Origin: Bacillus pumilus
GTDB lineage: Bacteria; Bacillota; Bacilli; Bacillales; Bacillaceae
DNA: 64,000 nucleotides
Assembly (NCBI RefSeq): GCF_009937765.1
Contig: NZ_CP047089.1
Location: 3,594,272-3,658,271 of the forward strand
Direction: 5' to 3'
Each line of letters starts with the position of its first letter. The first letter of the stretch is position 1. Both the position numbers and the translations under genes were made by a program. Of this stretch, positions 1 to 64,000 are shown piece by piece. Below the pieces are notes generated by a model, which saw only the letters and a program-made list of their open reading frames with translations, did not search any database and was not told the origin of the DNA.

Positions 1-475
1 ATGATCTCTAAATCTCCAACTGGAACACCGCGTTTGAATTGTTGATAATGAATTTTCCCATCACGATATACGGTCACGTCTAAGGTCGTAGATAACGCAT
101 TAACAACAGATGCCCCTACGCCATGCAGACCGCCAGATACTTTATAACCACTGCCGTCAAATTTACCGCCAGCGTGAAGAACAGTCATAATAACCTCTAC
201 AGCAGGACGTCCCATTTTCTCATGAATCCCAACAGGAATTCCGCGACCATTATCTTTCACTGTAATGCTATTATCCTTTTCGATTTGCACGGTAATATCT
301 GTGCAATATCCAGCTAAAGCCTCATCAATACTGTTGTCGACAATTTCCCATACAAGATGGTGAAGTCCTTTTGCACTGGTTGACCCAATGTACATTCCTG
401 GACGTTTTCTAACAGCTTCTAGTCCTTCAAGCACCTGTATCTGATTTTCATCATAACTATTATGTTGCTGTTCCA
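1..475 (-). CDS. gyrB: DNA gyrase subunit B, N-terminal part (partial)
   Basis: ATPase subunit of gyrase, which introduces negative supercoils ahead of replication forks. Only the N-terminal ~158 codons are present; the gene runs off the left edge. The protein starts [12 protein letters not shown] and carries the GHKL ATPase signatures: [10 protein letters not shown], the DNGRGIP motif and the ATP-lid segment [13 protein letters not shown]. The ATG at 475 is chosen because the text from there matches GyrB of B. subtilis. It follows remB in the conserved dnaA-dnaN-rlbA-recF-remB-gyrB order. It cannot be anything but a type II topoisomerase B subunit; GyrB rather than ParE follows from the location. 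Confidence 0.97.
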
Positions 476-533
476 TTGCCACGTACATTCACCTACACTT
501 TTCTTAAACGATATATTTATATGAATTGAGCTT

Positions 534-779
534 TTAGACTTCAATTTCAATCACAAATGAAGCACGTTTTTTGAGCGTGCTTGAGGAAAGAGGAGAGTAA
601 TAAACAGATTTAGTTGTGACGACGATGGATTTTGGTGTCCCTTGTGATAACGAAATGATTTGTCCTTCTTGTTTTTGAAGAAACTCTTCTACAACAGAAG
701 ACGACCTCATTTTGTAATCAACAATTGCGACAATCTCTCGTGTAGAAACAACACAATCATCACCTAAATGAATATACAA
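534..779 (-). CDS. remB: extracellular matrix regulator RemB (DUF370)
   Basis: Small DUF370 protein, the RemB (YaaB) paralogue of the DNA-binding matrix regulator RemA. A TTG start at 779 gives 81 codons, equal to B. subtilis RemB, and a GAGGTG ribosome site lies about 8 bases upstream. An in-frame GTG at 788 overlaps that site and is less likely. The central GTPKSIVVT and the YYSPLSSSTLKKR segments are the family hallmarks. It sits between recF and gyrB on the same strand, as in B. subtilis. Its DNA-binding role is known mainly for RemA, so the function of this copy is less certain than its family. Confidence 0.9.
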   Translation of the reverse strand: MYIHLGDDCVVSTREIVAIVDYKMRSSSVVEEFLQKQEGQIISLSQGTPKSIVVTTKSVYYSPLSSSTLKKRASFVIEIEV

Positions 780-796
780 GACCCACACCTCATTTA

Positions 797-1909
797 TCAG
801 TCAATTACTTTTCCACTGGCTACTCTGAAAATTTCCGCTTCTTTCAAGGTGGCGTGATCGATGCCTTCAACACTTGTTGTGGTGACGAAGGTCTGTACAC
901 GTCCCTGAATGGTATGGAGCAAATGAGACTGTCTGTAATCATCAAGTTCAGATAAAACATCATCGAGTAGAAGAATGGGATATTCTCCGATTTCTTCGTG
1001 TATCAAGTCGATTTCTGCCAGCTTTAGTGAAAGAGCTGTTGTTCTTTGTTGCCCTTGAGAGCCATATGTCTGAACATCCCGACCATTCACAAAGAAAAGA
1101 ATGTCATCTCTGTGAGGTCCCCACAGCGTCACTCCTCGGTCTATTTCTCTGTCTCTTAGTTTCTGAAACGATTCTTCATAGCTATTCTTTATTTTCGACA
1201 AGTCTGACGCTTCTGATACCTCTATCGCCGTGTGGTATTGGAGCGTGAGTGTTTCTAGCTCTCTAGAAATGCCAAAATGCAACGGCTGCGCCCATTTTTC
1301 GAGCTGTTTCGTAAAAGTCAGTCGTCTTTTGACAACCTTCGCTGCCGCATCAATCAATTGCTCTGTTAAAACCTCCAGCATCGCTTGATCCGTTTGCTTT
1401 CTAGTCTGCAATTGTTTCAAGTAATGATTCCGCTGAGAGAGAATTTTTTGATAGAGCGATAAATCATGCAAGTAGACAGCAGAAACTTGTCCAATCTCCA
1501 TATCGAGGAATCTTCTGCGGATTTGCGGGCTGCCCTTTACAAGACTTAAGTCCTCTGGTGCAAACATGATGGTGTTTAGCGCACCAACATAATGACTGAG
1601 CTTCTGTTGTTCAATGTGATTGACCTTGCCCTTTTTCCCTTTTTTTGAAATCACGAGCTGCATTGGGAGTGGACCATTTTTTTTGATGACTCTACCTTCT
1701 ATTTTAGCATAGTCTTGGTCCCATCGGATAAGTTCTTTATCATTTGACGTACGATGCGACTTTGCCATCGACAATACATAGATCGCTTCCATCAAGTTCG
1801 TTTTACCTTGGGCATTCTCACCGATCATGACATTCACCTTGTTGTCGAATTGAAGCTCGGTGTGTTCATAGTTTCGGTATGAAGTTAACGCCAGACTTTG
1901 AATGTACAT
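797..1909 (-). CDS. recF: DNA replication and repair protein RecF
   Basis: SMC-like ATPase that helps load RecA at single-stranded gaps together with RecO and RecR. Length is 370 aa, as in B. subtilis. Walker A GENAQGKT lies at residues 30-37, the ABC signature GSQGQQRT lies in the last quarter, and Walker B/D-loop [12 protein letters not shown] follows. It is followed by remB after a short gap and preceded by the S4-domain gene rlbA, so the genes are probably cotranscribed. Nothing is unusual. Confidence 0.97.
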
Positions 1910-1925
1910 GTATTGTCACCCGTTT

Positions 1926-2141
1926 CTAATTCACAACTTGAAATGTGCCATAACCTTCTATCTCGACAACATCTCCTGGGTATAGTTTGCGTCCCCGTCT
2001 ATTATCTGGCTCTTGATTAATGAACACCTCATGTTCACTCAAAAACCATTTCGCCATTCCGCCAGATTGGATGACTTCGGCTAATTTCAAAAATTGCCCT
2101 AATGTAATCATTTCTTTCTCAATGGTTATAGGATTAGGCAT
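1926..2141 (-). CDS. yaaA: S4-domain RNA-binding protein RlbA/YaaA
   Basis: A 71-residue protein made of one S4 RNA-binding domain (residues about 12-70, with WFLSEHEV and the RRGRKLYPGDVVEI turn). The ATG at 2141 has an AGAGGT ribosome site and gives the same length as B. subtilis YaaA; a longer frame starting at 2165 lacks a site. The homologue has been linked to ribosome assembly and is called RlbA in some annotations. It lies immediately upstream of recF in the origin gene cluster. Confidence 0.93.
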   Translation of the reverse strand: MPNPITIEKEMITLGQFLKLAEVIQSGGMAKWFLSEHEVFINQEPDNRRGRKLYPGDVVEIEGYGTFQVVN

Positions 2142-2245
2142 TATATCGACCTCTTTCAATATCACTAATATCTAATTGTACTAAAAAACAAGACAAGAAG
2201 GAAAGGGGGAAAGCGAACTGGGATGAAAGAAAGCATGGTAAACGA

Positions 2246-2279
2246 GAAGAAAAGCTGCTATGCACTCACACAGCAGCTA
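2246..2279 (-). terminator. intrinsic terminator of dnaA-dnaN
   Basis: A 7-bp stem AGCTGCT/AGCAGCT on the minus strand followed by a T-rich run, just after the dnaN stop. It separates dnaA-dnaN from rlbA-recF. Confidence 0.75.
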
Positions 2280-2291
2280 TTTTAGATTGAA

Positions 2292-3428
2292 TTAATATGT
2301 TCTGACTGGAAGAATCAACTGCAAGATTGAATCATCATTTGGCGTGCGCAACAGGAACGGTCTCATAGCACCAGTAAAACTTACATGAATCTCTGTTCCC
2401 TCTAATACTTTTAACGCATCTAGCATATATTTTGGACTAAAGGAGATTTTAAGGTCCTCCCCTTTAATGTCATCTGCTTGAACTGTTTCGACTACTTTAC
2501 CGATTTCAGGTGAATTAGAAGAAATCTCAAGGCTTTGTTCAGGATCAGCTGACAGCTTTACGACATTATTGCGTCCTTCTCTTGCCAAAAGTGATGCACG
2601 ATCAATGGCTTGAAGGAATTCCTTTGTGTTGACCACAACATCCGTTTTACTTTCCTGCGGGATCAGGCGAGCTGTATCTGGATAATTCCCATCCAGCAAT
2701 CTTGAGAAGAACAACACGTTTTGTGCTTTAAAGAGAACTTGAGTTTCTGTAATCACGATGCTCACAAGATCTTGCCCATCATCAAGGATTCTACTTAGCT
2801 CTGTTAAACTCTTCCCTGGAATGACGACATTGTATGAGCTTTCCTCGTCAATATCCAACTTCGCTTTTCTTAAAGCAAGACGGTGGCTATCGGTCGCTGT
2901 GCATATTAATTCACCTTTTTCCACCTTCCAGTTTACACCTGTCAAGATAGGTCGTGTTTCTGAGGTGGACACTGCAAAAACAGTTTGACGAATTAAGTTT
3001 TTAAGCAGATCTGTTGGAATTTGAAATGCATGATGCTCTTCAATTTGCGGAAGATGCGGATACTCTTCAGCATCTAAGCCGTTTAAGTTAAATTCTGCTG
3101 AACCAGAACGAATGATGGTGAGGTGATTTTGTTCTACTTCAATTTCGACAGTAGCCATTGGCAGTTTCTTCACAATTTCACTAAAGAAGCGAGCCTGAAG
3201 CACAATACTTCCTGGACGATCAATCGTAATTACTTCTAAATCTCCATCTCTTTGAGGAATAAAGGATTCAATTGAGATATCAGAGTCACTTCCTGTGAGA
3301 GAAACCCCCTCATCAGATGCTACAATTTTTATCCCTGTCAAAATAGGTATCGTTGTTCTAGAGGATACGGCCTTTAATACATCTTGGACACTTTCGACAA
3401 GACGATCTTTTTGAATCGTGAATTTCAT
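2292..3428 (-). CDS. dnaN: DNA polymerase III beta sliding clamp
   Basis: Ring-shaped processivity factor that tethers replicative polymerase to DNA. From the ATG at 3428 (MKFTIQKDRL) the protein is 378 aa, exactly the B. subtilis length. An AGGAGGACC site lies just upstream. The open frame continues up to 3557, but that extension runs through the DnaA boxes of oriC and has no homologous sequence. The C-terminus LILPVRTY is typical of Firmicute clamps. It forms an operon with dnaA. Confidence 0.98.
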   Translation of the reverse strand: MKFTIQKDRLVESVQDVLKAVSSRTTIPILTGIKIVASDEGVSLTGSDSDISIESFIPQRDGDLEVITIDRPGSIVLQARFFSEIVKKLPMATVEIEVEQNHLTIIRSGSAEFNLNGLDAEEYPHLPQIEEHHAFQIPTDLLKNLIRQTVFAVSTSETRPILTGVNWKVEKGELICTATDSHRLALRKAKLDIDEESSYNVVIPGKSLTELSRILDDGQDLVSIVITETQVLFKAQNVLFFSRLLDGNYPDTARLIPQESKTDVVVNTKEFLQAIDRASLLAREGRNNVVKLSADPEQSLEISSNSPEIGKVVETVQADDIKGEDLKISFSPKYMLDALKVLEGTEIHVSFTGAMRPFLLRTPNDDSILQLILPVRTY

Positions 3429-3624
3429 AGTGGTCCTCCTAAATTTTCTTAATGACATGTATATATATTTTATTAATAAAAATCGTAGAAGTAATAGTAG
3501 GGCTTGTGAATATGTGGATAAGTCGGTAAAAAGAAAGGAAAGACAGCCTATCCACATGTGGACAGACTGTGTATGACTATGCTCTAGTTATTCACATTTT
3601 CCCGTACTTATTATATCAGCTAGG
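3429..3624 (-). other. oriC: oriC part 2: AT-rich unwinding region and DnaA boxes between dnaA and dnaN (incC-like)
   Basis: The dnaA-dnaN spacer holds TGTGGATAA at 3513-3521 (perfect box), CTATCCACA at 3548-3556, TGTGGACAG at 3557-3565 and TTATTCACA at 3588-3596. Next to them is an AT-rich stretch (about 3458-3483, TATATATATTTTATTAATAA) that fits the duplex unwinding element. B. subtilis has the same bipartite plan, with the unwinding element on the dnaN side. Confidence 0.9.
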
Positions 3625-4965
3625 TTATTTTAATTGTTCTTTTATTTCTTTGACATGCTGCTGAAGCTGTTCATCCTCAACCATTAATTTCGAAATCTTC
3701 TCATGAGCGTGAATGACAGTCGTATGATCACGACCTCCAAATTCTTCTCCTATTTTAGGCAGAGAGGAATCGGTCATTTCTCTAGAGAGATACATGGCAA
3801 TTTGTCTTGGATAAGCAACTGACTTCGTACGTTTCTTCGCTTTGAAATCCTCTAAACGGATATTAAATTGCTGCCCTACAATTCTTTGAATATCTTTAAT
3901 TGTAATGACCCTTGGCTTCGACGAAGGAATGATGTCCTTTAGCGCCTCAGCTGCTAGATCCGCATTAATGTCTTTATTAATTAAAGAAGAGTAAGCAACG
4001 ACACGAATCAAAGCACCCTCCAGTTCACGAATGTTGCTGTCGATTTGATTGGCAATATAGAGCATCACTTCATTCGGAATATCTAATCCCTCTGCTTTTG
4101 CCTTTTTTCGTAAAATCGCAATACGCGTTTCTAAATCTGGCGGGGTAATGTCCGTGATTAGGCCCCATTCGAATCGAGAGCGTAATCTGTCTTCAAGTGT
4201 CGGAATTTCTTTCGGCGGCCGGTCACTAGAAATGACGATTTGCTTACTTTCTTCGTGAAGTGTGTTGAATGTATGGAAAAACTCTTCTTGTGTTTGTTCT
4301 TTTCCTGCTAAAAATTGAATATCATCTATCAAAAGCACATCGACATTCCGATAGCGATTACGGAAATCGACAGCTTTGTTGTCTCGGATTGAGTTGATAA
4401 ATTCATTTGTAAATTTTTCAGATGATAGATAGACCACTTTGGCTGATGGATTATGGTCGATGACATAATGACCAATCGCATGCATCAAGTGAGTCTTTCC
4501 TAAACCAACGCCCCCATAAATAAAGAGCGGATTATATGCTTTTGCTGGTGCTTCCGCAACTGCAAGTGAAGCGGCATGCGCAAATCGGTTGCCTGAACCA
4601 ATAACAAAAGTATCAAATGTATATTTTGGATTCAGCATATTTTGTGGAATATCGACGGGATCTTCTTTAGACATCTTTTTAATTGGAGACTTTGGCATAG
4701 CTTCCACTTCATCCTGATTTTGAGGAATAATAAATTTAATGCTGAGCTCTTCACCTGTCAGTTCGTAGATGGTATCAGCAATTAAGTGAAGATATCTTGA
4801 TTCCAACCAGTCTCTAGCAAATTCATTAGGTGCTGTAATTGTGAGCGTATCACCTTGAAGAGAATGGGCTTTTGTCGATTTCATCCATGTCTCAAAACTA
4901 GGTTTGCTCAACTTTGTCTCTATTTTTTGAAGTGCTTTATTCCACAGATCCAAAATATTTTCCAT
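3625..4965 (-). CDS. dnaA: chromosomal replication initiator DnaA
   Basis: AAA+ initiator that binds DnaA boxes, melts oriC and loads helicase; it also acts as a transcription factor. The ATG at 4965 gives 446 aa, as in B. subtilis, behind an AAGGAGG site. Domain I is at residues 1-~80, a short linker ends near 110, and Walker [10 protein letters not shown] lies at 151-159 with Walker B LLIDDIQF after it. The C-terminal helix-turn-helix carries the DnaA signature [15 protein letters not shown]. It is flanked on both sides by DnaA-box clusters, consistent with autoregulation. Confidence 0.99.
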
Positions 4966-5079
4966 AAGGCTTCTCCCCCCTCCTTTTCTTTTTAAAATGA
5001 CCAGTATCAAACTGTTATAGAACACGAAAAAGAGCAAATGGTCATCACCATTCGTGCACATACATTGTTGAAAACAAAT

Positions 5080-5108
5080 AATATAGTAGAAAAACGTCTT
5101 TTCGACAA
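5080..5108 (-). promoter_or_regulatory. sigma-A promoter of dnaA
   Basis: On the minus strand, -35 TTGTCG (5103-5108) and -10 TATATT (5080-5085) are separated by exactly 17 bases. It lies about 115 bases before the dnaA start and next to the DnaA-box cluster, so DnaA could repress it. Confidence 0.7.
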
Positions 5109-5117
5109 ATCACACAG

Positions 5118-5383
5118 TCTGTGGATAAACAATTCAACAATCTGTGTAATATCTTTCCACAGGTTGTCCACAATTTGTGGATAACATAAATAGGTCAGAT
5201 AAGTAATTAAGAGTTAAAACACAAATATAATATCAAAATAAACAAGATGGCGCAATGGGTGTCACAAACTTATCCACACACTTTACATCCTGTTGAAAAA
5301 TAATTATCCACATCAGTTATTTGTGTGAAAAAAATGTCGATAATGAATGTGGATAGTCTAAATATGCCAAAAACATATCCACA
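5118..5383. other. oriC: oriC part 1: DnaA-box cluster upstream of dnaA (incA/B-like)
   Basis: Perfect boxes (TTATCCACA or its complement) lie at 5120-5128, 5176-5184, 5270-5278 and 5304-5312. One-mismatch boxes lie at 5164-5172 (TTGTCCACA), 5349-5357 (TGTGGATAG) and 5375-5383 (ATATCCACA). Both orientations occur. The 620-base dnaA-rpmH spacer contains no gene, and its position corresponds to the incA/incB box region of B. subtilis oriC. Confidence 0.93.
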
Positions 5384-5438
5384 CCCTTGTTTTGGAGACC
5401 TTTTAGGAGGAAAAAGAGAAGAAAATGTTAGAAACTAA

Positions 5439-5719
<281 letters not shown>

Positions 5720-5720
<1 letters not shown>

Positions 5721-5749
5721 GCCACTGAATAATGTCAGTGGTCTTTTTT
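5720..5749 (+). terminator. intrinsic terminator after rpmH
   Basis: Stem GGCCACTGA/TCAGTGGTC followed by six T, directly after the rpmH stop. Partial readthrough could still feed rnpA. Confidence 0.85.
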
Positions 5750-5798
5750 ACATAAAATCGTAAATGAACTGTCAGTTTTTATCGGAGTGGAAGAAAAC

Positions 5799-6158
5799 AT
5801 GAAGAAGCGAAACAGGCTAAAAAAAAATGAAGAGTTTCAAAAAGTGTTTAAAAAAGGTCAATCAATGGCGAATCGTCAATTCGTTATTTACCAGCTGGAT
5901 CAACCAAATCAAGATGAACTGCGTTTAGGATTGTCTGTGAGTAAGAAGATTGGTAATGCAGTGATGAGAAATCGAATTAAACGACTGATCCGTCAGGTGT
6001 TTTTAGAGGAAGGTCATAAGTTAAAGCAAGAAAAAGACTACATTGTCATTGCGAGAAAACCAGCAAGTGAATTGACCTTTGAAGAAACAAAGAAGTCTCT
6101 CCAACATTTATTTAGAAAATCCGCTGTTTATCAACAACAACCGAAAAAGTCTTCGTAA
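5799..6158 (+). CDS. rnpA: ribonuclease P protein component
   Basis: Protein subunit of RNase P, which trims tRNA 5' leaders. The ATG at 5799 gives 119 aa starting [13 protein letters not shown]; an in-frame GTG at 5787 overlaps the GGAG site and is rejected. The RNR box [16 protein letters not shown], the defining RNA-binding helix, is intact in the middle of the protein. It lies between rpmH and spoIIIJ as expected. Confidence 0.97.
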
Positions 6159-6319
6159 TAGAAACTTTCGTTGAATCAATTTTTAAAAGCGCTTCCTTCA
6201 TCTAGTGAATTAAAATGAAACCACCACTTTGTAATGAAAAAATGTTACCATACTGATTAGGTGAGTCACTTTCGTAATCATTTCCAACTTAAATATAGTT
6301 TGAAGTAATGGGAGGAATC

Positions 6320-7099
6320 TTGTTGAAAAGGCGATTATTACTAATATTTAGCTTGATTGGCGCATTGGTTCTATTGGCAGGATGTACACAAATTAATGAA
6401 CCAATCACATCAGATAGTAAGGGATTCTGGAACTCTTATATTGTTTACCCGCTATCTCAATTAATCACGTACATGGCAAATTTGACTGGTGAAAACTACG
6501 GAGTTGCGATCATTATTGTGACACTGTTAATCCGCTTGCTCATTTTACCATTAATGATTAAGCAGTTAAGAAGTACAAAAGCAATGCAAGCATTGCAGCC
6601 TGAACTGAAAAAGCTTCGTGAAAAATATAGCTCTAAAGATCAAAAAACTCAGCAGCAGCTTCAGCAGGAAACAATGGCTCTTTTCCAAAAAAATGGCGTC
6701 AATCCATTAGCCGGATGTTTCCCGATTTTAATTCAGATGCCAATCCTAATCGGATTCTATCATGCGATTATGAGAACAGCTGAAATTAAAAAGCATACTT
6801 TCTTATGGTTTGACTTAGGCAGTCCAGATCCATTATTCCTATTACCGATCATTGCGGGGGTAGCTACTTTCATTCAGCAAAAACTGATGATGGCTGGAAA
6901 TCCTTCGGACAACCCTCAAATGGCGATCATGTTATGGGTTATGCCGATTATGATCATTGTATTTGCTATTAGTTTCCCAGCAGCACTTTCATTGTACTGG
7001 GTTGTAGGTAACATTTTCATGATCATCCAAACATTAGTGATTAAAACTCCTCAAGTAAAATTAGATACAAAAGAAAAAGCTGGCGGGAATAAAAAATGA
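6320..7099 (+). CDS. spoIIIJ: membrane protein insertase SpoIIIJ (YidC1)
   Basis: Sec-associated insertase that folds membrane proteins and is needed in sporulation to activate sigma-G through the SpoIIIA-SpoIIQ channel. The N-terminus has a lipoprotein signal ending LVLLAGC, followed by five membrane segments and the conserved [23 protein letters not shown] block. The ATG at 6308 lies inside the ribosome site GGGAGG, so translation probably starts at TTG 6320 or TTG 6323 (about 259 aa; the B. subtilis protein is 261). The stop overlaps the jag start (ATGA). Confidence 0.96.
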
Positions 7100-7719
7100 A
7101 GGAAATAACTGCTGTCGGTCGCACAATCGAAGAAGCAGTAGATTCCGGACTTAAACAAATTCAGCTTCTAAAAGAAGAAGTAGACATCACAATTGTGGAT
7201 GAAGGAAATAAAGGGTTTTTAGGATTATTTGGTAAAAGACAAGCTGTAGTCAAATTGGTAGAAAAGAGAAATGCTCTTAAATTAGCTACACAATATTTAG
7301 ATAATATTGTTAAATCCATTGATCCTAAAGCGAAGATTGTTTCCAAACAGGAGCCGAAAAAGATTTCTTTCCATATTGATGGAGATAAAACGTCATTAAT
7401 GATTGGAAAAAGAGGACAAACTTTGTACTCTTTAGAAACTTTGGTACAGTTAGTGTTTAATCGCTATTCTGATCAGTATCATCATATTACCATTGATATT
7501 GGAGATTATAGGAAGAAGCGACAAGAAGCACTTGAACAATATGCCGTCAAGACGGCAAACAAAGTTTTAAAAACGAAGAGAAAAGTTCACTTAGAACCAA
7601 TGCCTTCGAACGAACGAAAAGTAATTCATGATACGATCGCTACTTTTTCTAAAGAACTAGCAACGGCATCGGAAGATACAGGTAGTAAGCGTCATGTAGT
7701 GGTGCTGTATAAAAAATAA
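7096..7719 (+). CDS. jag: RNA-binding protein Jag/KhpB
   Basis: Three-domain protein: an N-terminal Jag domain (residues 1-~50, [12 protein letters not shown]), then a KH domain with the GxxG-like turn [13 protein letters not shown], then a C-terminal R3H domain (RKVIHDTIA). It is called KhpB in streptococci and binds RNA with KhpA. It is translationally coupled to spoIIIJ by a 4-base overlap. Length of 207 aa is normal. Confidence 0.96.
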
Positions 7720-7724
7720 CAGAA

Positions 7725-7763
7725 AGACTAGAATTCAGCAAAGCTGGATTTTAGTCTTTTTTT
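7725..7763 (+). terminator. intrinsic terminator after jag
   Basis: Long imperfect stem AGACTAGAATTCAGC/GCTGGATTTTAGTCT followed by seven T. Confidence 0.85.
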
Positions 7764-7923
7764 ATTGAAAAATTGTGTATCTATAGAAGATTCATCCTTT
7801 ATTTCTAAAAAGTTAGGGTGTAAGTTGAGTCGAAAATGCCATTTTTACAAGTAAACAAAGGCATCGGGGCGTTTAAATTTATCGGGTTTCGGTGTAAGAT
7901 GTGAAGATAAGTTTAGAACGTCG

Positions 7924-7981
7924 TTATTCACATGTGGATAAGTTAAGTGTTAAAATAGATAGGATGCAAAGCTGTGGATAA
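7924..7981. promoter_or_regulatory. DnaA-box cluster upstream of trmE
   Basis: TTATTCACA at 7924-7932, then perfect TGTGGATAA boxes at 7933-7941 and 7973-7981. The 360-base jag-trmE spacer holds no gene. Established knowledge: B. subtilis has DnaA-box clusters outside oriC, including one in front of this gene (thdF/trmE), used to regulate initiation or transcription. Confidence 0.8.
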
Positions 7982-8122
7982 TTGGATAGAGGATACTTTC
8001 ACTTCGCTTTCATTTATGGTATCTTTAAATTTTGGATTAAGCGTTTTTGATATAGAGATGGACAACGTCCATTTAATAGATAAAAGACTGTCTATTAAAG
8101 TAGAGAAAGAGGTGATTGAGCG

Positions 8123-9502
8123 ATGGATACAATTGCAGCCATTTCGACACCGATGGGTGAAGGAGCAATCGCGATTATTCGTTTAAGTGGGCCTGAAGCG
8201 GTGCAGATCGCTGATAGGATGTATAAAGGACCTAAGGAGAAAAAACTTGTATCAGTGGATTCTCATACCATCCATTATGGTCATATTGTGGATGCAAGAA
8301 CTGATCAAGTAATAGAAGAGGTCATGGTGTCAGTACTTCGAGCGCCAAAAACATTTACGAGAGAAGACGTTATTGAGATTAACTGCCATGGCGGAATTGT
8401 AACGGTCAATAAAGTATTGCAGCTTGCTTTAAGAGAAGGAGCAAGATTAGCGGAGCCAGGTGAGTTCACAAAGCGTGCTTTCTTAAATGGAAGAATAGAT
8501 CTATCGCAAGCAGAGGCTGTCATGGACTTGATTCGGGCAAAGACGGATCGGGCGATGAATGTAGCGATCACTCAAATGGAGGGACGTCTCTCCGGTTTGG
8601 TTCAGCGACTGCGCGGCGAGATCCTAGAAACATTGGCGCATATTGAAGTCAATATTGACTACCCTGAGTATGACGATGTTGAAGAAATGACACATCGCGT
8701 CTTAGTGGAAAAAGCGACATCGGTCAAAAAAGAAATTGAGTCGCTACTCTCGACTTCTCACCAAGGGAAAATTCTTCGAGAGGGCTTATCCACTGTCATT
8801 ATAGGAAGGCCAAATGTTGGAAAGTCTTCCTTGTTGAATAGCCTTGTACAGGAAACAAAGGCCATTGTCACAGATATTCCTGGAACTACGAGAGACGTTA
8901 TTGAGGAATATGTGAATGTACGAGGCGTACCTCTCCGTCTAGTCGATACTGCGGGTATACGTGAGACAGAGGACATTGTTGAGCGTATAGGGGTTGAACG
9001 ATCTAGACAGGTCTTAAAAGAAGCTGACCTGATTTTACTTGTGCTCAATTATAGCGAAGAATTATCGGAAGAAGATATTAAACTTTTTGAGGCTGTCTCA
9101 GGTATGGATATCATCGTGATTGTGAATAAGACAGACCTTGAGCCTAAGCTTGATGTAGAAAAGGTCAAGCAGTTAGCAAAGGATCGTCCGGTGGTCACTA
9201 CATCATTATTACAAGAAAAGGGCATTGATGAGCTTGAAATGGCAATTCAATCACTGTTCTTCACTGGATCAATTGAAAGTGGAGATTTAACGTATGTAAG
9301 TAATACAAGGCATATTGCTCTTCTTCAGGCAGCAAAACAATCAATTGAAGATGCACTTGAAGGAATTGAAATGGATGTACCAATCGACATTGTTCAAATA
9401 GATTTAACACGCTGCTGGGAACAGCTCGGTGAAATTATAGGAGATGCTGTTCATGAAAGCTTGATTGATCAGTTATTCTCTCAATTCTGTTTAGGAAAGT
9501 AA
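8123..9502 (+). CDS. mnmE: tRNA modification GTPase MnmE (TrmE)
   Basis: GTPase that with MnmG installs the cmnm5 group on uridine 34 of certain tRNAs. Length is 459 aa. The N-terminal tetrahydrofolate-binding domain begins [20 protein letters not shown]. The G domain has GRPNVGKSS near residue 230, DIPGTTRD and NKTD. The C-terminus ends in the catalytic CLGK motif. An AGAGGTG site precedes the ATG. The next gene is its partner mnmG, 17 bases downstream, so they form an operon. Confidence 0.98.
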
Positions 9503-9519
9503 AGGGAGGAACATAAGAA

Positions 9520-11406
9520 ATGGGTTATGAAGCTGGCAATTATGACGTCATCGTCGTGGGTGCCGGTCATGCTGGGGTTGAGGCTGCTCTTGCTTCTGCA
9601 AGACAGGGCGCTAAAACACTTGTATTGACTATCAACCTCGATATGGTTGCTTTTATGCCATGTAATCCGTCCGTAGGCGGTCCTGCAAAAGGGATTGTCG
9701 TTAGAGAAATTGATGCACTGGGCGGAGAAATGGCACGAAATATAGATAAGACGCATATTCAAATGCGCATGTTGAATACGGGGAAAGGACCTGCTGTTCG
9801 TGCTTTAAGAGCGCAAGCAGACAAGTTCCAATATCAGCATGAAATGAAAAAAACAATGGAAAATGAACCGAACCTGACAATGCTGCAAGGTATGGTGGAT
9901 CATTTAATTGTAAAAGATGATGAATGTAAAGGTGTTGTTACACAAACAGGGGCAAACTATCGTGCGAAGTCTGTTGTATTAACGACGGGAACTTTCTTAA
10001 AAGGTCGCATTATTTTAGGGGATCTATCGTATTCAAGTGGTCCTAATAACCAGCAGCCATCTATCAAATTATCGGATCACCTAGCAGATTTAGGATTCGA
10101 TTTGGTTCGCTTTAAAACAGGAACACCTCCTCGAGTGAATAGTCACTCGATTGACTATAGTAAAACAGAAATTCAACCAGGTGATGACGTTCCGCGGGCG
10201 TTTTCCTATGAAACGGTTGAATATATTACAGACCAACTCCCATGCTGGTTAACATATACAAGTTTAGAAACACATCAAATTATTGATGAGAATCTTCACC
10301 GTTCTCCAATGTATTCAGGTATGATTAAAGGAACTGGTCCTAGATACTGCCCTTCCATTGAAGACAAAGTGGTTCGTTTCAATGACAAACCGAGACATCA
10401 AATTTTCTTAGAGCCAGAAGGTCGTAATACGCAGGAAGTTTATGTTCAAGGATTGTCTACAAGTCTTCCGGAGGATGTACAGCAGCGCATGCTTTCAACC
10501 ATCCCAGGACTCGAGAATGTACAAATGATGAGAGCGGGTTATGCCATTGAGTATGATGCAATTGTGCCTACTCAGTTGTGGCCTACACTCGAGACGAAGA
10601 AAATTTCTGGATTATATACAGCTGGCCAAATTAATGGTACGTCTGGCTATGAGGAAGCAGCAGGTCAAGGAATTATGGCAGGTATTAATGCAGGAAGAAA
10701 AGCATTGGGTAAAGAAGAAGTCATTTTAAGCCGATCTGATGCATATATCGGTGTTCTCATTGATGATCTTGTCACAAAGGGAACAAATGAACCTTACCGT
10801 CTTTTAACATCCCGTGCAGAGTATCGTTTGCTTCTTCGTCATGACAATGCGGATTTAAGATTAACTGAACTTGGCTATCATATTGGATTAATATCTCAAG
10901 AAAGATTCCAAGCATTCCAGCAGAAAAAAGAAGCCATTGAAGCAGAGAAAAAACGTTTATATTCAGTCATCATCAAACCTACAGCTGAGACACAAGAGTT
11001 TATTCGTTCACTTGGTGGAAGTGAGCTGAAGGACGGTATTCGTGCTAGTGATTTGATGAAGCGTCCAGAAATGAACTATGAATCAGTTGTGAGATTAGCT
11101 CCTGCTGAAACTCCGCTTCCTTCTGATGTGTGTGAGCAGGTAGAGATTCAAATTAAATACGAAGGTTATATCGAAAAGTCACTCCAACAAGTTGAAAAGC
11201 TGAAAAAGATGGAGAATAAAAAGATTCCTGATCGTATTGATTATGATGCCATCAAAGGAATTGCAACTGAAGCGAAACAAAAGTTGAAAGAAGTCCGACC
11301 GCTTTCTGTTGCACAGGCTTCTCGTATTTCAGGCGTTAACCCTGCTGATATTTCTATCCTTTTAGTATATTTAGAGCAGGGACGTATTGCGAAGATAGCA
11401 GAATAG
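9520..11406 (+). CDS. mnmG: tRNA uridine-5-carboxymethylaminomethyl synthase subunit MnmG (GidA)
   Basis: FAD-dependent partner of MnmE in wobble-uridine modification. Length is 628 aa, as in B. subtilis. The N-terminal dinucleotide-binding fold has [12 protein letters not shown], the conserved [12 protein letters not shown] block follows, and the C-terminal helical domain ends [21 protein letters not shown] site lies ahead of the ATG. It sits between mnmE and rsmG with short gaps. Confidence 0.98.
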
Positions 11407-11419
11407 AAAGGATGTCGGC

Positions 11420-12139
11420 ATGAACATTGAACAATTTACAGCAGCACTAGAGGAGAAAGGGATCACTCTTTCTCCTGTGCAGCTTGAACAATTTGAAACT
11501 TACTTCCGCATGCTTGTAGAATGGAACGAGAAAATGAATTTGACGTCCATTACTGAAAAGGAAGAAGTGTATTTAAAGCATTTTTATGATTCCATTTCCG
11601 CATCATTTTTCATTGATTTTCACAAAGTGACGACGATTTGCGATATTGGAGCTGGTGCTGGTTTCCCGAGCATTCCTCTTAAAATTTGCTTCCCTCATCT
11701 ACATGTGACCATTGTTGATTCTCTTCAGAAACGAATTACGTTTCTTAATGAGTTAGCAAAAGGGTTAAACTTACAAGATACTACTTTTTATCATGATCGT
11801 GCGGAGACGTTTGGACAACGTAAGGAAAAGCGTGAAAGCTATGATCTTGTCACTGCTAGAGCAGTTGCGCGTCTATCTGTCTTGAGCGAACTATGTCTCC
11901 CCCTTGTAAAAAAGGAAGGGCTGTTTGTGGCATTAAAAGCATCTGCTGCTGATGAAGAAATGCAAGCAGGGAAAAAAGCCGTTACTGTCCTCGGAGGAGA
12001 GGTTGTTGAAAAGCATTCCTTTGTTCTTCCTTTAGAAGAAAGCGAACGAAACATTATTGTCATTGAAAAGAAAAAGCAAACACCAAAAAAATATCCTAGA
12101 AAACCAGGAACACCTAATAAATCACCAATAGAAGGTTGA
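11420..12139 (+). CDS. rsmG: 16S rRNA m7G527 methyltransferase RsmG (GidB)
   Basis: SAM-dependent methyltransferase that modifies G527 of 16S rRNA; loss gives low-level streptomycin resistance. It is 239 aa, with the SAM loop [13 protein letters not shown] near residue 75 and the VTARAVA motif that follows it in RsmG proteins. The C-terminal tail is rich in lysine and proline ([14 protein letters not shown]), usual for Bacillus. It is last in the mnmE-mnmG-rsmG operon. Confidence 0.97.
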
Positions 12140-12244
12140 TCATGTAAAAGGTCGGTTTTTCTTCAATATTTAAGATTTTACAGAAGGAAAAAACATGAGA
12201 AAATAGAATTATAAAAAGGTAGTTTTTAAAGGTGGTGTAGGTTC

Positions 12245-13120
12245 ATGAAGCATTCACTCTCACGCTTCTTCGGGCTTGGTGACAAAGAACATCCTGAGCG
12301 TGAAACCGAAATAGAGGCAGAGATTGCTGAGCATGATACATTAAAGGAAGAGATACAGGAGCTCCCGGTTGACACAATTATGCCAAACCGTTTTCAGCCA
12401 CGCACCATTTTTTCAGAAGAAAAGATACATGAGCTGGCCACGACGATTCATACCCATGGCATTATTCAACCTATTGTCGTCAGACCGACAGAAGAAGAAG
12501 GAAAATATGAACTGATCGCCGGTGAAAGACGATGGAGAGCGGTACAGACTCTTCAATGGGAGAAAATCCCCGCTATTATAAAAGATTTTACTGATACGGA
12601 AACGGCATCTGTCGCATTGATTGAAAATTTGCAAAGAGAAGAGCTGTCTGCTATTGAAGAGGCTCATGCCTATGCACGTCTTTTAGAGCTTCATGATTTA
12701 ACACAGGAAGCGCTTGCTCAGCGTTTAGGTAAGGGACAATCTACTGTTGCAAACAAACTTAGACTTTTAAAGTTGCCTGAAGAGGTACAACAAGCCATTT
12801 TAGAGAAAAAAATCTCTGAAAGGCATGCACGTTCACTTGTACCCCTAAAGCTTCCAGAATTACAAATCGCACTCTTGCAGGAAATCATCGAAAAGCAGCT
12901 GAATGTAAAACAGACTGAAGAGCGTGTAGTGAAAATGCTTGAACAAAAAACAGATCGCAAACCGAGGCCAAAACGTAAGGCGTTTAGTCGTGATACACGA
13001 ATTGCGATGAATACCATTCGTCAGTCTCTCCATATGGTAGAAGACAGCGGGCTTAAAATAAATACCGAGGAAGAAGAATTTGAGGAATATATCCAATTAA
13101 CAATTCGGATTCCTAAATAG
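12245..13120 (+). CDS. noc: nucleoid occlusion protein Noc
   Basis: ParB-family CTPase clamp that binds its own DNA sites and the membrane to stop the septum forming over the nucleoid. Length is 291 aa. The N-terminus ([11 protein letters not shown]) is the amphipathic membrane-targeting helix. The ParB CTP-binding motif GERRWRA and the helix-turn-helix [21 protein letters not shown] are present. It is a paralogue of spo0J located 2 kb downstream; the N-terminal helix and gene position identify it as Noc rather than ParB. Confidence 0.96.
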
Positions 13121-13156
13121 AAAAAAGCTGATGAGAGCCACTCGTCAGCTTTTTTT
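13121..13156 (+). terminator. intrinsic terminator after noc
   Basis: Stem AAAAAAGCTGATGAG/CTCGTCAGCTTTTTTT directly after the noc stop, with a clear T tract. Confidence 0.9.
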
Positions 13157-13238
13157 ATTGATTCTACATTATATTTACTTATTATTCATAAATTGGTAGA
13201 ATATGATTTTCATAGAGGGAAGGAGGTGACATAACTCG

Positions 13239-14063
13239 ATGAAAATGAAAAAGATGAATCTTGTTATTATTTGTTATTTACTGTTTTCTTTTTCTCTTTT
13301 TACAAATGAAACAACCATATTTGCTGTGAACTCGCCAACGATTGCTCCAGATGAAAGCCCGCTGACCAAAAAAGAACTGAACGTTCTGAAGAAACAAGGT
13401 GTTGTTTCAAAAGAGATCACGTTAGATCAATTAAATCATGAACATGAGTCTCAGGACGACACTATTGACTTGATTTCAGCTGGCGATCATTTGAAAGATT
13501 ATGGCTTACAACAAAACAAGCAGGATGAGTTTGTGACGGATGAAAAGCCTCACACCATCAAGCACCTTTTAGGAAGGCCGTATCCTGGTACCAATATTAT
13601 GCCTAAAAAAGGGGATATCTTGGTGACAAACACTGATGCTGTGAAGGGTATCGTTGGACATGCAGGTATCGTCATTAATGAGGAAAGTTTTGCTTCTATT
13701 CCCGGGTTTCGACAGCATCCTCAGCTTGATTCCATTCTTAACTGGTTTCGCTATAATGCCAACACAAAGGTCATTCGGATTAATCAAAAGGAAACAGCAG
13801 ACCTGGCAGGGGAATGGGCGCGTGATTATGTGAAAGCTCATCCAACTGCTCGATACTCCATCACTATGTCCATTCAATCACTGGATCCGACCTATTGTTC
13901 AAAGATTGTGTGGCAGGCCTATGCCAAAACAGGCGATGCTGTAGGTCATGCGACATTTACCATTAAGACACCCTATGGATTCTTAAAAAAGAGAAGCTAC
14001 AAAACGGTGATCCCTAAGATCATTGTGAACGAAGGCCGAACAATCGGTGGATTACAATTTTGA
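13239..14063 (+). CDS. secreted papain-like (YiiX/NlpC-P60 superfamily) protein
   Basis: 274 aa with an N-terminal signal peptide (residues 1-~30) and no other membrane segment. The central part reads as a permuted papain-like fold: KGDILVTNTD, then GHAGIVI with the likely catalytic His, and near residue 215 PTYCSKIVWQAY with the likely catalytic Cys. This order (His before Cys) is typical of YiiX-type permuted NlpC/P60 proteins, which act on peptidoglycan peptides or lipid-linked amides. The region from 30 to 110 has no recognised domain. It stands alone between two terminators, between noc and soj, where B. subtilis has the unrelated yyaB. The substrate is unknown. Confidence 0.7.
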   Translation: MKMKKMNLVIICYLLFSFSLFTNETTIFAVNSPTIAPDESPLTKKELNVLKKQGVVSKEITLDQLNHEHESQDDTIDLISAGDHLKDYGLQQNKQDEFVTDEKPHTIKHLLGRPYPGTNIMPKKGDILVTNTDAVKGIVGHAGIVINEESFASIPGFRQHPQLDSILNWFRYNANTKVIRINQKETADLAGEWARDYVKAHPTARYSITMSIQSLDPTYCSKIVWQAYAKTGDAVGHATFTIKTPYGFLKKRSYKTVIPKIIVNEGRTIGGLQF

Positions 14064-14069
14064 TAGATG

Positions 14070-14099
14070 CCCTCACTTTTGATGCAAGTGAGGGTTTTT
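14070..14099 (+). terminator. intrinsic terminator
   Basis: Stem CCCTCACTT/AAGTGAGGG followed by five T, just after the papain-like gene. Confidence 0.85.
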
Positions 14100-14296
14100 C
14101 ATATTGATTTTTTCTTCAATAGTTATATTGATATATTTTTTACTGTGTTTAAATTCGTTTTTTCATGTGCGAAAATAGAGATTTGCTGACGAATATATAA
14201 TGGAGAAACAAAAAAAGCAAACGTTTCATACTTTTTTTGATAGAATAGGAAGTATGAATGAATGAGAAACTTGTTAAGTTGAAAGTGGGTGTCATC

Positions 14297-15058
14297 GTGG
14301 GAAAAATCATAGCGATTACCAACCAGAAGGGCGGCGTCGGGAAGACGACAACTTCTGTTAATTTGAGTGCGTGTTTAGCATACATAGGTAAACGAGTGTT
14401 GTTAGTTGATATTGATCCGCAGGGTAATGCCACGAGTGGTATTGGGATTGAGAAGGCCGACGTAGAAAAGTGCGTGTACGATATTTTAGTTGATGATGCA
14501 GATGTTCTTGATGTGATTAAGACGACAGAGGTCGAAAATCTCGATGTCATTCCTGCGACGATACAACTTGCAGGGGCTGAAATAGAGCTTGTGCCTACGA
14601 TTTCACGAGAAGTGAGATTGAAGAGAGCACTTGAGTCTGTTAAGCAAAATTATGATTATATGATTATTGACTGCCCGCCATCACTCGGATTACTGACGAT
14701 TAATGCGTTAACCGCATCCGATTCCGTTTTAATTCCGGTACAGTGTGAATATTATGCGCTTGAAGGATTGAGCCAATTATTAAACACTGTTCGTCTCGTG
14801 CAGAAACATTTAAATACGGATCTTGCCATTGAAGGTGTATTGCTGACAATGCTTGATGCACGAACAAATCTTGGGATTCAAGTCATCGAAGAAGTGAAGA
14901 AATACTTCAGAGATAAGGTCTATCAGACCGTGATTCCGCGAAATGTAAGACTGAGTGAAGCGCCTAGTCATGGGAAACCGATTATCTTGTATGATCCACG
15001 TTCAAGAGGTGCAGATGTCTATTTAGACTTAGCAAAGGAAGTGGATGCGAATGGCTAA
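14297..15058 (+). CDS. soj: chromosome partitioning ATPase Soj (ParA)
   Basis: Walker-type ATPase that works with Spo0J on origin segregation and regulates DnaA. A GTG start at 14297 gives 253 aa beginning [10 protein letters not shown], matching B. subtilis Soj; the frame extends upstream to 14258 without homology. The deviant Walker [10 protein letters not shown] lies at residues 11-19, followed by [11 protein letters not shown]. The last 8 bases overlap spo0J, so the two are translationally coupled. Confidence 0.98.
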
Positions 15059-15905
15059 AGGTCTTGGAAAGGGTATTAATGCACTATTTAACACTGTAGA
15101 TTCAAATGAAGAAACGGTTGAAGAAATCAAAATAAAGGATTTGCGTCCGAACCCATATCAGCCAAGGAAAACGTTTGATGAAGATGCATTGTCTGATCTG
15201 AAAGAATCTATTCAGCAGCATGGTGTGTTACAGCCGATCATTGTCCGCAAATCGATTAAAGGATATGACATTGTAGCAGGTGAACGTCGTTTCCGTGCAG
15301 CTCAACAAGCTGGTCTGACAACGATTCCTGCGATCGTCCGAGAATTTTCAGAAACGCTGATGAGAGAAATTGCCCTTTTAGAAAACTTGCAACGAGAGGA
15401 TTTATCTCCATTAGAAGAAGCGGAAGCCTATGCTTCCTTGCTAGATCACCTAAGTGTGACGCAAGAAGAATTAGCGAAGCGATTAGGGAAGAGCAGACCG
15501 CATATTGCGAATCATCTCCGCCTTTTGACTTTACCGGATGAAGTACAAAAGCTGATTGCAGATGGTACGTTATCGATGGGACATGGAAGAACCTTGCTTA
15601 GCTTGAAAAACAAAAATAAGCTGGCGCCATTGGTAAAGAAAATCGTGGACGAGGGATTAAACGTACGTCAGGTTGAGAAACTTGTTCAGCAGTTAAACGA
15701 AAATGTTCCACGTGAAACAAAGAAAAAAGAAGCACCAAAGGATCGAGTGTTGAAAGAAAGAGAGTCTTTCTTACAAAACTACTTTGGCACTTCAGTGTCG
15801 ATCAAGAAACAGAAGAAAAAAGGAAAAATAGAGATTGAATTTCTCTCCAACGAAGATTTAGAAAGAATCCTCGAATTGCTTTCTACGAGAGAATCATCAG
15901 AGTGA
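15051..15905 (+). CDS. spo0J: chromosome partitioning protein Spo0J (ParB)
   Basis: CTP-dependent DNA clamp that loads at parS sites, recruits SMC to the origin and antagonises Soj. From ATG 15051 it is 284 aa starting [13 protein letters not shown]. It has the CTP motif GERRFRAA, the helix-turn-helix [21 protein letters not shown] and a C-terminal dimer domain ([18 protein letters not shown]). A perfect parS lies inside the gene at 15704-15719. Confidence 0.98.
15704..15719. promoter_or_regulatory. parS: parS site inside spo0J
   Basis: TGTTCCACGTGAAACA, a perfect 16-base palindromic parS. The same site is found inside spo0J of B. subtilis. Confidence 0.98.
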
Positions 15906-15934
15906 CCATCTTGATACGAGATGGTCTTTTTTAT
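15904..15934. terminator. terminator between convergent spo0J and yyaC
   Basis: Stem GACCATC/GATGGTC followed by six T on the + strand; it serves spo0J and abuts the yyaC stop. Confidence 0.85.
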
Positions 15935-16557
15935 ATTCTCCCAGTGATATTTTGAATAGGAGCAAAGAGAGAACGACTTTTTTCTCTTGTCCAATCCATT
16001 TGATCAATATGAGATAGACTTTCAGAAAGTGTATTGGCCATAGACATGACAAGATGAAGGCGTGTGTTTTGGAGAACGAAGTATTCCATAAAGCCGCTCA
16101 CATTGACGATCCCATTAATATGAATATCTCCTACCTCTGGCAGCTCTTTTTGTACACCCGCTCCAGGCTTTAACGGTCCATCGCCAATTTGGAAGGAGCC
16201 TACACTTTTCACTCTTCCTAAACAGGCATCAATTGCTACAATAAATGGATGTTTATGAGCTTGTTCAATTTCAGCAAGCTTTTCTTTTAAATTAACCGCA
16301 TGAACTGGGTCAGAGAGCGTTCCATATACATGAAGCTTTTTCAAATCAAGACCTGAAAGCTTTGTACCAACAAGTGGACCTAGAGAGTCGCCAGTTGAGC
16401 GGTCTGTTCCAATACAAACGATGGCAACGGGTCTTTTTCCTGCTTTCTGAAGATGCGAGAATAAAATACTTTTAAGCTGTTGAATGGCGTTTGTATCCGT
16501 ATGGGACACGTATTCTTTCACCCTATTTCTAAAAAAAAGACCGTTCTTGCTATTCAT
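15931..16557 (-). CDS. yyaC: sporulation-associated protein YyaC (DUF1256, GPR-like)
   Basis: 208 aa from ATG 16557, behind AAGGAAGTGAG; B. subtilis YyaC is 205 aa. It belongs to the DUF1256 family, which shares the fold of the spore protease GPR. Visible signatures are the GTDRSTGDSLGP loop early on and the FIVAIDACLG and HINGIVNVSG segments. It is convergent with spo0J, as in B. subtilis. Enzymatic activity has not been shown for this family as far as I know. Confidence 0.9.
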   Translation of the reverse strand: MNSKNGLFFRNRVKEYVSHTDTNAIQQLKSILFSHLQKAGKRPVAIVCIGTDRSTGDSLGPLVGTKLSGLDLKKLHVYGTLSDPVHAVNLKEKLAEIEQAHKHPFIVAIDACLGRVKSVGSFQIGDGPLKPGAGVQKELPEVGDIHINGIVNVSGFMEYFVLQNTRLHLVMSMANTLSESLSHIDQMDWTREKSRSLFAPIQNITGRI

Positions 16558-16635
16558 AGGTCTCACTTCCTTGTCATAGTAGTTAGTAACAGTATACGGA
16601 AACAAGCTTAATTCTATACCTATGAGGTGATGATT

Positions 16636-17685
16636 GTGTGGAAGGCTGGTTCAAGGTGGACGCTTTTAATTTTAGGAAGCTTAATAGGAGCGGGGTATGC
16701 TTCCGGCCAAGAAATTTGGCAGTTTTTTGGCATTGATAGTGGACTAGCCATTCTACTGTTTACATTGATGTTCATGCTGTCTACCTATGTGGTGTTAAAA
16801 ATTAGTTATGAGGTACGTGCCGATCACTTTGTGCCAGTGCTAGAGCGGCTTGTCGGTCCATGGCTGGCTAAAGTGTATGACGTTTTAATTGTCCTTTATT
16901 TATTCACGACAACGACAGTCATGATTGCCGGTGGTGGGGTGACGCTAGAGATGTATCATGTGCCATTTTGGGTGGGTATCGGTGCCTTTTGTCTATTTTC
17001 ATTTATGATTTTTTTCTGGGATGTGAAAGGGCTCTTATCTGTGAATGCTTTCATTATACCAATTTTGGTGGCGGGGCTCATCTATGCGTTTGTTTTTTAT
17101 TATATGAACCATGATCATATGTGGCGGATTGATTTTGGACAGCAGTACAATTGGCCTGCCAGTATTGTCTTTGCTTCTTTGAATATATTATCTGTGGTCG
17201 CAGTGCTGTCTTCGGTTGGGAAAGAAATGAAGGGACTTGGAGAGGCAAAAGTGGCGAGTATATTAAGTGGTCTGATTTTTGGGGTTATCTCGTACGTGTA
17301 TAACGAAATACTGGTTGATATTTCTGGGAGCCTATCAGCAGAAGGCATTCCCTTGTTTACAGTATTAGAAGGAGCGCCAACATCATTGTTTGTTTTTATG
17401 ACCGTTGTCCTTTGTCTAGCCATTTATACGACGACAGCGGCAGGTTTATTTGGTTTATCCAGCCGAATGCTCTCTTTTGTACCATTGCCTCGATGGTTGG
17501 TGGTGCTCATAATGCTTCTTTTAATGGCGCCTTTGACATCTCTTGGGTTTGCCGATTTGATTGCTTTCTTGTATCCAATATATAGCTTGCTGAATCTGTA
17601 TTTGCTTGTCTGTTTAATGCTATATCCGATTTTAAGTAAAAAGATATTTTCTCACCCTAAAAATTATATTGATAAAATAAAATAA
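16636..17685 (+). CDS. YkvI-family polytopic membrane protein (APC/LeuT-fold transporter-like)
   Basis: About 349 aa with roughly ten hydrophobic segments. The first, LLILGSLIGAGYASGQEIWQFF, has the unwound-helix glycine pattern of LeuT/APC-fold transporters and matches the YkvI family of Bacillus. GTG at 16636 has the best spacing to GAGGTGA; ATG at 16630 or GTG at 16627 are possible. The substrate is unknown. The gene is divergent from yyaC and convergent with the next unknown gene; B. subtilis has different genes here, so the locus is variable. Confidence 0.65.
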   Translation: MWKAGSRWTLLILGSLIGAGYASGQEIWQFFGIDSGLAILLFTLMFMLSTYVVLKISYEVRADHFVPVLERLVGPWLAKVYDVLIVLYLFTTTTVMIAGGGVTLEMYHVPFWVGIGAFCLFSFMIFFWDVKGLLSVNAFIIPILVAGLIYAFVFYYMNHDHMWRIDFGQQYNWPASIVFASLNILSVVAVLSSVGKEMKGLGEAKVASILSGLIFGVISYVYNEILVDISGSLSAEGIPLFTVLEGAPTSLFVFMTVVLCLAIYTTTAAGLFGLSSRMLSFVPLPRWLVVLIMLLLMAPLTSLGFADLIAFLYPIYSLLNLYLLVCLMLYPILSKKIFSHPKNYIDKIK

Positions 17686-17690
17686 GCACC

Positions 17691-17715
17691 TCTCTTTGGC
17701 AGAGCTGTGCTTATT
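17691..17715. terminator. bidirectional terminator
   Basis: Stem AATAAGCAC/GTGCTTATT between the convergent YkvI-like gene and the 136-aa gene; T runs exist on both strands. Confidence 0.75.
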
Positions 17716-18121
17716 TTATACGAATAGAATCAATGGCTTCTTTGATATCATCATAGACTGGCATTTGCTTAAGACGCTGAAGGCGTTCTTCTAGTTCTGA
17801 AATGGCTTGTCCTTTTAAGTGCTGAGAGATGTGTTGTTTGACAATGGTCGTCTGGTTGATCATGTCTTCTGTTTTAGACAATTGATACTCCAAGTGCACG
17901 CGAGTGTTTGCTAATTCGTCATGCAGTCGCATTTTGAGCAGCCGTTTTAGATCCTTTCGCTGTCCTTCTCTTCGTATGGCCTGAATGGCGGCTATCTCTT
18001 CTGGGGACTGCGTTTGTGTTTGTGGTGCTGATTGATTTTCAAATACAGACATGGAGCGGCGGGCACTCACATTTTGCAAGAAACGCTGGGCGTCACTAGG
18101 AGGTTTATTTTGATTGATCAT
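17711..18121 (-). CDS. small helical protein of unknown function, partner of the lipase-like gene
   Basis: 136 aa, not recognised. The N-terminal 40 residues are polar and low-complexity (FENQSAPQTQTQSPEE). The rest is predicted helical and charged (RKDLKRLLKMRLHDELANT, then ELEERLQRLKQ), so a coiled coil is likely. There is no signal peptide and no membrane segment. A good AAAGGAG site precedes the ATG. It starts 15 bases after the 439-aa lipase-like gene on the same strand, so the two form an operon. The pairing could be a secreted effector with a helper, but this is inference. Confidence 0.6.
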   Translation of the reverse strand: MINQNKPPSDAQRFLQNVSARRSMSVFENQSAPQTQTQSPEEIAAIQAIRREGQRKDLKRLLKMRLHDELANTRVHLEYQLSKTEDMINQTTIVKQHISQHLKGQAISELEERLQRLKQMPVYDDIKEAIDSIRIK

Positions 18122-18136
18122 GCGGCGACTCCTTTC

Positions 18137-19456
18137 TTAATGAATACCCATTTGCATCGCAAGGCGCCTATCTGCCTTGGCGTAATCATCACCCATTGTG
18201 TACATATGTCTTGAAAGGGTAGAAAGTTCTTGTTCGTAATCTCTCAAGGTATACAGGGCATTCAGTTGTTTTTCATGTGAATAAAAGGAGGAATGAGGTT
18301 GTTCCATCCTCACTTCTTCTACTAGTGCTTCCACATCACTTGGACTTAATAAATCATAGTGACCAAAGCCGACGAGTCCTTTGAGCTCTTGTTTTACATG
18401 CTGGACGGCGTCTTTTACACTTTCATCGATCCCATCAATTTTATCAAATATAGTGTGTACTTCATGATCAATCACACTTTGGAGATCGTAGGATGAATTT
18501 TTCAGTAAATGGGATTTTATGATAATTTCTAGACCGCTTTGTGCATATGCACGTCCAGAATGGATTTCTTGCAACAGCATGGCTGTAAAACTTGTATTAT
18601 GATCAAGTTGTTCATCTAAAATCCGGGCAGATCCATCTTTGTGGAATGAATATCCATTTTCTTTTAAGCTCCCAGAAATTAGAGCTAAAAAAGCATTTGT
18701 ATCAAAGGATTCGTTCCATTCTATATTCATAGACGCAAAAGCTGATTTTAAAAAGGTGTCAATTTCTCTTTGTTTATATTTAACCGATTCTTGGACGGCG
18801 CCTTGTCGCTGTGGCGGTACGGTGTACTTAACTTGACCAACTCCATGATCATGACGATTGAGTAAACCTACATAATGACTAGGTTGAATATATTCAGTCA
18901 AGACCCGTGTATAATCACCTTGCTGCGCTTTCTCCTGAATCGAAGGCGCCAGACTGCTCCAAATATTGGGGCTATCAAAGGTGATGGCTTTTTTGACAGC
19001 TGGTTGTTCTGTTGCAACATAAGCACAAACAGCACCGGCAAGGGCTTGTCCAGTGAGATAAATACCTGCATTGGGGTGCTTCTGACTGATTTGCTCTATG
19101 TACTCCTTCCCTTTATAAAAGACATGATCTTGATTGCTATCAAGGGACTTCCTTTGAATGGGATAGGCATAATCTGTTTTAAGCAATGACTGTGCCGCGG
19201 TGTGTACATCTTGTGGCGAGGTCACCGGCATTTGATTTGGCATTGGACAGTGAAAAGCGACGATGAACTCATCTGCTTTCTCCGGCTGCATCGTTAAACC
19301 ATATAATTGATGATCGACCTTGAGAAAATCATGGACAGTGAGCGTTTGTTGACCTATTTCTATCGTATGGTGCTGCTGGTAATGATCTATGTTTCCAGCA
19401 TGATCGGATATGATTTTATATTCTTTATCAGTTAATCTATCCTTTCGATTGACCAT
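18137..19456 (-). CDS. lipase-like alpha/beta-hydrolase protein lacking the nucleophile elbow
   Basis: 439 aa from ATG 19456 (GAGGGAG site). The N-terminal half resembles class-3-lipase-like proteins: near residue 165 the string YLTGQALAGAVCAYVA aligns with the usual TGHSLGGALA elbow, followed by the DSPNIW-type continuation. The catalytic Ser is Ala and the neighbouring His is Gln, so a normal Ser hydrolase mechanism is not possible there. The C-terminal half (residues about 220-439) is helical and charged. There is no signal peptide. It may correspond to the uncharacterised DUF6792-like lipase-fold proteins of Bacillus, but I cannot confirm that. It is followed by a small helical gene in the same operon. 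Confidence 0.6.
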   Translation of the reverse strand: MVNRKDRLTDKEYKIISDHAGNIDHYQQHHTIEIGQQTLTVHDFLKVDHQLYGLTMQPEKADEFIVAFHCPMPNQMPVTSPQDVHTAAQSLLKTDYAYPIQRKSLDSNQDHVFYKGKEYIEQISQKHPNAGIYLTGQALAGAVCAYVATEQPAVKKAITFDSPNIWSSLAPSIQEKAQQGDYTRVLTEYIQPSHYVGLLNRHDHGVGQVKYTVPPQRQGAVQESVKYKQREIDTFLKSAFASMNIEWNESFDTNAFLALISGSLKENGYSFHKDGSARILDEQLDHNTSFTAMLLQEIHSGRAYAQSGLEIIIKSHLLKNSSYDLQSVIDHEVHTIFDKIDGIDESVKDAVQHVKQELKGLVGFGHYDLLSPSDVEALVEEVRMEQPHSSFYSHEKQLNALYTLRDYEQELSTLSRHMYTMGDDYAKADRRLAMQMGIH

Positions 19457-19741
19457 CGTACCTGCTCCCTCACATAACATTTATGCAGATATCATAAATC
19501 AAAAAATATGGAAAAACCACAGCGTTCTACCAAGAAAAACCTTTTGGCCTACAGTGTTTGTGACAATATTGAAAAAAAGCGGAGTTTAAGTAACTATTGG
19601 TCACAAATAAAATGATCTAAAAGAAGGGTTTTTTCTATAAACAAGAATAGGAGAAAAAGGGTCTTTGCTTTGTGCATTGCTCTTCATCGTCGTTTTTTTG
19701 TACAATAGATTCAATGAAGTGAGCAAGAGAGGTGTAAGCTG

Positions 19742-19948
19742 ATGGCAGACAAAGCGTTTGGGTTACATGACGTCGTTGAAATGAAGAAACCCCATCCATG
19801 TGGTGTCAATCGGTGGAAAGTGATTCGATTGGGCATGGATATTCGCATTAAATGTGAAGGCTGCGGGCATAGCGTCATGATTCCCAGAAGAGACTTTGAA
19901 CGAAAAATGAAGAAAATTCTCGTCAAGCATGAGGAGCCAACTGCTTAA
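19742..19948 (+). CDS. yyzM: DUF951 protein YyzM
   Basis: 68-residue DUF951 protein. Family marks are DVVEMKKPHPCGVNRW, then IRIKCEGCGHSVMIPRRDFERK with the Cys-x2-Cys pair. A GAGAGGTG site precedes the ATG. It is widely found just upstream of ychF in Firmicutes; the role is unknown, and the cysteines suggest a small zinc site. Confidence 0.9.
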   Translation: MADKAFGLHDVVEMKKPHPCGVNRWKVIRLGMDIRIKCEGCGHSVMIPRRDFERKMKKILVKHEEPTA

Positions 19949-19967
19949 GTAGGCCTCATGCTTTTTT
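19925..19967 (+). terminator. intrinsic terminator overlapping the yyzM 3' end
   Basis: Stem AAGCATGAGG/CCTCATGCTT followed by T6. The 5' arm lies inside the last codons of yyzM. Confidence 0.8.
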
Positions 19968-20164
19968 GATGAAATTTGTCTTTTGTATAGAAGAATTAGA
20001 TGCAAATTCCCGTTTTAAAGGATTGATTTATTCTTTTTGGCAATGTTTCTTCTATTGATAATGCGTAACGGTTAGCTTGTCTTTTCATGTAAACCTACTT
20101 ATAATTGCTCTAGGTTCATATTACGCAGTATAACGAGCACGTTTGATATAGAGGAGATGAAAGA

Positions 20165-21265
20165 ATGGCTTTAACAGCTGGTATTGTTGGCTTACCTAAC
20201 GTCGGGAAGTCAACGCTATTTAATGCAATTACACAGGCTGGAGCGGAGTCTGCTAACTATCCGTTTTGTACCATTGATCCAAACGTCGGAATTGTAGAAG
20301 TTCCAGACGAGCGTTTGCAAAAACTAACAGAATTGGTGCAGCCGAAAAAGACAGTTCCGACTGCTTTTGAATTCACTGATATTGCCGGTATTGTCAAAGG
20401 GGCTTCAAAAGGTGAAGGTTTAGGGAATAAATTCCTTTCGCACATTCGTCAAGTAGATGCAATCTGTCACGTGGTGAGAGCTTTTGCTGATGATAACATC
20501 ACGCACGTATCAGGTAAGGTTGACCCTGTGTCAGATATCGAAACCATTAATTTAGAGTTGATTTTGGCTGATTTAGAAACAGTTGAAAAACGTTTGGCTC
20601 GTGTGAGTAAGCTTGCAAAACAAAAGGATAAGGAAGCGGTAGCTGAATTTGATATTTTGTCGAAGCTAATGCATGCATTTGAAGCTGGGAAATCGGCAAG
20701 ATCTGTAGAATTTACAGAGGAGCAACAGAAACTTGTGAAACAGCTTCATTTACTCACATCTAAACCAGTTCTTTATGTAGCAAATGTGAGTGAGGACGAA
20801 GTAGCAGATCATGACGGCAACGAGTATGTGCAGCAAATCCGTGAGTTTGCTTCCGGTGAAAATGCTGAAGTCATCGTCGTATGTGCGAAGATCGAGTCTG
20901 AAATTGCAGAGCTTGAAGGGGAAGAGAAACAGATGTTCCTTGAAGAGCTTGGCATTAAAGAGTCAGGTCTAGATCAGCTGATTCAAGCATCTTATTCACT
21001 TCTTGGTTTAGCTACTTATTTCACAGCAGGTGAGCAGGAAGTACGCGCTTGGACGTTTAAAAAGGGAATGAAGGCGCCGGAATGTGCTGGAATCATTCAT
21101 ACAGACTTTGAGCGTGGGTTCATTCGTGCTGAAACGGTTGCATATGAAGATTTACTTGCTGGCGGGAGCATGTCTGCTGCAAAAGAGGCTGGAAAAGTCC
21201 GTCTAGAAGGTAAAGAATATGTAGTGAAAGATGGAGACGTTATTCATTTCCGTTTTAATGTATAG
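20165..21265 (+). CDS. ychF: ribosome-associated ATPase YchF (OLA1 family)
   Basis: 366 aa, the standard length. It is an Obg-related protein that prefers ATP. The G1 motif GLPNVGKSTLFNAI starts at residue 8, G3 is DIAGIVKGASKGEGLG, and the C-terminal TGS domain includes FTAGEQEVRAWT and ends VIHFRFNV. A GAGGAGATG-like site lies before the start. It lies directly upstream of rpsF as in B. subtilis (yyaF). Confidence 0.97.
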   Translation: MALTAGIVGLPNVGKSTLFNAITQAGAESANYPFCTIDPNVGIVEVPDERLQKLTELVQPKKTVPTAFEFTDIAGIVKGASKGEGLGNKFLSHIRQVDAICHVVRAFADDNITHVSGKVDPVSDIETINLELILADLETVEKRLARVSKLAKQKDKEAVAEFDILSKLMHAFEAGKSARSVEFTEEQQKLVKQLHLLTSKPVLYVANVSEDEVADHDGNEYVQQIREFASGENAEVIVVCAKIESEIAELEGEEKQMFLEELGIKESGLDQLIQASYSLLGLATYFTAGEQEVRAWTFKKGMKAPECAGIIHTDFERGFIRAETVAYEDLLAGGSMSAAKEAGKVRLEGKEYVVKDGDVIHFRFNV

Positions 21266-21325
21266 GTTCTTGTCATAGGCCAAGTAATTTGTTATAATAT
21301 ACAATTGTGAGTAATATAATTTATT

Positions 21326-21661
<336 letters not shown>

Positions 21662-21697
21662 ATCATTGAAATATATATTTAAAGGTGGTCTTTCAAT

Positions 21698-22243
21698 ATG
21701 CTAAACCGTGTTGTATTGGTCGGAAGACTAACAAAAGACCCTGAGCTTCGCTACACGCCTAATGGTGCGGCTGTAGCCACGTTTACTCTAGCTGTGAATC
21801 GTACGTTTACGAATCAATCTGGAGAGCGTGAAGCCGATTTCATTAACTGTGTTACTTGGAGAAGACAAGCCGAGAATGTGGCTAATTTCTTGAAAAAAGG
21901 AAGTCTTGCCGGTGTAGACGGTCGTTTGCAGACAAGAAACTATGAAAATCAGCAAGGACAGCGTGTCTTCGTGACAGAGGTTCAAGCTGAGAGTGTTCAA
22001 TTTCTTGAGCCTAAGAGCGGCGGTGCTGGTTCAGGTGGATACAGCGGCGGTGGCAATAGCGGAGGCCAGTATTATGGCGGTAGCCAAAACGATCAGAATC
22101 CATTTGGAAATGAACCAAGTCAAAATCCATATGGCAATCAAAGCAACCAACAAAATCGTAATCAGGGAAATAGCTTCAATGATGACCCATTTGCGAATGA
22201 CGGTAAACCGATTGACATCTCCGATGATGATTTGCCATTCTAA
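21698..22243 (+). CDS. ssbA: single-stranded DNA-binding protein SsbA
   Basis: 181 aa. The OB fold occupies residues 1-~105 ([18 protein letters not shown]). A glycine- and asparagine-rich tail (about 110-170, with runs of [11 protein letters not shown] and repeated QNPFGN/QNPYGN) leads to the acidic tip DDDLPF, which docks partner proteins. The tail is slightly longer than in B. subtilis (172 aa). It lies between rpsF and rpsR as is standard. Confidence 0.98.
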
Positions 22244-22280
22244 TTGATCTGAAAAAACAATGACTAAAGGAAAGGTGTGA

Positions 22281-22526
<246 letters not shown>

Positions 22527-22537
22527 GTCGTTGACTT

Positions 22538-22572
22538 AAAAGCGGAGAGCCTCGAGCTCTCCGCTTTTTTTT
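22538..22572 (+). terminator. strong intrinsic terminator after rpsR
   Basis: Stem AAAAGCGGAGAGC/GCTCTCCGCTTTT with a T8 run. Confidence 0.95.
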
Positions 22573-22727
22573 ATTGTCTCAAGAAGATCTCACTTGAACT
22601 GGCTAGAGCTGATTTTGGCGGGTATCCTAGGAGAAGTATGTAAAATAGACAGTTTGTTCTATACAAATATGGGGTCGATCTGTCATATTGGTAGTCAAGA
22701 AAATAATTGCAGTCAGGGCGTGGAAAG

Positions 22728-23693
22728 ATGATTGAATTTAGGAAGGTATCAATGCAATTTTCAGATGAGCGTTATGCTGTTGAATCGGTTGATTTAGAGA
22801 TTCAGAAGGGCGAGTTCTTTGTTTTCATTGGACCTAGTGGAAGCGGGAAAACGACGTCATTGAAAATGATCAATCGTCTCATTTCTTCTACAGAAGGTGA
22901 GATTTACATAAAGGGTCAAAAAATAAATGATTATGATATGTACGAGCTGCGATGGGATATTGGTTATGTTCTGCAGCAAATTGCTCTTTTTCCTCATATG
23001 ACCATTGAAGAAAATATTGCTGTGGTTCCAGAGCTCAAACGATGGAGCCGTCACGAGATCAATAAGCGAGTGGAGGAATTGATGCAGATGGTTGGGCTTG
23101 ATCCTGCTATGTATCGGCATCGGAAGCCGTCAGAGCTATCTGGTGGACAGCAGCAGCGTGTTGGTGTGGCACGTGCACTTGCAGCTGATCCTGAGATTAT
23201 CTTGATGGATGAACCCTTTAGTGCGTTAGATCCACTAACGAGGGAGAAATTGCAGGATGATCTGCTTGATTTGCAGCGCCGTATTCAAAAGACCATTGTC
23301 TTCGTGACGCATGATATGCAGGAGGCGATGAGACTCGGTGATCGGATTTGTATCATGAAGGAAGGGAAAGTGGTGCAGATAGGTCGTCCTGAGAAATTGG
23401 TTCAACACCCGGTCAATGCTTTTGTTCGAGAGTTTGTCTCAGGTGCTACTCGCCATGTAGGACAACAAGCGTTTGAGCTAGAGGCCATGGCTAGACCAAT
23501 GCCTCATGAGTCTCTTTTAGGCTATGAAGCAATCACAACACATGCCACGCTGAATGAGGTCTTATCCGAATTGGCAAAGCATGAGGAATTGGCTGTGGAA
23601 AAGGACGGGGAGCGAATTGGACTAGTGAATCGTCAAGCGGTGATTCAGTTTTTAGCTGATTCTCCTAAAGAGAGGGGCGAATCACATGAATGA
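22728..23693 (+). CDS. ABC importer ATPase, OpuF/BilE/EgtU-like osmoprotectant-type
   Basis: 321 aa from ATG 22728. Walker [10 protein letters not shown] lies at residues 35-43, Q-loop [12 protein letters not shown] follows, signature LSGGQQQR lies near 135, and Walker B is [12 protein letters not shown]. The C-terminal ~80 residues hold one CBS-like unit ([18 protein letters not shown] ...). This is the glycine-betaine/choline (OpuC) ATPase class. The next gene starts inside the last codons and encodes a permease fused to its binding protein. That fused architecture is found in OpuF of Bacillus, BilE of Listeria and the ergothioneine importer EgtU, so the substrate could be an osmolyte or ergothioneine; the sequence does not decide it. 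Confidence 0.85.
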
Positions 23694-25203
23694 CTGGATC
23701 AATGTGTTATTGGATCGAAAAGAACAATTGGGTCATGCTTTACTTGAACATATTCAAATTTCGCTTATTGCTTTATTTTTAGCCATTTTGATTGCCATTC
23801 CATTAGGTATCTATTTAACGAGGGTGCCAAAGCTTGCAGAATGGGTGATTGGGGTGACGGCGGTCTTGCAAACAATCCCGTCTCTTGCGCTGCTTGGCTT
23901 GCTGATTCCTCTTGTTGGGATTGGGCAAGTGCCTGCGATTATTGCGCTTGTCGTTTATGCCCTCCTCCCGATTTTAAGGAATACATATACAGGCATTCAG
24001 GAGGTCGATCCTTCGCTGAGAGAAGCGGCGCTTGCCATGGGAATGAATCACCGCAAACGATTATTAAAGGTAGAGCTGCCTCTAGCTATGCCAGTTATCA
24101 TGGCAGGTATCCGAACCGGGATGGTTCTCATCGTGGGAACTGCCACTCTTGCCGCACTGATTGGAGCTGGGGGATTAGGAAGCCTTATTTTGTTAGGAAT
24201 TGACCGAAATGATATGGCACTCATTGTCATTGGTGCTATACCAGCTGCCTTACTCGCACTCTTATTTGATGTGGTACTGCGCACGTTTGAGAGAATCTCT
24301 TTTAAAAAGACTGTGATCTCTGTGACGGTTTTTGCTGTGATTGCAGGAGCTATTGTCGCGGGCCCATCATTGTTTCAACAAGAAAAAAAAGAAATCACCA
24401 TCGGTGGAAAGTTAGGATCAGAGCCTGAAATTCTAATCTCGATGTATAAACTTTTAATTGAACAGGATACGGATATTCAAGTCAATCTTAAGCCTGGTCT
24501 TGGCAAGACGTCTTTTGTTTTTCAAGCTTTACGGTCTGGTGATATTGACATTTATCCTGAGTTTACGGGTACTGTAATTTCTGAGTTCCTCAAACAAACA
24601 GCGAAAAGCACAGATAAAGAAAAAGTGTATGAGCAAGCGCGGCGCGGTTTGGAATCATCCTTTCAGCTCCGCCTTCTTGAGCCGATGGCTTACAACAATA
24701 CGTATGCTTTAGCCGTGCCTCAGTCGTTGGCTGATCAATATGATGTATCCAATATTTCAGATCTAGGCAAGATCAAGAATCGCATAAAGGCTGGATTTAC
24801 CTTAGAATTTTCTGATCGACAGGATGGGTATCGAGGTATTCAAAAGACCTATCAGTTTTCCTTTGATGATGTGGTGACGATGGAACCGAAGCTTCGGTAT
24901 CGAGCGATTCAAAAAGGAGATATCAATTTAGTCGATGCCTATTCGACAGACAGTGAATTGAGGCAATACAAGTTAAAGGTGCTTAATGATGATCAGCATG
25001 TTTTCCCGCCATATCAAGGAGCACCGCTGTTAAGGCAAGAGACATTAACGGAGTACCCTGAGATTGAGACCTCTCTCAATAAGCTCGGGGGTCAAATTAC
25101 AGACGATGAGATGAGAGAAATGAATTATGAAGTGAATGTGCAAGGTAAGGATGCATTTCAGGTAGCGAAAGCCTATTTAAAAAAGAAAAAATTACTGCAT
25201 TAA
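23686..25203 (+). CDS. ABC importer permease fused to substrate-binding domain (OpuFB/EgtUBC-like)
   Basis: 505 aa. Residues 1-~205 are a MetI-like permease with six membrane segments and the EAA loop ([34 protein letters not shown], seen in part). A seventh segment near 210-230 anchors a binding domain (about 235-505) beginning [24 protein letters not shown], with the PEFTGT and [11 protein letters not shown] signatures of the choline/betaine-binding OpuAC class. Starts 8 bases before the end of the ATPase gene. B. subtilis has separate permease and binding genes in OpuB/OpuC, so this fused importer is accessory. Confidence 0.88.
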
Positions 25204-25212
25204 TCAAGGAAG

Positions 25213-25248
25213 AGCAGGTCTGTTATGTAAAAGCAGATCTGCTTTTTT
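25213..25248 (+). terminator. intrinsic terminator of the ABC operon
   Basis: Stem AGCAGGTCTG/CAGATCTGCT followed by T6. Confidence 0.85.
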
Positions 25249-25268
25249 AAAAGGAAAAACAAAAATCG

Positions 25269-25297
25269 TTGACTTTTATTTAAAAACATCATATCCT
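25269..25297 (+). promoter_or_regulatory. sigma-A promoter of the mhq-type operon
   Basis: -35 TTGACT (25269-25274), 17-base spacer, -10 TATCCT (25292-25297). An imperfect MhqR half-site (TTAATTCGAGATAAA) covers the expected start point at 25298-25312. Confidence 0.7.
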
Positions 25298-25329
25298 TAA
25301 TTCGAGATAAATATATTTTTTTAATTTAA

Positions 25330-25347
25330 TATCTCGAATTCGAGATA
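25330..25347. promoter_or_regulatory. MhqR-type operator
   Basis: TATCTCGAATTCGAGATA is a perfect 18-base palindrome downstream of the promoter. It matches the known MhqR box of B. subtilis (ATCTCGAATTCGAGAT type), bound by a MarR-family repressor that senses quinones. No mhqR gene is near it. Confidence 0.85.
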
Positions 25348-25414
25348 ATATAAAGACAGCAGTCAAGACATAATGAATAGAGGCTTGTTACTTCATGATA
25401 GGAGGTCATTAGAA

Positions 25415-26365
25415 GTGAAGAAAACAGAAGGAATTCACCATATCACAGCAATTGTAGGGCATCCTCAGGAGAACGTTGATTTTTATGCAGGTGTTTTAGG
25501 ACTTCGTCTCGTGAAGAAGACCGTGAATTTTGATGATCCAGGTACTTACCATTTATATTTTGGAAATGAAGGAGGATCTCCGGGAACGATTATTACGTTT
25601 TTCCCTTGGCCAGGTGCTCAAAAGGGACAAATTGGCGCGGGTCAAGTGGGGGTGACGACATATGTTGTACCACCAGGCGCTTTCTCTTTCTGGAAGGAAC
25701 GTCTTGAGCAGTTTGATATTTCTTATGAAATGGTTGAACGCTTTGATGAAGCCTTTCTCTCATTTGAAGATCCACACGGCTTGTTGATAGAGCTAGTAGA
25801 ACGTGCGGATGGAAAACAAAATGATTGGACATTTAACGGAGTTACGCCAGATGTAGCGCTAAAAGGGTTTGGGGGAGCTGTTTTATTAACATCACAGCCA
25901 GAGCAAACGATGCAGCTGCTAGAACAAACAATGGGATTCGAACGAGTTGGAGCAGAAGAGGATTATGTAAGATTCCGTTCATTTGGTGAGATAGGGAATG
26001 TCATTGATGTGAACAAGACACCTGTTGCACGCGGACGTATGGGTGTTGGGGTGGTGCATCATATTGCATGGAGAGCGACCGATGATCAGGATCAGTTAGA
26101 TTGGCAAAGACATATTGCACAAAGCGGGTATCAAGTGACACCTGTGCAAGATCGAAATTACTTCAATGCGATTTATTTTAGAGAGCTTGGCGGCATATTA
26201 TTTGAAATTGCAACTGATCCTCCAGGGTTTGCACACGATGAATCAGTGGAAACTATGGGTGAAGCATTGAAACTTCCACCACAATATGAAGCGCAGCGCA
26301 GTCAGATTGAACAAATTGTGCTACCGATAGAAGTGAGAGAGTTGAAAGGGAAAGGAGACGCATGA
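25415..26365 (+). CDS. mhqO: ring-cleaving dioxygenase of the MhqO type (VOC superfamily)
   Basis: 316 aa from GTG 25415, chosen for the AGGAGGT site 8 bases upstream. Two vicinal-oxygen-chelate modules: the first opens GIHHITAIVGHPQENVDFYAGVLGLRLV, the second includes GVVHHIAWRATDDQDQ. Metal ligands expected are the first-module HH pair, the second-module HH and the Glu in GGILFEIATD. In B. subtilis MhqO cleaves hydroquinones formed from quinone stress. The stop overlaps the next gene (ATGA). Confidence 0.88.
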   Translation: MKKTEGIHHITAIVGHPQENVDFYAGVLGLRLVKKTVNFDDPGTYHLYFGNEGGSPGTIITFFPWPGAQKGQIGAGQVGVTTYVVPPGAFSFWKERLEQFDISYEMVERFDEAFLSFEDPHGLLIELVERADGKQNDWTFNGVTPDVALKGFGGAVLLTSQPEQTMQLLEQTMGFERVGAEEDYVRFRSFGEIGNVIDVNKTPVARGRMGVGVVHHIAWRATDDQDQLDWQRHIAQSGYQVTPVQDRNYFNAIYFRELGGILFEIATDPPGFAHDESVETMGEALKLPPQYEAQRSQIEQIVLPIEVRELKGKGDA

Positions 26366-26970
26366 TGAAACATCTTTTTCGTAAAGGAAAGAATGATCAA
26401 AGACCTGTTTTGTTATTACTGCATGGTACTGGCGGGACAGAAGAAGATTTATTGCCGCTTGCCGATTTAGTCGATGCTGACGCTTCTGTTCTTAGTGTGA
26501 GAGGAAATGTGTTGGAAAACGGTATGCCGCGCTTTTTCAGACGTTTAGCTGAGGGTATTTTCGATGAGCAGGATTTAATTGAGCGGACAGAGGAACTGTA
26601 TACATTTATCGGAGACGCAGCAGATAAATATGGATTCGATCGTCATAATGTCGTCGCTCTCGGATATTCCAATGGGGCGAACATTGCAGGAAGTCTTTTA
26701 TTCCATTACGAGGATGCGTTAAAAGGAGCGATCCTGCATCATCCAATGGTTCCAAGACGCGGTGTTTCATTGCCTTCATTAGCGGGGAAACAAGTCTTTA
26801 TCGCAGCTGGTGAAAATGACCCAATGTGCCGACCAGAGGATTCACAAGAACTCGAGCAATTGCTGCAAGGCGCAGGCGCTTCGGTCACACTACATTGGGA
26901 AAACCGCGGACATCAGTTAACGAGAGAAGAAGTCGATGCTGCGGCATTATGGTATCGTCGTCAATTTTAA
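26362..26970 (+). CDS. mhqD: MhqD-type carboxylesterase/hydrolase
   Basis: 202-aa alpha/beta hydrolase. The elbow is ALGYSNGANI with the catalytic Ser near residue 104, Asp in AGENDPMCRPE, and His in ENRGHQLTREE. The oxyanion region is HGTGGTEEDLLPL. B. subtilis MhqD is a quinone-inducible hydrolase of the same family. It is translationally coupled to mhqO, and the shared operator upstream implies control by MhqR. Confidence 0.88.
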   Translation: MMKHLFRKGKNDQRPVLLLLHGTGGTEEDLLPLADLVDADASVLSVRGNVLENGMPRFFRRLAEGIFDEQDLIERTEELYTFIGDAADKYGFDRHNVVALGYSNGANIAGSLLFHYEDALKGAILHHPMVPRRGVSLPSLAGKQVFIAAGENDPMCRPEDSQELEQLLQGAGASVTLHWENRGHQLTREEVDAAALWYRRQF

Positions 26971-27042
26971 TGAAGGTAGGGAAAATAGGTGGGATTTTTA
27001 CAGAAGCTTTTTGGACAAACCAAACAAAAGGAGATGGAACAA

Positions 27043-27657
27043 ATGGAAAACGTAAAATTAGCAGTTATTTATTATAGTTCAACCGGTACAAACTATCAGA
27101 TGGCAAAATGGGCAGAGGCGGGAGCGAAAGAAGCTGGCGCCGAAGTGAAAGTATTAAAGGTTGCTGAATTGGCACCAGAAGCAGTTGTAGCATCAAATCC
27201 AGCATGGAAAGCACATTTAGACGAAACAAAGGATATCCCAGAGGTTCAATTAAGTGATTTAGAGTGGGCAGATGCCATCATCTTTAGCATGCCAACACGT
27301 TTTGGTAACTTACCGGCTCAAATGAAGCAATTTTTAGACACAACTGGTGGCCTATGGTTCCAAGGGAAATTGGCAAACAAAGCGGTAAGTGCAATGACAT
27401 CTGCACAAAACCCAAATGGTGGGCAGGAGCAGACCATTCTTAGTCTTTACACAACAATGTTCCACTGGGGAGCGATTATTGCCGCTCCTGGTTACACAGA
27501 TGACTCATTGTATGGTGCAGGGGGTAACCCATACGGCGTGAGTGTCACTGTTGACCAAAACGGAAAGATCCAAGAGGATGCAGAAGCTGCTGCAAAACAT
27601 CAAGCAAAACGTACGGTCAATGTAGCAGAATGGATCAAAAAGGGTCAAAACGCTTAA
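27043..27657 (+). CDS. NAD(P)H:quinone oxidoreductase, WrbA-type flavodoxin-like
   Basis: 204 aa from ATG 27043, behind AAAGGAG; an in-frame GTG at 26989 would add 18 residues with no homology. Flavodoxin fold: the FMN phosphate loop is YYSSTGTNYQMA, followed by MPTRFGNLPAQMKQFLD and SAQNPNGGQEQT, the WrbA signatures. It reduces quinones by two electrons and so avoids semiquinone. Third gene of the operon: a dioxygenase, a hydrolase and a quinone reductase together form a quinone detoxification unit. Confidence 0.87.
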   Translation: MENVKLAVIYYSSTGTNYQMAKWAEAGAKEAGAEVKVLKVAELAPEAVVASNPAWKAHLDETKDIPEVQLSDLEWADAIIFSMPTRFGNLPAQMKQFLDTTGGLWFQGKLANKAVSAMTSAQNPNGGQEQTILSLYTTMFHWGAIIAAPGYTDDSLYGAGGNPYGVSVTVDQNGKIQEDAEAAAKHQAKRTVNVAEWIKKGQNA

Positions 27658-27669
27658 TGAATGAATACA

Positions 27670-27703
27670 AAAAGAATGCAGCCTAGGCGCTGCATTCTTT
27701 TTT
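27670..27703. terminator. bidirectional terminator between the quinone operon and the broken catalase gene
   Basis: Stem AAAGAATGCAGC/GCGCTGCATTCTTT with a T run on the + strand. Confidence 0.85.
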
Positions 27704-27705
27704 AT

Positions 27706-29280
27706 TTAATAAGGATCTGATGGTGTGCTGTTGTTAATCGCATCATCCACGGCTTGAGCGGCGCCTGTAGAGCCTATAGGTCCGCTTGGCTGTTCTTGTT
27801 TGAAGGCCTTTAAGCCGTCAGCGACACGCTTTCCGTAGTCAGGGTCTGCCTTTGTAAAGTTTTCGATCATTTGCGCTTGAATGTCCTTTTGACAAGTCGC
27901 AAGAGTGTTGACTAAGTTCTTAATCAATTCCTCACGTTCCCAATCATTGAAGCGGCGATACGTTTCTCCGGCTTGTCCGAAGTTGTTTGGGCGGTCAATG
28001 GCTTCCCGTTTGACGTCACCCTCTACAAAAGGCGTATGATCCTTCCCGTCCTGCTTAGCTTCTTTTAGTCCGCCGAGAATCGATGGTTCATAATTTACAT
28101 GGGGGTTTTGGCCTTTGCCTTGATCGACCTGGTATTCCATTTGCCCATCTCTTTGATTCGTGGCGACATGCTTTTTCGGGGCATTGATCGGCAGCTGTAA
28201 ATAGTTCGGTCCCACTCGATATCGCTGCGTGTCAGAGTAAGAGAAGGTGCGTCCTTGAAGTAATTTATCATCTGAGAAATCCAAGCCGTCTACAAGAACG
28301 CCAGTCCCAAAGGCAACTTGCTCAACTTCTGCGAAATAATTTTCTGGATTTTTGTTTAATACCATTCGTCCAATAGGCTTCCATGGATAGTCATCCTTGT
28401 ACCATAGCTTGGTTGGATCAAGCGGGTCAAAGTCAAGGTGAGGATGGGCATCATCTTCCATGATCTGCGCATAGACCTCCCATTCAGGATGATGCTTCAT
28501 ATAAATCCTGTGTGGCGTGATTAAAGTTTTCGCCTTGTATCGCTTGAGCCTGTTCTTGTGTCAGGTTGCGAATGCCTTGCTTCGGTTCAAAGTGATATTT
28601 GACCAGTACCGCTTTTCCTTCATGGTTCACCCATTTGTAGGCATGCACACCTGAGCCTTGCATGTGCCGATAGGTTGCTGGGATGCCCCATGGTGAAAAG
28701 AGAAATGTCACCATATGTGTCGCTTCAGGAGATTGCGAGACGAAGTCAAAAATACGTTCGCCGTCCTGACGGTTGGTGACAGGGTCTGGCTTAAACGCAT
28801 GAACCAAATCGGGAAATTTCAAAGCATCTCGGATAAAGAAAATTTTCAGGTTGTTTCCAACGAGATCCCAGTTGCCTTCTTCTGTATAAAATTTAATCGC
28901 AAACCCTCTCGGATCGCGCAATGTTTCTGGAGAATGACCGCCGTGAAGACAGAAGAAAAACGGACGAAAACAGGTGTCTTTTTTCCTTTTTTCTGAAATA
29001 ATTTCGCTCTTGTATAAGTAGAAATAGGTTCATCACCGAATGTGCCATAGGCTTCAAAATAACCGTGAGCTCCCGCCCCGCGTGCATGGACGACACGTTC
29101 AGGAATACGTTCGCGGTCAAAATGACTGATTTTTTCTAGGAAATCGTAGTTTTCAAGCGTAGTCGGGCCTCTATTTCCGACGGTTCTCATATTTTGATTG
29201 TCTGTTACGGGGTGACCTTGCCGATTTGTCAAAGTGTCTTCTGGCTCTGAAGATGATTTAGGGTGTTGATCTTCTTTCAA
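27706..29280 (-). pseudogene. katX: KatX/KatA-type heme catalase, disrupted by two frameshifts
   Basis: Three frames in order give a clade-3 small-subunit catalase of about 525 codons: N-part 28846-29280 ([33 protein letters not shown] with the catalytic His), middle 28484-28921 ([22 protein letters not shown]), C-part 27706-28500 ([13 protein letters not shown], then [12 protein letters not shown] with the heme Tyr region). Near 28946 one base is missing between FVRFSSV and [14 protein letters not shown]. Near 28490 a short deletion removes residues expected between DLYEA and HPEWEV. The start is probably TTG 29280, since ATG 29298 lies inside the AAGGAGGG site. The N-terminus resembles B. 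subtilis KatX, the forespore/germination catalase. Sequencing error is possible but needs two events. Confidence 0.85.
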
Positions 29281-29385
29281 TTCGAATCCCTCCTTCAATA
29301 TCTCCCTAACAATATGGTCATCTTTCTCCCTATTTCATACAAGGATTGATATAATGATTGAAAACTTTCACGAGGAGCGAACCTG

Positions 29386-30042
29386 ATGATTCGATTACAC
29401 TGCCTTCATGCCCATCCGTCTAATCAGTCTTATATAGAAGACGTGTTTGATGATCCAGATATTGAGTTGCATCACACGGTCGATTCATCATTTATAGAAC
29501 GTGCCACACAAGATCCAGATTTTCATCCTCACAAGCAACAAGCCTATGCCATCAACAAACTGATGAAAGAAGATGAAGCTGACATCATTCTGCTCACGTG
29601 TACACAATACATTGCCGCATTAGGTGATCAAAAGCATCTCTTTAAACAACCAATTGTTCCTATCGATGAACCTTTATTTGAGCTGATTTGTCAGAGAAAA
29701 GGGCCGCTTCAACTTGTGTTTTCAAACCCGGATACAGTGGAGGGGACAATGGAGCGGCTTGAATCATATGCAAAAAAGCACGGCAAACAGATTGATGCAG
29801 AAGTTATGGTGATGGAGGGTGTCTTTCATCTTTGCCTAAACGGTGATTTGCACGCTTATGAGGAGGAAATTAAAAAGCAGCTCAGAAGATGTATGAAAGA
29901 AGATGGGGACATTTGCGTGATGCAGTTATCGATGGTTCATGCGGCACAGCAGATGGTAGAAGAGACAGGTGTTCCGATCATTCATCCGCTTTCTCCACTT
30001 AAACAGTATGTCCATCAAACAATATCTGCTTTGAAAGAGTGA
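29386..30042 (+). CDS. unknown protein, possible Asp/Glu-racemase-fold
   Basis: 218 aa, no signal peptide, no membrane segments. The pattern DIILLTCTQYIAAL near residue 65 resembles the first catalytic-Cys strand of aspartate/glutamate or hydantoin racemases, and IPIDEPLFELI then VFSNPDTVEGTMERL fit the same two-lobe fold. The usual second Cys motif (C-T/S-H) is not seen: the equivalent stretch reads VMQLSMVHAAQQM. Activity as a racemase is therefore doubtful. It is a single gene with its own terminator, divergent from the catalase locus. Confidence 0.5.
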   Translation: MIRLHCLHAHPSNQSYIEDVFDDPDIELHHTVDSSFIERATQDPDFHPHKQQAYAINKLMKEDEADIILLTCTQYIAALGDQKHLFKQPIVPIDEPLFELICQRKGPLQLVFSNPDTVEGTMERLESYAKKHGKQIDAEVMVMEGVFHLCLNGDLHAYEEEIKKQLRRCMKEDGDICVMQLSMVHAAQQMVEETGVPIIHPLSPLKQYVHQTISALKE

Positions 30043-30065
30043 ACCTGCCTGGTTCGCTCTTTTTG
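30039..30065 (+). terminator. intrinsic terminator
   Basis: Stem GAGTGAACC/GGTTCGCTC followed by T5, overlapping the stop of the 218-aa gene. Confidence 0.8.
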
Positions 30066-30107
30066 TATAGAAACGGAAATGGAATGACATGATAAAAAAT
30101 AATTAAG

Positions 30108-30135
30108 TGCAAACTATTTTTAAAAGGAGCGCGTC
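30108..30135 (+). promoter_or_regulatory. ECF (sigma-V-type) autoregulatory promoter
   Basis: -35 TGCAAAC at 30108-30114, 17 bases, then -10 CGTC at 30132-30135, starting 55 bases before sigV. The AAC...CGTC layout is the ECF consensus, so SigV probably drives its own operon. Confidence 0.75.
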
Positions 30136-30190
30136 TATCCATTGTAAGAAATAACCGATGCGCATTTAAGATAAAGGAGCTCTTTGCAAA

Positions 30191-30685
30191 ATGAAGAAAC
30201 GAAAAATTGAGGATCAATTTGCTGATTACGTAATGGAGCATAAACACAGTTTTTATCGATTGTCCTATAGTTATGTCAAAAATCCAGAAGATGCGATGGA
30301 TGTCGTTCAAGAGGCGATTCATAAAGCACTCAAATCTGTTCACAGATTAGAGGATGCGACCAAGATGCATAGCTGGTTTTATAAAATCGTGGTGAACGCT
30401 GCCCTAGACTTTTTACGAAAGAAGAAGCGGGTGCAAGTGACAGATGATGACACGCTTGAGTTCTTATCACAGGGTGAATCAGATGTTTATGAAGATCAAG
30501 ATGTCAGACGAGCCATAGAGGATTTACCCGACATGTACCGGGTCATCATTATCTTGAGATTCTTTGAAGATTTAAAACTAGAGGACATCGCCCACATTCT
30601 CGAAGAAAACGAAAACACCATCAAAACAAGATTATATAAGGCGTTGCGGCTTTTAAAAGTAGAATTATCGCAGGAGGAATTATAA
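30191..30685 (+). CDS. sigV: ECF sigma factor SigV
   Basis: 164 aa. Region 2 includes YRLSYSYVKNPEDAMDVVQEAIHKA; region 4 includes MYRVIIILRFFEDLKLEDIAHILEENENTIKTRLYKALRLL. In B. subtilis SigV answers lysozyme and switches on O-acetylation of peptidoglycan. The identity rests on the next gene, which is an RsiV-type anti-sigma factor abutting it, and on the ECF promoter just upstream. Confidence 0.85.
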   Translation: MKKRKIEDQFADYVMEHKHSFYRLSYSYVKNPEDAMDVVQEAIHKALKSVHRLEDATKMHSWFYKIVVNAALDFLRKKKRVQVTDDDTLEFLSQGESDVYEDQDVRRAIEDLPDMYRVIIILRFFEDLKLEDIAHILEENENTIKTRLYKALRLLKVELSQEEL

Positions 30686-31543
30686 ATGGATAAGCATTTG
30701 GAACAGTTAAAAGAGGAATATTTAGAAATCCCTATTCCGCCGGAATTTGATGCTATGGTTGAACGAACATTAAAACGAAAAAACAAAAAAACTCATTTTC
30801 AGCAATGGACGATCGGACTTGTTGCTGCGGCTGCTTTATTTGTCACGACTGTGAATGTCAGTCCACAGGCGGCAAGAGCGATTTCAGAGGTACCGATCAT
30901 TGGCGAGCTGGTGAAAGTTGTGACATTCACTGAATTTAAAAAGAGCGACCAAGGAACGAATATTGACCTTAAAACACCACACGTTTCAGGGCTTGGGGAC
31001 GGAAAATTACAAGACAGCCTGAATCAAAAATATTTAGCTGAAAACAAAAAGCTGTATCAAGATTTCGAAAAGGAAACAAAGGGTTATAAAAATGGTCATT
31101 TGAGTGTAGAGAGCGGATATGAAGTGAAAACAAACAATGACCAAATCCTTTCACTAGGTCGATACAAGGTAACGACTCAGGCTTCTGCGGCAGAGGAAAT
31201 GACATATGATACGATCGATAAGAAAAACCATGTACTCATTACATTGCCAAGTCTGTTTAAAGATGATCGGTATATTGATGTGATTAGTGAAAATATTAAA
31301 GAACAAATGAAGAAACAGATGAAAGAGGATTCAAATAAGATTTACTGGATTACCAAGCAAGATACGGTTGATCCGTTTAAGAAGATTCAGCCAGACCAAA
31401 GTTTCTATATCAATTCAAAAGGCAAACTGGTGATTTCTTTTAATGAATATGATGTGGCGCCTGGTTACATGGGCGTAGTTGAATTTACGATTCCAACAAG
31501 TGTGCTAAAGGATATTCTTGTCAGCGATATGTACATTCATTAA
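30686..31543 (+). CDS. rsiV: anti-sigma-V factor RsiV (lysozyme receptor)
   Basis: 285 aa, as in B. subtilis RsiV. A short cytoplasmic sigma-binding part (1-~40) is followed by a single membrane helix (about 42-58, WTIGLVAAAALFVTTV) and an extracellular DUF4163/DUF3298 pair. In B. subtilis the outer domain binds lysozyme, which lets signal peptidase and RasP cleave RsiV and free SigV. ARAISEVPIIG after the helix is a plausible signal-peptidase site. Unlike B. subtilis, no oatA or yrhK follows; a terminator closes the operon. Confidence 0.87.
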   Translation: MDKHLEQLKEEYLEIPIPPEFDAMVERTLKRKNKKTHFQQWTIGLVAAAALFVTTVNVSPQAARAISEVPIIGELVKVVTFTEFKKSDQGTNIDLKTPHVSGLGDGKLQDSLNQKYLAENKKLYQDFEKETKGYKNGHLSVESGYEVKTNNDQILSLGRYKVTTQASAAEEMTYDTIDKKNHVLITLPSLFKDDRYIDVISENIKEQMKKQMKEDSNKIYWITKQDTVDPFKKIQPDQSFYINSKGKLVISFNEYDVAPGYMGVVEFTIPTSVLKDILVSDMYIH

Positions 31544-31551
31544 AAGAAGAA

Positions 31552-31582
31552 AAAAGACTGCTGAACTTGTCAGCAGTCTTTT
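31552..31582. terminator. bidirectional terminator between rsiV and ppaC
   Basis: Stem AAAAGACTGCTG/CAGCAGTCTTTT. Confidence 0.88.
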
Positions 31583-31590
31583 AATGTTTA

Positions 31591-32517
31591 TTATGAAAGT
31601 GCGTCTGTCAGTGCAGGTACAACTTGTTTCTTTCTTGATACGACACCTTTTAGTAAAGCAGTGTTGTTTTCAAGTGTGACATGAAATGCTTTTTCTACTT
31701 TTGCCGCTTCTGCACCGAGAGCAAGTGCAAGAGAGTCATTTTCTAGGATGTCTGTGATCACTAGAACGAATAGATCAAGACCTTTCGCTGCGATGACTTC
31801 ATTGATTTTCGCTTCAATATCAGTCTGTCTTGCTGTCACTTCTGCGATATCTACTGTATTGACTTGCGCAATTTCCACTTTGCTATTGCCTAGTTCGAAT
31901 TCTTTTGCATCGATTGTAATTAATTCTTGAACCGTTTTTTGGCTTAGGTCAGCACCAGCTTTTAGCATGTCTAGGCCGTAAACTTCTGGATCTACCCCTG
32001 CGATTTCAGCTAGCTCATGCGCAGCATCAATATCCTGCTGTGTGCATGTTGGGGATTTGAATAGCAAGGAATCAGAAATGATTGCAGATAAAAGCAAACC
32101 AGCGATTTCTTTTTCAATCTTCACTTGGTTCTCTTTGTACATTTTGTTTAAGATTGTTGCTGTACAGCCAACAGGCTCAGCGCGATAGTATAGAGGTTCA
32201 CTTGTTTCAAAGTTGGCAATACGGTGATGGTCAATGACTTCAGTCACTTGTACTTGATCAATATCGCTTACACTTTGTTGGAATTCGTTATGATCGACAA
32301 GAATGACTTGCTTTGTTTCATTTGCAGCCGTTTCAATGAAACGAGGTGCTTCTTGTTTAAAGAAGTCTAATGCGAATTGTGTTTCTCCGTTGATTTCTCC
32401 AAGTCTGACCGCTTCTGCTTCGACGCCGATTTTATTTTTTAGATCAGCGTAAGCGATAGCAGAGCAAATCGTGTCTGTGTCAGGATTTTTGTGTCCGAAT
32501 ACGAGTGTTTTTCCCAT
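31591..32517 (-). CDS. ppaC: manganese-dependent inorganic pyrophosphatase PpaC
   Basis: 308-aa DHH-family pyrophosphatase that hydrolyses pyrophosphate to two phosphates. Metal motifs are [17 protein letters not shown] at residues 8-24, VDHNE near 75 and the DHH triad in [12 protein letters not shown] near 97; the C-terminal DHHA2 domain ends with the [10 protein letters not shown] substrate loop. In B. subtilis it also lies just upstream of yybS-gdpP. Confidence 0.97.
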
Positions 32518-32656
32518 GTGAATTCTCCTTCTTACATTTATTGATGATGTTTCTATTCTAACAGCTTTTGTCCTTGAATTCAGGGTTTATAGCTAAGAAT
32601 AATTTAAAAAATTGTAACATGCTGTTTGAAAAGTTGCATGTACGATTCTGTATCAG

Positions 32657-32672
32657 TGTTCCACGTGAAACG
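32657..32672. promoter_or_regulatory. parS: second parS-like site between ppaC and yybS
   Basis: TGTTCCACGTGAAACG matches parS in 15 of 16 positions; only the last base differs from the palindrome. Located about 17 kb from the parS inside spo0J and 29 kb from oriC, within the usual origin-proximal parS zone. Confidence 0.88.
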
Positions 32673-32819
32673 CTCTTAAGATAGCCTGCATTTTACTTGC
32701 GATTTACCGCTATGGTAAAATAAAGGTTGGGGTAAGACATGGAGTAGCTTACATCGTACGTATACATAGAAGGACACATTGAGCAAGATATAGTAAAAGG
32801 ATTGGATAGAGGTGAAGGT

Positions 32820-33758
32820 GTGAAACAAACAAAAGCGTTAGTAGAGGGCGCTATCATGATCAGTATTTTCTCTGTCATGACGCTGTTTTATTTGTATGTG
32901 CCGCTATTATCCATTATTTTCTTTCTAGCTGCTCCGATTCCGATCATCCTCTATACAATCAGGCACGGCTTGAAAAAAGGAATTGCTGCTGGCGCTATCG
33001 GGATAGTGATCAGCTTTTTAATTGGGTCTATTAATGGACTCATGACTGCGCCCGTTCTGATTGCTGTCGGATTAGGCATGGGTGTTTTCTACAGCAGACG
33101 GCAGCCCGGGAATGCCATCATTGCAGGTGGGCTGATTTATTTATTCAGTTTTCTTATCTCCTTTATTGTCAGTGTTCAGCTTTTTCAAATCGATATCATG
33201 AATATTGCGAAAGAGTCGATTGAGCAAATGATGCCGATGGTAGAGAGTACTTTAAAGCAATCCGGCGCGTCTGAAAAGGAGATTGCCAAACAGCTCAAAC
33301 AGTTTAAAGAGTTGCAGGATACAGCATTAAACGCTTTACCTGTAGCGCTTTTGATCACTGCTACTTTGATGGCTTTTGTGAATCATTGGTTCGTGCGGCC
33401 CTTGATCAAACGGTTTGTATCAGACATGCCAGTCCTTAAGAAATTTAAGGATTTGCGGCTGCCAAAAAGCATGGTATGGTATTATTTACTCACACTGCTT
33501 TTGATGCTGATTCAGACAGAAAAAGGCAGCTTTTTATGGCTCGTTCAATCGAGTGCGTTTAAAATTTTATTTATACTGGTGCTTATTCAGGGATTTTCTT
33601 TTATCTTCTATTATTGCCACGAAAAAGGCATCTCAAAAGCAGTCCCCATTTTCGCTATCGTGTTAGGGGTTCTCTATCCGCCAGTCGGTGTGGTTGTGCG
33701 TATCATAGGGATTGCTGACATAGGCTTTGATTTAAGAGAAAAAGTGAAAAACAAATAA
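32820..33758 (+). CDS. yybS: YybS, DUF2232 membrane protein
   Basis: 312 aa from GTG 32820 (MKQTKALVEGA), with the GAGGTGAAGG site in front. About eight membrane segments of the DUF2232 family, arranged in two blocks with a soluble helix (about 130-165, EQMMPMVESTLKQSGASEKEIAKQ) between. It resembles S-component or permease membrane domains, but no substrate is known. First gene of yybS-gdpP-rplI, a conserved trio. Confidence 0.93.
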   Translation: MKQTKALVEGAIMISIFSVMTLFYLYVPLLSIIFFLAAPIPIILYTIRHGLKKGIAAGAIGIVISFLIGSINGLMTAPVLIAVGLGMGVFYSRRQPGNAIIAGGLIYLFSFLISFIVSVQLFQIDIMNIAKESIEQMMPMVESTLKQSGASEKEIAKQLKQFKELQDTALNALPVALLITATLMAFVNHWFVRPLIKRFVSDMPVLKKFKDLRLPKSMVWYYLLTLLLMLIQTEKGSFLWLVQSSAFKILFILVLIQGFSFIFYYCHEKGISKAVPIFAIVLGVLYPPVGVVVRIIGIADIGFDLREKVKNK

Positions 33759-33788
33759 TTCACTCTGAATGTTGAGGAGTTGATATCA

Positions 33789-35768
33789 GTGCCAAGCTTC
33801 TATAGAAAACCTGTCATCAAGTATCCGATCATCGCTTTAATTGTCCTTGCGGTGGTCACAGTTCTCCTCAACCTTTATTATAATTGGATCATAGGAGCTG
33901 TTGGTCTTTTAGTCCTTGCAGGTGTGCTCTACTTCTTAAAGTGGGCAGATACGCAAGTTCAAAAAGAGATTGATTCATATATTTCAACATTATCCTATCG
34001 AGTCAAAAAGGTTGGAGAAGAAGCATTAATGGAAATGCCAATTGGTATTATGCTGTTTAATGACCAGTATTATATCGAATGGACAAATCCATTTCTCGCT
34101 TCGTGTTTTCATGAAAGCACGCTTGTCGGCAGATCCTTGTATGATACATTCGAGTCCATTGTGCCTCTTATTAAACAAGAGGTCGAGACAGAAAATGTGA
34201 CGCTGAATGATCGGAAATTCAAAGTCATTATTAAACGGTCAGAACGCCTTTTATATTTCTTTGATGTCACAGAACAGGTACAGATTGAAAGACAGTACGA
34301 AAATGAACGAACGGTGTTATCTTATATCTTTTTAGACAATTATGATGATGTCACGCAGGGTCTTGATGATCAGGTGCGCAGCGCCATTAATAGTGAAGTG
34401 ACGTCACTTTTAAACAACTGGGCACAGGAATATGGTATTTTCCTGAAGCGAATTTCGTCCGAACGATTTATGGCAGTTCTAAATGAAAGCATTTTAGCAG
34501 AGCTGGAAGCGTCGAAATTCTCTATTTTAGATGAGGTCCGTGAGAAAACAGGAGCGCATAGTGCGACGCTGACCTTGAGTATCGGGATCGGTGCATCCGT
34601 ACCTTCTTTAAAAGAACTTGGGGCACTTGCTCAGTCGAGTCTTGATCTTGCCCTCGGACGAGGCGGGGATCAAGTAGCCATTAAGCAGCCGAATGGAAAA
34701 GTGAAATTCTACGGCGGGAAAACGAATCCAATGGAGAAACGGACACGTGTACGCGCACGAGTCATTTCTCATGCTTTAAAAGAAATTGTATCTGAAAGCG
34801 GCAATGTCATGATCATGGGGCATAAGTTCCCAGACATGGACTCTATCGGTGCATCCATTGGGATTTTAAAGGTCGCCCAGGCCAATGGGAAAGAAGGTTA
34901 TATTGTCATTGATGCCAACCAAATTGGTGACAGTGTTCAACGCTTGATTAGTGAAATTAAGAATTATGAAGATCTATGGTCACGTTTTATCACCCCAGAG
35001 GAAGCCATGGAGCTTGCAAAGGATGACACGCTGCTTGTGGTCGTGGATACACATAAACCGTCTCTCGTCATGGAAGAACGACTACTCAATAAAATTGAAC
35101 ATGTCGTGGTCATTGACCATCATAGACGCGGCGAGGAGTTTATCCGTGATCCATTACTTGTCTATATGGAGCCGTATGCTTCATCCACAGCAGAGCTTGT
35201 GACAGAGCTTTTAGAGTATCAGCCGAAGAAATTGCGCATTAACATGATCGAAGCGACTGCGCTTCTCGCAGGGATCATCGTTGATACAAAGAGTTTCTCG
35301 CTGAGAACGGGATCAAGAACGTTTGATGCAGCCTCTTACCTTCGTGCGAAGGGGGCAGATCCTGTCCTTGTGCAAAAGTTCCTAAAAGAGACCGTGGATC
35401 ATTACATCAAACGGGCAAAGCTCATTCAGCATACAGATTTGTATCAAAATCAGGTGGCGATTGCTTCATTACCGTCCGACAGCTCGGAGTATTATGATCA
35501 AATTACGATTGCCCAGACGGCTGATTCCCTGTTGTCAATGAGTGAGGTAGAAGCGTCATTTGCTGTCGCTAGGCGAGATGACAATACGGTGTGCATTAGT
35601 GCGAGATCATTAGGGGATATCAACGTTCAAATTATCATGGAAGCGTTAGATGGCGGCGGTCATTTGACTAACGCTGCAACCCAAATGTATGGTATAACCA
35701 TTGAAGAAGCGGTAGAGCAGTTAAAAGCTGCCATTGATGAATATTTCGAAGGAGGGGTTCAAAGATGA
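33789..35768 (+). CDS. gdpP: cyclic-di-AMP phosphodiesterase GdpP
   Basis: 659 aa from GTG 33789, the exact B. subtilis length; a TTG at 33780 touches the GAGGAG site and is rejected. Two N-terminal membrane helices (about 10-55), a PAS-like heme-binding domain, a degenerate GGDEF domain (about 170-300) and DHH-DHHA1 from about 335. The catalytic metal motifs are [28 protein letters not shown] and GGGH near the end. It hydrolyses c-di-AMP to pApA, controlling potassium, beta-lactam tolerance and osmotic balance. It overlaps rplI by 4 bases. Confidence 0.98.
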
Positions 35769-36214
35769 AAGTCATCTTTCTAAAAGACGTAAAAGGCAAA
35801 GGGAAAAAAGGCGAAGTCAAGAATGTCGCTGACGGATACGCTCACAACTTTCTCATTAAACAAGGGTTAGCGGTTGAAGCAAACCCAACGAACCTAAGTG
35901 CATTGGAAGGGCAGAAGAACAAAGAGAAAAAGAATGCCGTCCAAGAGCTTGAACAAGCGAAACAACTAAAGGAAACACTTGAGGCGCTAACAGTGGAACT
36001 AACAGCAAAATCAGGTGAAGGCGGTCGTCTGTTTGGATCAATTACAAGCAAACAAATCGCTGATAAATTGCAAAAAGATCATCAAATCAAAGTCGATAAG
36101 CGCAAAATCGAGCTGAATGACGCCATCCGTGCATTAGGTTACACAAATGTACCGGTGAAGCTTCATCCAGAGGTACAAGCAACGTTAAAGGTACACGTGA
36201 CAGAACAAGCATAA
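35765..36214 (+). CDS. rplI: 50S ribosomal protein L9
   Basis: 149 aa, starting [21 protein letters not shown], with the long connecting helix (about 45-75) and C-terminal RNA-binding lobe. The start overlaps the gdpP stop. In B. subtilis the replicative helicase gene dnaC follows directly; here the next 20 bases lead into an IS remnant and unrelated genes. Confidence 0.99.
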
Positions 36215-36236
36215 ACAGAAAAGAACCCGTCTCACG

Positions 36237-36362
36237 AGGAACTGACCCCCGTTTTTGAGACAGGGATCAAAACACCTTTATAAAACAGCCAGTTGCCGAA
36301 ACTCTTTTGGTGACTGGTTGTTTAATTTCAATTGAATTCGGATATTGTTATAATAATCAATA
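36237..36362 (-). mobile_element. IS3-family remnant, copy A: 3' end of transposase plus terminal repeat
   Basis: Read on the minus strand this encodes the last 27 residues of an IS3-group rve transposase: IDYYNNIRIQLKLNNQSPKE, then FRQLAVL and stop. About 50 bases of terminal DNA with the GGAACTGACCCCCGTTTTTG end follow. It is identical over 126 bases to 59029-59154, in the same orientation. The rest of the IS is missing at both places. It marks the join between the rplI side and the displaced res/rib block. A 300-base intergenic stretch around it holds only this remnant and the hairpins described next. Confidence 0.9.
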
Positions 36363-36375
36363 TCTTAAAAAACTA

Positions 36376-36509
36376 GCAAACTGGACATGGAAAGTACCAT
36401 GTCCAGCGTAAAACACATGATGTTTTTCAAAAAAAATGTGAAAACCCCACTTTTACTTGAAGTAAAGGTAGGGTTTGTCTACGGTCTGACCTCATGCAAA
36501 TGCATGAGG
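36376..36509. repeat. hairpin series after the IS remnant, possible degenerate relative of the 175-bp repeat
   Basis: First a perfect hairpin CTGGACATGG/CCATGTCCAG (about 36380-36405), then CAGCGT as in the 175-bp repeat. Next is a larger hairpin closing GAAAACCCC with GGGTTTGTCTAC (36452-36482), again the same closing sequence as in the repeat. Last is CCTCATGCA/TGCATGAGG (36490-36509), a terminator-like hairpin with a T run on the + strand. The order matches the 175-bp repeat but the interior is shorter and different, so relatedness is uncertain. Confidence 0.5.
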
Positions 36510-36510
36510 T

Positions 36511-37155
36511 TTATTTTTTTGAAACCATTAAACGATCTCCCGTTCGGATGAGATGAGTGGTCAGCTCATTGATCTGTTTCAATTGCTCCACAGTCATCTC
36601 ATGTGCCCTTGCAATCGACCAAAGGGTATCTCCCTGTTTAATGAGGTATGTATTGTTCTCTTGTCCGTTTACATGTAAAGCCGGCTCTTGGAAACGATCC
36701 ATCGCAATGATTGTGAGCGGATCTACCGCATCTTCTTTGCTGACTGACCATTGACCCCTGTGCACCTCAAAATGCAAATGAGTGCCTCTAGACGCTCCTG
36801 TGTTACCGATAATGCCGATCGGCTGTCCTGCTTCTACATGGTCACCCTCTTTAACAAAACGCTCGTGTAAATGTGCATAGACGGTTTCATATCCATTTGG
36901 ATGCTGGATAAACACAACCTCGCCATATGTAGCAGATACATACGAACGCGAGACCACCCCTTCACTTGCAGCAAAGATGGATTCTCCTTCTGGTGCAGCT
37001 ATATCTAATCCCTTGTGCGAGCCATCTCTTGTCCCAAATAAATCTGTGACTTCTCCTTTTATTGGCTCCACCCATTCGCTTGTTTCCTGTGCATGAACAA
37101 CAGGCGAAAAGATCATCAAAAAACAGCTGGCACATATGAAGCAATACCTTTTCAT
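36511..37155 (-). CDS. M23-family peptidoglycan endopeptidase with C-terminal LysM
   Basis: 214 aa with a signal peptide (residues 1-22, ending VVHAQ). The LytM/M23 domain follows: HKGLDIAAPEGESIF gives the first zinc ligands (H and D) and GTHLHFEVH the HxH ligand. The C-terminal LysM runs NTYLIKQGDTLWSIARAHEMTVEQLKQIN to the end. It would cut peptide bridges in the cell wall or assist other enzymes. It lies downstream of rsiX on the same strand. It is not one of the well-known B. subtilis neighbours of sigX, so I give no symbol. Confidence 0.85.
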   Translation of the reverse strand: MKRYCFICASCFLMIFSPVVHAQETSEWVEPIKGEVTDLFGTRDGSHKGLDIAAPEGESIFAASEGVVSRSYVSATYGEVVFIQHPNGYETVYAHLHERFVKEGDHVEAGQPIGIIGNTGASRGTHLHFEVHRGQWSVSKEDAVDPLTIIAMDRFQEPALHVNGQENNTYLIKQGDTLWSIARAHEMTVEQLKQINELTTHLIRTGDRLMVSKK

Positions 37156-37255
37156 CAGTGACTCCCTTTCTTTGCGATTCTTTTTATGACAGCTTAGTAT
37201 ACAGCAAGGAAGCTATTTTCTATACATCAAAAAAGAACGCAATTTCTCGCGTCCT

Positions 37256-38365
37256 TTAACGGTCTTTTATGACAACTGGATTCGGCAAAGCCGGCACCTC
37301 TATCGGTTCTTCTAATTCATATGGACCAACTTGATCTGTTCCCGCCTGTTGAATGGTGACCTCTGTAAAACCAAAATCTTTCGCTGAGAGCAGCAGACCT
37401 TCAATGAGTAAAATATGATCATTTGAGTCCGATAATTTCGCTGATGCTCCAAACGTAATGGTCACATGTTTTCCTTTAGACGTCACTTCTTTAATCGGTT
37501 CATCTTTAATTAATGGATCAAGTCCTGCATCGCTTGTACGCTTCATCGCTTCTACCGCATCTTCATACGATGAATAATGCGTTTTTGAAGGCACCAAAAA
37601 GGTCCCGCTCTTATTCTCTAAAACATAATAAGCATGCTTTGTTTGTTTTTCAATTGATATTGTTCCAACGCTTCCATTTGCCCCTAATTGAAGGTGAGAT
37701 CCTTTAGCTGTCTTGACTTGCACCTGCTTATATTTGCTCCATTTTAGCGTTTCTTTTACCATATCTTTAAACCGATTGGCTTCTTTTAACGTATCAAGGG
37801 ACAAATCACTTTTTAATTGAAAAATAAGTGTATCTCCTTTTTCATGAAGCTCCACCATATCCATATAAGACTGAAGAGGTTTTGTCATTTCAGGCAGCCG
37901 CACCTGTTCATATGTGTTCACCATATTCTGCAAATGATCATACTCATCCTCTTTTTGAATGCTAATTGGTACCACTTGAGAGGTCGATTCATCTATGTAT
38001 GCCATGGTCATATACTTTTGCTGCTGCTTAAGAGAAACAACATGTGAGGGCCCATCAGTCTGTTTGACCGCTTCTAATGTGGCGTTCACCTGACTTTTGT
38101 CAGCACTTGAATCCATTTTCATTTGCTGATGGTGATCTTGAGCAGCTGGCTGAAATAAATGAGGAGAAATTAAAAACGCCATAAATAAAACCACAACGGT
38201 TGCGACCGCTGGACCGATCCATTTGGCACTTTTCTTTTTCTGCCCACTTGCCATCAGCATCTGCTGATATATTTGCTTAGATGAACGGTTGTCCTCCACC
38301 TTTGGAAGCTGACTTAGTAACACCTTGATTCGTTCTTCGCTCCAATCGGACCTGTTCGTTTTCAT
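37256..38365 (-). CDS. rsiX: anti-sigma-X factor RsiX
   Basis: 369 aa. Cytoplasmic N-terminal ~45 residues, one membrane helix (WIGPAVATVVVLFMAFLISP, about 48-67) and a large outer domain. The sigX reading frame runs 89 bases into it, so the genes are translationally coupled. RsiX holds SigX inactive at the membrane; the signal that releases it is not well defined. Confidence 0.94.
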   Translation of the reverse strand: MKTNRSDWSEERIKVLLSQLPKVEDNRSSKQIYQQMLMASGQKKKSAKWIGPAVATVVVLFMAFLISPHLFQPAAQDHHQQMKMDSSADKSQVNATLEAVKQTDGPSHVVSLKQQQKYMTMAYIDESTSQVVPISIQKEDEYDHLQNMVNTYEQVRLPEMTKPLQSYMDMVELHEKGDTLIFQLKSDLSLDTLKEANRFKDMVKETLKWSKYKQVQVKTAKGSHLQLGANGSVGTISIEKQTKHAYYVLENKSGTFLVPSKTHYSSYEDAVEAMKRTSDAGLDPLIKDEPIKEVTSKGKHVTITFGASAKLSDSNDHILLIEGLLLSAKDFGFTEVTIQQAGTDQVGPYELEEPIEVPALPNPVVIKDR

Positions 38366-38885
38366 TCACTAGCTCCTCCTTCAAAAGCTCCATATGTTTT
38401 CGGAGCACTTTCAGGCCTCGGTGCTGCGTTGTTTTGACTTTGCTTTCCGAGAACTTTAGCGCCTTTGCCGTCTCCATGATTGAGTAGCCCTGGATAAATC
38501 TTAAAATGATGACAGCTCGTTGATCAATCGTGCACTGATCAAGTGCGGCATAGATTTCTTTTACATTTTCATCCTGCACAGCCAGTTCGTCTGGGAGCAA
38601 GTCTGGATCCTTTACATCCTGCTTATCCCAATCAAACGTGCCGAGTACCCGTTGTCTAATGGTTTGCTGTTTGCGAAACCAATCAATTGCCACATGCCTC
38701 GCAATTGAAAACAGCCATGTTTTCTCGCTGCTTCTTCCTTCAAAAGTTTTATATGAGTGAAGTACCCGGATGTAAACCTCCTGAACGAGATCCTCTGCCT
38801 GATTTTTATCTTTAACCATATAAAATAAAAACTGGTACAAATCTTGATGGTACGAATCATATATTTTTTGAAAGGTTTCATGCAT
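38277..38885 (-). CDS. sigX: ECF sigma factor SigX
   Basis: 202 aa, starting MHETFQKIYDSYHQDLYQF behind GGAGGGG. Region 2 includes NQAEDLVQEVYIRVLHSY, region 4 includes RAVIILRFIQGYSIMETAKALKFSESKVKTTQ. The C-terminus is a few residues longer than the 194 aa of B. subtilis. SigX controls envelope charge genes (dlt, pssA-ybfM-psd) and resistance to cationic peptides. A perfect autoregulatory promoter lies just upstream. Confidence 0.97.
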   Translation of the reverse strand: MHETFQKIYDSYHQDLYQFLFYMVKDKNQAEDLVQEVYIRVLHSYKTFEGRSSEKTWLFSIARHVAIDWFRKQQTIRQRVLGTFDWDKQDVKDPDLLPDELAVQDENVKEIYAALDQCTIDQRAVIILRFIQGYSIMETAKALKFSESKVKTTQHRGLKVLRKHMELLKEELVNENEQVRLERRTNQGVTKSASKGGGQPFI

Positions 38886-38912
38886 AGGAAACCCCTCCGT
38901 TCACTTATTTTT

Positions 38913-38939
38913 GTCGAGTGACTCTTACAAAACGTTACA
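38913..38939 (-). promoter_or_regulatory. sigma-X autoregulatory promoter
   Basis: On the minus strand TGTAAC (38934-38939), 17 bases, CGAC (38913-38916). This is the published SigX consensus TGTAAC-N17-CGAC, 28 bases before the sigX start. Confidence 0.92.
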
Positions 38940-39028
38940 TTACAACTTTATGACAAATATATTACAAGTTCGACAATTTGGGAAGGGCTTTTTGTTTAAC
39001 TTCTCCTTAAAAATATGAAAATAAAAAA

Positions 39029-39261
39029 ACACTTCTTTTTCTTTCGAAAAGAAGTGCCAGATTGTTGACAAAGGGCTAAAATGATCTTTATTTTAGCCCT
39101 TTGTCTTCTTTTCAGCGTGATAGAAAACCTTTGCAGTATAGGAAGGACGAGTACTGGCGCGGAGCGAATTTGACATTCGTGAGCACCAGCACGCAGGACT
39201 GACAACGAATGCGAGGGTTTGTCTACACGCTGACACTTCTTTTTCTTTCAAAAAGAAGTGT
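39029..39261. repeat. 175-bp structured repeat (copy 1, 39058-39232) flanked by direct duplicates of a terminator hairpin
   Basis: The element proper is 39058-39232. It starts CAGATTGTTGACAAAGGG and ends GGGTTTGTCTACACGCTG; its ends are imperfect inverted repeats of about 15 bases. It holds a perfect 16-bp hairpin (GACAAAGGGCTAAAAT and complement) and an inner stem GTACTGG/CCAGCAC. On both sides is the same 29-base hairpin ACACTTCTTTT...AAAAGAAGTG (39029-39057 and 39233-39261, two differences). The distal copy has the T run that would terminate resE. The whole 39.0-39.29 kb gap is this element. Confidence 0.9.
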
Positions 39262-39290
39262 TTCTCATGTAACAAGATTCTTCGTCAGGA

Positions 39291-41072
39291 TTAGACGAGT
39301 TCCTGCTTTTTTCTCGGAATATAAAAGGTAAAATGTGTACCAGTACCCGCTTTGCTATGTGCATGAATGGAGCCTTGATGTGCTTCTACGATGTTCTTCA
39401 CAATTGCAAGACCAAGTCCAGTTCCAGAACGCCCTCTTGTTCTGGCCTTATCCGCTTTATAGAAACGTTCGAAAATAAATGGCAGATCCTCTTCTGGGAT
39501 TCCGCTTCCTGAATCTTTCACATCCATTTTCAAACCGCTTTCCACTGATTGAACCGAGAAGTGAACCTCTCCGCCCTCAGGTGTATGACGAATGGCGTTA
39601 TCAATGAGATTCGTAAACACCTGCTCCATCTTATCCGGATCGAGTACAAAGTGCGGTTCATCCACTTGAATATCATATGTGAGATCAACTTGCTTTTCTT
39701 TTGCTATACCAAGAAACTTGCGGTAAATCTTCTCGGTCAGCTCTTCTGTATCCGTTGATTCGAGATTCAGTGTAATATGACCAGCTTCCATTCTCGCTAG
39801 GTCTAGAAGGTCATTCACAAGACGTCCCATTCGAAGCGATTCGTCGTAAATAATTTGCGCAATCTCTTTCTTTTCCTCTTCTGAGCCTGCGATATCATCT
39901 ACAATCGCCTCACTATACCCTTGCAGCATAGCAATTGGAGTACGAAGTTCATGACTGACATTGGCAATAAAGTCTTTTCTCAGCTTATCAAGTCTTCGTT
40001 CCTCTGTCATATCACGAAGGACTGCAACTGCTCCTCTAACGTCCTGCTGATTATAAAGCGGAGACATAAGAAGAACCCAAGTACGCCCTTGCAGTGTGAC
40101 TTCGATCATTTGCTCTTTTTCCGTGCTGACGGCTGTATGAAACAGTTCTCGTGCTTCTGGAGGCAGTTCATCTCCATCTTTGATCTTCATATTTTGCTCG
40201 TAATACCATGCCTGCAAGAATCGTTCTGCAGGAGGATTCGTCATGAGGATCGTTCCATCAATATTGATGGTGATGACCCCATCGGCCATACTGCTTAATA
40301 TGTTGGATAAATGTTCTTTTTCTTGATTTAAGGCTGTGATATGAAATGTAAGCTGCTTGCCCATTTGATTAAAGGCGATGGCCAGTTCTCCAATTTCGTC
40401 TTGCGTTAATATCGGAATCTTTGTATCAAATTTCCCTTTCGCCAGATCCTGCGCTCCCTCTTTCATCTTTCTAAGAGGATAGGTGACACGCGTTGATAAG
40501 AAGAACGCGAATATAGTGGTTAAAACAATGGCAATACCGGCTGCTAGGAAGATATAACGCGTCGTATGCTTTGTTGTTTGCTCTACGGCGAGTAATGATT
40601 GAGAAAGAAAGACCATGCCTTTTTTGCCGTTTGCCTCAAATGGAACACCGACGACAATTCGTTCATCTTTATGATTGCCTGCATTTGGTTCAGCACGTTT
40701 ACTAATTTTTTTACGATCTTTTAGTGCTTGATTCAGATCACTGTCCGCTTCAATTTGTTTCTTTGTAATCGCAGGTAGCTTCCCGTCTTTTTCAGACGAA
40801 TACCACTCTAGTCCGTCCTCTTGGATAATCGCAATACTCGTCAATTTGTCAGCAAGCTCTGATGTAATCGACCTTGCGAGCGATTGATCGTCATGGCTTT
40901 CTAAAATGACTGCCACTTTATTTGCCATTTGCGTTAAATCTGACTTTGCTTCTTCTACATGGTAATTTTCAATGAACTCTAAAAGAAGCACGGTTAAAAT
41001 AGATAAAACGATTAGGACAAGGAAGAGAATGGTTAACCATAGCTTTCCAACGACACTTTTCCACAGTTTCAT
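39291..41072 (-). CDS. resE: redox-regulation sensor histidine kinase ResE
   Basis: 593 aa. Two membrane helices (about 9-30 and 170-190) enclose an extracytoplasmic sensor. HAMP follows, then PAS (about 255-360), then HisKA with phosphorylated His in [13 protein letters not shown], then HATPase with [16 protein letters not shown] and [15 protein letters not shown]. It phosphorylates ResD under oxygen limitation. The start overlaps the resD stop by 4 bases. Confidence 0.97.
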
Positions 41073-41791
41073 TCAGCGCCGACCTCAAATTTGTACCCGA
41101 CACCCCATACTGTCACGATTTTTTTCGCAGCTTCTGGTGACACTTTATTCAGTTTTTCGCGAAGTCGTTTGACGTGGGTATCGACTGTTCTCAAGTCTCC
41201 AAAGAATTCATACTGCCATACTTCTTTTAACAGCTTCTCTCTGTCATAAACCTTATCAGGTGTTTTCGCAAGGAAATATAAAAGCTCATATTCCTTCGGC
41301 GTGAGACTGACCTCTTTGCCATCGGCTGTTACTCTATGCGCATCGTGGTCAATTGAAAGATGAGAAAACACAAGTACATCTTTTGTTGTTGTCCCAGTAT
41401 TGAGATAAGACGTTTGAGAAGATCTTCTGAGCAATGCCTTCACACGTAAAACAACTTCACGTGGGCTAAAAGGCTTCACGATGTAGTCATCCGTTCCTGC
41501 TTCAAACCCTTGCACGCGGTTGGCTTCTTCTCCTTTTGCCGTCAGCATAATGATTGGAGTCGCTTTTTTGTCTCGAATTTGATTACACACTTCAATCCCA
41601 TCTGTGCCAGGCATCATTAAATCGAGCAAAATGAGGTCATAATCTGATTGGAGTCCTTTTTGAATGGCCTCATCTCCATTTTCCGCTTCATCGATTTCAT
41701 AATTTTCACGTTCTAAATACATTTTTAAAAGGCGGCGAATTCTTGCCTCATCATCTACGACTAATATTTTCGTTTGAGTTGTGTGTTCCAT
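41069..41791 (-). CDS. resD: response regulator ResD
   Basis: 240-aa OmpR-family regulator. Receiver domain with the acidic pocket DDEARIRR and phosphorylated Asp in [13 protein letters not shown]; winged helix from about 135 ([26 protein letters not shown] ...). It activates genes for aerobic and anaerobic respiration, including resABC and fnr. An 87-base spacer separates it from resC, so it may have its own promoter besides readthrough. Confidence 0.97.
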
Positions 41792-41878
41792 TAGACAATC
41801 CTCCTGCTTTCTCCGTTGTTACATTCATTTTAACAAAAAGCCGAATCGATTCATAAAAAGTTGGCCTTTTTCATGTGA

Positions 41879-43057
41879 TTACGCGTATGAATGAAGCCCT
41901 GCAATCACGAGATTGACAAAGATGAGATTAAACATAATGATGGCGAATCCGATGACAGCTAACCAAGCGGACTTTTCGCCATGCCAGCCCCTTGATAAGC
42001 GAAGATGAAGGTAGGCTGCATAAAAGAGAAACGTGATCAATGCCCATACTTCCTTCGGGTCCCAGCCCCAGAACCGAGTCCATGCAATTTGCGCCCAGAT
42101 CATTGCAAAAATGAGCCCGCCTAACGCAAATACAGGGAAACCAATGGAAACGGCTCTATATCCAATTTCATCGACTAAATCTAGGTTCACCTGTTTCACG
42201 AGCGGTTGAAGCAGAGCACTCAGTCGTTTGCGAATGATCAAGCGAATCAGTCCATACAAGATCAGCCCCATGCCGAATGACCATAACACCGTATTGACCT
42301 TTCTACCTGAAAAAACAGGCGGCAAATCAACAAACGGTTCCAAACGATCTTGCGTCACAAGCTCTCCTTTATGAGGTCCAACTAGAGCTGGCAGCTCATA
42401 GACCATCACACTTTCCTCTTTATTTTTATCGACCCAATTAAATTTTGCTTCGTATCCTGTCATTCTAAAGATAGACGTGACAGCGATAAATGCCAGTGTC
42501 ACAACAATCATAAACATGACGAGCTCTAAACCAAATGTCTTCTTCCCTGGCTTTGTTTGATCGACATGTTTTAATAAAAAGATGACGCCTGCCACAAAGC
42601 TAATCGCTAAAATAGCTTGCCCTAGTGCTGCTGTTGTCACGTGAATATAAAGCCAATTACTTTGTAATGAAGGAATTAGCGGTGATATATCAGATGGGAA
42701 CATGCTTGCATAGGCAATAATCAATAAAGCAATTGGAAGTGTAAATAAACCAAGTACAGACACTTGATACACAAAATATAAAATAATGAATGCGAGCACA
42801 AGCATCATGCCAAAAGCCGTTGTGAATTCAAACAAATTGCTGACTGGTGCATGACCAGACGCCACCCACCTTGAAATAAAGTAGCCAAATTGACTTAAAA
42901 AGCCAATGATGGTGAGCGTAATGCCGATAAGTGCCGCCTTATTCCTACGCGGTCCATCAACTTTCTTTTTTCCTTTAATGGCACCGCCAAAAAAAGGAAC
43001 TGCCGCTAAATACAATAGAAAAGCTGCAAATAACAGGTTTTCACTGACTGCTGCCAT
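41879..43057 (-). CDS. resC: cytochrome c biogenesis protein ResC (CcsA/CcsB-type)
   Basis: 392 aa with about eight membrane segments. The heme-handling tryptophan-rich signature [27 protein letters not shown] lies near residue 325, followed by [10 protein letters not shown]. With ResB it forms the system II heme export and cytochrome c ligation complex. The start overlaps the resB stop by 17 bases. Confidence 0.96.
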
Positions 43058-44720
43058 CTAATCCTTCCCCCTTGCTTTTGCTGATACTTGTTGTATCAGG
43101 CAGTTCTTTTTGATCAACTGGCTGTTTGATGCCACTGTCACTTAGGATCACGCCAAGATCAGACTTTAAGCCAAACCAGTTTTTGTTTGTATGTCCTGCC
43201 ACGAATACTTTTCCATCCCTTGCAGACAGCCAAATTCTTCTATGCTGCCAATACATCCCCTGCACGACACCAATCATGAAGATGATTCCGCCTACGATGA
43301 GCACCCCAAGAGTTAAATCTTTTCTCACCGTCAATCCCGTGACGTTTTTCGTTTCCACTCGATCAAACTTCATTTTATATAGGTTATTATCAGAGCCCTC
43401 TACTGTCTCTTGAATCGCCACAAAGCTTTTTTCACCTTTAGGCTTTTCAGGAGAAACCATTTCAAACACGAAAGCAGGATTATTCGGATTCCTTGTCTTC
43501 GTACTCGGCGTTCCATCATCGTCAAAATAAAAATCAGGGAGATAGCTCATCACTTTAACTTTGTAACCGCTACCAAGATCATATTCTGACTTAGGCTCCA
43601 GCAGATTAATCTTCACTGTTCCGAAAGATTTTTCTGTATCTTTACGAATCAGCTGAAAGACCATTTGATCGAGTTCATTTTGTTTAAAATCCACTTGATA
43701 TAATGAGAAATGATCAAACTTGAGCGGTTCGTTCACTTTGATATTGTGTTCTGATACCTGCTTCAGCTTGGGCTTTTCACCAAACACAACTTCCCCTTCA
43801 CGTTTGTATAAAGTGGCATCGGTTTTATAACTTTTCACTACTTGACCGTCGCCAGCTCTTTCAATCGCATTCTCAAACACTTCTTTTTCATTTCCAGTTT
43901 CATAGCGGTCAATTGAAAACGCATTATTTTTCAAAAAATATTGACCATCTGTGCCTGGAATTGGGGCAGTTTCACCCTCTCTCACCCACAGCGTTTCATC
44001 CACATACATGCCTGGGACAAACCGGAGCATTGATCCAATGAGAAAGATGATTAATCCAATGTGATTGACGTAAGGGCCCCAGCGTGAGAAGCGGCCTTTT
44101 TCCGCTAAAATATGTCCGTTTTCTTCTCGTACCCGGTAACGCTTTTGCTTCATTGCTTTCTTGATGCCTTCATATGTATGCTCATCTAACATTTTGTCTG
44201 TCTCACTGAACAGACGCTGTCTTCTCATAAAGCCTTCTTTTTTGATAATCCCTTGATTTTTAAGTGCTCGATAAAGAGGGATAACCCGGTCGAGACTGCA
44301 AATGACAAGGGAGATTCCGATGGATGCAACTAAAGCTAAAAACCACCAAGAATTATAAAGATCATGGAATCCAAGTGTGTAGTACAGCTTACCAAACGAT
44401 CCATATTGCTCTTCATAATAGGTGGAAGCAGATGCACCTGGTGGAATAAATCGCTCCTGCGGAAAAATTGTTCCTAATGAGGAAGCAAGTAGTGTAATGA
44501 CAATCAGCCACACACCCACCTTAACGGAAGAAAAAAAGTTCCATACTTTATCAACAATCGTTTTGTTGTATGTTTGCGAGCGTCTCGCACTGCCGTCATA
44601 TCTCATATCAAGCAGCTTTGAAGAGTTTTTCTCTTTAGCTGCAATGGGATTTCCGCAGGATTCACATAAAACAGTACCGATTGGATTAATATGTCCACAC
44701 TCGCATTTTACCTCTTTCAT
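43041..44720 (-). CDS. resB: cytochrome c biogenesis protein ResB
   Basis: 559 aa. N-terminal zinc ribbon [20 protein letters not shown], then three membrane helices in the first third, a large extracytoplasmic domain (about 240-480) and a last helix ([22 protein letters not shown]). It is the ResB partner of ResC in system II cytochrome c assembly. It is slightly longer than in B. subtilis (542 aa). The resA stop abuts its start. Confidence 0.96.
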
Positions 44721-44721
44721 T

Positions 44722-45252
44722 CTAAGACCCCTTTGGTTTAATCAAATTCATATATTCATAGACATTACGTTCTGTCATGGTTCCCTTTATGACTTTGATT
44801 ACCTTGCCTTCAGGATTAATTAAAAATGTGGTTGGCAGCGGCGTTATATCATATGCCTCTGTCACTTGACGATCTTTGTCCATGGCAACAGGAAAATTCA
44901 CGCCATAGGACTCCATAAAATTCTTCACGGCAATATTGGACTCTGCAACATTGACTGCAACAATTTCCACACCGCGATCCTTGAACACTTCATATTGATT
45001 TGCCATGTAAGGGAATTCTTGTTTACATGGACCACACCAGGTCCCCCAAAAATTAAGAAAGACGCCTTTGCCTTTTAAGTCCTTTAGTTCAATCCGTTCC
45101 CCATCTACAGATTGAAGGACAAAGTTTGGCGCAATAGATCCTTCTTTGACCCGCTCCTGTTTGGCAAATACAGAGTTATACATGGTATAACATAGTGCAG
45201 CAAGCATCACGAGGAGAATGCCCGTCCGTATGAAAAACCGTCTTTTTTTCAT
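44722..45252 (-). CDS. resA: thiol-disulfide oxidoreductase ResA
   Basis: 176 aa from ATG 45252 ([11 protein letters not shown]). A membrane anchor at residues 8-28 holds an extracytoplasmic thioredoxin domain with active site WCGPC in [16 protein letters not shown]; the cis-Pro motif is [12 protein letters not shown]. It reduces apocytochrome c so that ResBC can attach heme. The longer frame from 45321 lacks homology before the anchor. First gene of resABC(DE). Confidence 0.96.
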
Positions 45253-45342
45253 CTGAAGTACCCCTTCCCCATAGACATTCAGGTAAATTATAGCATTCTC
45301 CTTCTTTTGATGCTTCTTCATTTTTTGAAGTTTATGTGAAAA

Positions 45343-46077
45343 TTAAAAAGCGCTTTTTCCGTGATCCGCAATCGCTCTCAGACGTTTCACTTCATGTGGA
45401 GACAATTCTCTGCGGTCTCCTGGTCTCATACCTTCAATATGAAGGAACGCATAGTGCTCTCTTTTTAGCTTTAACACATCATGACCGATCGCTTCAAACA
45501 TGCGGCGCACTTGTCTGTTTCTGCCTTCATGAATGGTTAATTGAACAATACAAGTTTGCTTTCGTTTATCAATCGAAAGCATTTTGGTACGGGCAGGTGC
45601 CGTTTTTTTATGATCTAACATAATCCCTTTTTCTAGCTTTCTAAGCAATTCCTTTGATGGGATTCCTTTTAGCTTCGCTGCATATGTTTTATCAATTTCG
45701 TATTTTGGATGCATGAGCTTATGGGCAAATTCCCCGTCATTTGTAATTAAAATCAAACCGCTCGTATCATAATCTAAACGGCCGATTGGATAAAGACGCT
45801 GCGGAACATCATCAAAGAAATCTGTGACCACCTTACGTCCTTTATCATCTTCGGCAGCTGAAATGACGCCGCGCGGTTTATAAAGCATAAAGTAAACCGG
45901 TTCTTCTCTTTCAAGCTTTAATCCGTTGACTTCAATTTTATCTGAAGAGCCCACTTTTACTCCGAGCTCAGTCACTGTTTGACCATTAACGGTAACTCGT
46001 CCTTCTTTAATTAATTCTTCTGCCTTTCGCCTTGAAGCGACGCCGGCATGTGCAATTACTTTCTGTAAACGTTCCAT
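45343..46077 (-). CDS. rluB: 23S rRNA pseudouridine 2633 synthase RluB
   Basis: 244 aa from ATG 46077, equal to B. subtilis RluB, with GAGGTGAAAG in front. S4 domain at residues 1-60 (MERLQKVIAHAGVASRRKAEELI); catalytic domain with the Asp motif GRLDYDTSGLILITNDG and the family end NRQVRRMFEAIGHDVLKL. It lies between spmB and resA as in B. subtilis. Confidence 0.97.
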   Translation of the reverse strand: MERLQKVIAHAGVASRRKAEELIKEGRVTVNGQTVTELGVKVGSSDKIEVNGLKLEREEPVYFMLYKPRGVISAAEDDKGRKVVTDFFDDVPQRLYPIGRLDYDTSGLILITNDGEFAHKLMHPKYEIDKTYAAKLKGIPSKELLRKLEKGIMLDHKKTAPARTKMLSIDKRKQTCIVQLTIHEGRNRQVRRMFEAIGHDVLKLKREHYAFLHIEGMRPGDRRELSPHEVKRLRAIADHGKSAF

Positions 46078-46214
46078 TTTGTCTTTCACCTCATGTACTA
46101 TCTTACTTGCTTGAATTAAAACAAACAAGCATTCGTGGAAAAATAAGCGATTCGTCTGTTTAATTTCAGCTAAATAGCCATTTCCCATCCATTGAAAGAC
46201 AAAAAAGCGCCTCT

Positions 46215-46751
46215 TTAGGCGCCGCTAAATAACAAACTGACGATGATGACAGATGCAATGATGCCAATGAGGTCCGCTAACAGACCTACTTTCAGCGCAT
46301 CTCCCATTTTTTTAATACCGACTGCCCCAAAATAGACCGTTAAAATGTAGAGAGTGGTGTCAGTTGACCCTTGCATGACAGCTGCGAGTTGTCCGATAAA
46401 AGAATCTGGTCCATATGTCGCAATGAGGTCTGATGTCATCCCGAGTGCAGCTGTGCCAGATATCGGACGAATAAACGCAAGTGGCACTACTTCTGCCGGG
46501 AAGCCGATTGCTGTAAACACGGGTTTTAACAGTCCCATGACAAAGTCAAGTGCACCAGACGCGCGGAATATCGTAATGGCCACGAGCATGCCGACTAAAT
46601 AAGGAATGATTGAAAAGGCAATTTGAATACCCTCTTTCCCGCCCTCGACAAATGTTTCATAGGTCGGTACCTTCTTAATGGTTCCCGCAATTAAAATGCC
46701 TGCGATGATCAATGGGATCAAAGCAAGTGAAAGCCAGTTAATAAATGACAC
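46215..46751 (-). CDS. spmB: spore maturation protein SpmB
   Basis: 178 aa from GTG 46751, the exact B. subtilis length, 4 bases after the spmA stop with GGGGGTGATC as ribosome site. The frame is open further upstream, but that would overlap spmA. Four or five membrane segments of the gate/nucleoside-recognition family (PLAFIRPISGTAALGM). With SpmA it is needed for full dehydration of the spore core. Confidence 0.95.
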   Translation of the reverse strand: MSFINWLSLALIPLIIAGILIAGTIKKVPTYETFVEGGKEGIQIAFSIIPYLVGMLVAITIFRASGALDFVMGLLKPVFTAIGFPAEVVPLAFIRPISGTAALGMTSDLIATYGPDSFIGQLAAVMQGSTDTTLYILTVYFGAVGIKKMGDALKVGLLADLIGIIASVIIVSLLFSGA

Positions 46752-46755
46752 GAGA

Positions 46756-47343
46756 TCACCCCCGCCTGCTTCTGCGATAGTGGAAATAGCGATCAATGAG
46801 AATGGCACCAATGCCTGAAATGAGTGTCGCCAAAATGGTTGGGCCCACAATGTCTGTTGGCTGATCTGCACCATAGGTCATTCTAATTGCAATGACAGTT
46901 GTTGGCACGAGTGTGATAGAGGATGTGTTGACCGCTAAAAATGTAATCATGGACCGGCTTGCTTCATTTTTCCCGCCGTTTAATGCTTTCATCTGCTCCA
47001 TTGCCTTAATCCCAAGGGGTGTCGCGGCATTCCCGAGACCAAAGAAATTCGCCATGAGATTGGACAAAATATATCCCATCGCAGGATGATTAGGCGGAAT
47101 ATCCGGAAATAGCTTTGAAATAAAGGGACGGCACAATTTACTAAAGAAATTTAACAAACCTGCCTCTTCTGCAATCTTCATCAGCCCAAGCCAAAAAACA
47201 AGGACACTAATCAGACCAATTGAAATGGTCACCGCTTCCTTTGATCCTTTAAATACAGCTTCGTTTACTTCCTCCATCGTTCCGTTGAACATCGCATACA
47301 CAAGACCGATGACAGTGAGGAATACCCAAATTAGATTGACCAT
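46756..47343 (-). CDS. spmA: spore maturation protein SpmA
   Basis: 195 aa with about five membrane segments, again of the gate-domain family ([19 protein letters not shown]). The start overlaps the dacB stop by 13 bases. dacB-spmA-spmB is the known sigma-E-controlled operon for spore cortex and core maturation. Confidence 0.95.
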
Positions 47344-48488
47344 GAAGATCCGCCTATCGATGTCTGAAAGACAGACTTAAACATTTCTTGGAAGCTTTTT
47401 TGTGGCATTCGATTTCGTTTATTTTCATAAAAGATCGGTACTTGCTCGATCACCTGACCATCTAATAAAAACGTCATTTTTCCTACAACATCTGGGATGG
47501 CTTCGGCGTTTTTTGCCCACTTCTTTTGAGGAGTAAGCATTTCGGTTTCAATTTCTACTAGCTTTTTCTCATCTTCATTTAAAAAATAGTCCACATCACG
47601 TTTGATAAATGCCTTTTTTTCGTAAAAGGTTCCTTTTAATGAAGCGAGTCTTCCTTTTTCAGCAAGTACGTACGTTTTATAGTGATCAAATGCATATTCA
47701 AACATAGAGATATGATCCTTCCAATCATCTGGCGCATTAATGGTCACAGCGATCAGCGCCGCATCACCTTTTGCAGCTGTAGAAACAAGTGTACGTTTTG
47801 CAAGTTTTGTATATCCCGTTTTCCCTCCAGTTGAATATTGATATAAACCAGTGAGGAGCTTGTTTTTATTTTTCCAATAGCCTTCCATCGTTTTTGCTTT
47901 ATAGAAAGTCGTGCCCGCAATTTTTTGATATTGTTTATGCTCCATGGCGTACTTTGTTAAAATGGCCATGTCATAGGCTGATGAATAATGGTTCTTATGA
48001 TCATCGAGTCCATGCGGATTTTGAAAATTCGTATTCTCCATTCCTAGTTCAGACGCTTTTTGATTCATCATAAAAATAAATCCTTCTAAGCTGCCGCCCA
48101 CATGCTCTGCAATGGCAACAGCTGCATCATTTCCAGAACGCAGCATAAGCCCGTATGTCAAATCTTCTAGGCTTACCTTCTGCCCTTCTTTTAAATAAAT
48201 CGATGAGCCCTCTGCTTGAATCGCGCGCTTTGATACTTTGACGTTGTCTTTCATTTTCCCTGATTCAATGGCTAATACCGCCGTCATAATTTTCGTAATA
48301 CTGGCGATTCTTCTTTTTTCATGCTCGTCCTTTCCAAATAGGACTCTGCCTGACTGTCCATCTATTAAAATGGCGCTTCTTGCACTCACCGATAATGACA
48401 TATCTGCTTTGGCATGTGAGGAAAAAGGCAGTAAGAGTGTAAATAGAAGAAGGACTGCTGTTCCAATTTTTAAATAGGGCATGTTCAT
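47331..48488 (-). CDS. dacB: sporulation D-alanyl-D-alanine carboxypeptidase DacB (PBP5*)
   Basis: 385-aa low-molecular-weight penicillin-binding protein. Signal peptide 1-~27 (ending SSHAKA), SxxK motif in [11 protein letters not shown], SxN in [13 protein letters not shown] in STGGKTGYT. It trims stem peptides in the spore cortex and so sets cross-linking. First gene of dacB-spmA-spmB. Confidence 0.96.
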
Positions 48489-48550
48489 TCACGTCCTTGT
48501 CCGTTTTGTACAAGTGTATGCGCGGCTGAAAAAGTTATGATGCCTCGTCC

Positions 48551-48590
48551 ATAAAAAAAAGCGTCTCTATATGTAGAGACACTTTTCCTC
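48551..48590 (-). terminator. terminator after ypuI
   Basis: Stem GTGTCTCTA/TAGAGACGC on the minus strand followed by T8. Confidence 0.85.
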
Positions 48591-48593
48591 TTG

Positions 48594-49073
48594 CTATACC
48601 ATTTTCATTTGCTGATGAGATGTCGTATATTCTAGCTCTTCTCTCATCACTAAAAAATCTTTTTCTAATGAAGAAAATAATCGTTTGATCTCAGCGGATA
48701 CTTCATGGTGGAAAACAATGCTACTCTTTCCTGTATAAGCGGAACGGCTGTCCTCATACCATGTATCCTTTTTCGGCGTGAAAAACTCTTCAATACATTG
48801 ATGATAAATACGGTGAAGCGTCTGCTGTGCGGCTTGCTGCGGAAATGTCTGCTGCTGGCTGATTTTCCTGCAAACTGCCGCTGCATCCTCGCTGTACACT
48901 GCAAGCTTCCGTAATGTATTCAATATGTCACAATAATAGGCTTCCGCTTCAGGGTTTAATCGTTTCATACTTGATAAGGTAGCTTCGTTCAGAAAACCAT
49001 TCATTTCAGTTGCAACCTTTGATAAAAAGACGCCTGCTTGATCAACTTGAGCCTTTACATTCATATGTGCCAT
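48594..49073 (-). CDS. ypuI: YpuI (DUF3907), unknown function
   Basis: 159 aa, soluble and largely helical. The core WYEDSRSAYTGKSSIVFHHEV and the spacing of helices match DUF3907 (YpuI, 179 aa in B. subtilis). It lies between scpB and dacB as in B. subtilis. The start may be ATG 49064 instead (MNVKAQVDQ). The function is not known. Confidence 0.85.
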   Translation of the reverse strand: MAHMNVKAQVDQAGVFLSKVATEMNGFLNEATLSSMKRLNPEAEAYYCDILNTLRKLAVYSEDAAAVCRKISQQQTFPQQAAQQTLHRIYHQCIEEFFTPKKDTWYEDSRSAYTGKSSIVFHHEVSAEIKRLFSSLEKDFLVMREELEYTTSHQQMKMV

Positions 49074-49186
49074 TTGTTTTGTGTTTACCTTCCCCTCATG
49101 GCTTTATGACCATTTTATCTGACATCAATAGATGTTAGACCTAAAATCTTTTTTATATTTTATCATACATTTTTCATTCTTTTGAA

Positions 49187-49780
49187 CTATTTTATCTCTT
49201 CAAATGTTTGATTGAAGTTTTCAAAAAAGAGATCAGCCTCTTCTTGTACACCATCTGCTTCCACATTCTCTGGAAGCGGCGGTAGTTCATCCAATGCCTT
49301 TAAGCCAAACTGCTCTAAAAATGTAGGTGTTGTCCCATAAAGAATTGCTCGCCCAGGGCCATCGGCACGTCCAACTTCACAGAGCAGCGCTTTGGCTACT
49401 AAACTATGAAGCACTCGCTCTGATTTGACTCCTCTAATTTCTTCTACCTCACTTCGTGTGATAGGCTGTTTATAAGAAACGATTGCGAGTACTTCAAGCG
49501 CTGCCTGAGACAAACCTTTGGATGGGGTCTCGACTAATTTTTTCAAATAAATGCTGTATTCCTTTTTTGTCAGCAGCATATAAGAATCTGCATATTCAAT
49601 GAGCTCAATTCCTCGTTCTTGTTTTTGATATTCTTCCTTGACGGCAGACATCATGTCAAGTAACGCTACCTCTTCTACTTCAAGAACAGACATAAGCTGT
49701 TTTTTTGTTAAGCCTTCGTCACCTGCTGCATACAGCAGCGCTTCTATGATGGCTTTCCAATTCACGATATCAAGCGTCAT
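49187..49780 (-). CDS. scpB: segregation and condensation protein ScpB
   Basis: 197 aa from ATG 49780 ([25 protein letters not shown]), the B. subtilis length. Tandem winged helices; the second includes [25 protein letters not shown]. It binds the kleisin ScpA in the SMC condensin complex that Spo0J loads at parS. It overlaps scpA by 11 bases. Confidence 0.97.
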
Positions 49781-50528
49781 GAATCGTTTCACTCCCTATT
49801 ATATAAATGTCTTCAAAGTTTCCTTCCTGCTCTAACATGATTTGATGACTTTTCATCAATTCAAGAACAGCAAGAAACGTCACGACAAGATGCTCCTTTT
49901 GATCATGTTGAAATAGAGTCATGAAATTGGTCCGCTTTTTCGTTTTTCTTAAATGGTTCATAATCTCATTCATTTTGTCTTCAATCGGGATTTCTTGTCT
50001 TGTAATCCTAGATGGTGCTGGTTTCGTTATTTTTTTTCGGTTCAATACCTTTTGGAACGCACCTAACATATCATACACCGTGACATGTAAGTTTGTGTCC
50101 TTCGCTTCCGATTCTTTTGCAAATTCGCTTAAATCACTCGGAGGTTTTGTAAAGGCATTTTGCCTTTCTTCCTCGCGTTCCTTTAGTTCTTGTGCGGCAT
50201 CTTTATACTTTCGGTATTCAATCAGTTTGCCAATCAGTTCTTCTCGAGGGTCCTCTTCCTCTTCAAGCAGATCTTCATCAAATAGCTCTTCCTCTTGTTT
50301 TGGAAGGAGCATTCTGCTTTTAATACTCAGGAGGGTTGCAGCCATCACCAAATATTCACTTGCCACATCAAGTTCAAGCTCCCTCATGGTATGGACATAT
50401 AATAAATACTGCTCCGTAATTTTAGCAACGGGAATATCATAAATATCAATTTCCAACCGGTTGATTAAATGTAAAAGTAAGTCCAAAGGACCTTCAAACG
50501 AATCTATTTTCACCTGATATTCCAGCAT
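49770..50528 (-). CDS. scpA: segregation and condensation protein ScpA (kleisin)
   Basis: 252 aa. N-terminal Smc-neck-binding part ([21 protein letters not shown]), a charged linker rich in Glu (about 80-150), C-terminal winged helix ([12 protein letters not shown]). It bridges the Smc heads. It forms an operon with scpB. Confidence 0.97.
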
Positions 50529-50743
50529 TTTTTCTCACCATTTCTACTGTCTTCTGTCTTCTAAGTACCGTTTCACCGGCTAACCTTTAGTATAAGACAG
50601 GATAAAGCTCTCGTCCAATATAATTTCGACCATGATGTCCTAGGCAAAATAAGAAAAACAGTGGTTTCGCCCATACCACTCAGGGCATTTATACATAGAA
50701 TACCATTGTAAACAGAAATGATGAAAAAGGAGGCCGTATCATT

Positions 50744-50836
50744 ATGGGAGATGGCTATAACTTTGGCGGAGGTTTCGCGCTTATTGTCGTGCTTTTCATC
50801 TTGCTGATCATCGTTGGCGCGGCTTGGGTTTATTAA
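50744..50836 (+). CDS. YjcZ-family small sporulation protein
   Basis: 30 residues: a Gly-rich head MGDGYNFGGGFA followed by a hydrophobic helix LIVVLFILLIIVGAAW. This is the YjcZ family pattern of tiny membrane peptides made in sporulating Bacillus. AAAGGAGG lies 10 bases ahead of the ATG and a terminator follows. It sits between the divergent scpA and ypuF. Confidence 0.85.
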   Translation: MGDGYNFGGGFALIVVLFILLIIVGAAWVY

Positions 50837-50845
50837 AGAAACAGA

Positions 50846-50876
50846 GCGTCCTTTCACGAAGGGCGCTCTTTCTTCT
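50846..50876 (+). terminator. terminator of the YjcZ-family gene
   Basis: Stem AGAGCGTCCTTTC/GAAGGGCGCTCT followed by a T-rich tract. Confidence 0.8.
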
Positions 50877-50923
50877 TTTCTTTTCAATATGTTAGACTGA
50901 GAGTGGAAAAGGAGATGACCACT

Positions 50924-51448
50924 GTGTATCCTGAAGCGTACGTGGCTTTTTTACATGAATTTCATACGACAAGAGATTATTTTGAGTGTCATGAAATTCT
51001 TGAGGAATATTGGAAAGAAGACCCGCCTGAGCAGCGCAAAGAATATTGGGTTGGCTTCATTCAGCTTGCCGTTGCTTTGTATCATCAAAGACGGGGAAAT
51101 GGAAAAGGTGCAAAACGGCTCATGTCAAATAGCCTTCACTTACTAGAAGCAAACCGGTCCGTATTATCGAATCTCGGTCTGGATGATGAGGCGTTTCTCA
51201 AACTTCTGAGAATGCTAAAGAAGAAAATGGCTGAAGACATGCCATACGAAAGTGTGATGCTCCCGATTAAAGATGAAGCACTCTTGTCTCTCTGCCAAGA
51301 AATGGCTCAAAAAGAAGGACTGACCTTTGGCCAGGAGAGTAACTTATCCCACACATTTTTGATCGAAAAACATAGACTGCGTGACCGGACAGATGTATTG
51401 CTTGAACGAAAAAAGCAAATCGAACGTAAAAAAAGCAGAGGACTGTAG
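50924..51448 (+). CDS. ypuF: DUF309 protein YpuF
   Basis: 174 aa from GTG 50924, which has AAAGGAG 9 bases upstream and gives the B. subtilis length. The DUF309 core is FLHEFHTTRDYFECHEILEEYWKE, with the conserved His-Glu metal-like pattern, then VGFIQLAVALYHQRRGNGKGAKRL. It is helical and soluble. Function unknown. It is convergent with ribT. Confidence 0.88.
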   Translation: MYPEAYVAFLHEFHTTRDYFECHEILEEYWKEDPPEQRKEYWVGFIQLAVALYHQRRGNGKGAKRLMSNSLHLLEANRSVLSNLGLDDEAFLKLLRMLKKKMAEDMPYESVMLPIKDEALLSLCQEMAQKEGLTFGQESNLSHTFLIEKHRLRDRTDVLLERKKQIERKKSRGL

Positions 51449-51472
51449 CCTCTGCTTTTACATGTGTGATAT

Positions 51473-51835
<363 letters not shown>

Positions 51836-51939
51836 TCAATATTCAAATTATCCTTATGTCCAGCAAATGTCTCACGAATCATTTGCTCATCACACATTAT
51901 AAACATTTTTATATCGTTTTTAAACTCTTTTTCACTAAA

Positions 51940-52404
51940 TTAACGAAAGGTACGATTGAGATTCGCCATTTCAATGGCAGCTGCAGCCGATTCGCTGCCT
52001 TTATTTCCAGCTTTTGTGCCGGCTCTTTCAATAGCTTGTTCAATGGATTCTGTTGTTAGTACACCGAAGATAATCGGTACCCCTGTTGACATAGCACTTT
52101 GAGCAATTCCTTTAGCAGCTTCATTACAAACATAATCGTAGTGAGTTGTTGCGCCTCGGATTACTGTTCCTAGTGTAATGACAGCATCATATTTCTCTGT
52201 TTCAGCTAGTTTTTTTGCCATATACGGAATTTCAAAAGCACCCGGTACCCACACGACATCAATATCGTCACCGTTTGCTCCGTGTCTGAGCAATGTATCT
52301 TCTGCTCCGTCAAGCAATTTACTTGTAATAAAGTCATTAAATCTCGCGACGACAATTGCAAATTTTAGTCCTTCTGCTACTACATGCCCTTGTATTGTAT
52401 TCAT
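51940..52404 (-). CDS. ribH: 6,7-dimethyl-8-ribityllumazine synthase
   Basis: 154 aa, the usual length. It condenses 5-amino-6-ribitylaminouracil with 3,4-dihydroxy-2-butanone 4-phosphate and forms the 60-subunit capsid around riboflavin synthase. Key segments are [33 protein letters not shown] and the [22 protein letters not shown] phosphate/catalytic loop with His. Confidence 0.97.
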
Positions 52405-52431
52405 ATGTTGATCATCCTTTTTTTGTGATTT

Positions 52432-53058
52432 TTATTTTGTTTCGATCGTTGCTGTGTCTTTATGATGTAAATAGGTCTGCAATGCTTCTATTGTCAGCAT
52501 CTTTAGCCCGTGCTGTTTTTGGATATCTTTTAATTCTGGAACACGCGCCATTGAGCCATCTACATTCATAATTTCACATATGACACCCGCCGGCTGTGAA
52601 CCTGCCAGTTTCGCAAGATCTACCGCCGCCTCTGTATGACCTGGTCTTTCCAGTACGCCGCCTTCTTTTGCAATGAGCGGAAATACATGACCTGGGCGGG
52701 CAAATTCTTCTGGTGTCGCGTCTTTATTTAACATGGCAAGCATGGTCGTAGAGCGCTCAAAAGCACTAATACCAGTCGTCGTTGTCACATGATCGATGCT
52801 CACTGTAAAAGCTGTATGGTGTGCATCTGTATTTTGTTCTACCATTGGATGCAGGTTTAGGTGTTTGGCAATCGACGCATGGACCGGCGTACAAATGAGG
52901 CCTCTTCCATGTAAAGCCATAAAGTTAATCACTTCAGGCGTGGCATGCTCAGCAAGTGCCACAAAATCTCCTTCGTTTTCTCTGTCTTCATCATCTACTA
53001 CGATAATGATTTCTCCTTCTTTCAAAGCTTTTACTGCTTCTTCTACTGATTGATACAT
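52432..53058 (-). CDS. ribB: 3,4-dihydroxy-2-butanone 4-phosphate synthase (RibB half only)
   Basis: 208 aa. It makes DHBP from ribulose 5-phosphate. The active site [12 protein letters not shown] at residues 22-33, GRGLICTP, and [16 protein letters not shown] are complete. In B. subtilis and most Firmicutes the protein is about 398 aa, with a C-terminal GTP cyclohydrolase II domain. Here it stops just after the linker ([12 protein letters not shown]) and ribH starts 27 bases on. The cyclohydrolase is not frameshifted; it is absent. It keeps its operon place between ribE and ribH. Confidence 0.95.
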
Positions 53059-53069
53059 ACAATCGCCTC

Positions 53070-53720
53070 CTAGAATCCGTGCTCTTTTAAAAATGATGGG
53101 GTCAATCGGGATGGCTGCTTTTCGCCTTTTTCTTTTGTTAAGAAGCGATAAATATATTTACCGATCATGTCACACTCTATATTCACAATCTCCCCCATAG
53201 ATTTAGTCGGGAAAATAGTTCCTTCAAGCGTATGAGGAATAATAGAGACTGTGACGTGTGAATCTCGCAAATCGAAAATAGTTAAGCTGACACCATCTAT
53301 TGCGATCGAACCCTTTTGTGTGAGCATATCTGTGAGGGTCTTGTCCATCTCTAAATCATAGTAAATGGCATTACTTTTCTTTTCTATTCGGGTAATGACT
53401 GCCGTCCCGTCAACATGGCCTGAGACAAAATGACCGCCGAATCGCCCATTCGAGGACATAGCCCGCTCTAAATTCACTGGACTGCCTGATGTCAGCTGAT
53501 CCAGTGATGTCGCTTTGACTGTCTCTGGCATCACATCTGCTGCGAACTGTGCTTTTGTAAAGCTTGTGACAGTAAGACATACACCATTAATCGCAATACT
53601 ATCTCCAAGGTGAACATCTTCTAGCACATGGCTACACTGAATGACAATTTCCATGGCATCTGCTGACTTTTTACTTAATGATTGAACGGTGCCTACTTCT
53701 TCAATTATCCCCGTAAACAT
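53070..53720 (-). CDS. ribE: riboflavin synthase alpha chain
   Basis: 216 aa, made of two similar lumazine-binding barrels (1-~95 and ~96-195). [12 protein letters not shown] is the standard start and [12 protein letters not shown] the second-barrel signature. It dismutates two lumazines to riboflavin and the pyrimidine precursor. It is the first gene after the FMN riboswitch here; ribD, which normally precedes it, is missing. Confidence 0.97.
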
Positions 53721-53759
53721 GTGATCCTCCCTTTCTTTTCATTTGTATTTCTCACTTTA

Positions 53760-53925
53760 TAAAAAAGCGATGTTAGGGACATGTGATCGATTGAACACCT
53801 TCGTCGCTTTTTATGGTCCATACAAGGTAGATGAGGGATCACCTAATAAACACTGCATGCCAGTCTATTCACTACATGTACATACAGAAAGCCCCGGAAA
53901 AATTCCGGGGCTGTGGCTTTTTTGC
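53760..53925 (-). terminator. hairpins between the FMN riboswitch and ribE, candidate attenuator
   Basis: On the minus strand there is first AGCCCCGGAA/TTCCGGGGCT (about 53891-53915), with only a short T run on this strand. Second is a larger stem AAAAAGCGA/TCGCTTTTTT (about 53761-53809) with a good T tract ending 35 bases before ribE. Either could be the riboswitch-controlled terminator. No RibD remnant can be read in this 250-base stretch. Confidence 0.55.
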
Positions 53926-53974
53926 ATCAGAAATAAAACTATGATTAACAAATATTTTTCGTTCATAGCTTTCT

Positions 53975-54117
53975 TTATCCTTCTCCCATCCAGACTTTCA
54001 CTGTCGGCTTCAGCTTTTCACTGAATCAACCGTTAATAAAATTAACGGGTCACGGGCTGTAAAGCATTTGCTTTATTACCGTCGGTCGGGATTTTCACCC
54101 TGCCCCGAAGGATACAA
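53975..54117 (-). promoter_or_regulatory. FMN riboswitch (RFN element)
   Basis: On the minus strand P1 arms TATCCTTC/GAAGGATA close the element. Inside, in order, are CGGGGCAGGGTGAAAATCCC, GACCGACGGTAAT, AGCCCGTGACCC, a variable hairpin GTTAATTTTATTAAC, then GAAGCCGACAGTGAAAGTC and TGGATGGGAGAAGG. All conserved RFN blocks are present, so FMN sensing is probably intact although the downstream operon has lost two activities. Confidence 0.96.
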
Positions 54118-54143
54118 TCGATATTTAGCTGTCCTTAGGGGTT

Positions 54144-54172
54144 ATTATAGCGATCCTCGTTGTCAAATGCAA
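54144..54172 (-). promoter_or_regulatory. sigma-A promoter of the rib operon
   Basis: Minus strand -35 TTGCAT (54167-54172), 17 bases, -10 TATAAT (54144-54149), about 27 bases before the riboswitch. Confidence 0.75.
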
Positions 54173-54220
54173 CAATCAAGATTTCTCACAAAAAAGCCTC
54201 CTTATAGGAAAGGAGACTTG

Positions 54221-54565
54221 TTAATTAACGACTTTTACTACTTTTATAAGACCATCTATTCTTTTTTCATTACTAAAGTAGGCTTTAATACGATCACCTT
54301 TCTTCAAGTCAGCCACATCATCTTCAAATTTCTTCCCACTAAAAATGATTTTTGTGCCGTTTTTTGCTTGACCGTAATACTCATCACCGTCAATTTTCGT
54401 AATGGTATATTCATAGATGGTATAATCTTTATCATTATTTGTTAAGCTTTCACCAATGGCTGTTGGCACATCTTCAATTTTCATGCCATTCATGTATAAA
54501 TATCCTGCGCCTAAACAAAGCAGTAAAACAAATAAGATGGCCATTTTTAATTTAATTTTCCCCAT
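54221..54565 (-). CDS. small exported protein, YpuD-like
   Basis: 114 aa from ATG 54565 (GGAGGT site). An N-terminal membrane anchor or signal (residues 8-25, MAILFVLLLCLGAGYLY) is followed by a small beta-rich outer domain (DKDYTIYEYTITKIDGDEYYG ... FSGKKFEDDVADLKKGDRIKAYF). It occupies the place of ypuD upstream of the rib operon. I only tentatively match it to YpuD; a DUF1093/OB-like fold is possible. Function unknown. Confidence 0.6.
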   Translation of the reverse strand: MGKIKLKMAILFVLLLCLGAGYLYMNGMKIEDVPTAIGESLTNNDKDYTIYEYTITKIDGDEYYGQAKNGTKIIFSGKKFEDDVADLKKGDRIKAYFSNEKRIDGLIKVVKVVN

Positions 54566-54789
54566 GTTTAGAACCTCCATCATCTGCACTTCGCCTATTT
54601 GTATGTTTTATTCCTTCTTTTGATGAAATAAAACCAAAAAAGCTGATTTCCATTAATGGTTACTTATATAACGATTGAGATGGACCTTTGGTTCCACCTT
54701 TTCATCATTACATATGATACGAATATGCGTTCTTTGTTAAGGGGGTCTCTTTTCTCTTTATCAGTTAGCAAGGCGTACATCATTGATGA

Positions 54790-55023
54790 TCATCTTTTTT
54801 CGAGTGCGAATAAATCTTCCTCTAACAATTGCGATCTCTGAACAGCGATGTTCCGGCTATCACGAACCCCTTGATTATAATAATAGCTTCCAAGGTTTTT
54901 TGTGATAAATTCTAGTATATTGATGGCTGCTAATTCACCAATTTCTTCTTCTCGTTCTTCGGCAAAGAAACGCTGAATGGCAATCATCATTTGATTTTTT
55001 TCTTCTTTTGTTAAAGGTTTCAA
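54790..55023 (-). CDS. DUF2164 family protein
   Basis: 77 aa starting at TTG 55023 behind GGAG. It contains the DUF2164 pattern: AIQRFFAEEREEEIGELAAINILEF, then FITKNLGSYYYNQGVRDSR. It is a soluble, helical protein found in many bacteria as a single small gene. Function unknown. It has no clear operon partner here. Confidence 0.8.
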   Translation of the reverse strand: MKPLTKEEKNQMMIAIQRFFAEEREEEIGELAAINILEFITKNLGSYYYNQGVRDSRNIAVQRSQLLEEDLFALEKR

Positions 55024-55151
55024 ATTATCTCCTGCTTTCTTTCAGCATGATCACGCTTTTTTGATTTGTACTGGCAATGTGGTGACACCCACAAATGCGA
55101 ATGTTTGTTCTCTTATCATATCACAATATCGGGTTTTGTGCATCACTGTCC

Positions 55152-55196
55152 TAAAAGAAAAAGCGTATTTTGACATTGAGTTCAAAATACGCTATC
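55152..55196 (-). terminator. terminator of the TetR gene
   Basis: Stem AGCGTATTTTGA/TCAAAATACGCT on the minus strand followed by a T-rich run. Confidence 0.88.
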
Positions 55197-55235
55197 GCTC
55201 TTATTGAAGGAGGATATCATAGTATGTTGGCCATT

Positions 55236-55817
55236 TTATTTTAATATGGAAAGTATCGTCGCTACAGAATGATCTACAAATGAACGCTCTGGACGAGATT
55301 TCATGAGGACGGTCAGTCCAATAAAAGAAACGACCAGTGTTTGTGCTAAAGCTTTCGCATTCAGGCTGCTTTTGAGCTCACCTAAATGAATACCTTGAAC
55401 AATTCTTTCTTCAAATATGACGGAAAGATACATCTGATGCTCTCTTGTAAGAATTTCAAATTTCTCTTCGTGTGGCGCAAGTTCCACTATTGTATTGATA
55501 CAAAAACATCCTTTACTCGGACCCTCTCTATATTCCTCTTCTACTAAATCTGCAAATAATGCATGAAATGCTTCTTTGACAGAAAGATTGTTTTGAAGTT
55601 TTGTTCGAATATGGGCAGCATGATGCTTTGTATATTTTCGTAATGCGGCCTCAAATAATTCCTCTTTATCTCCAAACGCTGAGTATAAACTTGGTCGCTG
55701 TATTCCCATTTTTTCAGTCAAATCGCTTAATGTAGTAGCCCTATACCCCTTTTCCCAAAAAAGCATCATTGCCTCATCCAACGCTTTTTCCTTGTCAAAT
55801 TCCCGTTGTCGAACCAT
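55236..55817 (-). CDS. TetR/AcrR-family transcriptional repressor
   Basis: 193 aa. N-terminal helix-turn-helix at residues about 10-55 (TTLSDLTEKMGIQRPSLYSAFGDKEELF); the C-terminal ligand domain has a Cys pair CFCIN in the SKGCFCINTIVEL turn, as in the YxaF/LmrA-like group. It is divergent from the MFS transporter gene with operator-like palindromes between, so it probably represses that transporter. Confidence 0.85.
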   Translation of the reverse strand: MVRQREFDKEKALDEAMMLFWEKGYRATTLSDLTEKMGIQRPSLYSAFGDKEELFEAALRKYTKHHAAHIRTKLQNNLSVKEAFHALFADLVEEEYREGPSKGCFCINTIVELAPHEEKFEILTREHQMYLSVIFEERIVQGIHLGELKSSLNAKALAQTLVVSFIGLTVLMKSRPERSFVDHSVATILSILK

Positions 55818-55887
55818 CAGTAATTCCTCATTTCAACAATAAAATTTTTCACAAAGTCAGCCATCTATATATTAATCTTTATTTTAA

Positions 55888-56027
55888 TTACCAATCGGTA
55901 CATTATCATTTTATTTTATCGAATTACTATTGTCAAATTGCCTTCCTCTTTCAAGATAAAAGTATTGACTTTAAAATGTTTTGATGGTTATTCTAAACAA
56001 GAATCATAATATACTGACCAGTATATT
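55888..56027. promoter_or_regulatory. divergent promoter/operator region for TetR and MFS genes
   Basis: A sigma-A-like promoter for the MFS gene has TTGACT at 55965-55970 and TATTCT at 55989-55994 (18-base spacer). Just downstream, 56008-56027 is an interrupted perfect palindrome AATATACTG-AC-CAGTATATT, likely the TetR operator. A weaker TACCAATCGGTA near 55891 lies before the TetR gene. Confidence 0.65.
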
Positions 56028-56052
56028 ATACCTTTCAGTACAAAAGGAGACG

Positions 56053-57318
56053 ATGAAATGCATGGCGAAAGAAAAAAACACTTCCATTGAACATCTTGAG
56101 CTGGAAACAGCTCATTTACAAAACAAACCGAAACAAGCAATGACTCGCTATATGGCTCTGCTGTTTGCGTCAGCCTGCGGAATGGCAGTTGCAAACATAT
56201 ACTTTGCACAACCATTATTAGACTCCCTCGCATCCGAGTTTGGTATCACCTATTCATCTATAGGCATGGTCATTACGATCACTCAGCTTTGTTATGCACT
56301 GGGACTGCTACTAATTGTACCACTTGGTGATTTGTTCAACCAAAGGCGGCTCATCATGGCTCAAATGCTTGTTTCCATATTATCTCTCATTCTAGTCGGC
56401 ATCGCCCCTACTGCCACCGTCCTGTTCATAGGGCTAGCTGCCGTCGGTATGCTTGCTGTGGTCACTCAGGTACTCGTAGCGTTCGCCGCGACATGGGCTG
56501 CTCCTGAAGAACGAGGCCGTATCGTGGGTTTGGTTCAAAGTGGCATTGTGATTGGTATTCTCCTCGCACGAACGTTCGCTGGAGTATTAACCGATCTCGC
56601 CGGCTGGAGGTCAGTCTATCTCGTGTCTGCCGTTATGATGCTCATCATAACAGCCGTGTTATACCGTTATCTCCCGCGCACTGACAGCATGAGAGCGTCA
56701 ATATCCTATATAAGGCTGCTCGCTTCAATGTTTACATTGTTCAGACAAGAACGAATTCTTCGTATCCGAGGTATACTGGGTTTTCTGATCTTTATCGTGT
56801 TTGGTACGTTGTGGACTTCGCTCGTGCTACCTCTCAGTAGCTCGCCATACAATCTTTCACATACGGCGATTGGTGCCTTTGGTCTTGCCGGCGTTGCAGG
56901 AGCATTAGGCGCTGCCCGGGCTGGAAGGCTTGCTGATCGTGGCTTAGGCCAATTAACAACTTGTATCGCCCTTGTCCTATTATTCGTTTCATGGTTTTTT
57001 ATTTTTTTCACTGAATATTCACTTATTTTATTAATCATCGGTATTATCATTCTTGATCTATCTGTGCAAGCTGTTCATGTGACCAACCAAAGTATGATTT
57101 TCACAGTGCTGCCTGAGGCGAGAAGCCGGCTGACTGCTGCTTATATGATTTTTTACTCCATCGGCAGTGCGACTGGTTCCATTGCTTCCACTAGCATATA
57201 TGCAAACACTGGCTGGAGCGGAGTATGTTTATTTGGCGCCTCTGTTAGCGCCATTGCCTTTTTATATTGGTTCATCACCTATCGCTTCACGAAACAAATA
57301 ACCGTCAAATCAGATTGA
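56053..57318 (+). CDS. MFS transporter, TetR-controlled
   Basis: About 421 aa with 12 membrane segments. The loop 2-3 motif reads GDLFNQRRLIMAQM (classic G-D-x-x-x-R-R), and the motif C-like GIVIGILLARTFAGVLTDLAGWR lies in segment 5, which is typical of drug/H+ antiporters. An AAAGGAG site lies at 56043-56049; ATG 56053 is close to it and ATG 56062 far from it, so the start is unsettled. Probably an efflux pump; substrate unknown. It resembles the AraJ/YdhP class. Confidence 0.8.
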   Translation: MKCMAKEKNTSIEHLELETAHLQNKPKQAMTRYMALLFASACGMAVANIYFAQPLLDSLASEFGITYSSIGMVITITQLCYALGLLLIVPLGDLFNQRRLIMAQMLVSILSLILVGIAPTATVLFIGLAAVGMLAVVTQVLVAFAATWAAPEERGRIVGLVQSGIVIGILLARTFAGVLTDLAGWRSVYLVSAVMMLIITAVLYRYLPRTDSMRASISYIRLLASMFTLFRQERILRIRGILGFLIFIVFGTLWTSLVLPLSSSPYNLSHTAIGAFGLAGVAGALGAARAGRLADRGLGQLTTCIALVLLFVSWFFIFFTEYSLILLIIGIIILDLSVQAVHVTNQSMIFTVLPEARSRLTAAYMIFYSIGSATGSIASTSIYANTGWSGVCLFGASVSAIAFLYWFITYRFTKQITVKSD

Positions 57319-57325
57319 TAATAAA

Positions 57326-57352
57326 AAAACACCGCGTTTAAGCGGTGTTTTG
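57326..57352. terminator. bidirectional terminator between the MFS gene and ppiB
   Basis: Stem AACACCGC/GCGGTGTT with A and T runs on the two sides. Confidence 0.85.
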
Positions 57353-57361
57353 CATTGAGCA

Positions 57362-57799
57362 TTAAGCATCGAAAACTTCGACTTTTTCCATTCCTTGGCC
57401 TTGTTCCATATCTAGAACAGCCTCGATTCCAGATGTTACTTTGCCAAAAACAGTGTGAACACCGTTTAAGTGTGGCTGCGGGTCATGTACGATAAAGAAT
57501 TGGCTACCGCCCGTGTCTTTACCAGCATGCGCCATTGATAATGAACCTCTTTCGTGTTGATGTGGATTTCCTTCTGTTTCACATTTAATTGTGTAACCAG
57601 GGCCACCAGTTCCATTACCGTTTGGATCGCCGCCTTGGCTTACGAAACCAGGGATTACGCGGTGAAATTTCAATCCATCGTAGAAGCCTTCATTCGCTAA
57701 TTTTTCAAAGTTTGCTACTGTACCTGGAGCAGCCTCTGGGTATAGTTCAAACTCAAGTTTCTTACCATTCGTTAGTTGTATGTATCCTTTTTTCGCCAT
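57362..57799 (-). CDS. ppiB: peptidyl-prolyl cis-trans isomerase B (cyclophilin)
   Basis: 145 aa from ATG 57799 with AAAGGAG 9 bases upstream. Cyclophilin signatures [19 protein letters not shown] and [23 protein letters not shown] are complete, including the catalytic Arg and Phe. Cytoplasmic, no signal peptide. In B. subtilis it also neighbours ypuA, with which it is divergent. Confidence 0.97.
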
Positions 57800-58006
57800 T
57801 TTCACATTCTCCTTTCAGGTTAAACAACGCTCATTATAGCACATTTTTGGTCATGTTAAACATCCCCTGCTCTTTGATTGTGATTTACCTCTTTTCTTAG
57901 GATTGATACAATGGAAGAGCTTAATTCTTTTTTCCTATTAAATTGGTGACAGAATAAGCAACATGTCATTATTTTTTGGAAAAGGAAAACATCTTAAAAA
58001 GAAAAT

Positions 58007-58033
58007 TGAAACGTCGAATCGATTTGTTACGTC
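58007..58033 (+). promoter_or_regulatory. ECF (sigma-M-type) promoter of ypuA
   Basis: -35 TGAAAC (58007-58012), 17 bases, -10 CGTC (58030-58033), about 87 bases before ypuA. B. subtilis ypuA is a known SigM target. The 300-base ppiB-ypuA gap holds this promoter and the ppiB promoter; I see no gene. Confidence 0.82.
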
Positions 58034-58119
58034 TATATGATGGAGTACATCACTTTACGTGTACTCAAAAGATGCGTTTCTCTTGAAAGAGGAACCCTTT
58101 CGACTTGAAGGAGGTCAAC

Positions 58120-59004
58120 ATGTTTAAAAAATCAATGCTTGGTATGATGGCAGCGCTCCTTTTCCTTATTGGTGCGCCAAAAGTCAGCTTAGCGGATGCA
58201 GCTGTCGGCGATGTCATCGTCACACTTGGGCAAGACTTAACTCCGGCTGATCGCCAGAAGGTGCTTGACGAGTTGAATCCACCTGAAAATGCGACAAAAA
58301 TTGAAGTAACCAATAAAGAAGAGCATGAATATTTAGGAAAGTATATCCCTCGTTCTTCTATCGGGACGAGAGCGTTATCATCATCATCTATCACCATAGA
58401 AAAATCAGGTACTGGTCTGACTGTGGATACACATAACATCAAGACCATAACAGATGAGATGTATTTAAATGCTTTAATGACAGCCGGTGTCAAGGATGCC
58501 AAAGTTGTTGTGACTGCACCGTTTGAGGTTTCTGGTACAGCCGCACTGACGGGTTTATTAAAAGCCTATGAAGTGTCTAGCGACAAAGCTATCCCAGAAG
58601 ATGTGAAGCAGGTAGCAAACGAAGAGCTGGTGACAACGTCTAAATTGGGTGACTCCATCGGGAAAGACAATGCGTCTGCCCTTATCGCAAAAATCAAGGA
58701 TGACATTGCGAAAAACGGTGTCCCTAAAACAACAAAAGAAGTGGAAGAAAAAGTGGATCAAGCTGCTTCTGATTTAAACTTAAATCTAACGCAAGAACAA
58801 AAGGATCAGCTTATTTCTCTGTTCGATAAAATGAAGAACATCAATATCGATTGGAACCAAGTAGGATCTCAAATCGATAAAGCAAAAGACAAGATTACGA
58901 AATTCATAGAATCAGATGAAGGGAAAAACCTCCTTCAAAAGATTTGGGATTTCTTTGTCTCCATTTGGAACGCGATCGTCTCTGTATTTACTGGAGGAAA
59001 ATAA
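58120..59004 (+). CDS. ypuA: exported DUF1002 protein YpuA
   Basis: 294 aa from ATG 58120, with AAGGAGG in front. Signal peptide 1-~25 (ending KVSLADA). The DUF1002 domain spans about 25-260 (AVGDVIVTLGQDLTPADRQKVLDEL, SGTGLTVDTHNIKTITDEMYLNALMTAG), and the C-terminus ends with a hydrophobic segment IWDFFVSIWNAIVSVF. It is part of the envelope-stress regulon in B. subtilis; molecular role unknown. Confidence 0.92.
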   Translation: MFKKSMLGMMAALLFLIGAPKVSLADAAVGDVIVTLGQDLTPADRQKVLDELNPPENATKIEVTNKEEHEYLGKYIPRSSIGTRALSSSSITIEKSGTGLTVDTHNIKTITDEMYLNALMTAGVKDAKVVVTAPFEVSGTAALTGLLKAYEVSSDKAIPEDVKQVANEELVTTSKLGDSIGKDNASALIAKIKDDIAKNGVPKTTKEVEEKVDQAASDLNLNLTQEQKDQLISLFDKMKNINIDWNQVGSQIDKAKDKITKFIESDEGKNLLQKIWDFFVSIWNAIVSVFTGGK

Positions 59005-59028
59005 ATCAACATAAAAAGCTGCCTGTAT

Positions 59029-59154
59029 AGGAACTGACCCCCGTTTTTGAGACAGGGATCAAAACACCTTTATAAAACAGCCAGTTGCCGAAACTCTTTT
59101 GGTGACTGGTTGTTTAATTTCAATTGAATTCGGATATTGTTATAATAATCAATA
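59029..59154 (-). mobile_element. IS3-family remnant, copy B: 3' end of transposase plus terminal repeat
   Basis: Identical over 126 bases to 36237-36362, same strand. It encodes the same last 27 transposase residues (IDYYNNIRIQLKLNN...). Outside the 126 bases, both flanks differ completely. It marks the right boundary of the displaced res/rib block. Confidence 0.9.
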
Positions 59155-59156
59155 AC

Positions 59157-59284
59157 TCTCCGAGGTATGCAGGATGCATATCACACATGCGTTGCTACAC
59201 GATGTAGCGAACTTAGCATGTGATCATTTCCTGCCTCGTCAGCGTTTGACTGACTACCTATGAAACATCATAGGATTTTTTTAT
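59157..59284. repeat. long imperfect hairpin, CAGCGT, and + strand terminator after the IS remnant
   Basis: An interrupted stem pairs CGAGG...GCAGGA...ATCACACATGC with GCATGTGAT...TCCTGCCTCG (about 59160-59240) and has an inner hairpin GCTAC/GTAGC. CAGCGT follows, as in the other hairpin repeats. CCTATGA/TCATAGG with T7 (about 59257-59284) is a terminator. The rest of 59285-59347 has the TTGTTTAGTTTTCAAAGATC string often found beside Bacillus rRNA/tRNA genes. No protein gene is seen in 59155-59347. Confidence 0.5.
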
Positions 59285-59347
59285 AAAAACTCGAATTAAC
59301 AGGTACGTTTTGTCTTGTTTAGTTTTCAAAGATCATATTTCAAAAAA

Positions 59348-59421
59348 TGGAGCGGGTGATGAGAATCGAACTCACGACATCAGCTTGGAAGGCTGAGGTT
59401 TTACCACTAAACTACACCCGC
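59348..59421 (-). tRNA. tRNA-Gly (anticodon TCC)
   Basis: Full cloverleaf: acceptor GCGGGTG/CACCCGC, anticodon loop CTTCCAA with TCC, T loop TTCGATTC, and an encoded CCA end. 74 bases including CCA. Confidence 0.97.
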
Positions 59422-59432
59422 GTGGTTTGTAT

Positions 59433-59509
59433 TGGCGCGCCCGAGAGGAGTCGAACCCCTAACCTTTTGATCCGTAGTCAAACGCTCTATCCAATTGAGC
59501 TACGGGCGC
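59433..59509 (-). tRNA. tRNA-Arg (anticodon ACG)
   Basis: Full cloverleaf: acceptor GCGCCCG/CGGGCGC, anticodon loop with ACG (read as ICG), T loop TTCGACTC, and encoded CCA. 77 bases. First gene of the two-tRNA unit; the Gly tRNA follows 11 bases on. Confidence 0.97.
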
Positions 59510-59528
59510 TTAATCAGGCGACTTAATT

Positions 59529-59557
59529 ATCTTAACATATCGTTTTTATCAAGTCAA
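59529..59557 (-). promoter_or_regulatory. promoter of the tRNA pair
   Basis: Minus strand -35 TTGACT (59552-59557), 17 bases, -10 TAAGAT (59529-59534), 20 bases before tRNA-Arg. The remaining 59558-59878 has the gltP leader, with an inverted repeat TTGGAAAATT/AATTTTCCAA near 59830-59855; I see no gene there. Confidence 0.8.
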
Positions 59558-59878
59558 CATCTTTTTAAAATTTGTTTGCCGCATGTGTTTGAATGTCTTT
59601 GTTTCAAATACGTCATCAGCGACGAATAAAAATATACCATGGATCATACAAAAGGGTCAATACATTTTTCTAAAAAAGTTTCATGTTTTTTAAGAAGTTG
59701 TTTTTTCTTAGATAAATAGAGATGCGATAGCCCTATTTTCTTCTCTTCCTTCATAATTCTAATGATTCTTAAATAAAATCTTTCTAAATCCAAAAGAGGA
59801 CAAAACATGGTCACATAGAATTTTTATTTATTGGAAAATTCTTAAAATTTTCCAAGCATTTAAAGGGGGTAGGAGATG

Positions 59879-61129
59879 ATGAAAAAGTTCGTCGCTTTTC
59901 AAATCATGATCGCTTTGGTGATAGGAGCTCTTATCGGACATTTCTTTCCTGACTTCGGGATGGCCCTCAGGCCAATCGGAGATGGGTTCATCCGATTGAT
60001 TAAAATGATCGTTGTTCCTATCGTTTTCTCTACCATTGTCATTGGTGCAGCTGGCAGTGGTGGCATGAAGAAGATGGGCAGCCTTGGATTAAAGACGATC
60101 ATTTGGTTTGAAGTCATCACAACCATCGTTCTAGGAATTGGGCTATTGCTGGCTAATGTTCTAAAGCCTGGCGTTGGCCTCGACTTCTCTAAATTAGCTA
60201 AGAAAGATATTGGTGAATTAGATGGCTATACGCAGAAAGTCGTGGACTTTAAACAAATGGTACTCGATATCATTCCAACGAATATTGTGGATGTCATGGC
60301 ACAAAATGATTTACTTGCTGTCATTTTCTTCGCCATATTATTTGGTGTAGCCGCAAGCGGCATCGGTAAGGCATCCGCTCCTGTTCTCACCTTCTTTGAA
60401 TCAGTGGCACAAATTATGTTTAAGCTAACGCAGATGGTCATGGTGACAGCACCTATTGGAGTGCTTGCATTAATGGCTGCTTCCGTTGGTCAATATGGCA
60501 TTGTGTTATTAATCCCAATGATGAAGCTTGTAGGGACTGTATTTTTAGGATTATTCATCATTCTCTTTGCTTTGTTCCCTCTAGTCGCACTGATCTTCCG
60601 TTTTAACTACTTCGAAGTGTTAAAAATGATATGGGATTTGTTCTTGGTTGCCTTTTCTACTACAAGTACAGAAACTGTCCTTCCTCAGCTTATGTCACGA
60701 ATGGAGAAATACGGCTGTCCGAAAAGAATTGTCTCCTTTGTCATTCCATCTGGTCTTTCTCTCAATTGTGATGGGTCCAGTTTATATTTATCGGTTTCCT
60801 GTGTGTTCCTTGCACAAGCGTTTGGTGTCGACATGAGTTTGTCACAGCAGCTTTTGATGATGCTTGTTCTTGTATTAACGAGTAAAGGGATTGCAGCGGT
60901 GCCATCCGGTTCACTCGTCGTTCTTTTGGCAACCGCACATGCAGTTGGTCTCCCAGCAGAAGGCGTTGCCATTATTGCCGGTGTCGATCGAATTATGGAT
61001 ATGGCACGAACAGGTGTGAATGTTCCAGGTCATGCCGTTGCGTGTATTGTCGTATCAAAATGGGAGAAAGTATTCCGCGAATCTGCTTGGGAAGTTCCAA
61101 AAGCAGGTGAGGAAACAAAAGGGATGTAA
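59879..61129 (+). CDS. gltP: proton/glutamate symporter GltP
   Basis: 416 aa from ATG 59879, chosen because AAAGGGGGT lies 8 bases ahead and [13 protein letters not shown] matches B. subtilis GltP. DAACS family (SLC1): eight membrane segments and two re-entrant loops with [13 protein letters not shown] (HP1) and [14 protein letters not shown] (HP2); the substrate motif [14 protein letters not shown] lies in segment 8. It imports glutamate and aspartate with protons. Confidence 0.95.
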
Positions 61130-61137
61130 TGTTATAT

Positions 61138-61366
61138 GAAGGAAAGGGATTCCCCCTTTCCTTTCAGATTGTTGACAAAGGGCTAAAATGATCTTGATTT
61201 TAGCCCTTTGTCTTCTTTTCAGCGTGATAGAAAACCTTTGCAGTCTAGGAAGGACGAGCATCGGAGCGGAGCGAATTGAACATTCGTGAGCACCGAAGCG
61301 CAGATCTGACACCGAATGCGAGGGTTTGTCTACACGCTGGAAGGAAAGGGATTCCCCCTTTCCTTT
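61138..61366. repeat. 175-bp structured repeat (copy 2, 61165-61339) flanked by direct duplicates of a terminator hairpin
   Basis: The element proper 61165-61339 has the same length and ends as the copy at 39058-39232, and about 90% identity. It is flanked by perfect 27-base direct repeats (61138-61164 and 61340-61366). Each is the complete hairpin AAGGAAAGGG/CCCTTTCCTT that ends gltP and the convergent S66 gene. The flank differs from that of copy 1. The inner stem is GCATCGG (61258-61264) with CCGAAGC (61293-61299). Confidence 0.92.
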
Positions 61367-61368
61367 TC

Positions 61369-62388
61369 TTATGATAAAAATGCTTGCTTTAAGACCGCTT
61401 TGCCATGAGATTGCAACTGTACTTCTGCATATGCGCCATTAATCAGTGTCATTTGCGGCGGGACATGCCCACAATCTATATCGTAAAAAATGGGGATTTG
61501 TAATTCCTTATGCAATTCTTCATATACATCCTGATACCGATAACCTTCCACAGGCACATCTACTGCACTTCGCCCAAACATAATACCTGAACAGTGATCA
61601 AACCACCCTGCTAGTTTTAATTGAACAAGCGATCTCTTCACGCTTGCAGCATTTAATGCGCAGTTTTCGAAATACCAGAGAATTGGTTCATCTTTTATGA
61701 ATGTTTTCTGAAAAGTTTTGACGTCTCCAAAAGGTGTCCCTGCTAAGTGACGTATAATATCAATGCAGCCACCCATCAGTCTTCCCTTCACTGTCATTTC
61801 TTGTTGATCAACTGTATGCCATGCGGTAGGTTCTGTTAAATGAAAGACATGTTTACTCGGATTGTCATGCTGCCATTCCTTTTGATACATAGATGAAGAA
61901 AATTGGGTTATCTCCGTCTCATCTTTTGCGGAAAGTGTTCGCTCCCACATGGCAGTCGTTTGATCAAACTCTTCTCCTCTTAGATCTACTAAGTTCGGCC
62001 CATGCGCAGTAGCAATGCCTGTTTTTAATGTCAACGCGAGCAGGAGTGCACTCGTATCTGAATAACCAAGAATCCACTTTTTTTGCATTGATGAGAAATC
62101 AAGGTGCTCTAGCACTTCCATCAGAAGCTGCCCTCCCCAGGGCGGGATGATGTGATCAATCTCATCACATGTCATCATGTACTGAAGTTCCTTTGCTCGT
62201 TCTACGGCAGGGGCAGATTTCGCCTTTTCCTGCTTCCAGACCGTCTCTCCACATACGACATCATAGCCTCTTTTTTCCATTCGTTCGCATGAAAGCCGAA
62301 ACATGTCATGCAAAGATGGCTGTACACCTGAGGACGGTGCTGTGACACCAATTGTTTGTCCTTTTTGTAATTGTGGAAATTGTATCAT
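61369..62388 (-). CDS. S66-family LD-carboxypeptidase (YocD/MccF-like)
   Basis: 339 aa from ATG 62388 (GGAGGG site). Serine peptidase of family S66: the nucleophile elbow is ILGYSDTSALLLAL, preceded by the IIPPWGGQLLMEVL segment; the Glu and His of the triad fall in the C-terminal half (FENCA and DIDCGHVPPQMTL). Relatives trim murein tetrapeptides (LdcA) or inactivate microcin C (MccF). It is longer and closer to YocD/MccF than to LdcA. Convergent with gltP. Confidence 0.85.
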   Translation of the reverse strand: MIQFPQLQKGQTIGVTAPSSGVQPSLHDMFRLSCERMEKRGYDVVCGETVWKQEKAKSAPAVERAKELQYMMTCDEIDHIIPPWGGQLLMEVLEHLDFSSMQKKWILGYSDTSALLLALTLKTGIATAHGPNLVDLRGEEFDQTTAMWERTLSAKDETEITQFSSSMYQKEWQHDNPSKHVFHLTEPTAWHTVDQQEMTVKGRLMGGCIDIIRHLAGTPFGDVKTFQKTFIKDEPILWYFENCALNAASVKRSLVQLKLAGWFDHCSGIMFGRSAVDVPVEGYRYQDVYEELHKELQIPIFYDIDCGHVPPQMTLINGAYAEVQLQSHGKAVLKQAFLS

Positions 62389-62465
62389 CCTATTTCCCTC
62401 CATTCTCTCTCAATCTCTCATTTATAAAGAAGATGCCCCTATTAAAAGGGACATCTTCTTTTCTT

Positions 62466-63341
62466 TTATTCCTTTTGACGCAGCACAGTATAGACACCTG
62501 CGAAGATACATAGAATGCCAATGAATGAGCGTAATCCCATTTCTTCTCCCAAAAGCAGCCAGCCAAGAATGGCACCTACGATCGGTTGAAAGAAAAAGAA
62601 CAGCCCACCGCTTGAGGCATCCATTAATTGAAGCCCTCGATTCCATAAAAAGAATGCTAGAGCGGTTGAGATGATACCTAGATAAAGAATACCACCCCAA
62701 ATCTCCGGCCTTGCCATCTGTTCCACATCTAGGTGAGGTAAACGAAATAATACTGGCGGTGTTAAAACAATAAATGCAATGATAATCGCATATGTGGTTG
62801 TCACCACCTGAGGGTACTTTCCTGGGACACGTTTAAGCAAAATAGACATCAGCGCCCATGTTAAAGCAGCGAAGACCAATGAAAGACCACCAACAAATTC
62901 ATCTGTCTGTACTGCAACTGGACCAATCATGAGCCATACACCTGCTGTAGCAAGAAGGATGGATGCGCACTTTCGAACAGTCATGGCTTCTTTTAATAGA
63001 AAGAAAGCAAACAGCACCATAAACGCAGGAGTTGCAGATGTAATAACAGCCCCCATTTGTGCAGAGGTATACATCGTCCCAATTTCTTGAGTCACGATTG
63101 AAAGGAAATTTCCGATCAGCCCAATCAACACCATAAGCGGGATATCTTTTTTATCTAATTGAAAGGAATAGCCCAAGCGCCAAATGGTAAACACCAAAAC
63201 GATTCCTGCTATAGCATATCTCATCCAGACGAGCTCAAGTGGCGGGACAACCGCTACTGTGACTTTGACAACAACATACATACCGCCCCAAATACTTGCT
63301 GCGATTGCTAGGTAAAGGGCGCCTATATATTTTTCATTCAT
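62466..63341 (-). CDS. EamA/DMT-family transporter
   Basis: 291 aa from ATG 63341 (GGAGGG site, 7 bases). Ten membrane segments in two EamA repeats: the first opens ALYLAIAASIWGGMYVVVK, the second GGLSLVFAALTWALMSILLKR; GGLFFFFQPIVGAILGWLLLGE is the typical ninth-tenth segment motif. It exports metabolites or amino acids; substrate unknown. Same strand as the S66 gene, with 62 bases between. Confidence 0.87.
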   Translation of the reverse strand: MNEKYIGALYLAIAASIWGGMYVVVKVTVAVVPPLELVWMRYAIAGIVLVFTIWRLGYSFQLDKKDIPLMVLIGLIGNFLSIVTQEIGTMYTSAQMGAVITSATPAFMVLFAFFLLKEAMTVRKCASILLATAGVWLMIGPVAVQTDEFVGGLSLVFAALTWALMSILLKRVPGKYPQVVTTTYAIIIAFIVLTPPVLFRLPHLDVEQMARPEIWGGILYLGIISTALAFFLWNRGLQLMDASSGGLFFFFQPIVGAILGWLLLGEEMGLRSFIGILCIFAGVYTVLRQKE

Positions 63342-63635
63342 CATTTTCCCTCCGTTATTGGATATTTTGAATACCATATCCACAAACGGAGATCACTCTC
63401 CGTTATGGACGGAGGGCATTTGGAACATCATGTTCAAACAAAGGTTTCCACAGCATTGTCGTCACTCCAATTATTTTTATTTTCTGATACTTTATAACAA
63501 ATTCTGGTTGACTTCAATCCTTTTTGCACCTTTTTTCTTCATATAATAGAAGATAATCGGCTATTGACATGCTGAATTCGTTTTCATATAGTAATTAAAA
63601 CTATAGGTCGTCATGCAGAAAAGGAGTAGAGGTCG

Positions 63636-64000
63636 TTGGATATTGAAGCTAGAAAACATATTCCCCGCACGGAACATGAACCATTTCTCGAGGGAATAAA
63701 AGATTGTGTGCCAACCCTACTTGGTTATATGAGTATCGGGTTTGCCTTTGGAATTGTTGGAATTAGTGCACAGTTGAGCTTATGGGACATTGCACTTCTA
63801 GCAATCTTTATTTATGCAGGTGCTTCACAGTTTATTATCTGTGCACTGCTTGTCACGGGAAGTCCCCTTTCCGCTATTATTCTCACTACATTTATTGTGA
63901 ATCTGCGTCATTTATTACTCAGTCTGACGCTGGCCCCTCATTTTACACGCTACTCTTTAAAACAAAATATCGGATTCGGTCTATTGCTGACTGATGAATC
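63636..64000 (+). CDS. azlC: AzlC-family branched-chain amino acid exporter subunit (partial)
   Basis: Starts at TTG 63636 behind AAGGAG and runs off the right edge after 121 codons. The AzlC core is clear: GYMSIGFAFGIVGISAQLS, then LAIFIYAGASQFIICALL and FIVNLRHLLLSLTLAP. AzlC with the small AzlD exports branched-chain amino acids and gives azaleucine resistance. The partner azlD would lie past the edge. The 290-base gap before it holds promoter-like AT-rich DNA only. Confidence 0.9.
   Translation, partial: MDIEARKHIPRTEHEPFLEGIKDCVPTLLGYMSIGFAFGIVGISAQLSLWDIALLAIFIYAGASQFIICALLVTGSPLSAIILTTFIVNLRHLLLSLTLAPHFTRYSLKQNIGFGLLLTDE

What the first reader, a model, noticed from the sequence alone, without database searches (positions are those of the whole stretch)
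39029..61366. 175-bp structured repeat that sits inside duplicated transcription terminators, with compensatory base changes
Seen: two copies, 39058-39232 and 61165-61339, are each exactly 175 bp and 22 kb apart. Their ends are imperfect inverted repeats (CAGATTGTTGACAAA at one end; complement of the other end CAGCGTGTAGACAAA). Copy 2 is bracketed by a perfect 27-bp direct repeat, copy 1 by a 29-bp repeat with two differences. The two brackets are unrelated in sequence, but each is a complete local terminator hairpin. The inner stem is GCATCGG/CCGAAGC in copy 2 and GTACTGG/CCAGCAC in copy 1: three of the paired positions changed on both arms so that pairing is kept. Inference: a small mobile element that recognises terminator hairpins and duplicates them on insertion, with a structure (RNA or folded DNA) under selection. 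I know of no named family that fits, though Bacillus genomes carry uncharacterised ~190-bp intergenic repeats.
Basis: partly seen in the sequence, partly recalled or inferred. Interest (0 to 1): 0.75.

Follow-up and report, generated by a model that had tools for sequence, protein, structure and literature searches.

The report
Mobile repeat that duplicates terminator hairpins
The 175-bp repeat is a small parasitic piece of bacterial DNA, probably moved by the enzyme of a larger jumping element, that inserts into the hairpins that stop transcription and leaves a copy of the hairpin on each side.

Summary
The two window copies belong to a family with at least 44 full-length copies in this Bacillus genome; 38 of 44 genomes of the genus match, five of them only weakly. 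Its 15-bp ends resemble those of autonomous ~1.5-kb IS1182-family insertion sequences in the same genome, so it is best read as a MITE mobilised by such an IS. MITE and IS behave alike: the target is an intrinsic terminator and the whole hairpin is duplicated. Of 99 MITE copies with both flanks, 81 have a flush repeat; 77 of the 81 contain a strong hairpin, and in 75 of these the repeat is centred within 0.5 bp of the hairpin dyad. Orthologous empty sites carry one hairpin. The internal structure covaries beyond a phylogenetic null. Preferred mechanism (inferred): strand transfer at the two feet of an extruded cruciform. That pathway was drawn as a possibility for IS1272 (PMC5678879), which itself replaces or deletes hairpins. 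The family also fits the 190-bp repeats of B. subtilis (Kunst 1997, recalled). Hairpin targeting by this IS family is published; I found no report of whole-hairpin duplication or of this MITE in ten searches of an incomplete library.

The parts
39058..39232 (+). MITE copy 1 (175 bp)
   Evidence: 91.4% identical to copy 2
61165..61339 (+). MITE copy 2 (175 bp)
39029..39057 (.). left copy of duplicated terminator hairpin, copy 1 (29 bp)
   Evidence: single hairpin in 16 of 16 relatives examined
39233..39261 (.). right copy of duplicated terminator hairpin, copy 1 (two differences)
61138..61164 (.). left copy of duplicated terminator hairpin, copy 2 (27 bp, perfect)
61340..61366 (.). right copy of duplicated terminator hairpin, copy 2
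39058..39072 (+). left terminal inverted repeat CAGATTGTTGACAAA, copy 1
39218..39232 (-). right terminal inverted repeat CAGCGTGTAGACAAA, copy 1
61165..61179 (+). left terminal inverted repeat, copy 2
61325..61339 (-). right terminal inverted repeat, copy 2
39067..39105 (+). left subterminal hairpin, 16 bp stem, copy 1
61174..61212 (+). left subterminal hairpin, 16 bp stem, copy 2
39113..39232 (+). right foldback ending in the right terminal repeat, with inner stem GTACTGG/CCAGCAC (39151-39157 / 39186-39192)
   Evidence: self-complement of positions 56-81 with 150-175 in copy 2
61220..61339 (+). right foldback ending in the right terminal repeat, with inner stem GCATCGG/CCGAAGC (61258-61264 / 61293-61299)
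36364..36488 (+). 125-bp remnant of the right end of the IS1182-family IS, 95% identical
36489..36510 (.). terminator-like hairpin abutting the IS remnant; the same hairpin abuts an IS left end at G000:C1:2437338

Best explanation
The 175-bp repeat is a non-autonomous MITE moved in trans by an IS1182-family DDE transposase. SHOWN: 15-bp ends like those of autonomous IS copies in the genome, the same kind of target (intrinsic-terminator hairpins), the same whole-hairpin duplication, single-hairpin empty sites at the two window loci. INFERRED: mobilisation in trans. INFERRED, main mechanistic step: the target palindrome is extruded as a cruciform, and the two 3' ends of the element are joined at the feet of the two opposed hairpins. 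Those two phosphates are about 19-34 nt apart in linear DNA but neighbours at the four-way junction. Gap filling then copies the hairpin on both sides, so the stem rather than a fixed stagger sets the length of the duplication. ALSO INFERRED: the outer flank of each daughter hairpin is unchanged, so a T-run still follows the last hairpin in each direction of transcription; termination would be largely kept and the insertion nearly harmless, which would permit high copy number.
For: Copies: at least 44 full-length in this genome; 38 of 44 genomes of the genus match at E<=0.001, own genome included. Flank repeats: 33 of 40 above the maximum of 1,560 mispaired controls; 81 of 99 flush across genomes, 81 distinct sequences, against 7 of 9,702 mispaired controls at the same cut-off, and those seven join near-identical hairpins from four pairs of loci. 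Geometry: centre of the repeat on the hairpin dyad in 56 of 77 and within 0.5 bp in 75, or 74-75 of 77 when the search stretch is lopsided or longer. In 56 of 57 near-perfect cases the left edge lies 1-5 bp outside the outermost G-C pair; left and right offsets are equal in 42 and within 1 bp in 55 of 57. All 31 flush targets of this genome have at least 5 A of 9 before or 5 T of 9 after the hairpin. Empty sites: copy 1 locus one hairpin in 16 of 16 relatives examined; copy 2 locus one hairpin in 10 of 15, and one relative carries the element there in opposite orientation between its own hairpin copies. Mobiliser: two intact IS of 1503-1504 bp, ends CAGCTTGTAGACAAA / CAGACCGTAGACAAA, perfect 22-bp hairpin repeats; transposase 477.8 bits against the IS1182 cut-off of 270. 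In all, 29 of 39 testable IS loci, 11 of them from other families of the class, show such ends and a 15-31 bp hairpin-containing repeat. Context: of 40 copies, 23 between convergent, 16 between tandem, 0 between divergent reading frames, 1 undetermined.
Against: No transposition was observed. 27 of 44 genomes of the genus, including the one that looks like B. subtilis 168, have no transposase match at E<=1e-60, so many copies may be fossils. The MITE interior matches neither IS tested; only the ends do. 18 of 99 copies have no flush repeat; about ten of these keep similar hairpins on both sides with indels, the rest are eroded, nested, one-sided or unlike (by eye). 4 of 81 flush repeats hold no strong hairpin. 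10 of 39 IS loci gave no convincing ends or repeat. Length of the repeat correlates only moderately with full hairpin span (r 0.42, 0.49), better with the span to the outermost G-C pair (0.65), so sequence or protein geometry may also matter. Cruciform extrusion is untested.
Confidence: 0.85

Rival explanations
1. It is a structured RNA gene or 3'UTR module, spread and kept because the RNA does something; mobility is secondary or ancient.
For: Standard pairs in 99.0% of cells against 88.7% in the phylogenetic null (maximum 93.3% of 200), and 24 double substitutions keeping pairing against a null mean of 1.0, maximum 4. Copies of this genome are still 89% identical to one from the B. subtilis-like genome. 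In the left hairpin, changes to G-T outnumber those to C-A by 11 to 2, p 0.02.
Against: No Rfam family reaches its gathering score at the copies; at copy 1 the best of five sub-threshold matches has 30.9 of 110 bits. Over all pairs the G-T/C-A asymmetry is weak (26 against 13, p 0.05) and in the right foldback not significant (15 against 11, p 0.56). Presence is polymorphic between close relatives. Tandem-gene copies lie in both orientations (7 and 9).
Confidence: 0.12
2. The paired changes come from hairpin-templated correction (quasipalindrome mutation), not selection, so the covariation is a by-product of palindromic DNA.
For: The two daughters of one target hairpin sometimes differ at both partners of a pair with pairing kept (L015, L020): 2 double against 28 single differences over 786 pairs.
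Against: Doubles are a small minority in the daughters, while structure-keeping doubles are common in the element (24); the right foldback is long-range and imperfect, a poor template.
Confidence: 0.2
3. Duplex-reading transposase: a dimer binds the palindrome as duplex and cuts with a flexible stagger around the dyad, with no cruciform.
For: Repeat lengths vary less than hairpin spans (sd 2.9 against 5.15).
Against: A variable 19-34 bp stagger is unusual for DDE enzymes (recalled); edges follow the outermost G-C pair symmetrically; edge positions show only A and T tracts as common sequence.
Confidence: 0.25
4. The element sits between pre-existing tandem terminators, or one terminator was converted to match the other.
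For: None found.
Against: Single hairpins at orthologous empty sites of both window loci; 81 distinct locus-specific repeats.
Confidence: 0.01

Closest known systems
IS1272 / TnSha1 (IS1182 family), staphylococci (PMC4923244 passages; PMC5678879 abstract, sections 22 and 29 part 1, passages)
   Same: Same transposase family; targets are hairpins, often terminators, without primary sequence preference; repeated use of one target in both orientations.
   Different: IS1272 replaces or partly deletes the hairpin and makes no target duplication. Here the whole hairpin is duplicated. PMC5678879 drew hairpin duplication as a possible pathway (Fig 13 legend, b).
IS1182 family in general (NCBIfam NF033551; ISEfa7 is a named member met)
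   Same: Transposase passes the family cut-off; proteins annotated ISEfa7 are 58% identical. IS1182 is among families listed as over-represented between convergent genes (PMC9208149, passage).
   Different: Other members are listed with what read as 4-bp direct repeats: ISPse1 (PMC3281130) and ISCaa15 (PMC3196728), table rows seen as passages.
190-bp repeats of B. subtilis 168 (Kunst et al. 1997, recalled; paper not held)
   Same: The 4,215,606-bp genome G035 (length recalled as that of strain 168) has about 11 places on both sides of coordinate zero, minus strand at 0.32-0.74 Mb and plus strand at 3.1-4.1 Mb, with 737371-737545 the exception, and some with an internal insert; this fits what I recall of the paper.
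   Different: As recalled, they were proposed as a structural RNA; I recall no mobility or terminator duplication.
Bacterial MITEs generally, e.g. pneumococcal BOX, RUP, SPRITE (PMC10969869, passages)
   Same: Small, repeated, intergenic, structured elements.
   Different: Insertion inside, and duplication of, whole terminators is not in the passages seen.

Membership tests
MITE | short, with terminal inverted repeats | tested here: met
   175 bp, imperfect 15-bp ends
MITE | target-site duplication and empty orthologous sites | tested here: met
MITE | ends shared with an autonomous element in the same genome | tested here: met
   similar, not identical; interior not shared with the two IS tested
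MITE | mobilised in trans by that transposase | not testable with these tools
   needs an assay
IS1182 family (the mobiliser) | transposase scores above the family cut-off | tested here: met
   477.8 against 270 bits; DDE_Tnp_1_6 and DUF772 domains
IS1182 family (the mobiliser) | hairpin targets (reported for some members) | tested here: met
IS1272 mode of insertion | loss of the target hairpin, no duplication | tested here: not met
   hairpin duplicated
known Rfam RNA family | score above gathering cut-off | tested here: not met
   both copies; copy 1
190-bp repeat of B. subtilis 168 | same sequence family at the reported positions | tested here: inconclusive
   positions fit from memory; the paper could not be read

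The most novel reading that the evidence does not exclude
A clade of DDE transposases chooses its target by DNA shape, an extruded terminator cruciform, and lets the hairpin set the size of the duplication. The same enzymes move structured MITEs that have colonised terminators across much of the genus Bacillus, including the puzzling 190-bp repeats of the model strain.
Probability: 0.6. Interest if true: 0.72.

Novelty: new variant of a known kind. Interest (0 to 1): 0.62.

Why it matters
It gives a likely mechanism and owner to an abundant repeat of Bacillus genomes, and turns a drawn pathway (hairpin duplication through a cruciform) into something visible in dozens of natural insertions and testable with designed hairpins. 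If right, the element would report which terminators extrude as cruciforms in living cells. Terminators would also be a safe harbour: insertion duplicates the stop signal instead of destroying it.

Tried and rejected
Rejected: pre-existing tandem terminators. No phage record matches; four plasmid records do, three under non-Bacillus names, not followed up. Rfam gave nothing above gathering. No PDB chain matches the transposase by sequence; I ran no structure prediction. A pairwise covariation scan with APC correction had little power: one pair at E 0.0 and one at 0.55, where the listing stopped. I then used whole-structure measures, so that test was chosen after seeing the first. The strand test was first run on all pairs (31 against 13), then restricted (26 against 13), and is inconclusive.

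Literature: ten searches. Among the titles and abstract starts listed I saw no paper on this repeat or showing whole-hairpin duplication by IS1182 relatives; lists were cut at 20 in several calls and most listed papers were not opened. Two IS reviews and Kunst 1997 are not held, and ISfinder/TnPedia were not available, so absence from print is not shown.

Rows dropped: 2 of 101 copies for cut flanks; 15 of 98 distinct copies left out of the alignment for altered ends; from the geometry test 22 of 99, being 18 without a flush repeat and 4 with hairpin score under 9; from the stricter one 42 of 99. In one search, 47 IS loci were given, 8 were too short, and 10 of the other 39 gave no convincing ends or repeat (L136, L230, L232, L234, L239, L241, L244, L249, L252, L254). 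In L239, L241 and L249 each side has a different hairpin, as expected if copies recombined; the others were not explained.

Full report
THE OBSERVATION. Both copies are as described: 175 bp, 39058-39232 and 61165-61339, 91.4% identical, with ends CAGATTGTTGACAAA and CAGCGTGTAGACAAA. Copy 2 lies between perfect 27-bp repeats and copy 1 between 29-bp repeats with two differences. The stem changes are real and keep pairing.

FAMILY SIZE. In the window's genome (3,774,609 bp, one contig) one search scored only 40 of 81 first-look candidates. Of these 40 places, 38 are full-length and two lack the left end (L033, L038). One search added six full-length copies, so at least 44, plus fragments. The end pattern occurs 90 times against one control hit. 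In the genus, 38 of 44 genomes match at E<=0.001, own genome included; five of the 38 have only one or two weak matches. With a B. subtilis-type query at E<=1e-6, 4 of 299 genomes of the class match, all in this genus (1 of 118 genera; only two candidates per genome were scored).

TARGET. In this genome 33 of 40 copies have flank repeats scoring above the maximum of 1,560 mispaired flanks. In 31 of 40 the repeat is flush with CAG...CTG; by eye, L004, L011, L031 and L037 have both hairpins but with small indels. Across the loci fetched up to there were 101 copies; 99 had both flanks and 81 of these have a flush repeat (35 of 44 in this genome, 46 of 55 elsewhere), against 7 of 9,702 mispaired flanks. 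Those seven join near-identical hairpins from four pairs of loci, which may be shared insertions or the same terminator in two genomes. Of the 18 without, about ten still show similar hairpins on both sides with indels or loop changes; the rest are eroded, nested, one-sided or unlike (by eye).

GEOMETRY. Rebuilding the target from its two flanks, 77 of the 81 distinct flush targets hold a strong hairpin. The centre of the repeat equals the dyad in 56 of 77 and is within 0.5 bp in 75. Searching lopsided or longer stretches gives 74 or 75 of 77. In 57 near-perfect cases the left edge lies 1-5 bp outside the outermost G-C pair in 56, with equal offset on the right in 42 and within 1 bp in 55. Bases at the edges are mostly A on the left and T on the right, as terminators have. 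Correlation of repeat length is 0.65 with the span to the outermost G-C pair and 0.49 with the full hairpin span, so the relation is not tight. By gene context, 23 of 40 copies lie between convergent reading frames, 16 between tandem ones, 0 between divergent ones, 1 undetermined (ORFs of 100 codons or more, found mechanically).

EMPTY SITES. All 44 genomes have the copy 1 flank. I examined 16 relatives, the closest by score, and all show a single hairpin and no element. The copy 2 flank is in 34 of 44 genomes; I examined 15 relatives. Ten have one hairpin and no element. One (G018) has the element in the opposite orientation between two copies of its own version of the hairpin, one end eroded. 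Three (G020, G021, G022) carry eroded remnants. One (G009) has an unrelated hairpin and no element (all read by eye). So this terminator was hit at least twice, unless the element inverted in place.

MOBILISER. Some end-pattern hits belonged to longer elements. Two are intact IS of 1503 and 1504 bp with transposase ORFs, each flanked by perfect 22-bp hairpin repeats. The transposase is IS1182 family. A second IS group, 46% identical in protein, behaves the same way. At class level 38 of 299 genomes in 26 of 118 genera match at E<=1e-80. Of 47 IS loci given to, 8 were too short; 29 of the other 39 (18 in this genus, 11 in other families) show CAG-type ends and a repeat of 15-31 bp that contains a hairpin, weak in a few; 10 do not. 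By eye the MITE ends match the first group (GACAAA) better than the second (GAGAAA). The MITE interior does not match either IS tested.

STRUCTURE. On 83 distinct copies the consensus is a left hairpin of 16 pairs and a right foldback of 36 pairs that includes the right end. Standard pairs fill 99.0% of cells against 88.7% in 200 phylogenetic simulations (maximum 93.3%), and 24 branches carry paired double changes against a mean of 1.0 and a maximum of 4. The consensus was derived from the same sequences, which favours the observed values. Changes to G-T outnumber those to C-A by 26 to 13 (p 0.05): 11 to 2 in the left hairpin (p 0.02), 15 to 11 in the right foldback (p 0.56). RNA versus single-stranded DNA is not settled. 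Hairpin-templated correction is a live alternative for some changes (L015, L020).

LITERATURE. PMC4923244 (passages) and PMC5678879 (abstract, section 22, first part of section 29, passages) show IS1272 choosing hairpins and deleting or replacing them; the legend of Fig 13 in the latter draws whole-hairpin duplication from a cruciform as a possibility. PMC4923244 also says that a 2015 review reports palindromic targets for some IS1182 members. ISPse1 and ISCaa15 appear with what read as 4-bp repeats (PMC3281130, PMC3196728, passages). PMC9208149 (passage) lists IS1182 among families over-represented between convergent genes. In PMC10969869 the words Bacillus and IS1182 were not found in the main text. 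From memory, Kunst et al. 1997 described ten 190-bp repeats around the B. subtilis origin with compensatory changes and proposed a structural RNA. G035, of the length I recall for strain 168, has copies at fitting places. Of its five full-length copies listed, three have flush hairpin repeats and two have altered hairpins on both sides.

VERDICT. The finding is real and mostly explained: a MITE family with a probable IS1182-type mobiliser. New, as far as I could see, are the regular duplication of complete terminator hairpins with dyad symmetry and the link of MITE to IS. The cruciform step is inference.

Noticed in passing
window 36364-36510: A 125-bp remnant of the right end of the IS1182-family IS abuts a hairpin; an IS left end with the same hairpin is at G000:C1:2437338, about 1.2 Mb away, as if one copy had been split by a rearrangement.
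   Followed up: partly
L042, L045, L055, L057, L061, L062: Six copies of the IS left end break within a few bases of the same point (by eye). In L042 and L061 it joins the IS right end (a 251-bp deletion derivative, measured in L042); in L045 and L057 (L095, L096) it joins what I read as the 3' end of 23S rRNA, followed by a 5S rRNA gene and two tRNAs. Unexplained.
   Followed up: partly
L097:3000-3066: A Bacillaceae-1 RNA (RF01690) lies beside one truncated IS end; the window has another at 59166-59232 near two tRNAs.
   Followed up: no
L109, L110 (genome G035); perhaps L107, L111: Copies in the B. subtilis-like genome carry an internal insert with its own hairpin (by eye).
   Followed up: no
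L076, L239, L241, L249: Elements with unlike hairpins on the two sides, as if copies at different terminators had recombined.
   Followed up: no
window 53974-54116: FMN riboswitch, minus strand.
   Followed up: no
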